The notes under the pieces are model-generated. The model was not told the origin of the DNA, did no database searches, and saw only the letters and a program-made list of their open reading frames with translations. Both the position numbers and the translations under genes were made by a program. From assembly GCA_963281255.1 (NCBI GenBank), contig OY725500.1, positions 2,847,184 to 2,911,183 on the forward strand: DNA of 64,000 nt, in the 5' to 3' direction. This DNA is from Aphrocallistes beatrix (lineage: Eukaryota > Porifera > Hexactinellida > Sceptrulophora > Aphrocallistidae). Of this stretch, positions 1 to 64,000 are shown piece by piece (the stretch's first letter is position 1; each line of letters opens with the position of its first letter).

Positions 1-1
1 C

Positions 2-217
2 CTCATTCTTACGGCCCGCAGACTCCCCACTAGGCACAGAGCATCCTTTGCTAAAGTCCTGGACCACTCGCCACTAATGTACTGCGATGCAGCTATGTGT
101 AACATCAATCAAAGCTGGCTGAACCGAATGGACGAAATCCAACGCGGTGTTGCTAGGTCGCTGTACCATCTCAGGAAAGTTAAACTCCAAACTCCGGGTG
201 AGGCCATCAGCTATTAA
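2..217 (+). pseudogene. Non-LTR retrotransposon reverse transcriptase, C-terminal fragment
   Basis: An open frame of 71 codons enters from the window edge and ends at TAA. The peptide has the layout of the region just after the catalytic palm of non-LTR (LINE-type) reverse transcriptases: a stretch around VLDHSPLMYCDAAMCNIN, a Trp-Leu pair, then MDEIQRGVARSLYHLRK, matching the family pattern in which a helix with IQR..AR follows the thumb. Only this tail is visible, so catalytic YxDD residues cannot be checked. It is the only retroelement signal in the window. The assignment rests on pattern recognition and could be wrong in family. Confidence 0.5.
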
Positions 218-850
218 GTATCTCTGCCCTCAATTTTGGTATCTTATTCACTTGTATTATTTAAAATATATAAAAAATAGTTAAATACATTTTTCATTTC
301 ATGGTGTGTAATGACGATATGAAAGCGGAGGGATGACCTATCAAATTTGACGAATGATTTTTATCATTTGGTGAGATAACTTAATATACACCTACCATTA
401 ATTTTTCAGCCCTCTTTTTCCTAATATGGCAGGGTTATGTACGAAACTGAAATAAAATTAAGATTATTCAATCTTTCTTGCCCCTGCGAATTTCTAATAG
501 TTTTAAACCTCAACATTGAAAAACTCTAAGCAAATCTACGTTACTAGTGCAGTATTATGATTCGGAGGATTTCCTTCCTGATAGGCTCTTCCTTCATTTT
601 TATTTGAGTTCATTTAAAGTTGAATTGACCCCTTTCGCGCATATCTTGCAAACCACAGCTTTCTCTCACCAACAATACTCAAAACTTACTATCTCCTTCG
701 TAATAAGCGTCCAGTTCATTTAACTCTGCATCACTCATCTCGTTCACAAATAACTTTATACAACAAGTTTACTATATTCAAGCTTTTTGTAGAATTTCTC
801 TAAGAGCTTCCCCAGCCGCCTTAATACCATAATTATATATATTTATATAA
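218..850. other. A+T-rich sequence with no recognised gene
   Basis: No convincing open frame, terminal repeat or tandem array is visible between the retroelement tail and the first hairpin-ended repeat. Confidence 0.4.
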
Positions 851-1305
851 CAAGCTCGCTTCACTTGCTTGCGCTACGCGGCTGGCGGACACAGTGTCCC
901 CTCCAGAGGCGTACTTCGTACGCCTAGGCTCACATTGATTAATTATAAGGTAGATAACATCTCTAAAGGGTCTGTCTTACTGTTAGATTCGATGTTACTG
1001 GAAAATCACCAAATTTATTAAATTTTCAATTTTTGGCTGAGTAATTATGAATTGATAAAGTCATAACAGAGTGATGAGTCCTCATTTTGTAATGATGGTT
1101 ATATCATATTTGAGATATATTATTATACACATTCTATTAAATTTTCAGCCTTCTATCACCTAAAATGGCTGAGTTATGGGCCGAAAAACTGAAATTTCTA
1201 AATTCAAAAAAGTGACAATGACGTCATAATTCATGATGAGTCAACATTTTCGTCTGATTCCCGCATACCAAAATTCACCTTTCTGTACAAACTTGCTCAG
1301 ATCTA
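851..1305 (-). mobile_element. Helitron-like repeat HLE, copy 1 (hairpin end present, start lost)
   Basis: This begins with the G+C-rich hairpin end (CAAGC...), followed by the conserved ATTGATTAATTATAAGG segment and the A+T-rich body. It decays near 1300, before the microsatellite. The hairpin arm AGGCGTAC-TTC-GTACGCCT pairs perfectly over 8 bp although its bases differ from other copies. Strand is given so that + runs from the CTTACTATTAAAACTCG start to the hairpin end. Confidence 0.75.
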
Positions 1306-2317
1306 GTGATGCCACTCGTTTCGTCCATAATGATTGAATAGAAGATGTGCTTCATCTTCTCACCACGTGATTCTGAATTATTCTCTAACAAAATTACAAA
1401 GTGCACTTTGTCCAAAGGTGCTTATGAGTTTTTTAAAATTTCGCGAGACGTGAATATAACAGCTCGATTATCAGTCATATATTCATTGACATTGGGATTG
1501 AATCTGAAATAATCATATTTCAAATATTATTATATTTTAGTTTTTGCAAATGCCTTTCAATGTAATGCCCCAGAGGTTTGCCAGAATCTTTTTCGTTGCT
1601 ATGCCCTCTTAGTGCAATGCATAGTTGTCCACAGAATCGTATCGAGTCGAATTTGCACTTAATGTGATACAATTCTTTTGTTGCTCGCTTATTAGTTATT
1701 GTCAATCAATACGTTATTTCGGGAACGATCTAATTCGACCTGTTGATATATGCTCTTAAAGCTTACTACTTGTATGAAATTTAAGTACAATTTATAATAA
1801 TTCGCGACTAACTTTTTTTTGCATACTGATGGACATTTGATCTTTGGCGTTTTTTATATAATGCTTTATCTTTTCGATAATCTGCCCATCCATCTTGCTC
1901 TAAAATATACTTACCTTAAATATATTGCTCATTCGGATTGTAATCCACAGTAGTACTACTAGTAGGTAACGACATTACTAAATATAAGGTGTGGTAGCCA
2001 ATTAGTAAGTTTGAATACTCAATGATTTTGATGTATTGAATATCGAAGCATATTATGATCAGATTCAAAAGCATTTTGATCCTCAAGTTGAAATTCCAAT
2101 GAATATATTCATAGGAGTGTCAATTCTTATAAGTACGTGAAATAAAGCTGAACTTCGAGACTCTCCATGATGCAAGTTTCCTTCTGCTCATTCGAAATTC
2201 AATTGGTAAAAATATGAGTTTTTATTCATTTTCTACATACCCATTTGTTGTTTAATAATTTATATTGAAATCCTAAAAGAGTGTTTAGTAACTCAAGCTA
2301 TCATTTTCTGCCTAGAT
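1306..2317. other. No recognised gene
   Basis: A+T-rich sequence with only short chance frames. The last part may belong to the decayed Tc1 element that is recognisable from 2318. Confidence 0.35.
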
Positions 2318-2590
2318 AGTTGGATCATACAAGAAGACAACGATCCAAAAGCACATTTCAAAATTTGCCAATGAATTCGAGGAAATAATGATATTAATAG
2401 AATGGATTTGCCAGCATGCAGTTCAGATCTTGGCCAGATCGAGAATCAGTGGTCCTGGATTAGGCGAGCTTGAAAGGGCACTGCTCGACGTATGGAAATC
2501 TCTAGAACAATATTTTTGGGCACATTTTGGCAGTCATAGCCAAAGCGCCTGAAATTATTATTGTCTATCAAGGGAAATATGAGCAATTAT
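2318..2590 (+). pseudogene. Tc1-type transposase, C-terminal remnant
   Basis: Translation from 2318 gives WIIQEDNDPKAHFKIC, a stop, then a degenerate SSDLGQIENQWSW. These align with the second and third catalytic blocks of Tc1 transposases (DN.P.H and SPDLNPIEN.W). Several stops and shifts make it a pseudogene. Its end abuts the TTAA where repeat R1 begins at 2595, so R1 lies in or directly beside the old Tc1 copy. The N-terminal helix-turn-helix part was not found upstream. Confidence 0.65.
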
Positions 2591-2594
2591 TAGT

Positions 2595-5069
2595 TTAAGG
2601 ATACCGCCCGCGAAAAGTCATTCGATTTGGCTTACAACATACGATGTAAGGAGAGCTAGAATAGATGTTAAGCGTGGGCACGTATCTCTTTCTAGAAATT
2701 ACTTAGGCATTCAAAACCGCTATTGATTCTCATTTCTAATTTTGTGATACAGTGTCTCAAAGCATGTTTGTTTCGTTTTTCGCTCGCGCATCCTAATGGT
2801 AGAGCTGCCACGCAATTATTTTTTAGGACATGCTAAGGAACCAATACTTACAAAATTGAAACATCGATAGTTTATCATATTTCCCACTACATCCTTACTA
2901 TTAAAACTTGATTAATGTTTGTATATATATACGTATATATGTATAATATATATATATCTCTGTAACAAATTGATTGAAGAAACTGCCTGGCGCAGAAAGC
3001 TGATTTTGGCATGTGGTAGTCTTTTGGATATGGCTCCAGTAGTTTCTTAGCTCAGACCAAAATGTCGACTCATCATGGAATTATGACGTCATTGTCACAT
3101 TTTAAAAAGTTAAGCAACACAGTTATTCGTGCATAACTCAGCCATTATTGGAGATAGAAGGCTGAAATTTTATTAGAATCTGTATACTAACAAGTCTCAC
3201 ATATGATGCAACTATCATCAAAAAATGATGACTCATCACTTTGCTATGACGTCATCATTACTAATCAAAAATTTTTAAATTGACAAATTTTGTGTTTTTT
3301 CGAGTGATATCGATTTTAAAACTAAGATGGACATATTTAGAGATGATATCTCCCTTTTAATTAACCAATGTCACCTCCAGGCGACCGAAGGGAGCCTCCG
3401 GCGAACACGAAGTGTTCGCCATCCGCGCAGCGCAAACAAGCGAAGCGCGCTTGTAGGACTAAAAGAAAGTTAAAATGTCAAAGATTGTAAATTGTATAAA
3501 GGACTGAATTAAAAGTAGAAAAACCCCGAAAAAGTTATGACATCGAAAATCGAGTGGTCCTACGTTCATCGCATAATGATATGGAACAAGTCTTGAAATT
3601 TCAAACCAATTTGGACCTTTCTTTTAAAGACGGTAAATTTTAAAGTCCCGAGATATAGAAATGTTCAAATGTTAAGAACAATGCAAAATGAATTATTAAG
3701 TATATATAAAATCATTCATGGGCATTTATTCGCGTTGATACTGATTATTTAGATATATTCCAATCAAACTTTGTGAAAATAGTAACAGTACAATGAAAAT
3801 CTACAAATTTCCTAGGCCCTTAACACCGAATATTTTGAGATAATTGTGAATATAATTCACACTCCTAGCACTACAAAGTATTTTCCGTTTGTTTAGAATG
3901 AATAAAGAGCTTCTAAAATGTATATTAGGAAGTGAGAACGAGAGTCTACGACTTTTAGTTTCCAAGTTAGGATTATCGAAAAATGCTGCGTCATCACATG
4001 ATAAAGATCTAAAACTAAAAATTCCATAGGATGTAGTAGTGCAACTTTTATCAATGAATCATATATATGCCGTTATAAAAATTATATTAGGAATTGTGAA
4101 CAAAGAATTTGTTCATATATTTACAGAGATAAATAAATCTTTTTGGACCCTAAATTTTGATTGAATCTGCGAGGTCCAAGGCCAGAACTTAAATAATCAT
4201 GAAAAGTGCTCCGATTGTTTAGTATAATGGCCACATTTGGACACATATTTAATGATTAGATTCGAAATTTTATAATATATTCAAAGTTCTCCTTAGATTT
4301 GAATTACAATGAAGTCAATGATAAGTCTAAAAATATTTATTTTTGACAAAGAGATGTTTGAGGAACCTATATATTATCGTATACTATATCTTTTCATTTA
4401 AGATACAAAGATTATACAACTTCAATAGTTTTTAAAATATGACATCGGCCTCTTTCGGGACCATAAAGAGGTATTATGCCCGAACTTTAACTACGTATAA
4501 TAAGCGATAACTCACGAACAAATGATCGAATCTAAACAATTTTTAAAAATTGATCAGAATTTTATTTATAATACAATTATCGCTACATAGTATCTGATAT
4601 CAAACCAGTCATTTCCCGAGCTTTTAAAAAAATGAACTCGCTTATAGAGCTATTTGGATTGCATTTTATTGACCTTTCTTCCAGATCTTTGTTATATAGG
4701 CCAAAGCAATGTTGAAGTCCATATCATTGAAAATATCAAATAATTTAAAAACTAATTGATGAGTGCGTCGAAAAAACTCGAATAATTTTCAATTTTTAGT
4801 AAAGCTAAACTTTAGGGGGTTAACCCTATATTATCGAAAACTCGCAATATCGCGGATGTCTCCATCCATTTTCAATGGGAAAGAAGCCATAAAGTTGTAC
4901 CACTGTTGTACATTTCGGTAGTCTTAGGTTAACTCATAAAAATTAAAATAAATACCGTCCAACTAGTACGATTAGATGGTAGACCACTCAGTGATACAAT
5001 GGAAATAACATTAAAAATTTTTGGCGTCATTTACGTCAGGCGAAATTTTTTCGTGGACAGTATCCTTAA
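2595..5069 (+). mobile_element. Family R element, copy 1 (TTAA-flanked, non-coding)
   Basis: Bounded by TTAAGGATACCGCCCGCG on the left and a degenerate inverse ending TATCCTTAA on the right. Without the HLE insertion at 2892-3455 the length is about 1.9 kb, matching the uninterrupted copy at 54878-56819. No transposase is encoded. The body is shared with copies at 10792, 18312, 31085, 54878 and 62830. Confidence 0.75.
2892..3455 (+). mobile_element. Helitron-like repeat HLE, copy 2, inserted in R1
   Basis: Near full-length: CCTTACTATTAAAACTTG start, TA-rich microsatellite, body with two TGACGTCA sites, and G+C-rich end finishing GCGAAGCGCGCTTG. R1 sequence resumes on the right, which places this insertion later than R1. 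Confidence 0.85.
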
Positions 5070-6147
5070 AAGATATCATAAAATTTATACTTTGAACTAC
5101 TGATGTATTTTATAATACTACATTGAATATCATAGGTTAGAAAACAATATTTCCCAATTTTAAGTTAAAACCGACTGTACACTACCTCAGAAATGAAGTT
5201 CAATCCTTTGGAGAGTAACCAATGAATTATGTTAATTTTTACATAGTACGTAGTATATATGTAGGTGTATGCCGAAAAACATTTCAACGATCATTTAAAT
5301 CATTTGCTAAAGTCATGCCACTTCTGGGCTCAGAAACCTCTAAAAATCATACTATTTTTCTAAACAATTTGTCAACTGAAATGATACCATCATTTGATCT
5401 ACATTGCGACATAAATGGGGTACAACTATAGTTTTGGACCGGAACCTATATCATCCGATTTGGATAAAGGTGTGGTTCTAGCGTTATAGAACTCGTTGAG
5501 ATATGAAGAATGAACTAAAGAGATTCAAAATGCAAGTTGCATAATATTCAACAAATTTGGGGTTGTCACTAAAATCTGGGACGGGACAGCTGCGGGATAT
5601 TCCGGGTTTCGACTAAAATACGGGACACGTTTTAAACTGCCACAATGGTCCCACATTGGCATAGCTAGGGTCTTGTCAAGGCCCATTGGTAAGCTTGCCA
5701 TGACCTGGCATCGAAACACATTTGGACTACAATAATGTTATTTTTCAACTGTGCATATTACTTGCAAGTCATGACTACTACTTGGGTGTTCAATCATTTT
5801 GAAGTGTAACTATGGTAGATCACGTTTCTAATAGCATGTGTCAGGATTATGATGGTATTATTGACAAGTGATTTCATAGAGTGCTCGATAATATTTGAGA
5901 TTGTTCTACATATTCTCGACATTTTTAGTTTGCTGACGATTACTATATATAGTGGCCAACTTCTGAAATGAGTTCCTCCCTATTTTTTATTTTCTTGTTT
6001 TTTCCCTCCATAACGGATTTTGAGAATACCATAAGTGTGAAACTAAAAAAATTGGAGAAAGGAATGTTTATGGGCAGACGAAGCTACTATACGATTTTTG
6101 ATGCAAAACTAAATGCCAAAATGGAAAAATTTTGAAGATCCAGACAA
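5070..6147. other. Intergenic sequence; possible hAT end fragment
   Basis: No coding frame is supported. At 5561-5645 a G+C-richer stretch (GGTTGTCACTAAAATCTGGG, then GGGACGGGACAG) resembles decayed terminal sequence of a hAT-type element, but no partner end was found. Confidence 0.3.
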
Positions 6148-8311
6148 AGTCAGCCTACTGCATATAAGGCCTCACAGTAATTTGCGGATTTGGGACTAGG
6201 TATGAAGTAGAAGATGGTTAAATTAATACATAAGATGCCTTAAATCGAGGTGCCTGCATTTGTTAGAATTTTGAAGTTGTCAATTGTTAGAATTACCTCA
6301 ACTGCCACTTGTTAGGATCGTTTTTCTAGACTGCTGTCTTTTGTTAGAATCATTTTTCTAGAATACTGTCACTACTTGTTAGAATCGTTTTCTAGACTAA
6401 ACATAGAAATTTTAATGACTTCAGCTTGTAAATATTTGGAAACGAGTTTCGAATATTTTAACAAGTGACAGTAGTCTAGAGAACAATTATAACAAGTGAC
6501 ATTAGTCTAGAAAACGATTCTAACAAGTGATAGTAGTTTAGAAAAACGATTTTAACAAGTAATAGTAGTTTAGAAAAACGATTCTAACAAGTGACAGTAG
6601 CCTAGAAAACGATACTAACAAGTGACAGTAGTCTAGAAAAACGATTCTAACAAGTGACTGTAGTCTAGAAAAATGATTCTAACAAGTGACTGTAGTCTAG
6701 AAAACGATTCTAACAAGTGATAGTAGTTTAGAAAAACGATTCTAACAAGTGACAGTAGCCTAGAAAACGATACTAACAAGTGACAGTAGTCTAGAAAAAC
6801 GATTCTAACAAGTGACTGTAGTCTAGAAAAATGATTCTAATAAGTGACAGTAGTCTAGAAAACGATTCTAACAAGTAATAGTAGTTTAGAAAAACGATTT
6901 TAACAAGTGATAGTAGTTTAGAAAAACGATTCTAACAAGTGACTGTAGTCTAGAAAAATGATTCTAACAAGTGACTGTAGTCTAGAAAACGATTCTAACA
7001 AGTGATAGTAGTTTAGAAAAACTATTCTAACAAGTGACAGTAGCCTAGAAAACGATACTAACAAGTGACAGTAGTCTAGAAAAACGATTCTAACAAGTGA
7101 CTGTAGTCTAGAAAAATGATTCTAATAAGTGACAGTAGTCTAGAAAACGATTCTAACAAGTGATAGTAGTTTAGAAAAGCGATTTTAAAAAGTGATAGTA
7201 GTTTAGAAAAACTATTCTAACAAGTGACAGTAGTCTAGAAAAACTATTCTAACAAGTGACTGTAGTCTAGAAAACGATTCTAACAAGTGACAGTTGAGAT
7301 AATTCTAACAAATGACGCTCCCCCCTTAAATCATACCTAAGCACAATAGTGCTTAGGAATGTATTACCAGCATATATAAATAGTATGGTGTCAAAGTAAC
7401 CATATCCGCTGTTAAATTTAGATTAGTCACCATATGCTTGTGCAATAGGTTATATTTGTGACCAATTTAGTGATGTTCAGAGGCCGTTTAAGGGCACTTC
7501 TAAATGTTTTTATTATAATTTTTTTCGCATAGAATTGAGATGTGAGTGGGTTAATTAATGCAAAAATTTGGAATTTTTTCTTAGAATGCTGCTACATTCC
7601 AGTGTTAATATTGAAACGTGTTTGGTCAGTTAGGCCCATATCTTGAAAACCATAATAGCTAGACATTCAAATGTAATTCCATTTGATAGCAAATAGACTC
7701 TTTCCTATCAAGCGATAATAAATTTATTTGTCTAAATTCAATGGTTTACGAGTTTTTCAACAATTTATCATATTGGTCACATTTGGTAATTTGTCTAAAA
7801 ACTCGTAAACCTTGAATTTAGACGTCGAAATTATATTATCACTTAATAGTAAATAGTCTATCAAATAGAATTTCATTTAAATGTCTAGCTATTGTGGTTT
7901 TCAAGATATGATCCTAACTGACCAAAAGACGTTTCTATAGTAACACTGGATTGTAGCAGCATTCCCTCAAAATACTCCAAATTTTTCGTATTAACCCATT
8001 CACATCTCAATTCTATGCGAAAAAAATTATAATAAAGACATTTAGAAGTGCTCTAAAACGGCCTCTGATAATCACTAAATTATCAAAAATATACCTATTG
8101 TGCAATCATATGGTAACTTGTCTAAATTTTAACAACGGAGATGGGTACTTTGACACCATATTTATATATATGTACTAGTAATACATTCCTAAGATACATT
8201 GTGCTTTGTTAATGATTTAATGCAGCTCATGTATTAGTTCACCCATCTTCTACCGCATCCCTATCCCTAATTCCCTAAGTTACTGTGAGGCCTTATATGC
8301 AGTAGGCTATG
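6148..8311. mobile_element. Family F giant palindrome, copy 1, carrying a minisatellite
   Basis: The outer ends are inverse copies (GCCTACTGCATATAAGGCC on the left, its inverse on the right). The arms continue inward with matching segments, for example CAGAGGCCGTTT near 7480 and its inverse near 8060. The centre lies near 7780. Flanks ACAAAGT and ACAAGGT suggest a 7-bp target duplication with one mismatch. The left arm is interrupted by the 32-bp array at 6253-7315. Confidence 0.7.
6253..7315. repeat. Foldback element with 32-bp minisatellite array
   Basis: About 26 tandem units of roughly 32 bp (GATTCTAACAAGTGACAGTAG followed by TCTAGAAAAAC) run from about 6455 to 7290. A short inverted array of the same unit at 6265-6405 makes the whole block a foldback. 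Variants recur in the same order (a unit containing CAGTAGCCTAG at about 6595, 6752 and 7035), which shows that multi-unit blocks were duplicated. Confidence 0.85.
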
Positions 8312-8654
8312 ACAAGGTGTTTTGGCCAAATGAGGTGCATAAGACAATTATGACACCTTTTGCAATTGCAGATTTTTCTAAAACTTATCATTTTTTACAA
8401 ACTTAATTTGATAATTAATTATTCATTTCACACTATGTAATGCAAACAGATTTCTATTGTTCTGGATTTAACACTCGTTATCAAATGCAAGTGTGAGAAT
8501 GCATTTGTGAGATTCAGTATAATATTTAAATATCCTTTTTAATTCATAATTACACAACCAATATGAATGAGTTTAAACTTGAAACTATTCATAGAGAACC
8601 AAATGATATTACACTAGTATTAGAGAACTAAAAGATATTACACTACGTACTATT
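8312..8654. other. No recognised gene
   Basis: A+T-rich sequence. A segment containing GAGAACCAAATGATATTACAC is imperfectly repeated once at about 8595-8645. Nothing else is visible. Confidence 0.3.
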
Positions 8655-8996
8655 ATTGAGATTCTTGTTAAGCTTGTCAGAAAATGTTCATGTGCTATTA
8701 GTGAGGTTTTATTTCTTTGTAATGATTAGGTAGGAAAGGACCCTGACGCTGTGATCGATCATTTCGCCAAGGGAGGAAACCGCCGACTTGAACTAGTCTA
8801 AATAAGGTAACTATTGTATACGGGTTGTGCTCTGTATTGATCGATTGTACTATATAATCATCCATTTATTTTGACATTGCTGAGTCCTACGTCGTTGCGT
8901 TTCTTACTATGACAATAATGACATTTGGGGAAAATCTGAGCACGCCCACAGGGGGGGCTTGCGCCCCCCCCATCCCCCCCCGTAACCCCGCCACTG
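8655..8996 (-). mobile_element. hAT-type MITE, second copy of the one at 39314
   Basis: This is the reverse complement of most of the MITE at 39314-39677, including the stretch around CGCCAAGGGAGGAAACCGCC. It ends in CGTAACCCCGCCACTG, the inverse of the CAGTGGCGG end. The other end is lost, so no duplication could be confirmed. The C-run and G-run next to the end form a strong hairpin at 8950-8970. Confidence 0.65.
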
Positions 8997-9132
8997 GGGC
9001 CAAGCCTTTGCTTCCATCATATATAATACAACTAATAATATATTTCGCAATTACTCGAGTCTATACAATGCAATCAATGTTTCAGCTTCTAATTTGTTTA
9101 AATGGAATTTCAGAAATAAATGATCGAAGCTT

Positions 9133-10236
9133 TTAAGGTTGGCCTTACCTATGGGCATTTTGTTTTTTATCAAAAATTTGCCAAAAGTCCTTTTTAATCA
9201 TTATTAGATCCCTAAAGGGGTTCTAAACATTAATTTCGATTTTTAGAATTTCAGGCTAATATTTCGCCACTTAGAGCCACTTGTCCCACCTGGTGTCGCC
9301 CAAAAAAGAACACATTTTTTAGCGAAATGTTTCATATCCATAACTTCCTTGAACCATGTCAGAACATCATTATAATGCTAAATTCATGCTCAGCACTAAA
9401 TTTCCAGCAATTTGATATATAAATGGGAAACATTCGGAGAAATTTTTAGCTGCAGGTTCCTAGCAACGGCCAGGAATGTGAATAAATTCCTGGTCGTTGC
9501 TATGGACGGACATCCAAAAAATTCTCCAAATATGGTCAATATATATATAAATTGCTGGAAATTCGATGGCGGACACGAATTCAGAATTCAGATGATGATC
9601 TGACATGGTTCAAAGAAGTTATTGATCTGGGATTCCGGGGGATACTATCGAATGTGGTTATTTTTGGGTGGCCAGTCATCAATAACCACTTTTTCACACT
9701 TTTGATGGTGAAAAATTTGGATATACCATAATTTGAAGTTAAGTACTGCTACAAGTTGTCGAATAAGGATATTTGCATGTTATTTAATATTCCAAAGCAG
9801 TTAAAACTGACGGAAATTGCGGGACTTAAATAGATATTTTCTAAATCCTGTTTTCTAAGACTTCTTTTCAGCAAATATAAAGGTGATAACTTTTTGTAAA
9901 TTCAACATAGGGCCGAAAACTCAGCGGTTTTTGATAGATCTCGAAGAGTAGAACATAATGAACAAACAGATTTTTGATGTTAGGAATAAAAAGAGAATTA
10001 AGAAATAAATAGTGTCAAAATTACTAAAAATATAATTCTTCGGGTGTTTTGGTGTGAATTTTTAACAATTTTCAAAATTTCAAAGATATGTCTGTTCATT
10101 AGTTCTTTAGATCATCGATTTATGAATGAATTTGAACAGTTTCTAAAGGATTGTAGGCATATTGTGTCCGATTTCTTCCTTGTAAAATGACCAATTTTTT
10201 ATATAAAGTTTGCTGTTATAGGAAACCCCATCTTAG
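9133..10236 (-). mobile_element. Family S element, copy 1 (TTAA-flanked)
   Basis: Starts at TTAAGGTTGGCCTTACC and runs to a degenerate partner end (TATAGGAAACCCCATCTTAG). An internal near-palindrome at 9400-9600 is centred on CAACGGCCAGGAATG. It shares this layout with copies at 16854 and 21443. No transposase is encoded. Confidence 0.65.
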
Positions 10237-10795
10237 GTTACCCTTTCCTATAATAGCTAACTTTTGACTTTTTCAACTGATTCATTTAATTTTCAGTGCA
10301 TATTTGAATCGCATAGTTATCTGCAAAAATGCATTAATAATCGTAATAATTCAACAGATAAAAACGTTCTTATAAAAAATTGGTCAATTTACAAGGAAGA
10401 AATCGGACGCAATATCCTTTAGAAAATTTTCAAATTCTTTCAGAAATGGATGATCTATCTATTGAAAAAACAGATTTTGAAATTTTAAAAATTGTTAAAG
10501 ATTCACATGAAAACACCCGAGGAAGTTATTTTATAGCAATTTTGACACTATTTTTTTCATAATTCTCTTTTTATACGTAACATCAAAATTATGTCTGTTT
10601 ATTATGTTCTACTCTTCGAGATCTAATAAAAACCGCTGAGTTTTCGCTTCTATATTTGAATTTGCCAAAAGTTATCACATTTATAATTACTTAAAAAATT
10701 TTTCTATATATCCCAAAATGTCCATCAGTTTTACCTGCATTGGAATGTTAAATAACATGCAAATATCCTTATTCTACAACTTATAGCATACTTAA
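10233..10795 (+). mobile_element. Family S fragment between S1 and R2
   Basis: Starts with a decayed S end (TTAGGTTACCCTTTCCTATA) back to back with the S1 end. It continues with S body sequence and stops at the TTAA where R2 begins (10792), consistent with R2 having entered this fragment. Confidence 0.55.
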
Positions 10796-12180
10796 GGATA
10801 CCGCCCGCGAATAATCCTTAGGTTTTGCTTACAGCATATATTAAGAAGAGAGCTATATAATATGTTAAGCGTGGGCAGGTAGTGCAATTATAAAATATTG
10901 AGGCATGCTAAACCGTTTTTGGTTCGCATTTCTAGTTTTTGAGTTACAGCGTCTCAAAGTCGTTTTTTTGCGTTTTTCGCTAGCACATCCAAATGTTAGA
11001 GCCTCCTTCACTCTGTATATTTTTTCTAACATACGTTTGGATCAAATCCTTCGAAAATTTATTCATATATAGTTTATCCAATTTGCTATCGCATAGGACC
11101 AAAAGAAAGTTAAAATAACTAAGTTTTTAATTTTATGGGGTTTTTTCGAAAAATGGCCAAAAAACAGCGAAAAAAGTCCGTTTTTTCATTGAAAAATCAG
11201 CAATAATATCACAAATTTTTAAAATATCAAAAATCGAGTGGTCTTACGCTTATCGTACAATGATATTGAACAACTATTGTAAATTTCAGCCTTCAATCTC
11301 CAGCCAAATTTGACTTTTTTTATTTTAAAGACGGGTAATTTTGAAATTTTAAAGTCCCGAGACATTAGTATCCAAAGTTTAAATGTCAAGAACGATGTAT
11401 AATGAGCTATTTAGGGTAAATAAATGCTTTCATGGCCATTTTATCGCATTTAAACGGATAATTAGATATATTTATGACAAATTTTGATGAAGATAGCAAA
11501 AGAATAGTGAAAATTCACAAATTTTCTTGTGGCTCCTAGCCTCCGAATATTTTGGACCAATTGGGAAATATAATTCATACTCCTAGCATTGCAAAGTATA
11601 ATCCATCGTTTTAGAATGAAAAACGAACTTCTAAAAAGTATATTAGGAAGTTAGAGCGAGAGTCTACGACTTTTAGTTTTAAAGTTAGGATTTTCGAAAA
11701 ATGCTACGTCATCGCGTGATAAAAATTTTTTAAAACTTAGCATTCCATACGATGTAGTACACTTATTATTAAAGAATTAGAAATATACCGTCATGAAAAT
11801 TATATTAGGAATTGAGAGCTAAGAAATTTAGGTATATTTTTCCGAGATAGGGAGGAATCTGTTTTTGGACCATAAATGGGGGGCTTTGACCGAATTTGGG
11901 AGGTAAATGATCTGAACTCCCAAAATAATCGTGTTGAGTGCTTCAAAATTTCTGTACACATTGCTAGTGACTATTGCATTGTTTTTTGAGTTTAATAGCT
12001 ACTTTTGGGAACTTATTTCATGACAAAATTCGCCATTTTCTAATATATTCAAAGTTCTCCATATAATTTGTATTACAATAAAATCGATGATAAGTCGAGA
12101 AATATTTACTTTTTGACAGAGAGCTGTTTGAGGAACCTATATATTATCATATATATCCTTTCATTTAAGATTATAATGGA

Positions 12181-12260
12181 CAAGCGAGCTTTGCTTGCTT
12201 GCGCTGCGCGGCTTGCAGACAATGCGTGTCTGCAGATTTACCCAGTGGGGGCTTGCGGAT
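12181..12260 (-). mobile_element. HLE hairpin end only, inside R2
   Basis: Only the G+C-rich end survives. Its second hairpin reads TGCAGACA-ATGCG-TGTCTGCA: the 8-bp stem is intact but two base pairs differ from the usual GGCGGACA/TGTCCGCC. Sequence from 12261 to 12953 is unassigned. Confidence 0.6.
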
Positions 12261-12953
12261 ATTAGAGAAACAATACGTCGCTTTCTTGTTTTATACAAAG
12301 TATGCTGGATTGTCATTTGTCTATGGTTACATGAATGAAATCAGAACTGTAGCAGAAATTTTGTTTCGTGAAAATATAATTTACTTCGTATTAAGTCAAC
12401 TATTCCTGAATGTAAGCTCAATTTGAATACACAAAGTTCACATTGCTAAAGATTATTATACTTAAATATTCAATTCCAGTCCAGTTCGTTAAAAGTTTTT
12501 TTATGATCGAATTGATTGATCGTAGCATGTAACACACTTTAATTGTTGTTAACAATCAAATTATTCTAGACTCAAAATAGCAGTATTCAATCATTTATAT
12601 GAAATAGAATCGTGTGAATGGCATTATAAAAGGCTGATAATTGATTGGTTCTCGCATAAACCAATGAATTTCAATCACAGATAGTCCTTTTTATTGTATG
12701 CATAAGTCACTACTATTTTATTCCAATGTATTTACATTATAAAATAATCGAATTTGATTGGTCTGCACATTTTGTCACCTATCTCGGCGAGGTGTGAACA
12801 TTTCGCTTAGATCTTCGAACTTAATCCTAGATTCATCATTTGACGCCTACATGCCAATTTTCGTATTTCTACGATTTTCCAATTCTTCAATCAATTCGGA
12901 CAAACAAACAAACATAAAAAAAAGAAAAAAATCCTAGCATTTTAATATATAAG

Positions 12954-14001
12954 CATAGCCTACTCTAATAATGCCTCACAGTAAAATAACCAAGGATGCG
13001 GTAATAGCCGAATGGATTAATACACGATTAGCCTAGAATAGTCATTAAGAATGTATTACCAGCATATATAAACATGGCATCAAAGTACATATATCCGTTG
13101 TCAAAATTTCGATTAGTCATCATATCATTGCGCAACAGGTCATTCTAAGGACAATTTTAGCGATTTTCTAAGCTGTTTTAACCCTATTTCTAAATGGTAT
13201 TAAGGTGTGATTTTTGTGTAGAACCAAGATTAGTACAAGGTGATTTGAATAATTTAGAAATTTTCAGTGAAATGTTGTTGCATTCCTACGTTGCTATGGT
13301 AAAGCATTTTGGTCAGTTTGGGCCATTTCATGCAAACTGTAAGAACTAGGTCTTACAATTTGATCGTATTCGATAGGCAATTGGCTACTTCCTATTAGGT
13401 AATAATAAAAATTTTACTTCTAAATTCACAGACTACAGAGTTATGCGACAATTTAGTGTTTGGTCACAATCTTAAAATCAACCCATAACTCAAAACTCCT
13501 TGAATTTAGAAGTTCAAGTTGTATTATTACCTATTAGGAAGTAGTCCATTGCCTATCAAACACAATCAAATTTGGAGCTCTAATCATTACAGTTTGCATG
13601 AAATGGCCCAAACTGACCAAATGCTTTACCATAGCAACGTAGGAATGCAACAACATTCCATTGAAAATTTCTAAATTATTCAAATCACCTTGTACTAATT
13701 TTGGTTCTACACAAAAATCACACCTTAATACCATTTAGAAATAGGGTTAAAACAGCTTAGAAAATCGCTAAAATTGTCTTTAGAATGACCTGTTGCGCAA
13801 TGATATGATGACTAATCGAAATTTTAACAACGGATATGTGTACTTTGATACCATGTTTATATATGCTGGTAATACATTCTTAATGACTATTCTACATGGT
13901 TAACGATTTTAGGCTAATCGTGTATTAATCCATTCGGCTACTACTTCATCCCTAGTCCATGATTTTCAGTCTACTGTGAGGCATTATTAGAGTAGGCTAT
14001 G
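12954..14001. mobile_element. Family F palindrome, copy 2, with 7-bp duplication
   Basis: The two arms (about 12954-13460 and 13500-14001) are inverse copies of each other. Ends are CATAGCCTACTCTAATAATG and its exact inverse. The flanks carry a perfect 7-bp direct repeat ATATAAG (12947-12953 and 14002-14008). No protein is encoded; short frames inside are mirror images of the arms. Confidence 0.85.
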
Positions 14002-14548
14002 ATATAAGATTATATATCGTCAATAGTTTTTATGCATTGGCATCGAGCACTTTCGGGACCATAGAGAGGTTTGATGTCCGAACTTTACCTATAATATACT
14101 ATAACTTACGAACTAATGGTCGGATCTGAACAAATTTTTTTTTAAATGTTCAGAATTCTTTTCTATATACAATAGCTAATATCACAACGGCCATTTCCCG
14201 AGCATTTTAGAAATTAATTCCCTCATAGAGATATTTTGATTGGATTTTATATGCCTCTTTTTCTAAATGCATCTGTTTTATAATATTTAAAGGGGCCAAA
14301 ACCATTTTGAGATCAATAAAATTGAAAAATATCAGATAAGTTAGAAAATAATTGATGAATGCGCCGCAAAACCACGAAAAAACTTTCCGATTTTTAGTAA
14401 GAGTAAACTTTAGGAGGTCAATTCATAAATATCTAAATAAATACCGTCCAACAAGTATGATTAGATAGTAGACCACTCAGTAATACAATGGAATTAACAA
14501 TAAAAAATTTTTTTTAATGTCAAGTGATGTATTCCGAGGGCGGTATCC

Positions 14549-15196
14549 TTAAGGTTGGCCTTTCCTATAATAGCTAACTTTTGACTTTTTCAACCGATTC
14601 ATTTAATGTTTTCAGTGCACATTTGAATCGCAGAGTTATCTGCAAAACTGCATTAATAATCGAAATAATTCAACAGATAAATTGTTTTTTATAAAATAGT
14701 TTTAAAAATGTGTCCAAATATATCAAATTGCTGGAAATTTAGTGCTGAGCACGAATCTAACATTAAAATGATCATCTGACATGGTTCAAAGAAGTTATGG
14801 ATATGAGACATTTCGTTTCAAAACTGTGTCCTTTTTTGGGCGACACCAGGTGATACAAGTGGCTCTAAGTTGCGAAATGTTAGCATTGAATTCTAAAAAT
14901 CGAAATTAATGTTTAGAACCCCTTTAGGGATCAGAAAATGATTAAAAAGGTCTTTTGGCTAATACAGTCGACTCCGCTTAATAGGGCCACTGTTTAATCG
15001 GGTCAGCCGCTTAATCGGGCCACTTTTGGCAGGACCAGAATAGTTCTCACACATAGAAGCTAATACAGAATATTTTCGGTTAATAGGGTCCTCCGCTTAT
15101 TCGGGGCAAAATGTCCTCTGACCGATGTAGCCCTATTAAGCGGAGTCGACTGTATTTGATAAAAAACAAAATGTCCATAGGACAGGCCAACCTTAA
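14549..15196 (+). mobile_element. Family S element, copy 2
   Basis: Runs from TTAAGGTTGGCCTTTCC to GGACAGGCCAACCTTAA. It is interrupted by the pogo-like MITE at 14965-15152 and internally deleted compared with other S copies. It shares its left TTAA with R2. Confidence 0.75.
14965..15152. mobile_element. pogo/Tigger-like MITE, copy 1
   Basis: 188 bp with perfect terminal inverted repeats beginning CAGTCGACTCCGCTTAATAG, flanked by TA on both sides as expected for the Tc1/mariner/pogo superfamily. A second copy lies at 29356. Confidence 0.85.
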
Positions 15197-15547
15197 GTTC
15201 GATCTTAAGTCTTATTCACTAAGATTTAAGTTCGATCTTAAGACCGAACATAAGACCTAACTTTAAGCAACCTAGGGAGGTGTCTTAAGTATTGTAATTG
15301 ATTCGATTTTCACTAATTACTCCATAAATGTTGTTCAAACTTACTTCTATCGAACATTGAATCTATCTTGATTGATATTATACTTCAAATAAAATTAAAA
15401 TAATTTTAAACATTTCTCTTATTGTGTGTAACATCGCAACATGTATCACATGTTATAATTCGTGGCAAATTCTTCTTGGGTTTGTATGAATAAACAAACA
15501 TACATTCTTTGATTATATAATCTTTCACTAATTCTAACATGCATAAT
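15197..15547. other. Short A+T-rich spacer
   Basis: A 16-bp direct repeat TAAGTTCGATCTTAAG occurs near 15193 and 15228 next to the S2 end. Nothing else is recognised. Confidence 0.4.
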
Positions 15548-16047
15548 CAGGGCCGGCGACAGGGGGGGTAGCTTGGGGTAAAACCGGGGGGCCCGTGGTA
15601 AATAGGGGACCCGGGGTAAATAGGGGCCCCAGGTCGGCATGTAATAGTTTCTTTAGGATTTAAGCTGTCCATTGTAATTGTGTCTTGTATGTACATAATA
15701 AGCTTGTATCACAATATGAATTCCTTTGTTTCAGTTTTCACTAATAGAATAATTGCTATGATCAATATCACACTTAGCAAACAAAGGATTCTGTCATTAA
15801 TAAATTGTCATTAATTTATTCCATTGTTTGAAACCTTATTACTTGTATTAATCTAATTCCTTCACCACGGTATAAAATATGGAATTATCGAAATTGCTCT
15901 ATTTCAATTATTAAATATTTCAATATAAAGTCTATGTCCTACGTTCATAAATCAGGTGCGCAAAAACGTCAAGAGAAGCGGGTAAGAGATGGAGGGGCCC
16001 GGCCAGAAATCTTACTAGGGGCCCCGTAAATTCTGTCGCCGGCCCTG
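15548..16047. mobile_element. hAT-type MITE with 8-bp target duplication
   Basis: Ends CAGGGCCGGCGACAG and CTGTCGCCGGCCCTG are perfect inverted repeats. The flanking 8-bp duplication TGCATAAT (15540-15547 and 16048-16055) is exact, so this is a fairly young insertion. The interior is non-coding, with G- and C-runs near both ends. Confidence 0.9.
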
Positions 16048-16122
16048 TGCATAATTATAGAGACAGGCTTTATATATTGATTCACATGACTGATGATAAT
16101 CACTTTGATCCTATTTTCCTAT

Positions 16123-16839
16123 TTACAACGATTTTTCCAGCAGTCTCTGACGTTTCAATTGATAATAGTTCCTCTGTTCTTCTATTAACTGCAGCTGTGC
16201 TGAGAATAAAGCCATCTGTTGGAACAAAACTTCCTGCTGTAATGGAAGTAAGTCTGCAGCCTTCAAGAGTTCGACCGAATCATCTTGCTCATCAACAGTT
16301 CGCCTTCTCTTCCGACTTTTCTTTGATGCCTTATAAGTTGTCGGGATTTCAATTTCTGGAGGCTCTAAAATTGGAGTATCTTCAAATTCATCGGGACCTG
16401 CAGCTGATACTGTTGATGCTATTGCTGGTGCTTGAAAAAGATCAGCAGCACCTGAAATTCAACTAAAAGCAGGGGTGTTTTGGAACATCTCTGTTTCCCG
16501 AACTGCGTAGTGAGCAAATCTTTTGCATATCTTCATCTTCTTCCTGTCCAGCAGTGTTTGTACCGCTCCAGTCTTTCTGGCTTCTCTAAAGCTTGCATCA
16601 ACTTTGGACTTTGCATTTAGCTTTAGGATGGTCCATTTCTTCCTAATATCCTCTACAGCTCTGCCATTGCCATGCACTGAGTTGAGTTTGGCTGCAATGT
16701 CTCTCCAGATTTGTTTCTTCCTTTTGTTTTTGTCATCAGAATTTCCTGTTCCTCCCAAAATCTCACCTGCTGACTCAATTTCATTAATGAGACTGCACTC
16801 TTCTTCTCTGGTCCAGTTTGCTTTGCGGGATTTGTCCAT
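16123..16839 (-). pseudogene. Myb/SANT-like DNA-binding protein, one internal stop
   Basis: From the ATG at 16839 the frame runs 126 codons to a TGA at 16459-16461. The same frame then stays open for another 111 codons to TAA at 16123-16125, so one base change separates it from a protein of about 238 residues. Residues 5-95 form a Myb/SANT-like domain: NWTREEECSLINEI, then IWRDIAAKLNSV, then DIRKKWTILKLNAKSKV. This is the type seen in MSANTD proteins and in the accessory protein of PIF/Harbinger transposons. The C-terminal part has a basic patch (KKSRKRRRTVDE) and a Gln-rich coiled-coil-like end. No Harbinger nuclease was found nearby. It lies between the hAT MITE and S4 and could be transposon-derived or a dead host gene. 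Confidence 0.7.
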
Positions 16840-16853
16840 TTGGTTTGGTATTG

Positions 16854-18080
16854 TTAAGGTTGGTGTTTCCTATGCGACACTTGTTTTTTATTAAAAATGT
16901 GCCCAAATTTCTTTTTTATCATTTTTAGATCCTTCTAGGGGTTCTAAACAATAATCCCGATTTTTATAACTCCAGCCCCAATATTTCGCCACTTTGAGCC
17001 ACTTGTATCACCTGGTGTCGCTCTAAAAACGACACATTATAAATGCGAAATGTTTCACAGCTATAACTTCTTTTAACAGTGCCAGATCATCTTTTTAATG
17101 CTGAATTCATGCTCAGCACTAGATTTCCAGCAATTTGATATATATATTGACCATATTTGGAAACATTTTTGTTTGCCCGTGCCTAGCAACGGCAAGGAAT
17201 TTTTTCACATTCCTGACCGTTGCTAGGAAAAGGCAACCAAAATATTCTCCAAATATGGTCAATATATATATCAAATTCCTGGAAATCTTGTGCTGAGAAC
17301 GAATTCAGTATTAAAATAACGACCTGGCATAGTCAAATAAAGTTAAAGGTATGGGATTTCGGCGGAAAGTGTCGGACATGGTCATTTTTGGGCCCCCAGT
17401 GATAACTGTCAACTTTTTCACACTTCTGAAGGTGTCATGATGTGAAAATATTTGATATGTCATATTTTGAAGTTAAGTACTACTATAAGTTGTTGATTTA
17501 GGATCTTTTGATGTTATTTATCATCAGAATACAGCGAAAACGAATGGAAATCAAGACTTTCCGAAGAAAATTGCTTTGTAGCCTGTTTTTAGCACTTAAA
17601 AAAATCTATTTTACAAAGGAGGAATCTCTAGTTACAAAGGTCGTAGAGTTAAAAAGTCGACGGTTTTAGAAAGATCTCGTCACGTAGCACAAAATGATAG
17701 AGACAGATTTTCGATATTCTACTTTAGAAAAAAGTTAAAATATTTTTCCTTACGAAAATCTGCCTCTAAATATTGTATAAACGAAATTTGACAGAAAAAA
17801 TTATTTAGGTTAAAATTGAAAATTCTATTCCTATTATTTTCTTTATTCAACCATTTCGTGCAAGAATAATTGAGTAAAAGAGGCATAAGGCATTGAAGTT
17901 TCCTTGAATGTCCTCTATAAATTAAGTCATTTGAGAAAAAATAAAATTTTCTCTTACTTCTTGGGCTCCTGAAAAGTGTATTTTTGCAGATAACTCATCG
18001 AGAACAGTTTCCACAAAAAAATTCAGGAGAAAATAATGAAAACATTTTGAGTTAGTTCTGGAAGGAAACACCAACCTTAA
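16854..18080 (-). mobile_element. Family S element, copy 3
   Basis: Bounded by TTAAGGTTGGTGTTTCC and GGAAACACCAACCTTAA, which are exact inverse ends. It contains the S near-palindrome around 17120-17310. It starts 14 bp upstream of the Myb/SANT-like start codon. Confidence 0.85.
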
Positions 18081-18169
18081 TGCAAGTACTCAGCAGCAAT
18101 TTATATATACGGGAGGACGCCGACTTACCATAACCACTAATGACACCAATTATTTTCGTAGCACCAAAT

Positions 18170-18311
18170 GACACAGAAATTGAAATTAATGTTTAGAACC
18201 AAAAATGGAAATTAATGTTTAGAACCCCTTTACGGATCTAAAAATGATTAAAAAGGACTTTCTGCAAATTTTTGAAAAAAACAAAATGCCCATAAGAAAG
18301 GCCAACCTTAA
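18170..18311 (+). mobile_element. Family S, terminal fragment
   Basis: Only the right end is present: AGAACCCCTTT...AAAACAAAATGCCC and the terminal GGCCAACCTTAA. Confidence 0.6.
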
Positions 18312-19220
18312 GCTCTCTTAATACCAAATTTTGTATATCAGTCATTATGTATACTGAACGCCGATGTTTCGGGGTTTTTTCGAAATTTCCAACATAATTC
18401 TCAATAATTAGCGAAACAAAATTTAAAATAGAAAATCGGCTTCGTTAGATATATAACTCATCACCTATTACATGTTTTTTGTAAAGTTTTAATCCTATAT
18501 CTCAAACCTTCTCTTGCAGAAAATATTTTTTAGCAATTCATTATCAACATCATAAGATATTCGAGAAATCGGATGACAAATCCAAAAATATCACCTGGTT
18601 GCAAAAAATGTTAAGAACAATGTAAATTAGCTATTGAGCTATTAAGGATAAATGAAAGCATTCATGAGCATTTATACTGATGAATTAGATATAATCCAAA
18701 CAAAATAGCAAAAGTATACTGATAATCCACAAATTTCCTTGAGGCCCCTAACTCGAATAATTTGAACCAATTGAGAAGAATAATTCATAGTCCTAACACT
18801 ACAAAGTATAATCTATCGGTTTAGAATGAATTGGGACAAGATTAGGTGTTCACGTTTCACTTTTCAGAGGTGTTCACAAGTTGGTGGTTAAATAATATGT
18901 AACAGAATGGAAAAATTTGGGCCAGAGAAAAAGTGTTCATGTTTTGGAGTTGTTCATCTTTTAGAGGTTTTCACTTTTGGAGATTATACTGTATTATTAG
19001 TTCACCAGGCCGTGGCCCACTGAAAAGAAGTCCGTGGCCCACCAGTGGACCATGGCCCACAGGTTGAAAAACACTGCTTTAGGGGATAACTTATAAAAAT
19101 CAAAATAAATACTGTCCAATTGTAAAATTAGATGGTAGTCCACTCAGTAATACAATGGAATTGACAAAAAAAAAATTTTTTTTTACGTCAGGCAATGTTT
19201 TTCGAGGGTACTTTCGTTAA
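18312..19220 (+). mobile_element. Family R element, truncated copy 3
   Basis: R body segments are recognisable from about 18600 and the right end is a decayed TTTTTCGAGGG...TTAA. The left end is lost next to the S fragment. Within it, 18995-19075 holds a different short segment (see next entry). Confidence 0.6.
18835..19075. mobile_element. Fragments of pogo-like and hAT-like ends
   Basis: GAGATTATACTGTA near 18980 has the look of a pogo-type right end with TA. The stretch GGCCCACAGGTTGAAAAACACTG at 19048-19070 resembles the right end of hAT elements with the CAGTGTTTTTCAACC type of terminus. Neither has a visible partner. Confidence 0.35.
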
Positions 19221-19299
19221 ATGAATATGAATATACTTATAATCACTAATTACATAATGAATGCATATATAACCTTTGATGCATTGTTAAATTATTAGA

Positions 19300-19905
19300 T
19301 TCTAATTATATTTACCTTTATTTTCTAGGATATACCATATACTTTGTTCGTTTAATTCAACGACAGCTCTTTGGACCTATTTACACCATTGAAGCGACTT
19401 AAAACTTAAACGAGCGATGAGATAATCAAGTACTGATTCTGCGAAGTATCCAAGGGCCATAGGTTGTGAATCTGGTCGATTTGCATTTACAGTTAGTGAG
19501 AATTCTTCTGGATGGTCAAGTAGTATGTAAAGTTTTGTACTTGGTATTGAATTATGGATGATATTTTGCTAAGCTTTGATAGATGTCTTTTGTTGGTTCC
19601 AATTTCAATTGCTCAAACTCTGCCTCAATCCCAAGTTCGATTTCCTATCGATCAGATTTTGCAATATATTGTGCTATTCTTTGTTACATCTCGGCATAGG
19701 CCTTTTGAAATTCTTATCTAGAAGTTTCCCAACCTTCTAACAGTATTTCCCCAAACATTCTGTGTATTTAATGACTTGCAGACCGTAAATCAGGTATAAA
19801 GGGACAAAGAGTATGCAGGAAATTCTTGTAAATTAATTTGTTCATCATAGCTGTCAATTAGCTTCTTTGATTTATCAACCTGTATAGGTTCCACCATGAT
19901 ATTGC
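19300..19905 (-). pseudogene. Decayed protein-coding gene of unknown identity
   Basis: On the minus strand several stretches look like real protein but are separated by stops and shifts. An ATG near 19898 opens MVEPIQVDKSKKLIDSYDEQ and reads about 36 codons. Later pieces include FGEILLEGWE, IELGIEAEFEQLKLEPTKDI and HPEEFSLTVNANRPDSQPMA, followed by YFAESVLDYLIARL. Composition is unlike the surrounding repeats. I do not recognise the family. It has no visible terminal repeats, so it may be a dead host gene, a processed copy or cargo of an old element. Confidence 0.4.
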
Positions 19906-19929
19906 TGCCTCAGACCTCTAATGGTACTG

Positions 19930-20437
19930 TTGCGTAGATCCGTGAGATCGTAGATTCCTGAGATTATTATACTACATAACCATGGATGGCTTTGTAGCGT
20001 AGAATTCTGAGATTATCCGTAGATCGTGAGATTTTGTTTCGTTTAACGACCATGTGGTTTAACCGGTTTCATCATAACTTGATAACAATCGCCACTCAAT
20101 AGTGTCACGCGACACAATTTGATGGTACTTGACACAATTTAGTGGCAGACGACACAATTTACTTGGTAAAACCCATCTAGACCATGGATGAATTTTATTT
20201 TGCATTTATCGCCCATGTGGGGTTTTACCATAGTAAATTGTGTCGCGTGCCAGCAAATTGTGTCACGTGTCACAATTTGGTGGTGATAGTTATCAAGTTA
20301 CGAGGAAACCAATTGAACCACAAGGCGATTTGAGTAAGCGAAACATATCTCAAGATTCTACGGATAATCTCAGAATTCGGAATTATGCTGTAGTATCGTT
20401 ATTCATATCGGAGATACCTCAAGGAGAATACCGATAG
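19930..20437. repeat. Foldback element about 510 bp, palindromic
   Basis: The arms match inversely over most of their length: GAGATTATCCGTAGATC on the left against ACGGATAATCTC on the right, and ATCATAACTTGATAAC against GTTATCAAGTTACGA. Each arm has about three spaced copies of GACACAATTT or its inverse at 20110-20270. The centre is near 20185. No coding capacity. Confidence 0.75.
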
Positions 20438-20807
20438 GCGTTAACTTTCTAGTTCCAATTTAAATATTGTGAAGAGCAGATACACACGATTTGCAAAATA
20501 CAGATGAAAGGAATAACCTCTGGAGAATATTATATTTCCTTTTCTATTTCGATATCATACTATGACTTTATTTTGACATATGAGATCTAATATCGACTGA
20601 TTGTAGTTTCAAAATTTTCGAAGAACATAGTCGACAAACATTTTTTACTGCTTCTAGATGATATGATGACATTATAATACAAAGTGGGTTCATATATGTG
20701 AATTTAGTGAAATAAGCTAATTATTCGAATTTTATTTGGAGAGCTTTATTTGGAGAGATGGTTCAAATAGGTAGATGAAGCAAATTCACACACTAATATT
20801 TGTTTTA
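20438..20807. other. No recognised gene
   Basis: A+T-rich spacer between the foldback element and a truncated HLE copy. Confidence 0.35.
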
Positions 20808-21089
20808 GTCATAACAAAGGGATGAGTCATCATTTTTTGATGATAGTTGCATCATATGTGAGGCGTGTTAGTATACAGATTCTATTAAAATTTCAGCCTT
20901 TTATCTCATAATAGCTGAGTTATGCTCGAATAACGGTTTTGCTTAACTTAAAATGTGACAATGACGTCATAATTCCATGATGAGTCGACATTTTGCTCTG
21001 AGCTCAGAACTTACTAGAGCCATAGCCAAAAGACTCCCACATGCAAAAAAACAGCTTTCTGTGCCTGGCAGTTTCTTCAATCAATTCGT

Positions 21090-21123
<34 letters not shown>

Positions 21124-21158
21124 AACATTAATCGAGTTTTAATAGGAAAGATTATTAT
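20808..21158 (-). mobile_element. Helitron-like repeat HLE, copy 4, hairpin end lost
   Basis: Body sequence from the TGATGAGTCATC-like segment through the TGACGTCATAATTCC site to the TA microsatellite (21092-21121) and the terminal AATCGAGTTTTAATAGGAAAG. The hairpin end is missing. Confidence 0.75.
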
Positions 21159-21442
21159 TTTCTATATTTAACTTGCAATAATAATTGAATAAAATAGACA
21201 TAAAATTTTCTCTGAAATTTTCTCCAATCTCTTTTATAAAATCGATAACTTTGAGCAGAAATTTTTTTTTCTACCTTCATGAGCTCCCAAAAAGTGTATT
21301 TTGTATTATAAATCAATTATGCAAATTGAACATATCAAAACCAACTAATAAAATCCTGTAAGTCTACCAAAGTCGATTTATATGGAGCTCTGTCTTCCGG
21401 CCGTATTTAAATTGCCATGTGTTGTTTTTAAGATTTCGGTTG

Positions 21443-22792
21443 TTAAGGTTCGTCTTTCCTATAGCATCTAACTTTTGACTTTTTTCGCCGATTTGTTTAA
21501 TTTTTTCTGTGTAGATTTGATTCGCAGAGTTATATGCAAAATTGCATTAATAAATGAAGAAGTATAGATGAAAAAAAATCTATTTGAACTTGGTTAACTT
21601 TTAAGAAAAAAGTCATACACAATATTTGTATAATTATAACCCTTTAGAAGTTTTCCAAATGTTTTCATTAGACTTAACTCCGGTACAAACAACTTTTTAA
21701 AAATTTGAAATTAGACTAAAACACCAGAACGATATTTTTTAGTAATGTTGAAGTTATTTTTATATAAATGTCTTTTGATTCGTAATATCAAATATTTGTC
21801 TGTATAGAAGTTGTTCATCATCGAAAACTATCAAAAACCGTTGGGTTTTTTTCTGGTTAGATTTTCGAAAAGTTGATCCACTTATAAGTTTTAAAAATAT
21901 CCTCAAAAAATTGGATTTGTAAAAGATTATATATAAATCCCTCAACTCCCTTTAGTATTAATTGTATCGTAATACTAAATAGCTTGCAATTTTTACCAAC
22001 ATATCGCAGTTCTTAACTTCATAATATGATGAATCCAATTTTTTACACTTATGACACGTTCAAAATTGTGAAAAGCCTGTCAGAATGACTGATTCCCAAA
22101 AAAACCACGGCAGATAATATCTACCGGAATCCCATATCTATAACTTCTTTTAGGTATGCCAGATCTTCTTTTAATACTGAATTCGTGTCCAGTACTGAAT
22201 TTCCAGCGATTTGATATATATATAAATATATTGACCATATTTGGAGAATCTTTTGGATGCCTGTTCTTTGCAACGGCCACGTATGTGAAAACATTCCTTT
22301 CCGTTGCTAGGCACGGACAACATAAATATTCTCGGATCACGGACAACATAAATATTCTCCGAATATGGTCAATATATATATCAAATCGCTGGAATTTCAG
22401 CACTGGACATGAATTAAATATCAAAATAATGATCTGTAATACCTAAAAGTTATAACTATGGGATTCCGGTGGAGACAACTTTTTAATATTTCGAATCAAG
22501 AAGACAATTATAAATAAAATAGATTCATAATTACTGAAAATATTACTCGAGTGTTTCTGTTGTCTATACCGGAGTTGGATCACCATCTAATGAAAACATT
22601 TGTAAAGTTTCTAAAGGATCTACATAAATATTGTGTTTTTCTGAAAGTTGACCAGGTTCAAATATATTTTTTTCACTTATATTTCTTTATCTATTAATTA
22701 ATGAAATTTTGTAGATAGCTTTGTGATTCAAATCTGCACTGAAACAATTAAACATACTAGTGAAAAAGTCAAAAGTTAGCTGCCAACCTTAA
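21443..22792 (+). mobile_element. Family S element, copy 4, next to DCTN4
   Basis: Runs 1,350 bp from TTAAGGTTCGTCTTTCC to AGCTGCCAACCTTAA. The internal near-palindrome spans about 22170-22430. Its right end is 45 bp from the DCTN4 start codon. Confidence 0.75.
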
Positions 22793-22837
22793 TAAAGTTT
22801 TCAACATTTTATTTGAATAAAATTTTCTGTGAAATAG
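22793..22837 (+). promoter_or_regulatory. Short DCTN4 leader between transposon S4 end and start codon
   Basis: Only 45 bp of A+T-rich sequence separates the S element's terminal TTAA from the ATG. If the gene is expressed without a distant 5' exon, its promoter must lie largely inside the transposon. This is inference from distance only. Confidence 0.3.
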
Positions 22838-24202
22838 ATGTCTTTACCTTTGAGATATTCCAGTAAACACCTGGTAGAATATTTGTGCAACTGTGGTGAA
22901 TATATTGATCTGAACCTCCTATATTTTTGTCAGTTATGTTCAAAGTTTAATTGTCCGTATTGTATAAGTCATATAATTGATCAATATTTTTGTAAAAAAT
23001 GTTTTGAAACTTTGGTTTGGACTGATGTCAAAAAATCTGGTTATTTTTGTCGCCAATGCTTTGAATGTCCTAGGTGTAATCATACACTTAATTCACTTTG
23101 CAATATTGAGAATGAACGAGAAGAGGGCAAGAATTTTTTGCCATCACTTATATGCTTTCACTGTCAGTGGTTCACTCAAAATTTTAAGCTAGATGACTTT
23201 CATGTTAGCCGAAGTAATGCTCCTATATCTTCATCAGAGTGTGTTAATTTTACAAATGCTTTAATTGTATTTTTCAAGGGCAAAACTGAAAAAGAAATAA
23301 GAGATGATAAGAGGAAAAAAACTATTTCTAGGGAATTCTTACTATCTGGAAGAAATACGGTTAACAATCGGATGAATAAGTTGGGGTTTTCTTTTTTTAC
23401 ACGCGCTCATAATGGTAATAGTAGTAGTGTTATGTCTAAATCAAACGTATCAGCGGATGTGACTACAACTGATAGTGTATTAATTGGCCAAGATTGTACT
23501 TCAAAACCACTTCGAAATTTTGATGGAATTTTTCAACAGTTTTATTCACACAACTTTATTTTGGGTGATTCAACTTCTTTGTCTCAAAGAATATCAGATC
23601 CTCTCTTACAACCAAATTTATCTTCGAAACTTCGCCCCAAAAGATTAAAAATTGCTTCAAAGAGATTTAAACGCTGTAGGTATTGTGATCATATTCTAAG
23701 CAAACCAGATTTGAATGTATCTGCAATTCGTTTCAAAATTCAACATTTTGCTAACTTACTTGTTCCTTCGTTTAAAATATTATCAGATGAGCAGACATTT
23801 TTTGAAACATCTTCACATGTCCCAATTTTGCTTACAAATCCATCAATTTACTCGATGTCCATCGAAATTTTTGTAATCGAATCTCTTGGAGTTGATATAA
23901 TTTTATCTTCTAATGTAGTTATTTTGTCAGGCAAAGAGGACGAGCATCAGGTTGACCTATCTCTGGTTTGTGATGAAAAACTAACGAATATATCGAAATC
24001 TATTATAAATAATGCTGTGAGGTTTTATATTGATGCTAAACATGGTGCGGAGAAACCAATACAATTTAATTTTCTTATTAAATATCAGTTAATCAATCAG
24101 GATAAGGATGTTCCTCCAATTAATCTTGCAAAACATGATAAATCAAACTCAAAAACAAAAGAAAGGTTCAATTCACATAATTTAAGAATTATATTTCTAT
24201 GA
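22838..24202 (+). CDS. DCTN4: Dynactin subunit 4 (p62)
   Basis: A single exon of 454 codons. The ATG is fixed by an in-frame TAG directly before it. The product is a pointed-end subunit of dynactin, the cofactor that links cytoplasmic dynein to cargo; the family acts at the Arp1 filament end with p25, p27 and Arp11. Residues 17-115 hold the family's Cys-rich zinc-binding region, with CxxC pairs in LYFCQLCSKFNCPYC, YFCKKCFE, YFCRQCFECPRCNHTL and ICFHCQW. A second block near residues 255-305 keeps SLSQRISDPLLQPNLSSKL and RCRYCDHILSKPDLN, and the C-terminal third has the beta-rich domain. Length is close to the human protein (about 460). It is less conserved between the Cys-rich blocks. No introns are seen. 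A family S transposon ends 45 bp upstream and a foldback element starts about 60 bp downstream. Confidence 0.93.
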   Translation: MSLPLRYSSKHLVEYLCNCGEYIDLNLLYFCQLCSKFNCPYCISHIIDQYFCKKCFETLVWTDVKKSGYFCRQCFECPRCNHTLNSLCNIENEREEGKNFLPSLICFHCQWFTQNFKLDDFHVSRSNAPISSSECVNFTNALIVFFKGKTEKEIRDDKRKKTISREFLLSGRNTVNNRMNKLGFSFFTRAHNGNSSSVMSKSNVSADVTTTDSVLIGQDCTSKPLRNFDGIFQQFYSHNFILGDSTSLSQRISDPLLQPNLSSKLRPKRLKIASKRFKRCRYCDHILSKPDLNVSAIRFKIQHFANLLVPSFKILSDEQTFFETSSHVPILLTNPSIYSMSIEIFVIESLGVDIILSSNVVILSGKEDEHQVDLSLVCDEKLTNISKSIINNAVRFYIDAKHGAEKPIQFNFLIKYQLINQDKDVPPINLAKHDKSNSKTKERFNSHNLRIIFL

Positions 24203-24259
24203 TTAAATATCACATATATATTGATGTTCTAATTATTATTAATATTAGTGGGGAAGTTG

Positions 24260-25325
24260 CACTAGTTACAATTTTGAAGTTTGCACTAATCAGTAAAATG
24301 AGAACTTGCACAAGTCAGAATCGAATTTTCAGACTACTAGCACAAGTCAGAATCAATTTTCTGACTACTAGCACTAGGCAGAATCGAGTTGCAAAATGCT
24401 GCAGTTTCCTCACCTGGGGATTAATTAAATTTTTCCACTACGCGTGATGAATCGCGAAATATGGCAAATTATCACTACTAGCTGTGGTTTAAATTGTTAG
24501 ATACAATTTAGTAAAAATAATATGACAATGAAGATCATGAAACTCACGATGAAATCGTGAGAAATGTGATGGCTGATGCTGCTACATAATCAGAAGTAAA
24601 CCAATCCGTTTGTAGATCGTCACTTTATGAATTCTGAATCTATATTTAAATGTTCCATTTATTATTTACACCTGTGCATTCACAAAACAATTTTATTTAC
24701 ATTGATTACCTCTGATAAAGATATATCTATCTGTATTCGTGTTTATACTAATTCTGACTTGTGCTAGTAATTATAAATCCCATATGTCTTCAATTAGCAT
24801 CTGATTTTCTGTTGTCGGCAACAGCCTTGGCTATGTATCACAAATTTACTGTCACATGTAATAATCAAATCAGAGCCGTTTTCTATTTAGATCAAATGAA
24901 GAATTTTATGCCGAGGTCAACAATATACAATTTGAGAGGCATTCTTTACAATTCCTACTCAATTTTTCCAACTCTGGACGATATTGGTAGGAACATTGAA
25001 ACAAGATTTCAAATATTTACAGAAATTATAATACGCATTCCTTCATTCTTTAATCTTTTTCTCATTTTTTCTGTCATTTTCTCATTTGTTTTCCTCCCAT
25101 TATCTCATTTCGTATTATTGTTTTCTTCAAATTCATATTTTTAAATATATACTATCTTCAGAGCTATTATAAGTTACAATTTTCTGAATTATTAGTTTCT
25201 AGCTAGTATCAGTGGTCAGAAATTTGATTCTGACTAGTTTAAGTACGTAGTCTGAAATTAATTCTGACTTGTGTATGTTCTCATTTTTGTGACTAATGCC
25301 AACTTCAAAATTCTGACTAGTGCAT
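24260..25325. repeat. Foldback element about 1.07 kb downstream of DCTN4
   Basis: The left arm (24260-24390) and right arm (25190-25325) are inverse copies built on spaced AAGTCAGAAT / ATTCTGACT motifs, for example TTGAAGTTTGCACTAATCAG against its inverse. The middle, about 800 bp, is not part of the inverted repeat and includes the frame described next. Confidence 0.7.
24761..25144 (+). CDS. Possible captured coding segment inside the foldback
   Basis: An open frame of 127 codons without an ATG start (first codon TTG). From 24798, just after a splice-acceptor-like TCTTCAATTAG, it reads CIRN-free protein-like sequence: SDFLLSATALAMYHKF, then NQIRAVFYLDQMKNFMPRST and SYSIFPTLDDIGRNIETRF. The last 35 residues are strongly hydrophobic and may simply be T-rich non-coding sequence. 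I do not recognise the family. It could be an exon fragment carried between the foldback arms, or a chance frame. Confidence 0.25.
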   Translation: MLVIINPICLQLASDFLLSATALAMYHKFTVTCNNQIRAVFYLDQMKNFMPRSTIYNLRGILYNSYSIFPTLDDIGRNIETRFQIFTEIIIRIPSFFNLFLIFSVIFSFVFLPLSHFVLLFSSNSYF

Positions 25326-25749
25326 GTACCTCATATTTGTATACATTTCTTATTGTATTCCATTGTAATCTTTATAAACTCGGTATTTTGGTACTTGATT
25401 ATTGATCAGATTTATGTTTAATTTAATTTATACTTATACCAAACGTAGTTATTGAAATATTAGCGTTTATAAAGCAGTACTTTCGCGACAATTCTGAATA
25501 TTCATGCCATTTCAGTGACAAAATTTAAATGACCTACTTACATATAATTCATTGTTCATTAACGCTTATAATTCAATGTTTGCAGTTCTTAGTAATATCC
25601 TTACTATTAAAACTCGAATAATATATATATATATATACAGTATGTCAAGGATTTATTTAGAAAATCGACTTTTAAAATAAAACCTTATAGCAATCTCAAA
25701 GCAGTTTATTTACTTATTCCAACAGTTTGAGCTGGGATTTTAGAGTATA
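25326..25749. other. Spacer with an isolated HLE start block
   Basis: At 25597-25640 the HLE start (CCTTACTATTAAAACTCGAA) and TA microsatellite occur on the + strand, followed at 25638 by CAGTATGTCAAGGATTTATT, which looks like a lone Tc1-type end. Nothing else is recognised. Confidence 0.45.
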
Positions 25750-26527
25750 CAAGCGCGCTTCGCTTTCTTGCGCTGCGCGGCTAGCGAACACTATGTCCGC
25801 CAGAGGTGCCCTGCGGGTGCCTAAGGTCACATTGATTAATTATAAGGTAGAAACATTATAAAAACGTCTATTCTACTGTTATAATCGATATCGCACGAAA
25901 AATCACCAAATTTGTCAATTTTTAAAATTTTGATGCGTAATGATGACGTCATAACAGAGTGATAAGTTATCATTTTTTGATGATAGTTGCATCATATGTG
26001 GGGTATATTAATCTACACATTCTATTAAAATTTCAACCTTCTATCACCTAAAATGGCCGAGTTTTACCCGGAATACTGAAATTACTAATTATAAAAAAGG
26101 TGGCAATGGCGTCATAATTCCATGATGAGTCGACATTATCGTCTGAGCTCAGAAATTAGTGGAGCCATAGCCAAAAGACACCCACATGCCAAAAATCAGC
26201 TTACAGTGCCTGGCAGTTTTTTCAATCAATTCGTTATATATATATATATATATACACACATACAGTCTGTAACTTAAAAATTGAGAAAATTGATACATTA
26301 TTATCAGCCCACATAAATATTAAAAAACTGTTATATGATTGATTCTACTCACATATATTACTCGAGATGTATTAAATAACGCATAATCTAGTTAGATCTT
26401 TTGACTATAGGATTTTTTTGTGCGAGAGTTACTGTCGAAAATATTTGTGACTTAATTTAATCGACTTTTTTTGATATTTCCACATTTATATTTTTTTTAA
26501 AATAAATGTATAGTGTTAGATCTAAAT

Positions 26528-27501
26528 ATGAAGCAGAAACAGACCCGTGAGGCCATTGATGCTTTAATAAATCGTGGTGAACTATCTATGAAGGATATAT
26601 CGAAATCCCTTTATGTAAGTTTGTCGACAGTCTCGGATAAAATCTAGAGATTCGAAGAATGTTGGTATGGCTCGCAAGATCGGATCAGGAAGGCCACAAA
26701 CTAAGACCCTGCATCCAAAGAAGTTTGGCACAGCAAATCAGACGTAACCCTTAATTGTCATTGCGTTCTCTAGCTAATCTGGCTCCAGGTAAACCATCTC
26801 ATGAAACCGTCTGGCGTGCCTTAAAACACCTCAACTATAGCAAGAAGTATCCATCGAACCCTCCCTTAGTAAGTGAAAGAAATCGTGTTAACAGAGTGCA
26901 ATGGGCTAGAAAGCACAAATACCCTAAGAAGTCGTGGTATCAAACCGTATTTGCAGATGAGATGTCAATTCGGCTTTCCAGAGGCAAAATCAAAATGTGG
27001 ACAAAATCCAATAAAAATCGAGTAATTCCAACGAAACATGTTCCCAAAATTAACGTGTGGGCAGCATTTAGCTCAATGGGGACATTTCCACTCTGCATAT
27101 TTACTGAGAATATGAATAGTGAGATGTTTGTACGGATACTAGAAGGTCATCTACTAACTCAGGCCAAAGTATTTCACCAGGACCAATGGCGTGTTGCCAT
27201 GGATATTGATCCCAAGCATACTTCAAAGATTTCCAAGGAATTCCTGGCAAAAAATATCCCTATTCAACTCCCATGGCCATCACAAAGTCCAGATCTGAAC
27301 CCAATTGAAAACCTGTTTGGCTGGCTAAAACAAGAACTTTTGAAAAGAGGACCTAGGACGATTAAAGAACTGAAAAAAGAACTAGAACTTTTGTGGGCAG
27401 ACATAAGTCCCGATTTTCTTCAGCCATACTGCAATTCAATGCCACACCGATGCAAAATGGTTATAAGGCAGGTGGATTCCCCATTAATTACTGATCCCTA
27501 G
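26528..27501 (+). pseudogene. Tc1 transposase (DD34E), N-terminal lesions
   Basis: The N-terminal helix-turn-helix starts at ATG 26528 (MKQKQTREAIDALINRGELS). It meets a TAG after 40 codons and then needs at least two frame changes through SGRPQTKT to reach the open core from 26755. The core of 248 residues looks intact: FADEMS carries the first Asp, WRVAMDIDPKHTS the second, and SPDLNPIENLFGWLK the Glu, with exactly 34 residues between the second Asp and the Glu, the Tc1 spacing. The protein would cut and paste DNA at TA sites; the broken DNA-binding domain makes it inactive. The core's good state suggests recent decay. Confidence 0.9.
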
Positions 27502-27559
27502 TTAGTTATTAGTTTACTGTTCAATTTTGGAGCAAATCTTTCAAGAATTCAATGACTTA

Positions 27560-28048
27560 CACTGCCTGAACAAAAGTATTCGTACACCCCATAATTTCCT
27601 TACAAATAGTTATACTAGTAATACTGATTTATTTAGCGAGTCAAGGTATTTAATTGGTGAGAGATACGCTTAATTTAACTCCAAATTCGAATTCTCCATA
27701 TTCGAATTACTCACTTTTTAATCTTTCAACTTGTTTACACTCCCACAAGGTTAAAATTTTTCAAACTGTGCCACCTCATACCACCAATGCCATCATATAC
27801 AATGGTGATCACTCGCGACATGAGGCATAGGAAAGCAAATACTGAAAATATTTAATCTTGAAGAAGAGTAATTAAGTTGAAAACTTATAAAGTGGGTAAT
27901 TTGAATGTGGAGATTTCGAATTTGAAGTCAAATTAAGTGTATCTCTTACCAATTAAATACCTTGACTCGCTAAATAAATCAGTATTACTATAACTATCTA
28001 TTTGTATGGAGAATTATGGGGTGTACGAATACTTTTGTCCAGGCAGTG
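27560..28048. mobile_element. Tc1-type MITE, copy 1
   Basis: 489 bp with inverted ends CACTGCCTGAACAAAAGTAT, flanked by TA. The arms are inversely similar well beyond the ends (GCTAAATAAATCAGTATTAC on the right mirrors the left). It sits in the 3' part of the Tc1 element. A second copy lies at 29560. Confidence 0.88.
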
Positions 28049-28276
28049 TACATACACTAGCAAAATTCTCAATTCTTATGTTACAGACTGTATATACACA
28101 TTAATCGAGTTTTAATAGCAAGGATTCTTTATGCTTGCACAGCATATTAGAGTATTTTGTTAAATTCAGCCTCATTATTCTTGCTATATAGTGACGTCAT
28201 CATTATTTTTATTTTTTGCTTTCTTGTACTTCATCAGGTGCTTAAACTATTTCTTTCTTAGGATTAGACTGATTTA

Positions 28277-29230
28277 ATGTTTCAATTAGTTAAAAGAGAA
28301 GAAATCGAGAAATATCTAAGATTCTCTTCGCTTACATGTGCTCAAATTTCAAAAAAAGTTGCAGTCACCCTTGCCACAGTGTACAAAGTTAAGAGGCGGG
28401 TGAAAAATGGGTCAAGCCTTCGCCATAACCTTGGCGCTGGGAGACCACGTACCCTACGAAATTCAATAAAAAGGAATATTAGTGCCTATATTAGACATAA
28501 AGCCCACTTATCTCTCCGCTGTATCGCTTCGAATCTTCAAACAAGGGTCTCACATGAGACTGTACGAAGTAGCCTACGGGATATGAACTACAGTAAACCT
28601 TACCCTACTCAATCTCCACTGCTTACGGAGAATCATAAAACAATGCGCGTGAAATGGGCTAAAAAGTTCAGATACCCCAAGAACCAGTGGGCCAAAACAA
28701 TTTTTGTTGACGAAATGTCTGTTTGACTTTCGAAAGGGAAAATTAGGATATGGACAAAAAAGGCCAAAAAGAATCAGTCCTCCACTAAACATTCCCCGAA
28801 GATAAATGTCTAGGCTGCTTTCTGCTCATTGGGAGTTTTCCCAATTTGAATTTTTAAAGAGAATATGGATAACAGATTGTTTATCTAAAAATGGAGTGGT
28901 GTTTACTAACGCAGGCTAACGTATTTTTTGAGAGCAACTGGAGATTAGTCATGGACAACGATCTAAAGCACCTTCGCGGCTAACCCGTGATTGGATTGTG
29001 TATAATATCCCTAAAAAGAGCCTTCATAAAGCCCCGATTTAAATCCGATCGAGAATCTGTTTAGTTGGGTAAAGCAAAAGATGACGGAAAAATGACCAAA
29101 ATATAAAAAAATTAAAATCTATGCTGGAAGAAATTTGTTTCTGAGTTTCTGAAACTATTTTGGGAGTCAATGGCACACCATTGCAAAAAGTGATCGAGTC
29201 TAAAGGGAACTCAATCAATTATTGATATTT
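28277..29230 (+). pseudogene. Second Tc1-type transposase, decayed
   Basis: Opens with MFQLVKREEIEKYLRFSS, a helix-turn-helix (CAQISKKVAVTLATVYKVKR), then the GAGRPRT hinge and SLRCIASNLQTRVSHETVR. The first catalytic block reads IFVDEMSV followed by a TGA in place of an expected Arg codon. After it, LSKGKIRIWTK and KINV are still readable, then stops and shifts accumulate; a degenerate SPDLNPIE-like block (PDLNPIENLFSWVK-like) is near 29035-29070. It is about as far from the 26528 transposase as two subfamilies are. It is bracketed by inverted HLE start blocks at 28100 and 29289. Confidence 0.85.
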
Positions 29231-29288
29231 GAACATTTTTTGAATAATTTTAGGTAGTGGAATTTGCTCTAGGGTATAGAACACCATA

Positions 29289-29345
29289 ATCCTTACTAAT
29301 AAAAATCGATTAATGTTTGTGTATGTGTGTGTGTATAAATATATA
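29289..29345 (+). mobile_element. HLE start block and GT/TA microsatellite
   Basis: CCTTACTAATAAAAATCGAT followed by a GT then TA run. The repeat is interrupted by the pogo-like MITE at 29356. Confidence 0.65.
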
Positions 29346-29355
29346 TATATATATA

Positions 29356-29545
29356 CAGTCGACTCCGCTTAATAGGGTCACTGTTTAATCGGGTTAACCG
29401 CTTAATCGGGCCACTTTTGGTAGGACCGGAATAGCTCTCACACATAGAAGCTAATACAAAATATTTTCGGTTATAATAGGGTTCTCCGCTTAATCGGGAC
29501 AAAATGTCCTCTGACCGATGTGACCCTATTAAGCGGAGTCGACTG
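29356..29545. mobile_element. pogo/Tigger-like MITE, copy 2
   Basis: 190 bp, same inverted ends and interior as 14965-15152, flanked by TA, inserted in the HLE microsatellite. Confidence 0.88.
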
Positions 29546-29559
29546 TATGTATATATATA

Positions 29560-29919
29560 CCCTGCCTGAACAAAAGTATTCGTACACCCCATAATTCACC
29601 ATACAAATAGTTATATACGTAGTTATTTATTTAGCGTGTCAAGGTATTTAATTGGTAAGAGATAGGCTTAATTTAACTTCAAATTCGAATTCTCCATATT
29701 CGAATTACCGACTATTTTATCTTTCAACGTGGCATAGGAAAGTAAATGCTGAAAATACTTAATCTTGAAGAAGAGTAATTAAGTTGAAAACTTATAAAGT
29801 GGGTAATTTGAATGTGTAGAGAAGTCAAATTAAGTGTATCTCTCACATATTAAATATTCTTGAAACGCTAAATAAATCAGTAGATTATGGGGTATACGAA
29901 TACTTTTGTTCAGGCAGTG
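29560..29919. mobile_element. Tc1-type MITE, copy 2
   Basis: 360-bp internally deleted relative of 27560-28048, with ends CCCTGCCTGAACAAAAG and the inverse, flanked by TA. Confidence 0.85.
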
Positions 29920-29933
29920 TATATACATATATA

Positions 29934-30422
29934 CAAGCGCGCTTCGCGCTTGCTTGCGCTGCGCGGCTTGCGGACACTTTGTCCGCCGGAGGCTCCCTTC
30001 GGTCGCCTGGAGTCACATTGGTTAATTATAAGGGAGATAACATCTCTAAATATGTCTGTCCTACTGTGCTAATCGATATCACTCGAAAAATCACCAAATT
30101 TGTGAATTTAAAATTTTTTGATGCGTAATGATGACGTCATAACAAAGTGATGAGTCATCATTTTTTGATGATAGTTGCATCATATGTGAGATATGTTAGT
30201 ATACAGATTCTATTAAAATTTCAGCCTTCTATCTCCTATAATGGCTGAGTTATGCCCGAATAACTGTGTTGCTTAACTTTCAAAAATGTGACAATGACGT
30301 CATAATTCCATGATGAGTCGACATTTTCGTCTGAGCTCAGAACTTACTGGAGCCATAGCCAAAATACTCCCACATGCCAAAAATCAGCTTTCTGCGCCTG
30401 GCAGTTTCTTCAATCAATTCCT

Positions 30423-30500
<78 letters not shown>

Positions 30501-30530
30501 AATATTAATCGAGTTTTAATAGTAAGGATA
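29934..30530 (-). mobile_element. Helitron-like repeat HLE, copy 6, full length
   Basis: Complete from hairpin end (CAAGCGCGCTTCGCG) through both TGACGTCA sites to a long TA microsatellite (about 30426-30497) and the inverse start block ending TAGTAAGGATA. Confidence 0.9.
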
Positions 30531-30970
30531 TATAACGAATCGATTGAAGAAACTGCCAGGCACAGAAAGCTGATTTTTGGCATGTGGGAGTCTTTTGGCT
30601 TTGGCTCCACTACGTCATTGTCACCTTTTTATAATTTGAAATTTCAGTTTTTCGACCATAACCCGCCATTTTAGGTGATAGAAGGCTGAAATTTTATAGA
30701 ATGTGTATACTAGCATACCTCACATATGATACAACTATCATCAAAAAATGATGACTCATCACTGTTATGGCGTCATCATTACGCTTCATTTTTAAAATGG
30801 ACAATTTTTGTGATTTTTCGTGCGAAATCGTTTATAACAGTAAGACAGACGTATTTAGAGATGCTATCTCCTTTATAATTAATCAATGTGACTCCAGGCT
30901 CCTGCAGGGCGCCTCAAGCGGACACGTGTCCGTCAGCCGCGCAGCGCAACCAAGCGAAGCACGCTTGTGG
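30531..30970 (+). mobile_element. Helitron-like repeat HLE, copy 7
   Basis: Begins at TAACGAATCGATTGAAGAAAC without its start block and runs to the hairpin end CGAAGCACGCTTG. It is placed back to back with copy 6, so the pair forms a large inverted repeat. An internal deletion removed the first TGACGTCA area. Confidence 0.85.
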
Positions 30971-31084
30971 TTAATATATACAACCTCTCTTTATTAAATA
31001 ATTGCGTAATCAACTATTTAATAATATTGTTCACCTCCTTAATCATTATCATGTGATAATGACTTACCATAAAACGGTATATAC
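30971..31084. other. Short A+T-rich spacer
   Basis: Nothing recognised. Confidence 0.3.
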
Positions 31085-31678
31085 CTTTTAAAAATCGTTT
31101 TTGATTATCATTTCTAGTTTTGAGATACAGCGTATCAATCAAAGTCTGGTTTTCCTTCTTTCGCTAACACATCTTAATTAATAGTTAAGCACCCGGCTAT
31201 AAGATTTTGAACAAACTATTGTATCGAATGCTTCAAAAAATTAAAATAGATGGTCGACCATATTAGGTACCCCATTAAAAATGTTTTTGAAAAAGGGGCC
31301 AAAATGTCCGTTTTTCCCCAAAATCACCTGCAAATTTCTCAAATAAACAAATTCACTAATGTTCTGGTCTTTTCTGTATTGTAAATGGAGGTAGAGCAAC
31401 TATTTGAGCTTTCAATCCAAAGCCAATTGTCACATTTTTTATTTTGACGGTTAATTTTGAAATTTTAAACTCCCAAAATTTGAATATTAAATACGATATA
31501 AAATAAGTCATTAATGGCCGATAAAACCATTTATAGGCATATATTCGCATTTAAACTAATGATTTTAACATATTCGAACCCAATTTGAGTAAAATTTCAT
31601 AAATCTACAAATTTCCTTGAGGTCCACTAATCCTGAATAGTTTCAGGTAATTGTGAGTAATAATTCATATTGCTACTA

Positions 31679-32622
31679 CAGGGTTTCCCAAAATTCTTGG
31701 CCGGTATATTTCGATTGGTTATTTTGCATTTACTTTTAAATCGTTATTGTCTCATTATATCTACTTTGTTTACTGAATTCATTGTTGCTAATCATAATTT
31801 ATCCTGCTCTAACTATTTGATTCTACTTTCTATTTCAGTTTACCGGCTATTTTCCATCGTCTGAATTATCCTCCCAAAATGAATGATCATGGGATTGGCC
31901 GGGTTTATTGATTCAGAATTTCTTGCCCATATTCGATCATTTTGTCGATCATTTATGCGAATAACTAGAAAGCGGATTCATCCGCCCTGAGAACCTTTTA
32001 CCACTCCTCAAATGTCCAATTCCTATATTCATGTGCGAATCGAAGATGGTTTATCTGATTCGATCTTTAATTAGGGGGATTTGCGGCGTTTATAAGGGTG
32101 GGCACCAAGAATTTCAGTTAAATGCCGGTGTATAGTGGATTTTGATATATATTAACTCTCATTCTTGAGTCTTCTAGAGATCCTTCTTGTAGATTGCCAT
32201 TGTTTTCCCATTGATTTGTTAATAATCAGTTTAGGGACGCGGATTAACTTTTTCGGACGCCCAAACCGGGGCTTGGTTTCCATTGAAGTGCCAGTTCTAT
32301 GGTGGTACAACCATCTTCGATCGTTATCCAAAATCCAACCTCAAGGCAACTTCTTTTTGCGCCAAACCCCATTCAATCATTCCAATGAGCGAACTGAAAT
32401 CCCATGATCTGGCACATTCATTTTGGGAGGATAATCCAGACGATGGAAAATAACCGATAAAAATGAAATAGAGAGTAGAAACAAGTAGTGCGAGTAGGAA
32501 AAATTACGAATAGTAACAATGAATTCAGTAAACAAAGTAGATAAAATGAAACTATAGTGGTTCAAAAATAAATGCAAAATAACCAATCGAAATATACCGG
32601 TCAAGACTTTTGGGACGCCCTG
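31679..32622 (-). mobile_element. Tc1/mariner deletion derivative with about 240-bp inverted repeats
   Basis: Ends CAGGGTTTCCCAAAATTCTT and CAGGGCGTCCCAAAAGTCTT are inverted, flanked by TA, and the inverted similarity extends about 240 bp inward on both sides. The middle holds a remnant of the transposase (next entry). Confidence 0.85.
31905..32340 (-). pseudogene. Tc1/mariner transposase remnant between long inverted repeats
   Basis: The minus-strand reading includes the hinge KPRFGRPKKL, helix-turn-helix STRRISRRLKN and SKSTIHRHLTEILGAHPYKR, and then a first-Asp block RADESAF. At least four stops interrupt it, and the second and third catalytic residues have been deleted. The order and spacing match the N-terminal half of Tc1-type transposases, so this element is an internal deletion product that kept its long ends. 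Confidence 0.75.
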
Positions 32623-33672
32623 TACTCCCGAGTAAAATCTATCAGTTTATAATGAATTAGGATCTAATAAGTAGATTAGGTAGTTAGAACAAGATTCTAC
32701 GACTTTTGGTTTCCAAGTTACGATTTTTAAACAATGCTACGTCATCAATTTAAAATTTAACATTCCATAGGATGTAGAGCAATTATGATTATTGAATAAT
32801 AAATATATCGTTATAAAATGTATATTAGCAATTGAGAACTCGAAATTTGGGGGTATATTTACAGATATAGAACGATATCTCTTTTTGGACCCTAATTGGG
32901 GGTTTCTGACCATATATGGAAAGTCTTAAGTCAATACTTTCAAAATAATTATGAAAAGTGTTCAATTCTTTCTGTATACATTATTAACAACAATTTTAAT
33001 GATTGTTTTGCATAATATCCTCACTTGAATACATAATTCTTTATTAAATTCACTATTTTTTAATTTATTCAAGTTCTCCATTGTATTTTTATTACGATAA
33101 AGTCAATGATAAGTCGAGAAATATGATTTTTTTGACAAAGGGATGTTTGAGGAACCTATATATTATCGTATATATCCTTTCATTTAACTTTTGAAAGGAT
33201 ATTCTTTCTATCTTCAATACTTTTTGAGATCTGACATAAGGCTCTTTCGGGGCCTAGAGAGGTTTTGTACCCGAACATTACCCAGTAATAGTCATAACTC
33301 ACGAACCAATAGTCAGATTTGAACCCTTTTCTAAAAGATGATAATATTATTACTGATGCAATTATCGCCAGATATCTGCCATTGAACCTGCCATTCCCTG
33401 AGGATTAAAGAAAGTAAATATATATATATTTTTGATTCATTTCAAAGGGATTTTAGTGGTCTTTTTTCTATATTTATGCATTATATAATCTCCAAAAGGT
33501 GAACAATGTTTGAGCTCCATATCATTAAAAAATATCAAATATGTAAAAAACTTTCGTGAGTAAACTAAAAAAAATCAAAATACGTGCCTTCCAGGTAGTA
33601 CAATGAGATGTTAGACCACTCAGTAATACAATGAGATCAATTAAAAAAACTGGCTTTTTTTTACGCCAGGCC

Positions 33673-33947
33673 ATAGCTTACTACGATGCATGATATCTTC
33701 CCACTTCGTCAATTCTCATTTTGTCAATTTCCTATTTCGTCAATTCCCATTTCGTCAACGTCGACGAAATGGGAACGTGTCACATAACAGTTTATGTATA
33801 ACGCTGAAACACAATTGTTCATAGATGAATACGTAGTTACCTTTGTCATCTACTGGGGCTTCGCCATGATTATTGTCGTGTAAAATCATAGTTTTGGTAA
33901 TTAAGTAGATCTGACTAGTTATTATTAAAATTTACTTGAATTGGATG
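33673..33947. other. Spacer with short CGTCAATT repeats
   Basis: At 33702-33770 four loosely spaced copies of TTCGTCAATT occur, ending in the palindromic stretch CATTTCGTCAACGTCGACGAAATG. No gene is visible. Confidence 0.45.
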
Positions 33948-34844
33948 TTCACCGAGACGACAAAAGGGAAACGAGCTGTAATCCATGAATGTAATATGCA
34001 TCAAAAATTCGAGAATACGGACCAAAGTCATGGTGGAGATGTCAAGATAGAAGCTGTAATGACAGGCTTAGAGTATGGATAACGATATTGTGGTCACGTG
34101 TCAAGAACTCATCATCATCCCCCAAATAGGGCGAAGATTACCGCGCAGACAGTAAGAAGTAATAAGAAAAATGATCAAAAGAGCTATTGAAGAAACTACA
34201 TCAATTCCTAAACTATATGCTGAAGAATTAACTACAGTTTCAGGATATAATGGAGTCGAACATTCCGAAATAGCGATCAATCTACCACAATTTCCAGCTA
34301 TAAAGTCATCATCTTTCAAGTATCACACTTGGTGGTGAGTGGACTCGCACTATTCAAGGGGAAGACATGCTTCATACAAACCCTGGCGAGAATGATCTTG
34401 AAATAATTATAATGTTTGCATCAAAGAAAATTTAGAGATTTTATGTAACTCTGATTATATTTATCTCGATGGAACATTCAAATCATGTCCAGATTTGATT
34501 TTATCAGCTCTTCACACTCCATGCTTTCGTAGAGGGGAAACAATTCCCATTTGTTTACGTTCTTCTACCTGGAAAGACCAGAGTTATATGAGCGAATGTT
34601 TCAAATGCTAAAAGAAGCTTGTTGGAATAACAACATTCAGATGAATCCAAAGAGAATAATGTCAGATTTTGAATGTTCTTTGGTTCCATCTATTGTAATT
34701 CAATTTCCAGGAGCTAATGGTTATTTTTATCATTTTTCTCAAGCGATCTGGAGGAAAGTTCAAAGTCTAGGTTATCAATCCGAGTACGTAAACAATGATC
34801 AATTTATTTGTACGAGAGATGATGGCACTTGCTTTCATTCCTGA
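33948..34844 (+). pseudogene. MULE transposase with FLYWCH-type zinc finger, decayed
   Basis: The N-terminal pieces FTETTKGKRAVIHECNMHQK and, one frame over, WRCQDRSCNDRLRV match a FLYWCH zinc finger, the usual DNA-binding module of animal Mutator-like elements. KRAIEETTSIPKLYAEEL and ILPQ-like INLPQFPAIKSS follow. The MULE catalytic core starts with YIYLDGTFKSCPD (first Asp), continues VEGKQFPFVYVLLPGKT, then YERMFQMLKEAC and IMSDFECSLV (second Asp). After IWRKVQSLG the frame stops, so the part with the catalytic Glu is truncated. At least four frame changes are needed. No terminal repeats or 9-bp duplication were identified. Confidence 0.8.
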
Positions 34845-34916
34845 ATAGGAGGTAAGCATCGCGTTCCAATCACTTTGTATAGATACACCTGAGAACCACT
34901 GAACTAATACATTAGC

Positions 34917-36000
34917 TGTCTCAAATCATTAACCAAGCACAATAGAGCTTAGGAATGTTTACCAGCATATATACTATGGTGTCAAAGTACCCATATCCGT
35001 TGTTAAATATAGATTAGTCAGCATATGATTGCGCGCAATAGGGTGTATAAAGTTATTCGCATTGAAATGAGATATGAATGGGTTAATACGGAAAATTTGG
35101 AATTTGCTACAATCCAGTGTTGCTATGGAAACGTGTTTTGGTCAGTGAGGGTCATATCTTGAAAACCGGAAGAGCTAGACATTCAAATGTAATTCCATTT
35201 GATAGCAAATAGACTACATTCTATTAATTAAGCGATAATATAATTTTGATGTCTAAATTCAATGGTTTACGAGATATTCGACAGATTACCAAATGTGACC
35301 AATATGATAACTTGTCTAATAACTCGTAAACCATTGCATTTAGACAAATAAATTATATTATCATTTTATAGGAAAGAGTCTATTCACTATCAAATGGACT
35401 TACATTTAAAGGAATAGCTCTTGCTGTTTTCAAGATATGACCCCAACGTTTCAATAGCTACACTGGAATGGCAACATTCCATGAAAAAATTCCAATATTT
35501 TTGTCTTAACCCATTCACATCTCAATTCAATGCGAATTATTTTATAATGAAATACTTAGAAGCGCACTTAAACGAGGCTATATTTTGATCATAAAATATA
35601 TAGAATTTTGATCAGAAAACCAATGTGGAACTTTGATCAGAAATGTGGGATTTCAATACTAATTAATATTAATTCCACATTTCTGATCAAAGTTCTACAT
35701 TGGTTTTCTGATCAAAATTCTGCATATTTTATAATCAAAATATACAGTCTCCTCTCAAAAGGCCTGAAATCAATTTGTCACAAATATAACATATTACGCA
35801 ATCATTTGGTGACTAATCAAAATTTTAACAACGGATATGGGTACTTTGACATCATATTTATATATACTGGTAACACATTCCTTAGTCTATTGTGCTTGGT
35901 TAATGATTTAAGGCACTTCATGTATTAGTTCAACCATCTACCGCATCCCTAGTCCGAAATCCGCAAGTTGCTGTGAGGTCATATATACAGTAAGCTATGA
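34917..36000. mobile_element. Family F palindrome, copy 3, left end lost
   Basis: Arms at about 34917-35310 and 35330-36000 are inverse copies, and the sequence follows copy 1 (CATATCCGTTGTTAAA, ACGTGTTTTGGTCAG). The right end reads GCTGTGAGGTCATATATACAG...GCTATG. The left terminus is missing. A small palindrome lies inside the right arm. Confidence 0.75.
35582..35751. repeat. Small palindrome, 170 bp, in an F arm
   Basis: ATTTTGATCATAAAATATA on the left and its inverse on the right, with internal TTTGATCAGAAA units meeting at about 35667. It interrupts the right F arm. Confidence 0.7.
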
Positions 36001-36075
36001 CCAGGAACCTTTTTTCGAAGGCAAATCCTTTAGCATTGCAATATGAAAAATTCTAAATGATTATCGGACATACTA

Positions 36076-36118
<43 letters not shown>
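36001..36118. repeat. CT and TA microsatellites
   Basis: An uninterrupted CT run at about 36072-36101 followed by a TA run to about 36118. Confidence 0.85.
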
Positions 36119-36740
36119 CAGGGTTGAAACCGAATAGTTGATTATTCGGTTTAACCAAATATTATTAACAAATAATTGATATTTGGTTTGTAACCAAATA
36201 TCATTATTTGGTATTCGGTTGAGAACCAAATAATTTGGTCAACCGAATAATTTGGTCAACCAAATAATTTGGTCAACCGAATAATTTGGTCAACCAAATA
36301 ATTTGGTCAACCGAATAATTTGGTCAACCGAATGATTTGGTCAACTGAATATTTAGCCAAACAAATAATTTGCATGCTTTCCCAACACAATAATTACATG
36401 TTCTTACAAGAAGTGGTCCGAACACAAATAAATATAATAGGCTTAGTTATACTTGAATATATTTTTGTATAAATATTTATATAAACATTTATGCAAAAAT
36501 ATAATCAAGTATTATTTGGTTGACCAAATATTCGGTTGACCGAATTATTCGGTTAACCAAATTATTTGGTCGACCAAATATTCGGTTGACCAAATTATTC
36601 GGTTGACCAAATTATTTGGTTGACCAAATATTCGGTTGACCAAATTATTCGGTTTGACCATTATTCGGTTAACCAAATTATTTGGTCTACCCATTATTCG
36701 GTTAAATTGGTATTTGGTTGAAGCGGTTTCAACCTTGATA
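36119..36740. mobile_element. Foldback element with alternating 17-bp repeats
   Basis: Ends CAGGGTTGAAACCG and its near-inverse CGGTTTCAACCTTG define a 620-bp foldback between TA runs. The left arm holds about eight tandem units AATAATTTGGTCAACC plus one base that alternates A and G, so the true period is 34 bp. The right arm carries the inverse array TTCGGTTGACCAAATTA. Confidence 0.85.
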
Positions 36741-36909
36741 TATATATATATATATTTGGTCCACCCGGTCCAAAAACACAACCCGTAACAAAAGTGCTAT
36801 TTTTCAACTTTCATTAAGAGTAGAGCATCAAGATTTCACTATTATTTACTTTAAAGTATTTAAAACAATAATGCAAGTCTATAATATCCTAACTCAAGTA
36901 GTTTTTTAT

Positions 36910-37645
36910 CTATATAATATTTTCGAGATGGTGTCCATTTATATTTGCGCATCTTTCTAGTCGAAGAACGAAGTTCTCCATCACGGATTTGCAAATTGTC
37001 CTTGAGATGTTTCTCATCTCCTCCTGGATCTTTGACTTGAGTTCACTGAGTGTCCTGGGCTTTATAGCATAAACTCTGTCCTTCAGGAACCCCCAGGGAT
37101 AGTAATCTGGAGGACTGAGACCTGGTGAGTTGAGTGCCCACTCATGTTCACTTTTCCTGCTGATCACTCGGCTTCCAAAGTGGTGCTTGATCCATTCCAG
37201 GCTTTTGTTGGAGGTATGTGGGTTGCTCCATCTTGTTGAAACCTGAACTGGGCTAGGTATCCTGCGTAGTTTTCTTCAAGTTCCTTCCGAAAGACTTAAA
37301 GAACCTTGAGATAACCTCTTCCTTGTTGACCTCTTGGAGAGTTGAGAACAGACTGACGAACGGCTTCGATGACCTCATCAGTACGAATCGTCTTCCGTCC
37401 TGAGTGGCTCAGATGGTCATCAGACTTAGATTTGAGGTTCTTAACTGTCCCTCTCTCTGTTCAAACTTCTTGAACCAGTCAAAGATAATTGATTTGCTGG
37501 GAGGTTCTGGCTCGTTGAAGTCTTGCGAAATTTTCTTCTGTACGGATGTGTAAGATTGTATCTTGTAGTAGAGCTTGACACAATAGATCCTATTCTCCGT
37601 GCTCCACTGCTTGCCATAAATGCTAATAGGGTATATATCTACCAT
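36910..37645 (-). pseudogene. DUF4817-type mariner transposase, decayed
   Basis: The N-terminal piece (37409-37645) reads WSTENRIYCVKLYYKIQSYT, then VQKKISQDFNEPEPPSKSII and FDWFKKFEQREGQLR, the pattern of the DUF4817 helix-turn-helix found in a branch of mariner-like transposases common in arthropods. The C-terminal piece (36910-37167) has a catalytic tail LSPPDYYPWGFLKDRVYAIK and PRTLSELKSKIQEEM, typical of these proteins, which use Asp as third residue. The stretch between them has several frame changes. The start context is at 37645, close to the insertion site of the second mariner. Confidence 0.75.
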
Positions 37646-37655
37646 ATCCTACTTA

Positions 37656-38968
37656 GGTCATTTCAAAAGTACTGATCACTATTGATTTTTGACAGTTAGT
37701 GTATATCAAATGCACCAATTAATATAATCTACATAGCATTACCCATTCTCTCCTAATATCTAAAAGAAATTTTATGATAGCATAAGTATTTTTCTTACAA
37801 TCATCATTTCAATCTTGTCAGTTTTGGCTACTTAAACATTTATGGCTTCAAAATCGTCAATTATTCAGCAAGAGCAAAGGGCATATATCAAGTTTCGTTC
37901 ACTGCTAAAAGATTCGGACAGGAATATCCACAATGATCTCGTGGAAGTTTGTGGAGATCAAGCACTTGCTTATTCCACGGTTAGAAGATGGGCTCAACTA
38001 TTCAGAGAGGGAAGAGACAGCATTGAAGATGAGCCTCGGACTGGTAGGCCTAAATCTGCAACCTGTGAACCCTCAATTGAGTTAGTTGGTGAATTCTTCG
38101 AAATGACCCTTGCTGCTCTATTGAAGAGATTTCTAAGTATACGGATATCTTAACGGGAAATATTTATCACATTCTGAAGGAAGATCTCGGAGTAAGGAAG
38201 GTTTGCGATCGGTGGGTGCCGTATTTACTGTCAGAGGCCCAGATGAAACAGGGGTATAATTTTGTGATAATCTTCTACATTACGAAAAATTTGATGCAAG
38301 GCGACTCTATGAAATAGTAACCATAGATAAAACTTGGATTTATTATTCACAACCTAAATCCAAGGAAAAATCTAAGTGTTGGCTGCATCCGGGCGAACCC
38401 CGACCTAAAAAACCGCGTCCAGATTTCCGTGCCAAGAAGGTAATGCATTTGACGCCTACGGTCCAGTTGCTCAAGTTTGCGTTCCGAAGGGCCAGAATGT
38501 TACTGGAGACTTTTATCGCACTCGTGTGCTCGCAGAAGTCAGTAAACACTACGCAGAGCGTCGGCTGAGAACTGGTCCTCGTAGAATAAAACTTCTACAT
38601 GACACTGCTAGTAGCCATAAAACTAAACAAGTCGCCGCATACATCGAGGATATAGGGATGCAGACACTGAATCATTCTCCCTATTCCCCTGACCTAAGTC
38701 CTTGTGAGTTCTGTTTTTTTTCCAAGCTGAAAAGTCATCTCTCTGGCAAGGAGTTCACTAGTCGAATGGAGATCGGATTCGCCTTTCATAAGTACCTGAA
38801 ATCGATCCCACAGACGGAGTATAAAAAGACATTCCGCTGCTGGGTAGACCGTCCAAAGGAGTGTATTCGCGTCAAGAGAGACTATTTCGAGAATATGTAA
38901 TTAAATAACACATCAGTCGTTGCTTAATATCAAATTGGTGGGGGGTGATCAGTACTTTTGAAATGACC
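37656..38968 (+). mobile_element. Mariner element with TA duplication
   Basis: Terminal inverted repeats AGGTCATTTCAAAAGTACTG and its inverse are near perfect over about 25 bp, flanked by TA (37654-37655 and 38969-38970). Length is 1,313 bp, usual for mariners. Confidence 0.92.
37842..38900 (+). pseudogene. Mariner transposase, altered catalytic motifs
   Basis: Begins MASKSSIIQQEQRAYIKFRS and keeps a clear mariner helix-turn-helix (AYSTVRRWAQLFREGRDS) and hinge (DEPRTGRPKSAT). After 38153 the frame shifts. The first catalytic block near 38320 is VTIDKTWIYYS, where mariners usually have VTGDETW. The C-terminal piece (38526-38900) has LLHDTASSHKT instead of LLHDNA..H and SPYSPDLSPCEFCFFSKLK, with Glu at the usual third Asp position. 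Several lesions and these substitutions argue that it is inactive. The ends are better kept than the gene. Confidence 0.85.
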
Positions 38969-39060
38969 TAAGTAAAAAATTATTTCATTTGTTTAAAAAA
39001 CATAGGCATAATGAAGTCGAAATTAGTTGGGTTCTGTTTATTTTGGCCCACCCGGTACAT

Positions 39061-39313
39061 CATAGCCTACTTTATAAAAGGCCTCAAAGTAAATAATAAA
39101 TATTTGACCAAGGAGATGATATATTAAATAACCACAATATTTTTCCATAATAATAAATTTTATAATTAACCATAAGTTTTAAACATGGCTTGATATGTAT
39201 GTACTCATAAAATAATTTTTATTTGGAATCTATATTTTCAATGCATCTACCTGATTCGTATCTTGCTTTTTTCGTTGTAACCAGAATTTTCAATTTTTTT
39301 TGTTAGCTGCAAA
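39061..39313. other. Spacer with a family F end remnant
   Basis: CATAGCCTACTTTATAAAAGGCC at 39061-39083 resembles the F terminus, but no arm follows. Confidence 0.4.
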
Positions 39314-39677
39314 CAGTGGCGGCGCTACGGGGGGGCTCATATTTTCCCCAAAATGTCATTATTGTCATAGTAAGAAACGCAACGACGTAGGACTCAGCAA
39401 TGTCAAAATAAATGGATGGTTATATAGTACAATCGATCAATACAGAGCACAACCCGTATACAATAGTTGCCTTATTTAGACTAGTTCAAGTCGGCGGTTT
39501 CCTCCCTTGGCGAAATGATCGATCACAGCGTCTGAGTCCTTTCCAATCTAATCATTACAAAGAAATAAAACCTCACTAATAGCACATGAACAATTTCTGA
39601 CCAGCTTAAATACTTGTTATTTTAATTTCTTTATCCCCCCAGAATATTGACGAGCCTCCCGCCAGCCCCCCCCACTG
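39314..39677. mobile_element. hAT-type MITE, copy upstream of the THAP gene
   Basis: Ends CAGTGGCGGCGCTACGGGG and CCCCCCCCCACTG-like inverse. Flanks GCTGCAAA (39306-39313) and GTTGCAAA (39678-39685) form an 8-bp duplication with one mismatch. It ends 15 bp before the THAP start codon. Confidence 0.8.
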
Positions 39678-39692
39678 GTTGCAAATTTTATC

Positions 39693-41516
39693 ATGCCCAG
39701 CAATTGCTCTGCCCCTGGCTGTAGGAGTAACTATGATCAAGACGAGCATATTCCTGTATTCAAATTGACACAAACACCAGATCAACTTAGACATGCTTGG
39801 CTCAGAGTGCTCCATAAGGATGATATTGATAAGCTCAAGGTAGTATACGTTTGCGTGAAGCACTTTAGAGATGAAGATGTTGAATATTTCCACAGAGTAC
39901 CGAATGGATACGGGAGTTTTCGGGAAATTCCGCGAAGCAAACTGAAACTGAAAGAAGGTAAGGTGCTATCCTCTATCCTGCCAGGATGTCCATCATATTA
40001 TTCCTCACACTCCGCTACCAAACCCAGTCGTCTGTCTCGTGACTCTAAGGATGATGAACTGTTCAATCAAGCTTTAACGCTCAGTCTGAGGTCTGAAAAT
40101 GAAGAGATTGAAAGGTTCGTGGTTAAAAGCTACCTGGATTTACAAGATAAGTTACCCTCTCTATCTATTCCTAAAACTTGGTCACTTTGGTACCCAGATG
40201 AGCGTACTTTAAGTTTTATGCGTCCTAATTTAGAAAATTGTAAAATTCTTGTGGATGTCTACTTATTGGTAGAATTTGATTAACAATAAAAGCCTATCGT
40301 AGGGGTGAAAATGTTCCCATCTCCCAATTTTTTCTGAGGGATACCCGACAACTCGAATTGATCCTGGATAAAATTTCTAGTCCACTATATAGTATAGCAG
40401 TACCCACACTAAGAATACCGTTACCGATTCTTCTAACGCGTCTCATATTGCTTCCGCAGAAATCCATATACAACACATCATTGATAACATCCATGATTCC
40501 GTTTCAGATGACGAATTGCATGATTGTCCCGAAGTTTCTATGCTCCAATTCATTCTATGTCAGCTTCAAAATAGCCTTGTACCGAAAAACTGGCAGAGAT
40601 ATAACATACTGACGCAAATATTGGCCCTCAAAGCACATCTGTTTTCGCCTGCTTGCTACAAGTATCTTCAGAGCATGTCTTCTTTATCTCTCCCACATTT
40701 CAATACTTTTAGAAAAATTGTATTCGCCCTTTGGGCTTGAAAATGATTTTCTTAGCAAGCTACCAAATCGTTTTCTCCTGAGCAGAAGCATGTTATTATC
40801 CAAATGGATGAAATACATGTCAAATCAGATATCTCTTACAAAGGAGGCAAAGTGTTAGGTTCTAATCTCGATCCCGATGATCCTACCAAAACTGTATTCG
40901 CTATCATGGTGTCTAGCCTTTATAAGAAATGGTCTTGTATTGTCCGTCTATTGCCTTGCGCTTTTGTATCAGCTGAAAAGATATTTGACATTATCCGCTC
41001 TTGTATTTAAGATGTGGAACATTGCGGGTGATTCGTTCATATCATCTCTACCGACAACTTTCCACTTAATGTGAAACTTTTCAAATTATTTTCGCCCATT
41101 TGTAAACTGGAGACCCGAGTACCCCATCCTTGTGATATATTATCTCAGTTCAAGCTACTAGATCTCTCCGATCGAAGTTTGAAGTAGTTTGCCCTAGAAT
41201 CTATCGCTACTGCTTGGAAGATTTTTGTTAGCATCGAAAACGATAACGAAATGATGGCATTGTTAGTAGAAGTACCATCCAGGAATATCCTTGTCGATCT
41301 ATCAATGAATTATATTTTGGATGCCGATGTCTGTGATTCATGGATAAATGTATGCCCGTTTTATGTTGTGAGTGGTTGTCATATCCTCCGCAAAATTCTA
41401 TTTTATTTAAATAAAGTAAAAAATTATAATTCGATGGTTATTTCTAGAGGAATGGAGAAGCGAAGGTTGAAAAATTCCAATAATACGTATTTTAGTCTAT
41501 CAATGATTGTAGTATA
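39693..41516 (+). pseudogene. P-element-type (THAP9-like) transposase, decayed
   Basis: The first 196 codons are open. The THAP zinc finger occupies residues 1-75 with the C2CH ligands in NCSAPGCRSNY and VYVCVKHFRDEDVEYFH. LSIPKTWSLWYPDERTLSFM follows. After a stop, frames continue with FLRDTRQLELILDKISSP, the Trp-rich NWQRYNILTQILALKAHLF and the RNase H-like core: MDEIHVKSDISYKGGKVLGS (first Asp) and, near 41030, HIISTDNFPLNVKLF (second Asp). These are hallmarks of P-element/THAP9 transposases. At least four lesions separate the blocks. A Tc1 derivative cuts in at 41517, and the C-terminal catalytic region was not found beyond it. Confidence 0.85.
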
Positions 41517-42058
41517 CAATGCCGGTTCAAAAAGAATAGCTCAAAATCAATGTACGTATACAGTCTAGTAAACGTCAAATAGTTTCGACTCACTAGATAG
41601 TTTCTTTCTTGCGAAATCATATCCATCGTTATTTATTTTGCTAAGTAATACCATAATACATTTTTTATTCATTATATTTAAATAATTTGCCTTTTCCACT
41701 TTTCTACTCTTTATTACAATTTATCAGTCAACAATTTATCAGAAAATCGTTGGGTGTAGCCAAAAAAGCGTAGGTGAGATCCTAAGGAAACATGGTCTGA
41801 CTTGCTCGGTAAGAGACCTCACTATTCCGGGTAGGCCTCGTGTTACAACCAAAAGGAAAGACAGCTTATTAGTCAGAAAAAGCAAAAAGGATCGATTTAA
41901 GACTGCTACTCAGATAAAAACCGAAGTATTATCAGAATATTCGCTAAAAAATTCCACTTCAACAGTCCAGAGAAGGTTACGAGGGGCGAGCTATCATTGC
42001 GAAAATCAATCGAATTTTGGGTAAACCCATTTTGAGCAATTCTTTCTGACCGGCAGTG
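41517..42058 (+). mobile_element. Tc1 derivative with helix-turn-helix remnant
   Basis: Ends CAATGCCGGTTCAAAAAGAA and the inverse of CACTGCCGGTCAGAAAGAAT, flanked by TA. Inside, VGEILRKHGLTCSVRDL, then GRPRVTTKRKDS and STSTVQRRLRGASYHCE match the Tc1 DNA-binding half; the catalytic half is deleted. Confidence 0.8.
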
Positions 42059-42457
42059 TATTATAGTAACTACTTCCTTTAGTTTATTTTATCTTAGTAG
42101 AGATTCAGAAGTCCAGTAGAGATTCAGAAGTTCAGTGAGGTTCAGAGTTCAGTATAGGTTCAACATAAGTTCAGCAGAAGTTCAGTAGATATTTAATGAC
42201 GTTTAATAGAGATCGATAGCTTAGCTATTAGATTTTGATGTTTTGTGACTTTGTATTGCAATATGTGATGTTATTTACTAGTTAATCTAAATATTATAAA
42301 TCAAATCTTTATACTTGTAATTCAAAATTTATAATTAATTTTATATAAATATAACAATCGGGAGGGAATTATATCAAACCAGTTTGAATTAAATGAATGT
42401 AGAATAAAAAAATCGACCACAATCATTTCCTGCATTTAGTTCAACCTATATTCAAAA
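42059..42457. repeat. Degenerate GTTCAG-rich repeat and spacer
   Basis: At 42100-42200 the motif AGTTCAG / GATTCAG recurs about nine times at irregular 10-20 bp spacing. The rest is A+T-rich. Confidence 0.5.
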
Positions 42458-43594
42458 AGTTCCTCAGATTCTGCCAGTAATTAGACGAGGAACCAGAGGT
42501 GATGTTGTTTCTGTATGTCTCAACGGATCATTTCTCTGGCGCAATGTTGAAGTTTAAATTTGGCTATTAATATAACTATTAATATTTATAAATTATTTTC
42601 TCAGGACTCACTCGAAGTGAGTGAGTTCTCCAACTTCTCATTGAGGGTTGGAGAGGGCACTAAACTCGAAGGATCACATTATTCACATCGATGACAAGTT
42701 TGTTGTTCCGGGAAATGATATTTCTGATTTGGTTTCTTCTGCCTATGGTCACATTGTGAATAATTACCTTGATCAGGATTTCATGAGTCGCCGCATCTTA
42801 ATGTCTCCAAAGAATGAGACAGTAGATGCCATAAACGATTACGTTATGCGACAGATATCTGGAGATGATTAAACATTTTAAATGCAGATTCAGTTGATGA
42901 TACGCAGGCTGACATATACCCAACGGAGTACTTGAACTCTCTAAATCCTAATGGTATGCCCCTCATCGTCTGAAGCTTAAAGAGTTTGAATCTATCATTC
43001 TTCTGCGGAATCTTGATTCTACTTAGGGTTTGTGTAATGGCACTCGCTTGACTGTAAGATCGTTTACTAAACGTCTAATAGACGCGGAGATTGCCACAGG
43101 TATCCATGCGGGGACACGAGTACTAATTCCTCGCATTCCACTACTTACTCCCTCAGATTCTGGCCTTCCCTTTATCTTAAAGCGAAGACAGTTCCCAGTA
43201 CGGCCTGCCTTCTGTATCACAATAAATAAGGGCCAAGGTCAGAGTTTAGAGACTGTTGGTATTTTCCACCCTTCTCCTGAAGAGTCATTTCAGCCATGGT
43301 CAACTCTATGTGGCTCTTAGTCGCGTTCAGAATCCTAGAGGTTTGAAGATCATGGTTTGTGGAGGACAACAGTCTACTGGAGGAGGAGTATTGGTTAAGA
43401 ATGTCGTATATCGGGAGGATTTTCTAACTCATGTTGGAGAGCCTTCGTCATCTAGCCAGGATTTGATTGATTCATTTTCGCTGGATGATATATCGTTCGA
43501 TTCTTCTCAGCTGTCACCAGTTCTTTCTCATGCCAAAAAGAGGGTAATCATGGCTGATTCTCAGAGGAAGAGTAAAGTATCTAAAATCTTCTAG
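42458..43594 (+). pseudogene. Helitron/Helentron Pif1-type helicase, C-terminal half
   Basis: Blocks of a Helitron helicase follow in order. QILPVIRRGTRGDVVSVCLN and GSFLWRNVEV come first, then, after an A+T-rich 65-bp interruption ending TTTTCTCAG, EFSNFSLRVGEGT. MSRRILMSPKNETVDAINDY corresponds to the motif where released strands are tracked, CNGTRLTVRSFTKRLI to the next, and FCITINKGQGQSLETVGIF plus HGQLYVALSRVQNPRGLKI to the terminal Pif1 signature. At least three frame changes or stops are needed. The N-terminal Rep nuclease was not found. In intact elements this enzyme unwinds DNA during rolling-circle transposition. It lies directly beside several HLE copies that could have been mobilised by such an element. 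Confidence 0.85.
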
Positions 43595-43701
43595 TTCAGT
43601 CAGAGTAGCGTTGTTACATTGAAAACAATGCTTTTCAGAGTAATCGCGATACATTTGAATCATCTGATGTTGTTTTCAATGCAATTATTAGGCATCCAAG
43701 T

Positions 43702-44048
43702 ATGACTGGACATTCAGAAATTGCTCTCATCAATGACTTTACTCTCGCAATGCGATATAATCTGGCCCAATCAATTGGGTTGGAGAATGAAGTGAATTTA
43801 CCGAATAGAGAAGATATAATGTCGTGTGGCCTTATTTTGCACTACTGTCAGTCACTTGAAACTAGACTACGCAATAAATTTGGGTCTCAAATGTATTTAT
43901 GACCAGTATATGGCGATAGTTGTCTCAATCTCAAGTCATTTTTGGAGGTGAGAGCTCTTATCGTATAATCAAACACAGTCTGATCTCCAAATTTAAGAGC
44001 AACCCGGCGAACATCTATAACGTTATGCGTTCTGACCTGTCGAAAATG
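43702..44048 (+). pseudogene. Possible OTU-like domain following the helicase
   Basis: After a frame of 66 codons (MTGHSEIALINDFTLAMRYN onward) the reading becomes VYGDSCL, then, two frame changes later, SISSHF and GGESSYRIIKHSLISKFKSN followed by PANIYNVMRSDLSK. GDxxCLxxSIS...G.E..Y..IR is the layout of OTU-type cysteine protease domains, which are known in Helentron/Helitron2 proteins. The catalytic His region is absent because an HLE fragment starts at about 44037. The call depends on joining frames by eye. Confidence 0.5.
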
Positions 44049-44157
44049 TCGACTCATCATGGAATTATGACGTCATTGTTACCTTCTTGAATTATAAATT
44101 TCAGTATTCCGACTAACTCAGTAATTTTAGGTGATAGAAGACTGAAATTTTATAGAA
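44037..44157 (+). mobile_element. HLE body fragment
   Basis: GTCGACTCATCATGGAATTA through the TGACGTCATTG site to CTGAAATTTTATAGAA, cut by the next HLE copy. Confidence 0.7.
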
Positions 44158-44655
44158 CAAGCGCGCTTCGCTTGCTTGCGTTGCGCGGTTGGCGGACACT
44201 TTGTGTCCACTGGAGGCGCCCTTTGGGCGCCTGTGGTCACATTTATTAATTATAAGGGAGATAACATCTCTAAATACGTCTGTCTTACTGTTATAATCGA
44301 TATCGCACGAAAAATCAGCAAGTTTGTCAATTTTTAAAATTCTGATGCGTAATGATGACGTCATTACAGAATGATGAGTCATAATTTTTTGATGATAGTT
44401 GTATCATATTTGAAAAATATTAATATACATATTCTATTAAAATTTCTGTCTTCTGTCGCTTAAAATGGCTGAGTTATGGTCGATAAACTAAAATTTCTAA
44501 TTATAAAAAAGGTGACAATGACGTCATAATTCTATGATGTGTCATCATTTTCGTCTGAGCTCAGAACTTCCTGGAGCCATAGCCAAAAGACTCCCACATG
44601 CTAAAAATCATCTTTCTGTGCCTAGCAGTTTCTTCAATCAATTAATTACAGATAT
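44158..44655 (-). mobile_element. Helitron-like repeat HLE, copy 8
   Basis: Full hairpin end (AGGCGCCC-TTT-GGGCGCCT stem perfect), body with both TGACGTCA sites, up to TTCAATCAATTAATTACAGA. The start block is replaced by the opposite-strand copy at 44657. Confidence 0.85.
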
Positions 44656-44656
44656 A

Positions 44657-44796
44657 TCTTTACTATTAAAACTCGATTAATCTATATGTGTGTATATATA
44701 CTATATCTGTAACGAATTGATTGAAGAAACTGTCGGGCGCAGAAAGCTGTTTTTTAGCATGTGGGAGTGTTTTGGCTATGGCTCCAGGCTATGGCT
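44657..44796 (+). mobile_element. Helitron-like repeat HLE, start fragment
   Basis: CTTTACTATTAAAACTCGAT, microsatellite, then GAATTGATTGAAGAAACTG to GGCTATGGCTCCA, where GGCTATGGCTCCA is tandemly doubled. Confidence 0.75.
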
Positions 44797-45062
44797 CCAT
44801 TCTATTAAAATTTCAGCCTTCTATCTCCTATAATGGCTGAGATATGCTCGAATAACTGTATTGCTTAACTTTTAAAAATGTGACAATGACATCATAATTC
44901 CATGATGCGTCGACATTTTTCTCTGAACTCAGAACTTGCTGGAGCCATAGCCAAAAGACTCCCACATACCAAAAATCAGCCTTCTACGCCTGGCAGTTTC
45001 TTCAATCAATTCGTTACAGATATATATATAGATATATAGATATACACACACATACACACACA

Positions 45063-47952
45063 CAGTAGCGGATTTAGGAGTGTGCGGAGTGTGCGGCCGC
45101 ACAGGGCCCCCACAAATTGACATAAATTATTTGCACTTGTTTTTCTAATGAAATACTCTCACTAATATGAATATTGTATGCAGCAAATCTCATTTTTCAT
45201 TTTCATTTCAAAATTTTACCCAACGTAATGATACAAATAAATATATAAAGGCTATCTGTTGAATTATTAGATCATTCGTAATTTGTATATTACTTTTTTA
45301 ATGAATTAGACTCATTACTACATTACTACATGAGGCTGCATAGTGATCGACATAAATTCGTGCGAAAATACAGTAGTGGGGCATCAAAACGGAAAGCCGC
45401 CAGGGAGAAATCGATTCGACAGGAAGCTGAACAGAAGAAAAATAAATGCATCACATCAATTTTTTCTTCACAAAAAAAGGATCTGCTTATTAGGATCTGC
45501 TTAGGATCTGCTTATACCACTGAACGATCTAAGTATTGATGATATCGCCAATCCGGCAGATTTTGTTGGTGTGATTGGAGTCGCTCCTTTAGATGGATTT
45601 GGATATGATATTGGATTATGGCCAGGTAAAGCAACGAACATGATGATCGACTATTGGGCAATCAGGTCGAGCGAAGAAATATTGAAATTACAGAATTATG
45701 GGGGTGAATTCGATAAGTCAGAAACTCAGTTGACATCAGGACTTAAAAACGAAATAAGATGATGTACTAAGGCAATTTTTAGTCGACGAGCTCAGAATGG
45801 TGAGATTATCCATCGTTCTTGGCTGTGCTATTCTCCTGCCGTTGGTCGTGTATACTGTTACATATGCAAGCTCATGGCTGGAGATGAGCAACAACTATCG
45901 GGAGAAGGGTACTGTGACTGGGGTCATGCTGGTGAACGTCTTGCTAAACACGAACTGTCACTACGTCATACTGCAAACACAATTAGTCTGGTTCAGAGGG
46001 GGAATGTCCTAGATAGGATCGATGTTGAACAACAGAAACATCTAGAAGATATGTGCAACTACTGGCGGGATATCCTGAAGAGGTGTGTCAGCGTGACAAG
46101 ATTAATTGCTGAGCGTGGCTTAGCATTTCGGGGAGCAAATGAAATTGTTGGATCGTCAAAAAACGGAAATTTCCTGGGTATTTTAGAACTGATCGCTGAG
46201 TATGACAAGTTTTTAGCGGAGCATATCAGTTTACATACGAACAAAGGCAGTGGTCACACCAACTATCTGTCATCAACTGTATATGAAGAATTAATAGAAA
46301 TCATGGGGAAAGCGACATTGAAGGTCATAGTTGATTGTGTCAAACGTAGCAAGTATTATTCTGTTTCAGTAGATTCTACACCTGATATCGCTCATGTTGA
46401 TCAACTGACAGTCATATTGCGTTACATTGAAGTCGACGAGCCAGTTGAACGATTCATAACGTTTCTTGATAAACGTGGTCACACGGGGCAGAAAATGGCT
46501 GATTCGCTTCTGAACGTACTGGCGGAAAACGGAATAAATTTTGGTGATTGTTGTGGTCAATCTTACGATAATGCGTCGAATATGAGTGGTAGATATAACG
46601 GAATGCAAGCAATATTACGAGAGAGAAATAGCCTAGCTGTTTTTATTCCATGTTCCAGCCACTCACTGAATTTAGTGGGTCAGGCTGCAGTGGATTCCTG
46701 TAGATCTGCTGTCGCATTTTTCGATTTTGTACAGGAGCTTTATACATTTTTCACTGCATCCACTTCGCGTTATGAACTTCTCAACACCAAGTTAGCTGAG
46801 AAGAAACTGCCAGTACCAAAAAGATTAATCAACATCCGTTGGTCAGCCCACGCAGATGCTGTCAAAGCAGTATTCAAAGGGTATAGAGTGATAATGGAGG
46901 TACTGAACGAAATTGCAGAAGATAGGAATGAGAAGGGAAACGTTTGCAATACTGCTACTGGTTTGCACAAGCAAATGTGTCGTCTAGAGACAGGGATATT
47001 TACCGAGTGCTGGAATGTTATCCTGGAGCGATTAAATGCTACGAACATACAGCTCCAAAATCCTAAAATGGACTTGAATACCTCAGTGCACCTTTTGAAA
47101 TCTCTCAAAGTATTTATTGAATCTCTGCGAAGCGAATTCGATAGATTTGAGGAAGGAGGAAAGTGTCTGACTGGTATATTTCACTATCATGAAGAAGTAG
47201 GTCGAAAAAGGCGAAAGAATGTTCGATTGACACCACTCGGTGATACTCTTATTGATGAGGATGCTGTGATGGGTAAGGATAAATTCAGACTAGATAGCTT
47301 TTTTCCCCTGATTGACATGTTACTCTCGGCTCTCCAAACACGAGTGTCTGCATACAGCGAAGTCTCACAAAAATTTGGCTTTCTCAGCAAATTAGAATCC
47401 TTGAATGAGAAAGAAATTCGCCGCCATTCACTAAATCTAGTAGGAGCATATGCTGATGATCTAGAAGATAGTCTTGCTGAGGAACTAATACAATTTCGAT
47501 CCCTTCTAATATCATCTGTTGAATTGTTTGATAATGATCAAGCATGCAGTAATGAGCTCAATATGTACAAGGCTATAATAAACAAGCGTCTCAAAAGTAC
47601 ATTTCCTAATGTTGAAATAATGCTACGAATATATCTCAGCCTCATGATTTCAAACGCAACTGGAGAACGATCATTCTCCAAGTTGAAACTTATAAAGAAC
47701 AACTTACGATCAACCATGGGTCAGAACCGACTTGTATCATTGTCTTTAATGAGTATCGAATGCGATATAATGCGTTCAATTGACTTTTCTGACATTATTA
47801 ATGAATTTGCACGCAGAAAAGCACGCAGAGTGCATTTATAGTGGAATAAATGTACCTTTTAATATATTTATATTTTATGACTATTTTATTAGATGCCAGG
47901 GCCCCCACAATCGCACTCGCACAGGGCCCCCACATTCCTAAATCCGGCACTG
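45063..47952 (+). mobile_element. hAT element (ZMYM1/DUF4371 type), nearly intact
   Basis: Ends CAGTAGCGGATTTAGGAGTG and the inverse of CAGTGCCGGATTTAGGAATG. The 8-bp flanks are CACACACA on both sides, inside the HLE microsatellite, so the duplication is consistent but not unique evidence. The transposase is described next. Confidence 0.85.
45330..47841 (+). pseudogene. hAT transposase with TTF-type zinc finger, two lesions
   Basis: From ATG 45330 the N-terminus is Lys/Arg-rich (KFVRKYSSGASKRKAAREKS). A triplicated 11-mer GGATCTGCTTA at about 45479-45511 shifts the frame. The correct frame resumes with PLNDLSIDDIANPADF, meets one TGA at 45760-45762, and is then open to 47841. The TTF-type finger is at 45781-45870 (RSWLCYSPAVGRVYCYICKL). 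The hAT core shows the first Asp in YYSVSVDSTPD, the second in GQSYDNASNMSG, the conserved NIRWSAH Trp, and the C-terminal dimerisation block with Glu in NATGERSFSKLKLIKNNLR. This is the ZMYM1-like, DUF4371-containing group. An AATAAA follows the stop. The core alone is a 655-codon frame from ATG 45874. Confidence 0.9.
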
Positions 47953-47986
47953 CACACACATTAATCGAGTTTTAATAGTAAGGATA

Positions 47987-48116
47987 GTAGTAACCTCAAA
48001 ATGATATGGCTTGCCCATTGAAAATGGCTTAAACCGGAAATGACGCACATTCCTGTGGCGAGCGTGGGTTAAAACTCGATCAATGTTTGTTTGTTTGTTT
48101 GTCTATATGTTTGGTC
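47987..48116. other. Spacer with a second HLE-like start
   Basis: TTAAAACTCGATCAATGTTTG at 48069-48089, followed by a GTTT run, resembles the HLE start block. Confidence 0.5.
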
Positions 48117-48124
48117 AAATTTGC

Positions 48125-48345
48125 GAAATCAAAAATTATGCATAATTGTCGACAATTATGAATAATTGTTCATTTCACAACAATTATGCCTAATTATTCA
48201 TCTAATACGACAATTATGCATAATTGTTCATTTCACAACAATTATGCATAATTGTTCATCTAATACGACAATTATGCATAATTGTTCATCTAATACGACA
48301 ATTATGCAAAATTGTTCATCTAATGCGACAATAATGCATATTTCT
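48125..48345. repeat. Minisatellite of about 30 bp, each unit a perfect dyad
   Basis: About seven units of ACAATTATGCATAATTGT plus a spacer alternating between TCATTTC and TCATCTAATACG. CAATTATGCATAATTG is itself a 16-bp perfect palindrome. Single units recur at 48855 and 51245-51320. Confidence 0.85.
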
Positions 48346-48882
48346 CCAATTTCGTATATATTAACTGCGCTTTTCGAGCCATTCTTTTTAATTCATTATG
48401 CCATCCCTCTAGATTATTGTTAGTTCTAGGACAGTGTTTGTGTTCGTCGAATACATTCCACAAAATTGGTGAAAACTGCCCTACCAACCAAGTCTCTTCA
48501 AATTATTTTATAAATCCACATATACAAAGACGAGAAGGTGCAAATGATTTAACGATTTGCCAGCCAAATAAATAGATTTGCAGGTCTAAATGCTAGGGTT
48601 ATAATTCACTTAGACCAAAATTTCTGGGTGAAGATGTTACAAGTAATCTTGAAAATCAACAGAATGTTTATTCTGATTCTTTCCCCGAAAAAAATGGACC
48701 TCGGGCCAATTTTCCATGAAAATAATGGTCCCCGGACCAATATTCCATGGAAATTGGTCCATTGCAGGACCAAATTTTTGTGACAGCACCATTAACAATT
48801 TTGCATATTTGTTGCTTACATTTTAAACAAATATGTAAAACTGTTCATTTCACAACAATTATGCATAATTGTCGTATTAGAT

Positions 48883-51236
48883 CAGCGGTTCTCAAACATT
48901 TCCTCATTGTGTACCCTTAAAGCAGGATTTTATGCGGCTCGTACCCCTTCAAATGGATCACAACCTTACTTTATAAATATTATGTTTACAATCCCTTTAA
49001 CCCAGTTGTGCAGAATATACTTTTTATTAATATAGAAATATAGCGCAAAATGAATTAATGGGATGGATGTGCTTGCATTTTGCGCACTAGGTTATCAATT
49101 CGTGGTACAGTTTTCGTAAGGGCCAGACGGAGATCATCTTGGACTGCCATCCGCGCTCGAAATTTGTTCTTGATTAGAAAGAGCGAAGAAAATCCTTGCT
49201 CACAGAGATAAGTGCTGGGAAACATTAATAAGGGTTTTACAGCTATTTTTGCCACGTTGGGATACATCACGCTCATTTCGCACCAAAACTTGGTGAGTGA
49301 GAGTGTTTCGAATTTATCTCTGGCATTGGAATCGTTGATTAGTTCAACAAATTCTTCTTGGAGTATGTCAGGTATCGAAGTTACATCCAAGATAAATGGA
49401 TTTCGAATCATTTTCATGTCCGAATCGCTCAGATCTGGGAAGTAATCCTGAAGTTCATTGCGTAATGCGGAAAGATGAGCCTTTACTAGAGCACATATAC
49501 TCTGATCTGTAGTATCTCCAAGAGCTGCTGACAAGTTTTCAAAGAAATCTAACTTTCCAACGCTTACTTTAGCTTCCCAGAGTTCTAGTTTCATAAGAAA
49601 TGCCCGAATCCTGTCCACAAAATCAATTATGGTAGTAAACCGTCCTTGGAGTGACTTGTTGAGCAAGTTGATACGCCTGAAAATGTCAGTTAAGTAGGCG
49701 AGTTTTTTCAGCCATTCTTTATCTGAGAGTTTATTGAAAAATAATTTTGACTTCTCTTTCCCATCGCGTTCAAAGAATTCAAGCAATTGGTTTTTCAGTG
49801 AAATTACTCGAGTGAGCATGTTCCCGCGTGACAGCCAACGAACTTCAGTATAGAAGAGTAAATTTTCATGGTCACTATCTATTTCTTGGCACAATAGGCG
49901 GAACATACGTATATTCAAAGCACTGGAATTGATAAAATTGACCATGGTTACAATATCGTCAAGAACAAGTTTTAGATGTGATGGAAGTATTTTAGATGCA
50001 AGAGCATATCGATGTATCATACAATGATTGTGTTTCGAGACTGGATTGACTCTCTTTACTCGAGCTCGAAATCCTGAATGAATCCCTAGCATAGCAGGTG
50101 CACCATATGTTGTGCAAGCAGAAACGTTCTTCCAGGATAGTCCCATCTTTTCGAAATAATCAGAGACCTGTTGAAAGATATCTTCTCCTTTCGTAGATGT
50201 CTCCAGGCACTGACAAAATAGGAACTCTTCCTTAAAGTCCCCATTTTTAATGTACCGTGCAAATACCAGTAGCTGTGCACAACTAGAAACATCAGTTGAC
50301 TCATCAAGTTGAATTGAAAAAGTGTTCAAAGGAGCTCCCAGAATCTCAGCAACTATCTGCTGCTCAACGTAATCTGCCATATCTCTAATCCTGCGCTTAA
50401 TGGTGTCGTTGGAGAACGGTAGAGAAGCGAGTTTCTTTTCAGCACTATCTCCCAGAACGCAATGCACGATGTCCTTGCAACAGGGGAGTATAAGGTTCTC
50501 TGCAATTGTATGCGGTTTCTTCGCCTGAGCGATGTGCAAAGCCACCATGTACGATGCACGAACGCCCGCCTGAGTCTGTTGACTGAATTGCCCTCCATGA
50601 TCGAGATGGATTCGCTTTACTCCGACCTCTTTGTGCTTAAAGAAATCGATATCTTTAGTTGCAAAATCAGGGTGGCATCCGCTTAAATGGCGTTTTAGAA
50701 AACTTGGTTTCATCGAGCTCTCAGATAACACCTTACAACAAACTACACATTGTGGTAGTTCCTGCCCTCTTTAAGTATGAATGTAAATCCGTACTTGATA
50801 TAATCCTCATTATACTACCGTTTCTTAGCAGATTCCATAATAATTTTGTTAAAGCGTAAATTGTCAAGGTCACAAACGAATACTGGTTCAATTAAGTATT
50901 TACGTTTTATACTTTGTAAGAATACTTCTATACACGGGTAGGTGTGATATGCAAATTGACATGGGGTGACACATAGGTATGTAGAGATAATGGCATCCTT
51001 AATAGCATAATCACAAACAATAGCACAGGTGATAACTAATAATTATAATTATTGAAGAAACCATTGCAACCGATATATTTTAACTAAGTATACTAATATC
51101 AATTTACTTTGTAAGTGCTGGTCTGTTGGGATGCTGGAGTGGGGCGAAATTTATTATAACCGAATTGATATTATTTTGTTAAACATCGGCGTACCCCTAT
51201 AAAAAGTGTTGACGTACCCCAGTTTGAGAACCCCTG
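48883..51236 (-). mobile_element. hAT element (ZBED5/Buster-like) with 8-bp duplication
   Basis: Ends CAGCGGTTCTCAAACATTT and the inverse CAGGGGTTCTCAAACTGGG. Exact 8-bp duplication TATTAGAT at 48875-48882 and 51237-51244. Confidence 0.92.
49055..50860 (-). pseudogene. hAT transposase, ZBED5-like, with one Asp replaced
   Basis: The long open part runs 558 codons (50731 to 49055), but its first codon is GTG, so the real start lies upstream. There a shifted frame gives YGFTFI-like sequence and RGQELPQCVVCCKVLSESS; with FLKRHLSGCHPDF this makes a BED zinc finger (CxxC...HxxxxH) broken by a frameshift near 50770. The core has the first catalytic Asp in SIQLDESTDVSSCAQL, the Trp block EVRWLSRGNML, and the C-terminal Glu in YLCEQGFSSLFLIKNKFRARM. 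The second Asp block, normally CTDGAPAM, reads CTTYGAPAM, so the Asp is Tyr. The group includes host proteins such as ZBED5 and SCAND3, but flawless ends and duplication say transposon here. Confidence 0.88.
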
Positions 51237-51330
51237 TATTAGATGAACAATTATGCATAATTGTTGAGAAATTAACAGTTTTACATATTTGTCGACGATT
51301 ATGCATAATTGTTGATTTCGAAAATTTGTC

Positions 51331-51332
51331 CT

Positions 51333-51379
<47 letters not shown>

Positions 51380-51887
51380 TATACGTATATATATATATAT
51401 CCCAGTAACGAATTGATTGAATAAACTGCCAGTCACAGAAAGCTGATTTTTGGCATGTGGGGGCCTTTTGGCTATGAGCCCACTAAGTTCTGAGCTCAGA
51501 CGAAAATATCGACTCATCATGGAATTATGACGTCATTGTCACCTTTTTTAATTAGAATTACCAGTTTTCCGACTATAACTCAGTCATTTTAGGTGATAGA
51601 AGGCTGGAATTTTAATAGAATATGTATTTTTATATACCTCACATATGATGCAACAATCATCAAAAATGAAGACTCATCACTCTGCTATGCCGTCATTATT
51701 ATGCGTCGAAATTTAAAAAATTGATTTGGTGATTTTTGGAACGATATCGATTATAACAGTAGGAAAGACGTATTTAGAGATGTTATCACCCTTATAATTA
51801 ATCAATGTGACTCCAGGCGACCGAAGGGAGCCTCCGGCGGACACAGTGTCCGCCAGCCGCGCAGCGCAAGCAAGCGAAGCGCGCTTG
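51331..51887 (+). mobile_element. Helitron-like repeat HLE, copy 10
   Basis: Long TA microsatellite, body with the TGACGTCATTG site, and intact hairpin end (GGCGGACA-CAG-TGTCCGCC stem perfect). The start block is lost. First of three in tandem. Confidence 0.85.
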
Positions 51888-52432
51888 TCGTTACTATTAA
51901 AACTCGATTAATGTTTGTGTAGTATATATTTATATATATACGTATATATATCTGTAACGAATTGATTGAAGAAACTGCAAGGCGCAGAAAGCTGTTTTTT
52001 GGTATGTGGGAGCTATGGCTCCACTAAGTTCTGACCTTAGATTAAAATGTCGAATCATCATGGAATTATGACGTCATTGTCACCTTTTTATAAGCAAATT
52101 TCAGTTTTTTCGACCATAACTCAGCTGTTTTAAGTGATAGAAGGCTGAAATTTAATAGAATGTGTATTATAATATATCTCACATATGATACAACTCTAAA
52201 CCAAATATGATCACTCATCACTCCGCTATGATGTCATCATTACTCATCAGAATTTAAAAAATTGACAAATTTCGTGATTATTCGTGCGATATCGATTATT
52301 ATAGTAGCACAGACTTATTTAGAGATGTTATCTCCCTTATAAGTTATCAATGTGACCCTAGCCGCCCGAAGGGCGACTCTGGCGGACACAGTGTCCGCCA
52401 GTCGTGCAGCAAAAGCATGCGAAGCGCGCTTG
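51888..52432 (+). mobile_element. Helitron-like repeat HLE, copy 11, full length
   Basis: From TTACTATTAAAACTCGATTA to GCGAAGCGCGCTTG, directly after copy 10 and directly before copy 12. Confidence 0.9.
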
Positions 52433-52483
52433 ACCTTACTATTAAAACTCGATTAATCTATCATCTATCCATCTATCTATCTA

Positions 52484-53780
52484 CAGTTTGTTCATAATTA
52501 TTGGTACTATTTTTAAACGATTTACTGATTATATGTTGTTGATTGGTTAGTGATTAATTAAATGTAAATTTTAAAAAAAGAAAAAACGTTTATGAGACAA
52601 ATTAATAGTTGATCTTCTATCCTTTGCTTTGGATGCAAAGTTTCAATCTTTTAGCCATGGTAAATACAAAATTCCTGAGAAAATCTGAGGTAAAAGTCTC
52701 CCACTCTCTCACTATGGCATCTTTTAATTCAAACAAATTGGCGAAGTGAACAATGTTTCTGTCGGACTTCCATGCTTTACTGAGGCTTGAAGTGTGAATT
52801 GGAGAGTTATCCTCCTGTAGTACCCTGCCTTCAGGATAGAAAATATCAGCAATTTCTAGCAGGCATTCATCTAGAGTATCAATGTAACGACCGGAGTTAA
52901 AATTTCCTTCGAAAACCTTCAAAATAGTTGTTCCGCGAGCCGAAATGCCTCCCCAGATGCGAATCTTAGGTGTGTGTTGGGGGATTTTCTGAATTGTAGT
53001 TTGTGTTCCCTTGGTCCAGAATCGAGAACAATTCCGGTTTAACCAAACTGAGCACTCGTCTGTGAATATTACTGTTTCCCAATCCTGTTTAAGATTATTT
53101 TTAGCCCAAACAACTCTCTTTTCGGCAGTTAAAGGTGTGATGAATGGCCCTTGGTATGTTTCCTCGATCTGAAACCGGATTTTCGAATAGTCTTATAAAC
53201 AGTAGTAGTCGAAGGTGCATTGGGATGAGTAGCTGCTAATTTCCCTCTCAAATTACGAATAGACATCGTCGTTGAGCGTTTTAGAGTTGTAAATAAGGAT
53301 TGTTTCTGCCGAAAAGTGATAGTCGAAGGTCGACCTGCTCCCTGTTTATGCTCAAGTGAATTATTCTCACGAATAAGTTTCAAAGTGCGAAAAACAGTAA
53401 TTCTAGGGATGTCTGTTCTTCGGCAAATTTCTACCGGATATGTTATTATAGGTCAAAAAGGGTTTTAATAACATCCCTACGATCTTTTTGAGTCATTTAG
53501 TTACTAATTCATTGAAAGAAGCAAGAATTGTTAATTTTAAAACGAAATATAAAATAAAAATAGGCTGTAAAAAGAACATCGAAAAACGGTAGCCGCCTCT
53601 CTCTATTTTGGATGCAAACTCGAAAATACGGATTATTTAGAAGTAATTTGCAGCTTAGTGCGATAAAAGGAAGTAAAATAACTTCCTAAACTATTTATGG
53701 GTGAATCGTAACACTGTTGAAGAAATGCATAAAGAAATGATCTATTTCCTATGTAGTACCAATAATTATGAAACAGACTG
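52484..53780 (-). mobile_element. Tc1 element in HLE microsatellite
   Basis: Ends CAGTTTGTTCATAATTATTG and the inverse of CAGTCTGTTTCATAATTATT, flanked by TA (52482-52483 and 53781-53782). Confidence 0.9.
52617..53496 (-). pseudogene. Tc1-type transposase missing the Glu block
   Basis: The start MTQKDRRDVIKTLF at 53496 is followed by early stops. The next open part gives VFRTLKLIRENNSLEHKQ and the hinge GAGRPSTITFRQK, then helix-turn-helix STTTVYKTIRKSGF. After a shift, RVVWAKNNLKQDWETVIF leads into TDECSVWL, the first catalytic Asp block, and KIRIWGGISARGT. The C-terminal part has LQEDNSPIHTSSLSKAW with the second Asp, but then runs straight into FANLFELKDAIVREWETF; the SPDLNPIEN block with the catalytic Glu appears to have been deleted. 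The order of blocks is typical of Tc1, and the ends are well kept. Confidence 0.85.
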
Positions 53781-54278
53781 TATATGTAACGAATTGATTG
53801 AAGAAACTGCAAGGCACAGAAAGCTGCTTTTTGGCATGTGGGAATCTTTTGACGATGGTTCAACTAAGTTCTCCGCTCAGACGAAAATATCGAACCATCA
53901 TGGAATTATGACGTCATTGTCACCTTTTTTATAAGGAAATTTCAGTTTTTCGACCATAACTCAGCTGTTTTAAGTGATAGATGGCTGAAATTTAATATAA
54001 TGTGTATATTAATATATCCCACATATGAAATAACTATCATCAAAAAATGATAACTCATCACTCTGTTATGACGTCATCATTACACATCAAAAATTTTTTT
54101 AAAAATTGACAAATTTGGTGATTTTTGTGCGATATCGATTATAACAGTAGGACAAACATATTTAGAGAAGTTATCCCCGTTTTAATTTATCAATGTGACC
54201 CCAGGCGGCCAAAGGGCGCCTCCCGTGGACATCACTTGTCCGCCAGCCGCGCAGCGCAATCAAGCGAAGCGCGCTTGT

Positions 54279-54877
54279 AGTATATAAACAAGTAACAAAA
54301 GAAAATCTCGAAATGGCAGCAGGGGTGTATTTGGGGGGAAAGACGAACACTATTCTCTTACTTTAAAATAAAAAGAATACACCCTGTGTGGCAGTATGAG
54401 GGGAAGTTGAGGAGCAAAATATGGAATTAAAACGATTGCATGCATTCTAAAATACGGTTTAGTAACAAAAGGAGGGGGTAATTACCCCCGTTGACTCCAC
54501 TAGATCCGCACATGATTTAGCAAAGGGGGTTTAATTAATTGAAACCACTTAGTTCAGCCAGTGTCCTATTTATAATCGAAATTATTTACAGCATGATATT
54601 AGTGTTGGCGATTGCAGATACTAAGACTTTAGAATCGAATATAAAACCTTGAGAAATATTAATCTTGATCGATGGATAAGGACTGTCAATTGCACTATCC
54701 TTTTGTTTAATTCAATGCTAAATTATCAGTTAAATTTTCAACACAACGACTAAATTTCAAATGATACATCCACAGATGTTTTTCAATTTCTTTATTAGCC
54801 TAGTTATCATGGCAAAACTTGTATAGACTAATTTGGGAAATCGCAAATTGGTACATAACCCAAAATATTTAGTTTTA
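54279..54877. other. No recognised gene
   Basis: Mixed sequence with a few G-runs (54325, 54470) but no inverted ends, frames or arrays that can be supported. Confidence 0.35.
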
Positions 54878-56819
54878 TTAAGGATACCGCCCTCGAAAAA
54901 TCTCGCCTGGCGCAAAAAAAAACTGCAAAATGTTTTATTGCTAATTTCATTGTAATACTGATCGGTCTACCATCTGATAGCACTATTTGGACGGCATTTT
55001 TTTGTATTTTTTGCGAAATAACCCCTTAAAGTTTAGCGTTAATAAAAATGAAAAATTATTAGAGGATTTTAACTCATTTACCAATTAGTTTTTAACTTAT
55101 TTGATATTTTTTTAATGATATGAACCTTAACATTGTTTTAGCACCTTTGGAGATTATAAAACACAAATATTTAAAAGAATGGGCAAATAAAATCCAAACA
55201 AAATAGCTCTATAAGGGAGTTCATTTATAAAATCCTCGGGAAATCGCAAGTTTGATCTCAGATATTTTGCGATCACTGGGTCAGAAATAAAATTCTGATC
55301 GTTTCAAAAAAAATTTGTTCGGATCCGACCATTTGTTCTTGAGATATCGCATATTATAGGTAAAGTTCGGCCATAATATCCCTCTAAGGTCCCGAAAGAG
55401 GCTGATGTCATATCTTAAAAACTATTGTAGATATATAATATATTATATCCTTAAATAAAAGGATATATGCGAAAATATATAGGTTCCCCGACCATTCCTT
55501 TGTCAAAAAATAAATAATTCTCGACTTATCATTGATTTAATTGTAATACAAATTCTATGGAGAACTTTGAATCTATTAGAAAATGGCGAATCTAATCATT
55601 AAATATGTGTCCAAATTTAGCTATTATGCTAAATAGTGAATACAATTGCCGTTAATAATATGTACAGAAAAATTGGAGAACTTTTGATAATTATTTTGAA
55701 AGTTCTGGCCTTGGACCTCGCAGATTCGGTCAAAAAACCCCATTTAGGGTCCAAAAAGTGAAATCTCTCTATCTTTATAAATACAAGTCCAAATTCTTAG
55801 TTCTCACTTCCTAATATACTTTTTATGAGTGTGCATATATGATTCTTTAATAATAATTGCACTACACCCTATGGAATGTTAAGTTTTAAATTTTTGTCAT
55901 ATGATGACGTAGCATTTTTCGAAAATCCTAACTTCGAAACTAAAAGTCGTAGACTTTCGCTCTAACTTCCTAATATACTTTTTGGAAGCTTTTTATTCAT
56001 TCTAAACTGATAGATTATACTTCGCAGTGCCAGGAATATGAAATATTATCTACAATTATCTCAAAATATTCCGAGTTATTGGCCTCAAGGAAATTTGTGG
56101 ATTTTCAGGGTACTTTTGCTATTTTTGGTAAATATTTGGCTTTAATATACCTAAATCAGCAGTATGGATGCGAATAAATGTCTGTGGATGCTTATGTGCA
56201 TTATTAATAACTCATTTTACATTCTTCTTAACACCCAAACTTAAAATCTCTATATCTCGGGACTTTAAAATTTCAAAATTGACCGTCTTTACAGAATTAT
56301 TTCTCAAATTTGGTTTGAGATAGAAGTTTGAAAATTTCAAGAGTTGTTTCATATCAATAGGCGATGAACGTAGGACCACCATTTGTTGGATATATTCTAA
56401 CTCGGTGATTTTATTCATGATTTCCCAAAAAAAACACATTTTTCGCCTTTTTTGGCCCTTTTTTTTCGGACACCGATAAAATTTACAATATTTGTCATTT
56501 TAACTTTATTCTGGTCCTATGAAGTTGCAAATATGGTAGACTATCTATGATTGGATTTTGGAAGCGTTTGATTCCTTGGTATGTCCTAAACAATTCATTG
56601 AGTGCCTAAATTTCTACCATTAAGATGTGCTAGCGGAAAATTTTAAAAACAGACTTTGAGACACTGTATCTCAAAATCTAGAAATGAGAATCAAAAACGG
56701 TTTGGAATGTGCCAGTATTTCTTGATGGAGATACCTCCCCACGCTTAACATCTCTTATAGCTCTACTTTCATCGTATGCTGTAATGCAAATCATGTTTTT
56801 TCGAGGGCGGTATCCTTAA
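54878..56819 (-). mobile_element. Family R element, copy 5, full length and uninterrupted
   Basis: 1,942 bp from TTAAGGATACCGCCCTCG to CGAGGGCGGTATCCTTAA. The first 20 bases at each end are near-perfect inverted repeats, with TTAA at both borders. No protein frame above 75 codons. This copy gives the reference structure for the family. Confidence 0.88.
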
Positions 56820-57941
56820 TAAATATTTGAACCTTAAATATTTGTTACTAAAACTAGTTAATTTTGGAAATCCTTTAACTAGAGTTTTCTACAACTTAAA
56901 CAGATTCTTCTACAATTTTTAAATTGTAGAAGAATCTGGTTAGAGGAATTCAGTATATACATAAATCCTAGTCATACAATCAAAGTAACGTTAGACCGGG
57001 GAGTGAGAGGTGTAAAAATTATATATATAATACTATTCCATGGTTATGGAAGATGAATTATTTCTGACCATTTATTTTATGATATTTTGCATAATTTTGA
57101 CTTTCTGAAATTTGTGTTTGTACCAACTACATTGGAACCTGCTATAAAGGCTACTATATATATAGCCGTCATATGTACATAATGACTACCATAAAACAGA
57201 CCCTCCCATTACAATTACCCTCTATATAAGGTCAATTTCAGCAAGTCCCTGGGTGGTTGCTATAGACAAGCTTCACTGGAATTTGCTCAACCCTGTTTAT
57301 TTATATAGATTTATATCGCGATCGATTGTAGTGGATTATATAATACAAATGTAATGTATCTAAGGAATCTAGAATATCAATCTAGCAGAGGGTAAAAAGT
57401 GTGCTCTTTAGTGCATTCAGACGGAACTTTTAACAATTAACTCAGATCCTGATCGAACTAAATTATTATTATATTGTCTCGCACTCTATTAGGAGAATAT
57501 TTAAAAATTCAAAGAATTTAGCTTAATTTAACGAAATTGAGTCAAGGGATTGAAATTTCTTGAAGAAGATATTTTATAATCGACTCTGATAGGCATACAT
57601 CTCTCTATGAAATCCGAAATCACCCTCATCTTGCATTTAAACTTAATTAAAGACATTTTGGGTCGAAGGCATGATTAAAAATACAGCCCCTTACCTTTAT
57701 GGGATCAACACGGTGCAAACAATATTGTTAGTCAATAAAAACCATTTTGCCCTTAAAAACGAGCTGAAGTTTATTTTAGACAGTGTACAGGAAAGGAGTT
57801 GTAAATCAAAAGTATAAAAATAAGGAAAATACCATACAATATAAACCCAATGTTAAAATCACCAATAAAAACTTCATCATTAATTATTAATATTCATTTA
57901 GGATAATAAAAATATTTGGATCAGCAATCTTATATATATAA
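56820..57941. other. Intergenic sequence downstream of NUP98
   Basis: At 57130-57285 GGAACCTGCTATAAAGGC and a rough inverse GGTTGCTATAGACAAGC may be a decayed pogo-like MITE. A minus-strand AATAAA (57769-57774) about 170 bp past the NUP98 stop could serve polyadenylation. Otherwise nothing is recognised. Confidence 0.35.
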
Positions 57942-60900
57942 TTAACTAATGTCAACAAGATAACTTTCACACATGTCAATGCAAACTCCAGTTAAATTAT
58001 CACAAAGTAAGGGGAGTTTAGTGAAATGTTGAATAGATTCTTGAGAAAACGTTGTTTTATGATCAAGTGAATTATTTTCAATTGTGACCAACATTTTTAA
58101 GAACAAAACTAAATTTTTTGATATTTCACTGATTGCTAAAAAATGCTTTAGATTATTGGAGTTCATCTTGCTACGCGAGGTGCGGTAGCAGAGTGATCTA
58201 ACACCTTGCAACAACTCCTGTAATTCAAATGCTGAGCATCGATATCCATCCAATAGTTTAGTTATTGATTCAAATATTCTAATATAATCCAGAAAAATTG
58301 AACCTTCAATTTCCCAATGTTCTATAAGATTCATTCGTCCAGCGCATTCAATTTGTCTTATTTTATCTTTTATTACTTCAAATTCTCCATTAATTATACA
58401 TGGACACACAATATGGCGAATTATTGACTCGTGAGCAAGATGGGGTTGTTCAGCTTGAATAGAGAAATCGGAATATAAAATATAATTCTTGTAATATAAA
58501 GCCAAATTAGATTTCGCGCAAAAGAGCAGGCTTTGGGTAAAATGCAATTCATTTGAAATAAACTGCTCCCTCTTGCTCAGGTTTTTGGAAACAGTGCAAT
58601 ATGCCTCAATCATATTATTTAATGCCGCGAATTTTTGAGCTGAAGGAGGTAAAAATAACATTACATAGAGTCCCCAATGCCATTGATCGGTCATAAAGAG
58701 TTGGTTTGCAAAATTCATTATTATGTTGGATCTTTGTAGAGCAGAAGTGTGTTCGAATTGGAATAATGATAATAATACATGAAAGGCTAAAGAATAATCT
58801 AGGAATAAATGCGAATAGCTAGCGACATTCAAAACTTTGGAAAATGGATAATCAATGAAAGCATTAGAAATTAAACTATAAAATAAATCTGGAGTTGAAG
58901 ATTTTCTAGGTAATAGAATATTTTTACAATGTAATGATCCAGGATATGGAAAATAACCACGGTGGTGTAACTCGTTGAAGGACAATAGAGAATTCGAAAT
59001 ATCAGAATTAGGAGATTGAGTGAACCATAACAAAAGAGAAAATGATTGAAACCATGTTAAATGAAGAAATATATTCCAGGCATTCCTCGAAAATAAATGT
59101 TCGAATTCCCCAGAAAGAATACAATAAATAACAAAACGAATTGGAGAAATATAGCGAAAAGCTTCATTAGATAACCAACTGAAAATTTGTTGAGAAATAA
59201 ACAATTTATATTTTGAGGATTTATTTGTCAAAGATTGGCTAATTGCATTACTAAGTTGGTAATCATTGTTATTTAAAGCCAGGCAACATGCACTATGAAG
59301 ATTTCCTTTAGTCAGCTCATAAAAAATTTCAAATAAATAATCGCCTTCCAATAAGTCGAATTTAAAATCGGCACGTTTATGAAGTTGCGACAGCCAGGTA
59401 CTGAAATTATCGTAAAGTTTGACATGAAGTGAGTATGCCATATTATTACAACATCTCTTTGAAAGTATTATCAATAATAATTCCCAAATTGAATCATCAT
59501 TAATTTGATAAGTGGAAGGAGAAGCTATTTGAAGTCTTTTATACAAATTTAAACTATCATAATAAGAAAATAAATCAATTAAATCAGAATGCTCATTTAA
59601 AGCAGCAAATACATGAGAATATGTAAACTGGTATAAAGTATCGAAAAAAATCTCGAGTGAGATAGTATTAAATAAAGTAAAATGTCTTTTATGTTCTTCA
59701 GAAAACTTGATTATTGAGACAGAAAAGGAAGATTGAGAAGTTTTAATATTGTTTGGGAGGGCAATAGTGGATATTAAAGAATTGCTCCAACCAACACGAA
59801 AACTACGATTAATATAAAGTGTTGAATCGGCAATATTGTGTAAACAAATATCCAAAAAAGATTCTTGTTTTGGCAAAATAACCAATGGATGTGATAAATC
59901 AATATTTGGAATGTTCCAATCAAGACTACAAATTGAAAGTTTTTCTGGAATACAATGGCCACCATCATTAAAGCTCAATAGATTATCACTATTTTGTCTG
60001 AAAAAATTGTTTCGATTAGTATGAAGGGGTATACAAACATTTTTTATGTTTAATTTATCCAAAGATTCTGTTTTTGAAAAAAGAATATCCATCTGAAAAG
60101 GGTCATTTGAAATGGCATTTAATGAATTAGATAAAGGAACGCCTCCAAATGTAGTATCATTTGTCTGTTTCGAATGTCCATAACATTGATTTGAATCTTT
60201 AGATTGGAAATTTTTATCAATCACATCAAAACTCTTCTTGTGTATTTTTTTTTCAGATTTCTTTTTGTCAGATTTATCAAATTCTTCGCTATCATCACTC
60301 GATTCTGAAACATCTAATTTGAATTTAGAGAAATGTAGGACTTTAAATTTCCAAACTCCACCTTCAGGATCATAATCAATAAACTGAGCTCCTAACTTTT
60401 CAGTGCTTCTCTCTACTTTTTCGTAATAACGAAGAGTCAATATTTTTGAAGGATCAGTTATGGCTTCTCTAGTAGTTTTGCAGATTGGCCATACTTCAGT
60501 AAGAGAAATATATGCTTCTTTATTCAATTTTTGTCCAAGAATGGGTTTGTTTTTCTCATTGGGATATACTGAGACTTCTTTACGTTCTATAAAAACGTTT
60601 TCATCTATATTCAAGCCTGTGATATCTGTAACACCTGGGTAAAATATTTGCCCATACCCATGGCGAAATATTGTAAAATTTGATATAATTAACTTGTTAT
60701 CGGGAGAAATAAGTTTAGTGATTTCTAGGCAAGTAGGTGAAGTATAATAATCTGCTCGTTTCAGCGTTAACAATTCATGTTCAATATGAAATTCATCTAT
60801 TAATGCAGTATCAAGTCGAGAAGGTTGGTTGATTGCAGATAATGCAATATCATCTGCTGAGGAATCTTCGGTATCAATTTCAACACTCTTCGTGATGGAT

Positions 60901-62609
60901 CGACAAGATAAATCGATAACTTCAGGATTATACTCCGTGCAAGAAGATAAATCAAAATTGGGATTCTCAATAGATACCATCGATTGTACTGCCTTGTTGC
61001 TCAAGTCCAGTTGTTTGACCGATATTTTACGAGATACCAAGACTTTATCATCTTGATTTTTTTGTGTTTGATATTTCTCGTCTATTTCGTTTAGGAATGT
61101 ATTGCTCAGGCTTGAACTTTCTTTTGGAAGCAATGGAATAGTCTGGAAATTCATTTTGAAAATATTGCTGGGAGGTGTTGGCTTAATCTTTAAATGTGAT
61201 GATTGTTCATTTAAATTTTTAAATGAATGCTTTTTTTTATCTAAGGGACTAACAGATTCAACTGTTTGTCTTGCATCTTTAAAAAGTGGAGAATCTCCAA
61301 AAGGGGTTCGAGCCAAAAAAAGTAATTGTCGCTCAAGGATAAGAGGTGATTCATTCATTACTTCAGGGTATGAACCAATTGGATTGGTAGGTAAAAAAAT
61401 TGGCGCCTGAGAATTTAATCCAGAAATTTGAGGGCCAATTGTTGAGTTAGCGGATTTACGAAACGATAAATCTAGAGCACGAGGGGGATACATGCCTAAT
61501 TGAGAGGATTGTGAAGGAGGTATATGTGAACCAACATTAACATTGGATGGTTGTAGCTGGAAAAGCCCAGATGGCCTTGCAAATTGATTTGCCCCTATAC
61601 TAAAATTAGAATGCCCATTTCCAACGCCGAAATTAGATTTGGTTGCAAAAGAAGAAGAGGATGAATTAGATAAGAAAAGGCCAGGTGTATTTTGTTGTGT
61701 CGAGTTAACCGTTGGGAACATACTACTATATTGTTGAGGATTAGGAGGATTAAAAATATTCGAACTTTGTGTATACACAATATTAGGGAACAAGGAATTA
61801 GAAGAATTTACAAAAGATTTGGCATTCTGTGATACTTGAGCAAAAAGTGGTGGTTGAATTTTTGGGGTGAATAAATTGCTACTTTGTGATGTAGGATTTG
61901 GGGAAAAGATGTTAGAACTAGATGCAGAACCAAAGAGACCCCTATTATTCAAATTATTCGCTGATATATTAGAAAAAATCCCAGAATTAGGAGCCTGGCT
62001 TTGAATAGACAAATTAGAATTTCCTTTTCTTCCTGATATATAATCTTCATACCTTAATTCTTCCAAACTTTTATTTTCATATTCTTTCATTGCTGGAATG
62101 CATTCTAACCTAACTTGAACGTTAATTTGTGTGCCACCTTTCATTACTGTGTCCTGAGATTGCACAGCTCTGAATGGAATAGGAGTCCCAGGTCCAGTTA
62201 CATTGCTAAAGATTGAGGGTGTTTGATGAAATACTCCATTAGTTTGAGAACTGGTTCCAAGAGTCGGAATTTTGGATTGATTGGAAAAAAACCCAGAATT
62301 CCCTAAAGAAGGGAACGAACTAGATGAAATACTAGGGGAAAACGTATTTACAGAATTAAATATATCCCCACGTGATGCATTATTAAAAAATGAATTGGAT
62401 GCAGTAGTTGAAAAGGCCGAGGAAAAGAAAGAGTTTCCTACTCCAACAGTAGTGGATGCCAAGGAATTAGTAAAGGAATTATTATTTCCTGAGCCAGAAC
62501 TAAATATTCCACGTGATACTGGCAATGCGAACGGAGCTGAAATTTGATTGTGGCCAAAGAGGGATTGTGAGGAATTTGGAACATTGGTACTAGTATTAGC
62601 GCCAAACAT
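57942..62609 (-). CDS. NUP98: Nucleoporin NUP98-NUP96 precursor
   Basis: One exon of 1,555 codons. I start at the ATG 62609 (MFGANTST); the codon before it is TTG. The precursor cuts itself to give Nup98, a mobile FG nucleoporin, and Nup96, a scaffold subunit of the Y-complex. Residues 1-600 are low-complexity, rich in Ser, Asn and Phe, but have only about five FG dipeptides and one GLFG. The GLEBS motif (binding site of the export factor Rae1/Gle2) is at about 153-197 with CIPAMKEYENKSLEELRYED. The autopeptidase domain spans about 615-765 (YYTSPTCLEITKLI, HGYGQIFYPGVTDITGL, EVWPICKTTREAI) and ends in the cleavage site HF|S near 759-761. After an acidic, Lys-rich linker, about 850-1555 is the Nup96 alpha-solenoid (FEIFYELTKGNLHSACCLAL). 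It is a little shorter than the human precursor (about 1,800). Confidence 0.95.
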   Translation of the reverse strand: MFGANTSTNVPNSSQSLFGHNQISAPFALPVSRGIFSSGSGNNNSFTNSLASTTVGVGNSFFSSAFSTTASNSFFNNASRGDIFNSVNTFSPSISSSSFPSLGNSGFFSNQSKIPTLGTSSQTNGVFHQTPSIFSNVTGPGTPIPFRAVQSQDTVMKGGTQINVQVRLECIPAMKEYENKSLEELRYEDYISGRKGNSNLSIQSQAPNSGIFSNISANNLNNRGLFGSASSSNIFSPNPTSQSSNLFTPKIQPPLFAQVSQNAKSFVNSSNSLFPNIVYTQSSNIFNPPNPQQYSSMFPTVNSTQQNTPGLFLSNSSSSSFATKSNFGVGNGHSNFSIGANQFARPSGLFQLQPSNVNVGSHIPPSQSSQLGMYPPRALDLSFRKSANSTIGPQISGLNSQAPIFLPTNPIGSYPEVMNESPLILERQLLFLARTPFGDSPLFKDARQTVESVSPLDKKKHSFKNLNEQSSHLKIKPTPPSNIFKMNFQTIPLLPKESSSLSNTFLNEIDEKYQTQKNQDDKVLVSRKISVKQLDLSNKAVQSMVSIENPNFDLSSCTEYNPEVIDLSCRSITKSVEIDTEDSSADDIALSAINQPSRLDTALIDEFHIEHELLTLKRADYYTSPTCLEITKLISPDNKLIISNFTIFRHGYGQIFYPGVTDITGLNIDENVFIERKEVSVYPNEKNKPILGQKLNKEAYISLTEVWPICKTTREAITDPSKILTLRYYEKVERSTEKLGAQFIDYDPEGGVWKFKVLHFSKFKLDVSESSDDSEEFDKSDKKKSEKKIHKKSFDVIDKNFQSKDSNQCYGHSKQTNDTTFGGVPLSNSLNAISNDPFQMDILFSKTESLDKLNIKNVCIPLHTNRNNFFRQNSDNLLSFNDGGHCIPEKLSICSLDWNIPNIDLSHPLVILPKQESFLDICLHNIADSTLYINRSFRVGWSNSLISTIALPNNIKTSQSSFSVSIIKFSEEHKRHFTLFNTISLEIFFDTLYQFTYSHVFAALNEHSDLIDLFSYYDSLNLYKRLQIASPSTYQINDDSIWELLLIILSKRCCNNMAYSLHVKLYDNFSTWLSQLHKRADFKFDLLEGDYLFEIFYELTKGNLHSACCLALNNNDYQLSNAISQSLTNKSSKYKLFISQQIFSWLSNEAFRYISPIRFVIYCILSGEFEHLFSRNAWNIFLHLTWFQSFSLLLWFTQSPNSDISNSLLSFNELHHRGYFPYPGSLHCKNILLPRKSSTPDLFYSLISNAFIDYPFSKVLNVASYSHLFLDYSLAFHVLLSLFQFEHTSALQRSNIIMNFANQLFMTDQWHWGLYVMLFLPPSAQKFAALNNMIEAYCTVSKNLSKREQFISNELHFTQSLLFCAKSNLALYYKNYILYSDFSIQAEQPHLAHESIIRHIVCPCIINGEFEVIKDKIRQIECAGRMNLIEHWEIEGSIFLDYIRIFESITKLLDGYRCSAFELQELLQGVRSLCYRTSRSKMNSNNLKHFLAISEISKNLVLFLKMLVTIENNSLDHKTTFSQESIQHFTKLPLLCDNLTGVCIDMCESYLVDIS

Positions 62610-62687
62610 CAAAATAAATTTCGAAATATTAGCAAAAACAAAATATGAAATAATCTAGAACAAAAAATAAAAGCATTATTATGGGCA
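62610..62687 (-). promoter_or_regulatory. Short leader of NUP98 next to an HLE end
   Basis: Seventy-eight A+T-rich bases separate the NUP98 ATG from the hairpin end of an HLE copy. No TATA-like element can be singled out. Promoter function is inferred only from position. Confidence 0.3.
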
Positions 62688-62815
62688 CAAGCGCGATTCG
62701 CTTGCTTGCGCTTCGCAGCTAGCAGACATTTGAAGAATTCAGCTGGCAGAATTCATCTAAGGCGACACTTGGGCGCCTACATTGATTAATTATAAAGTAG
62801 ATAACATCTTTACCC
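62688..62815 (-). mobile_element. HLE hairpin end upstream of NUP98
   Basis: CAAGCGCGATTCGCTTGCTTG to CATTGATTAATTATAAAG, then truncated. The second hairpin is disrupted by inserted sequence. Confidence 0.75.
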
Positions 62816-62829
62816 TTAAAATAAAAAAG

Positions 62830-63175
62830 TCTAAATGTTCGAGAGAGAAGGATTAAAATTTCTATAGCTGTTCCTTATCATTATGCGACAAAAGTATGAC
62901 AACGCGATTTTCGACATCGTATAACTTGATGATTTCCCGCTTTTTCGTTCTATTTTTCGGACCCCTAAAACTATATTTTTTTGTCCTTGTTGCTTTATTT
63001 TGGTACTATGGGGTAGCAAATAAAGTAAACTAGATATGATTTAAATTTAGAAGCTTTGTTCATATAGTATGTTCCAAAATTTATACAGTGAAGGGGGCTC
63101 TACCATTATGATGTAAAGCCAAAAACAAAAAACCGACTTTGAGATCCTGTAACTCAAAACTTCTCCAAATATCGT
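62830..63175 (-). mobile_element. Family R internal fragment
   Basis: Follows the R body in the orientation of the 54878 copy (CGACTTTGAGATCCTGTAACTC, TTTTGGTACTATGGGG). Both ends are missing. Confidence 0.6.
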
Positions 63176-63177
63176 CG

Positions 63178-64000
63178 ATCATAGCCTACTATAATAATGC
63201 CTCACACTAAAATAACCAAGGATGCGGTAATAGCCGACTGAATTAATAAACGATTAGCGTAAAATCGTTAACCATGTAGGATAGACATTAAGAATGTATT
63301 ACAGGCATATATAAACATGGCATCAAAGTATATATATCCGTTGTCAAAATTTCGATTAGTCATATAATTGCGCAACAGGTCATTTTAAGCACGATTTTGG
63401 CAATTTTCCAAGCTGTTTCAAGCCTACTTCTAAATGTTATCAAGGTAGAATTTTTTGTGTAGAACTAAGAATAGTACAAGTTCTTTTGAAAAATTTAGAA
63501 TTTGTCAATTGAATGTTGTTCATTCCTACGTTGCTATGGTAAAGCATTTTGTTCCGTTTGAGCCATATCCTCCAAACTGTAAGTTCTAGGTCTTCAAATT
63601 TGATCGTATTTGATAGGCAATTGGCTACTTCCTATTAGATAATAATACAATTTAAACTTCTGAATTCACAGACTATAGAGTTATGCGGCAATTTAGTGTT
63701 TTGGTCACATTCTTAAAATCAAACCATAACGCAAAACTCGCTGAATTTAGAAGATCAAGTTGTATTATCACCTAAAAGGAAGTAGTCCATTACCTATCAA
63801 ACACGATCAAATTTGAAGATCTAGTTACTACATTTTGCACGAAATGGCCCAAACTGACCAAAATGCTTTGCCATAGCAACCCAGGAATGTAACAACATTC
63901 CATTGAAAAATTCTAAATTTTTCAAATCAACTCGTACTAATCTTGGTTAAACACAAAAATCACACCTTAATACCATTTAGAAATAGGGTCAAAACTGCTT
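63178..64000. mobile_element. Family F palindrome, copy 4, running off the window
   Basis: Left end CATAGCCTACTATAATAATG, arms meeting near 63700, right arm cut by the window edge. Closely similar to the 12954-14001 copy throughout. Confidence 0.85.

Follow-up and report, generated by a model that had tools for sequence, protein, structure and literature searches.

Mostly broken stems, and one clearly compensated pair, among 3'-end hairpins of an abundant Helitron-like repeat in Aphrocallistes beatrix

Does the pairing in the hairpins at one end of a repeated element reflect compensatory base changes, or could it be explained by chance and the history of the copies? The question is raised by the window, a stretch of 64,000 nucleotides of Aphrocallistes beatrix, in which the first-pass annotation described about 11 copies with such an end and proposed that pairing had often been kept while stem sequence varied, so that the folded single strand or an RNA would be what matters. 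All 11 hairpin-end copies and the quoted arms could be located (Table 1), the CAAGC end being on the forward strand in six copies and on the reverse strand in five. Compensation beyond chance was not recovered, as a shuffle null matched the observed changes at all but one pair of one stem. Most differences among the sampled genome copies break the hairpins, and one pair is clearly compensated.

Table 1 Copies of the repeat in the window (strand is that of the element sense, 5'-TC to CTTG-3')
Feature	Positions	Strand	Remark
Hairpin 3' end, copy 851	851..945	-	
Copy 3453, 562 bp, 5'-TC to CTTG	2892..3453	+	Hairpin end 3358-3453
Partial hairpin end, copy 12181	12181..12236	-	Family similarity ends past H2
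Hairpin 3' end, copy 25750	25750..25842	-	
Copy 29934, both ends, ~595 bp	29934..30528	-	Hairpin end 29934-30028; mismatched H3 type
Hairpin 3' end, copy 30967	30876..30967	+	
Hairpin 3' end, copy 44158	44158..44252	-	H3 perfect
Hairpin 3' end, copy 51887	51795..51887	+	CTTG adjoins TC of next copy
Tandem neighbour (copy 52432), 545 bp, 5'-TC to CTTG	51888..52432	+	
Hairpin 3' end, copy 54277	54183..54277	+	
Degenerate hairpin 3' end, copy 62688	62688..62778	-	H2-H3 insertion; end approximate

The repeat is non-autonomous and ~520-560 bp long, and our data support its description as a very abundant, short Helitron-like mobile element with hairpins at the 3' end: 7,769 core matches were found across the 100.5-Mb genome, and none with the reversed control. 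Canonical Helitrons (Helitron1) start with TC after an A, end with CTRR, carry a hairpin at a distance of 10-12 nt from their 3' terminus, and have neither target duplications nor terminal inverted repeats; their autonomous copies encode RepHel. In an end scan that allowed substitutions only, TC started 30 of 36 distinct 5'-end matches and a host A preceded 32 of them, in agreement with Helitron1. Among 62 distinct 3'-end matches, 48 ended exactly in CTTG and 58 were followed by T; this end differs from CTRR in the strict canonical reading, and agrees with Helitron ends once published CTTG-ending families are admitted. Thirteen of the 21 both-ended spans, among which overlapping loci count two copies twice, measured 524-560 bp, and inspection of 21 rows of element copies by eye revealed neither target duplications nor terminal inverted repeats. 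Head-to-tail junctions occurred at three distinct places, and copy 52432 is directly followed by another 5'-end remnant (ACCTTACTATTAAA). The genome contains 106 PF14214 matches, some of which are fragments of one gene. No protein-coding partner with the element's ends was found in four RepHel 3' regions and 24 RepHel loci (L039-L062, spanning only part of each RepHel element); the element's 3' end was absent from both sets, and the single exact 5'-end match among the loci (L051) lay on the strand opposite its RepHel domain.

On the CTTG strand, the last ~80 bases can fold into an H3 stem (AGGCGCCC/GGGCGCCT, as quoted for copy 44158), an H2 stem (GGCGGACAC/GTGTCCGCC) and a third, terminal hairpin (H1) at the CTTG end. 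Five copies (851, 3453, 12181, 44158 and 51887) were folded with DNA parameters and compared with shuffles; copy 44158 folded far better (z -5.6 and -5.9 for the two strands) and copy 12181 barely better (z -1.3 and -2.2). The last hairpin ended 0-4 nt from the CTTG end in three of the five folds (44158, 51887 and 3453), and copies 851 and 12181 adopted a different fold near the 3' end. Perfect stems were present in 41 of 130 copies for H2 and 24 of 112 for H3. H3 loops on the CTTG strand read purine-N-A in 103 of 112 copies and GNA in 56 of 112; GNA loops are very stable DNA triloops.

Sampling of 3' ends gave 191 hits, of which 187 were distinct and 182 could be parsed. The 104 gap-free rows were reduced to 98 distinct ones after filters and to 97 after rows judged misaligned were dropped; it should be noted that one of the misaligned rows (L112, L103, L215 and L216) is still among the 98, and that such rows remain in the perfect-stem, pair-state (130 for H2, 112 for H3) and loop counts. 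Two-sided complementary changes were compared with a shuffle null (97 gap-free copies) and a tree null (23 pairs). Under the shuffle null, H2 had 3 such changes where 3.28 were expected and H1 had 0 where 0.6-1.6 were expected, and covariation in these two stems was rejected, being at chance even by this permissive measure. Pair 6 of H3 was the sole pair above the null, with 9 changes vs 2.7 expected (tree-null p 0.01, uncorrected, 1 of 23 pairs); without it, H3 had 4 vs 1.9 expected (p 0.11). Significant covarying pairs were therefore found in one of 23 pairs rather than in each stem, and pair changes were no commoner than expected in the terminal hairpin, in H2 and in H3 minus one pair. We found no report of covariation in Helitron palindromes in the open-access literature.

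The states of H3 pair 6 among 112 copies were C-G 51, T-A 8, T.G 7 and C.A 8, and this is not a CpG site. One tail is common to seven of the eight T-A rows; on a tree of poor resolution, the T-A state took 5 changes to account for its 8 tips, so that compensation at this pair may have been repeated. At H2 pair 4, the genome-wide counts were G-C 2270, A.C 205, G.T 109 and A-T 19, so that breakage dominates over compensation; the A-T excess (19 vs 11 expected) is weak (p 0.015, shared descent uncorrected). Paired cells exceeded the tree null in H2 (754 vs 634, p 0.0075) and H3 (630 vs 476, 0 of 400 nulls), with H1 at 513 vs 439 (p 0.10); these counts were set aside because this null shifts tip changes to deeper branches.

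The two wobbles of copy 25750 (AGGTGCCC/GGGTGCCT), offered as an example of kept pairing, are present and are C-to-T changes at each arm's CpG. In copy 12181 (TGCAGACA/TGTCTGCA), the outer T-A pair may be due to chance, since family similarity stops directly after the hairpin. Copy 851 (AGGCGTAC/GTACGCCT) is one pair off the GTCC/GGAC type that it resembles, and a one-sided form of its change exists: copy L011_300 shares the left arm of 851 but not the right arm that would pair with it. In copy 3453, H2 pair 5 is A-T, replacing G-C. The Helitron-like setting and the 3'-end hairpins held up, and the covariation argument for a folded strand or RNA was largely unsupported.

On the basis of these results, the reading that we favor, with a probability of roughly 0.8, is that of Helitron-like copies whose stems decay after insertion, apparent covariation being the sum of a type difference, chance and fold-back events. 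By analogy with Helraiser, the hairpins may mark the site at which RepHel stops and cuts; each inserted copy would then decay independently, leaving broken stems. The apparent covariation would consist of the C-G/T-A difference at one H3 pair, lying mostly between sequence types, and for the rest of a small number of double hits by chance, in part at CpG sites, together with template switching by fold-back that now and then took place on the hairpins. The lack of a coding partner in the regions scanned, the CTTG rather than CTRR end and the covarying H3 pair 6 count against this reading, as do the weak A-T excess and the wobble skew (given below) at H2 pair 4 and, though by a distrusted measure, the paired-cell excess. 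Apparent fold-back products were seen in 3 of 187 copies (L218, L114 and L100, with arms of 30, 15 and 13 bases), whose new arms are reverse copies of adjacent element sequence; hairpins can thus form on single strands, and matching arms can arise within a copy without selection. That such quasi-palindrome correction was the main source of compensated arms is possible but somewhat doubtful: compensated pairs are too scarce to require a special source, and the one-sided form of the 851 change argues against it. In 8 of 130 copies, the H2 loop reads AAA, the reverse complement of the usual TTT (4 among 100 listed perfect stems, compared with one each of TAT and TTA), which speaks for switching, although AAA may simply be inherited (2 changes for 6 tips, poorly resolved tree).

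A rather unlikely alternative is that pairing is kept by selection acting, as the element transposes, on the single strand in its folded form, the signal being masked by decay of dead copies. The C-G and T-A states of H3 pair 6 with both one-sided intermediates, the H2 consensus, which is identical across the four H3 types compared, and the paired-cell excess speak for it. So do published passages on Helraiser, in which the 3'-end hairpin is the terminator and a swapped stem kept ~90% activity, whereas loop change or deletion lowered it (PMC4778049); a summary in PMC6544945 words the effect of this hairpin on colony-forming activity more weakly, as little. However, H1 and H2 lack covariation, and the least diverged type (4.1% from its own consensus, 26 rows, compared with 7.8% for C-G, 49 rows, and 10.2% for T-A, 8 rows) carries two adjacent H3 mismatches; it makes up 26 of 98 rows and 62 among 100 listed rows (51 with the exact string) in the sample from contig C1. 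Since this type is mismatched and other copies have H3 shortened or lost, H3 seems to tolerate both mismatches and its own loss, whereas the consensus of H2 stays constant between the types compared. On the CTTG strand, the mismatches of this type are tandem G.A pairs that replace two Watson-Crick pairs beside a C-GAA-G triloop. Selection for DNA-specific folds of that strand, with pairing kept by non-Watson-Crick changes, is improbable; if true, such changes would escape ordinary covariation tests. An RNA role, for example in a transcript, is very improbable: the stems do fold as single strands (with DNA parameters), but G.T cells showed no overall excess over A.C cells (93 vs 82, p 0.45; 62 vs 46, p 0.15, in H2 alone). 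A general wobble asymmetry marking one folding strand was thus rejected, and the data favor neither strand, nor DNA over RNA, as the folding molecule. The two wobbles of H2 pair 4 are unequal in number (205:109) in favor of the one read as G.T on the CTTG strand, a skew that could reflect selection, strand-biased mutation or shared descent. C-to-T and G-to-A changes in the terminal 33 bases were equal (0.039 and 0.040).

Because decay and fold-back copying also yield them, a few matched changes in the arms of dead copies of a transposon are weak evidence for selection; a family of thousands of copies offers a natural test of which Helitron terminator bases matter. As described in PMC4778049, Helraiser/Helibat, a bat Helitron, shares the 5'-TC, insertion between A and T and a terminator hairpin near the 3' end, but has a single palindrome of 19 bp that lies 11 nt from its CTAG end, whereas the A. 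beatrix element has up to three hairpins, the last 0-4 nt from CTTG in the three copies named above. The Pleurotus Helitron HELPO2, likened here by published description, also ends in CTTG and bears a subterminal hairpin (PMC4289320), but is fungal and protein-coding. FoHeli/Helitron2, as described in PMC5148889, differs by other termini and asymmetric terminal inverted repeats, none of which were seen in our element by inspection, and resembles it in hairpins with GAA triloops.

Most of what was put forward as a sign that selection keeps the hairpins of the HLE repeat paired is ordinary decay, with one pair of the H3 stem as the exception. The first-pass annotation was right about the setting (hairpins at the G+C-rich end of a Helitron-like repeat), and the 11 copies and the arms that it quoted are present within the window. 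H3 has arms AGGCGCCC/GGGCGCCT and H2 has GGCGGACAC/GTGTCCGCC, and the terminal hairpin, H1 (CGCGC..CGC/GCG..GCGCG), stops 0-4 nt short of the terminal CTTG when copies 44158, 51887 and 3453 are folded. Compared with shuffled sequences, the fold was far better for copy 44158 (z -5.6 and -5.9), good for copy 3453 (z -3.9 and -3.3), moderately better for copies 51887 and 851 (z -2.3 to -2.8) and hardly better for copy 12181 (z -1.3 and -2.2). A small palindrome, GAGAT-AAC-ATCTC, also lies inside the repeat just past H3 on F, the strand starting CAAGC (for example, window 44258-44270).

The repeat is a Helitron-like, non-autonomous element on the basis of its ends, flanking A and T, tandem junctions and 24 examined RepHel (Helitron protein) loci, each covering just part of its element, in which the HLE 3' end was not found. 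Ends, flanking bases, junctions, hairpins and decay were all directly seen. Read on R, the complement of F and the element sense, both ends were present in 21 spans, 13 of them 524-560 bp (overlapping loci caused two copies to be counted twice). Of 36 distinct 5'-end matches, 30 began with TC and 32 had A just ahead of the end; of 62 distinct 3'-end matches, 48 finished in CTTG and 58 had T as the next base. Head-to-tail copies separated by 0 bases occurred at window 51887/51888 and 52432/52433 and at locus L026. The end core had 7,769 genome matches at ≤2 mismatches (reversed control, 0). The CTTG end fails the literal CTRR rule for the 3' end; published passages give the same end for the Pleurotus Helitron HELPO2 and for some vector insertions of Helraiser, the bat Helitron.

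Covariation was examined using 191 matches (187 distinct, 182 parsed). Their sources were the window, a set of search loci (some picked by the core, itself within the terminal hairpin) and 160 further loci (159 picked via the flank past H3, one via the core). The shuffle test used 97 gap-free rows, and its null ignores relatedness and is thus biased in favor of covariation. Even so, the proposal that hairpins are kept via compensatory changes found no support in H1 or H2 in these rows: two-sided complementary changes numbered 0 in H1 (0.59 expected for the short form and 1.63 for the long form) and 3 in H2 (3.28 expected). The count clearly exceeded chance at one pair, H3 pair 6, with 9 changes versus 2.71 expected; H3 had 13 versus 4.74 as a whole and 4 versus 1.90 without this pair. 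Against a null in which substitutions were moved over a FastTree tree, H3 pair 6 had a covariation score with p 0.01, and the other 22 pairs all had p > 0.1 (uncorrected across 23 pairs). Paired-cell counts in H2 and H3 exceeded the tree null, a measure we distrust because changes at the tips are shifted by this null onto deeper branches and so spread over many tips. Of 98 rows, 8 had the T-A state at H3 pair 6; seven of these carried an AGGC tail, and the state needed five changes on the poorly resolved tree; the ninth two-sided row, in L099, was G-C.

At H2 pair 4, counted genome-wide with all remaining stem bases held at consensus, G-C was found in 2,270 copies, A.C in 205 (224 less 19), G.T in 109 and A-T in 19, so that 314 of 333 changed copies were one-sided breaks. 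The A-T excess is at most slight, since 19 copies compare with 11.0 under independence (odds ratio 1.93, Fisher p 0.015) and four of them, sharing a TTC loop and all on one contig (C2), may be local duplicates. An A.C read on F corresponds to G.T on R, and the notable 205:109 imbalance (p 7e-8, shared descent uncorrected) is only partly accounted for by a single amplified lineage, given TTC loops in 31 of 90 A.C versus 22 of 100 G-C matches among those listed. The wobble ratio across all H2 and H3 cells was 93:82, and C-to-T equalled G-to-A across the terminal 33 bases.

The H3 types differ in how far their copies depart from the type consensus across H1 and H2: by this measure the AGGCTCCCTTCGGTCGCCT type is the youngest (4.1%), followed by the C-G (7.8%) and T-A types (10.2%, 8 rows). 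The AGGCTCCCTTCGGTCGCCT type, with two mismatches on F that read as tandem G.A on R, made up 26 of 98 rows and 62 of the first 100 matches listed, all on contig C1 (exact string in 51). H3 was shortened in a 35-base class (12/182) and lost, or fused with H2, in a 26-base class (14/182); both classes may have transposed in these forms or may have lost H3 once inserted. Among 187 copies scanned, three carry new palindromes whose best explanation is fold-back copying of a single strand at the hairpins: perfect 30-base arms copying adjoining element sequence backwards (L218), a terminal quasi-palindrome turned perfect over 15 bases (L114) and a 13-base case (L100). Eight of 130 copies had AAA rather than TTT as the H2 loop.

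Purine-N-A loops on R were found in 103 of 112 H3 and 108 of 130 H2 hairpins, including GNA loops in 56 and 14, respectively (no GNA loops on F). GNA triloops are described in passages of PMC4686876 as extraordinarily stable in DNA. DNA-specific folding on R is a bold and unlikely reading; since lineages pass on their loop states, these counts are suggestive only. The repeat would be moved by rolling-circle transfer by a RepHel protein, with hairpins probably signaling the element end. Passages of PMC4778049 report lower efficiency and more non-canonical events for Helraiser without its hairpin, and ~90% activity retained when the stem was swapped and the loop unchanged; passages of PMC6544945 describe the hairpin effect as small.

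The Helitron replication-initiator domain PF14214 had 106 genome matches, and some of these reading frames continue into a helicase-like GTGKT motif. Three RepHel elements (L059, L060 and L062), 97.8-99.4% alike across ~3.4 kb and with a minisatellite at the 3' side, are a young lineage; the HLE 3' end was absent from the 4 kb examined there. Coding sequence for Nup98-96, dynactin p62 and a THAP domain in the window points to a host that is probably an animal. Two of the three DDE_3 matches in the window were just below the Pfam cut-off.

Other features of the window
Feature	Window position	Strand
Nup98-96 long reading frame	57942-62654	-
Dynactin p62 exon	22838-24202	+
THAP domain	39651-40283	+
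hAT-like transposase frame and Tc1/mariner-like DDE_3 stretches	45763-47841, 26755-27501, 38409-38900, 52617-53192	
Tandem array, 32-base unit	6455-7294	
Tandem array, 16/17-base unit	36224-36705	
Tandem array, 30/58-base unit, based on palindrome ACAATTATGCATAATTGT	48150-48340
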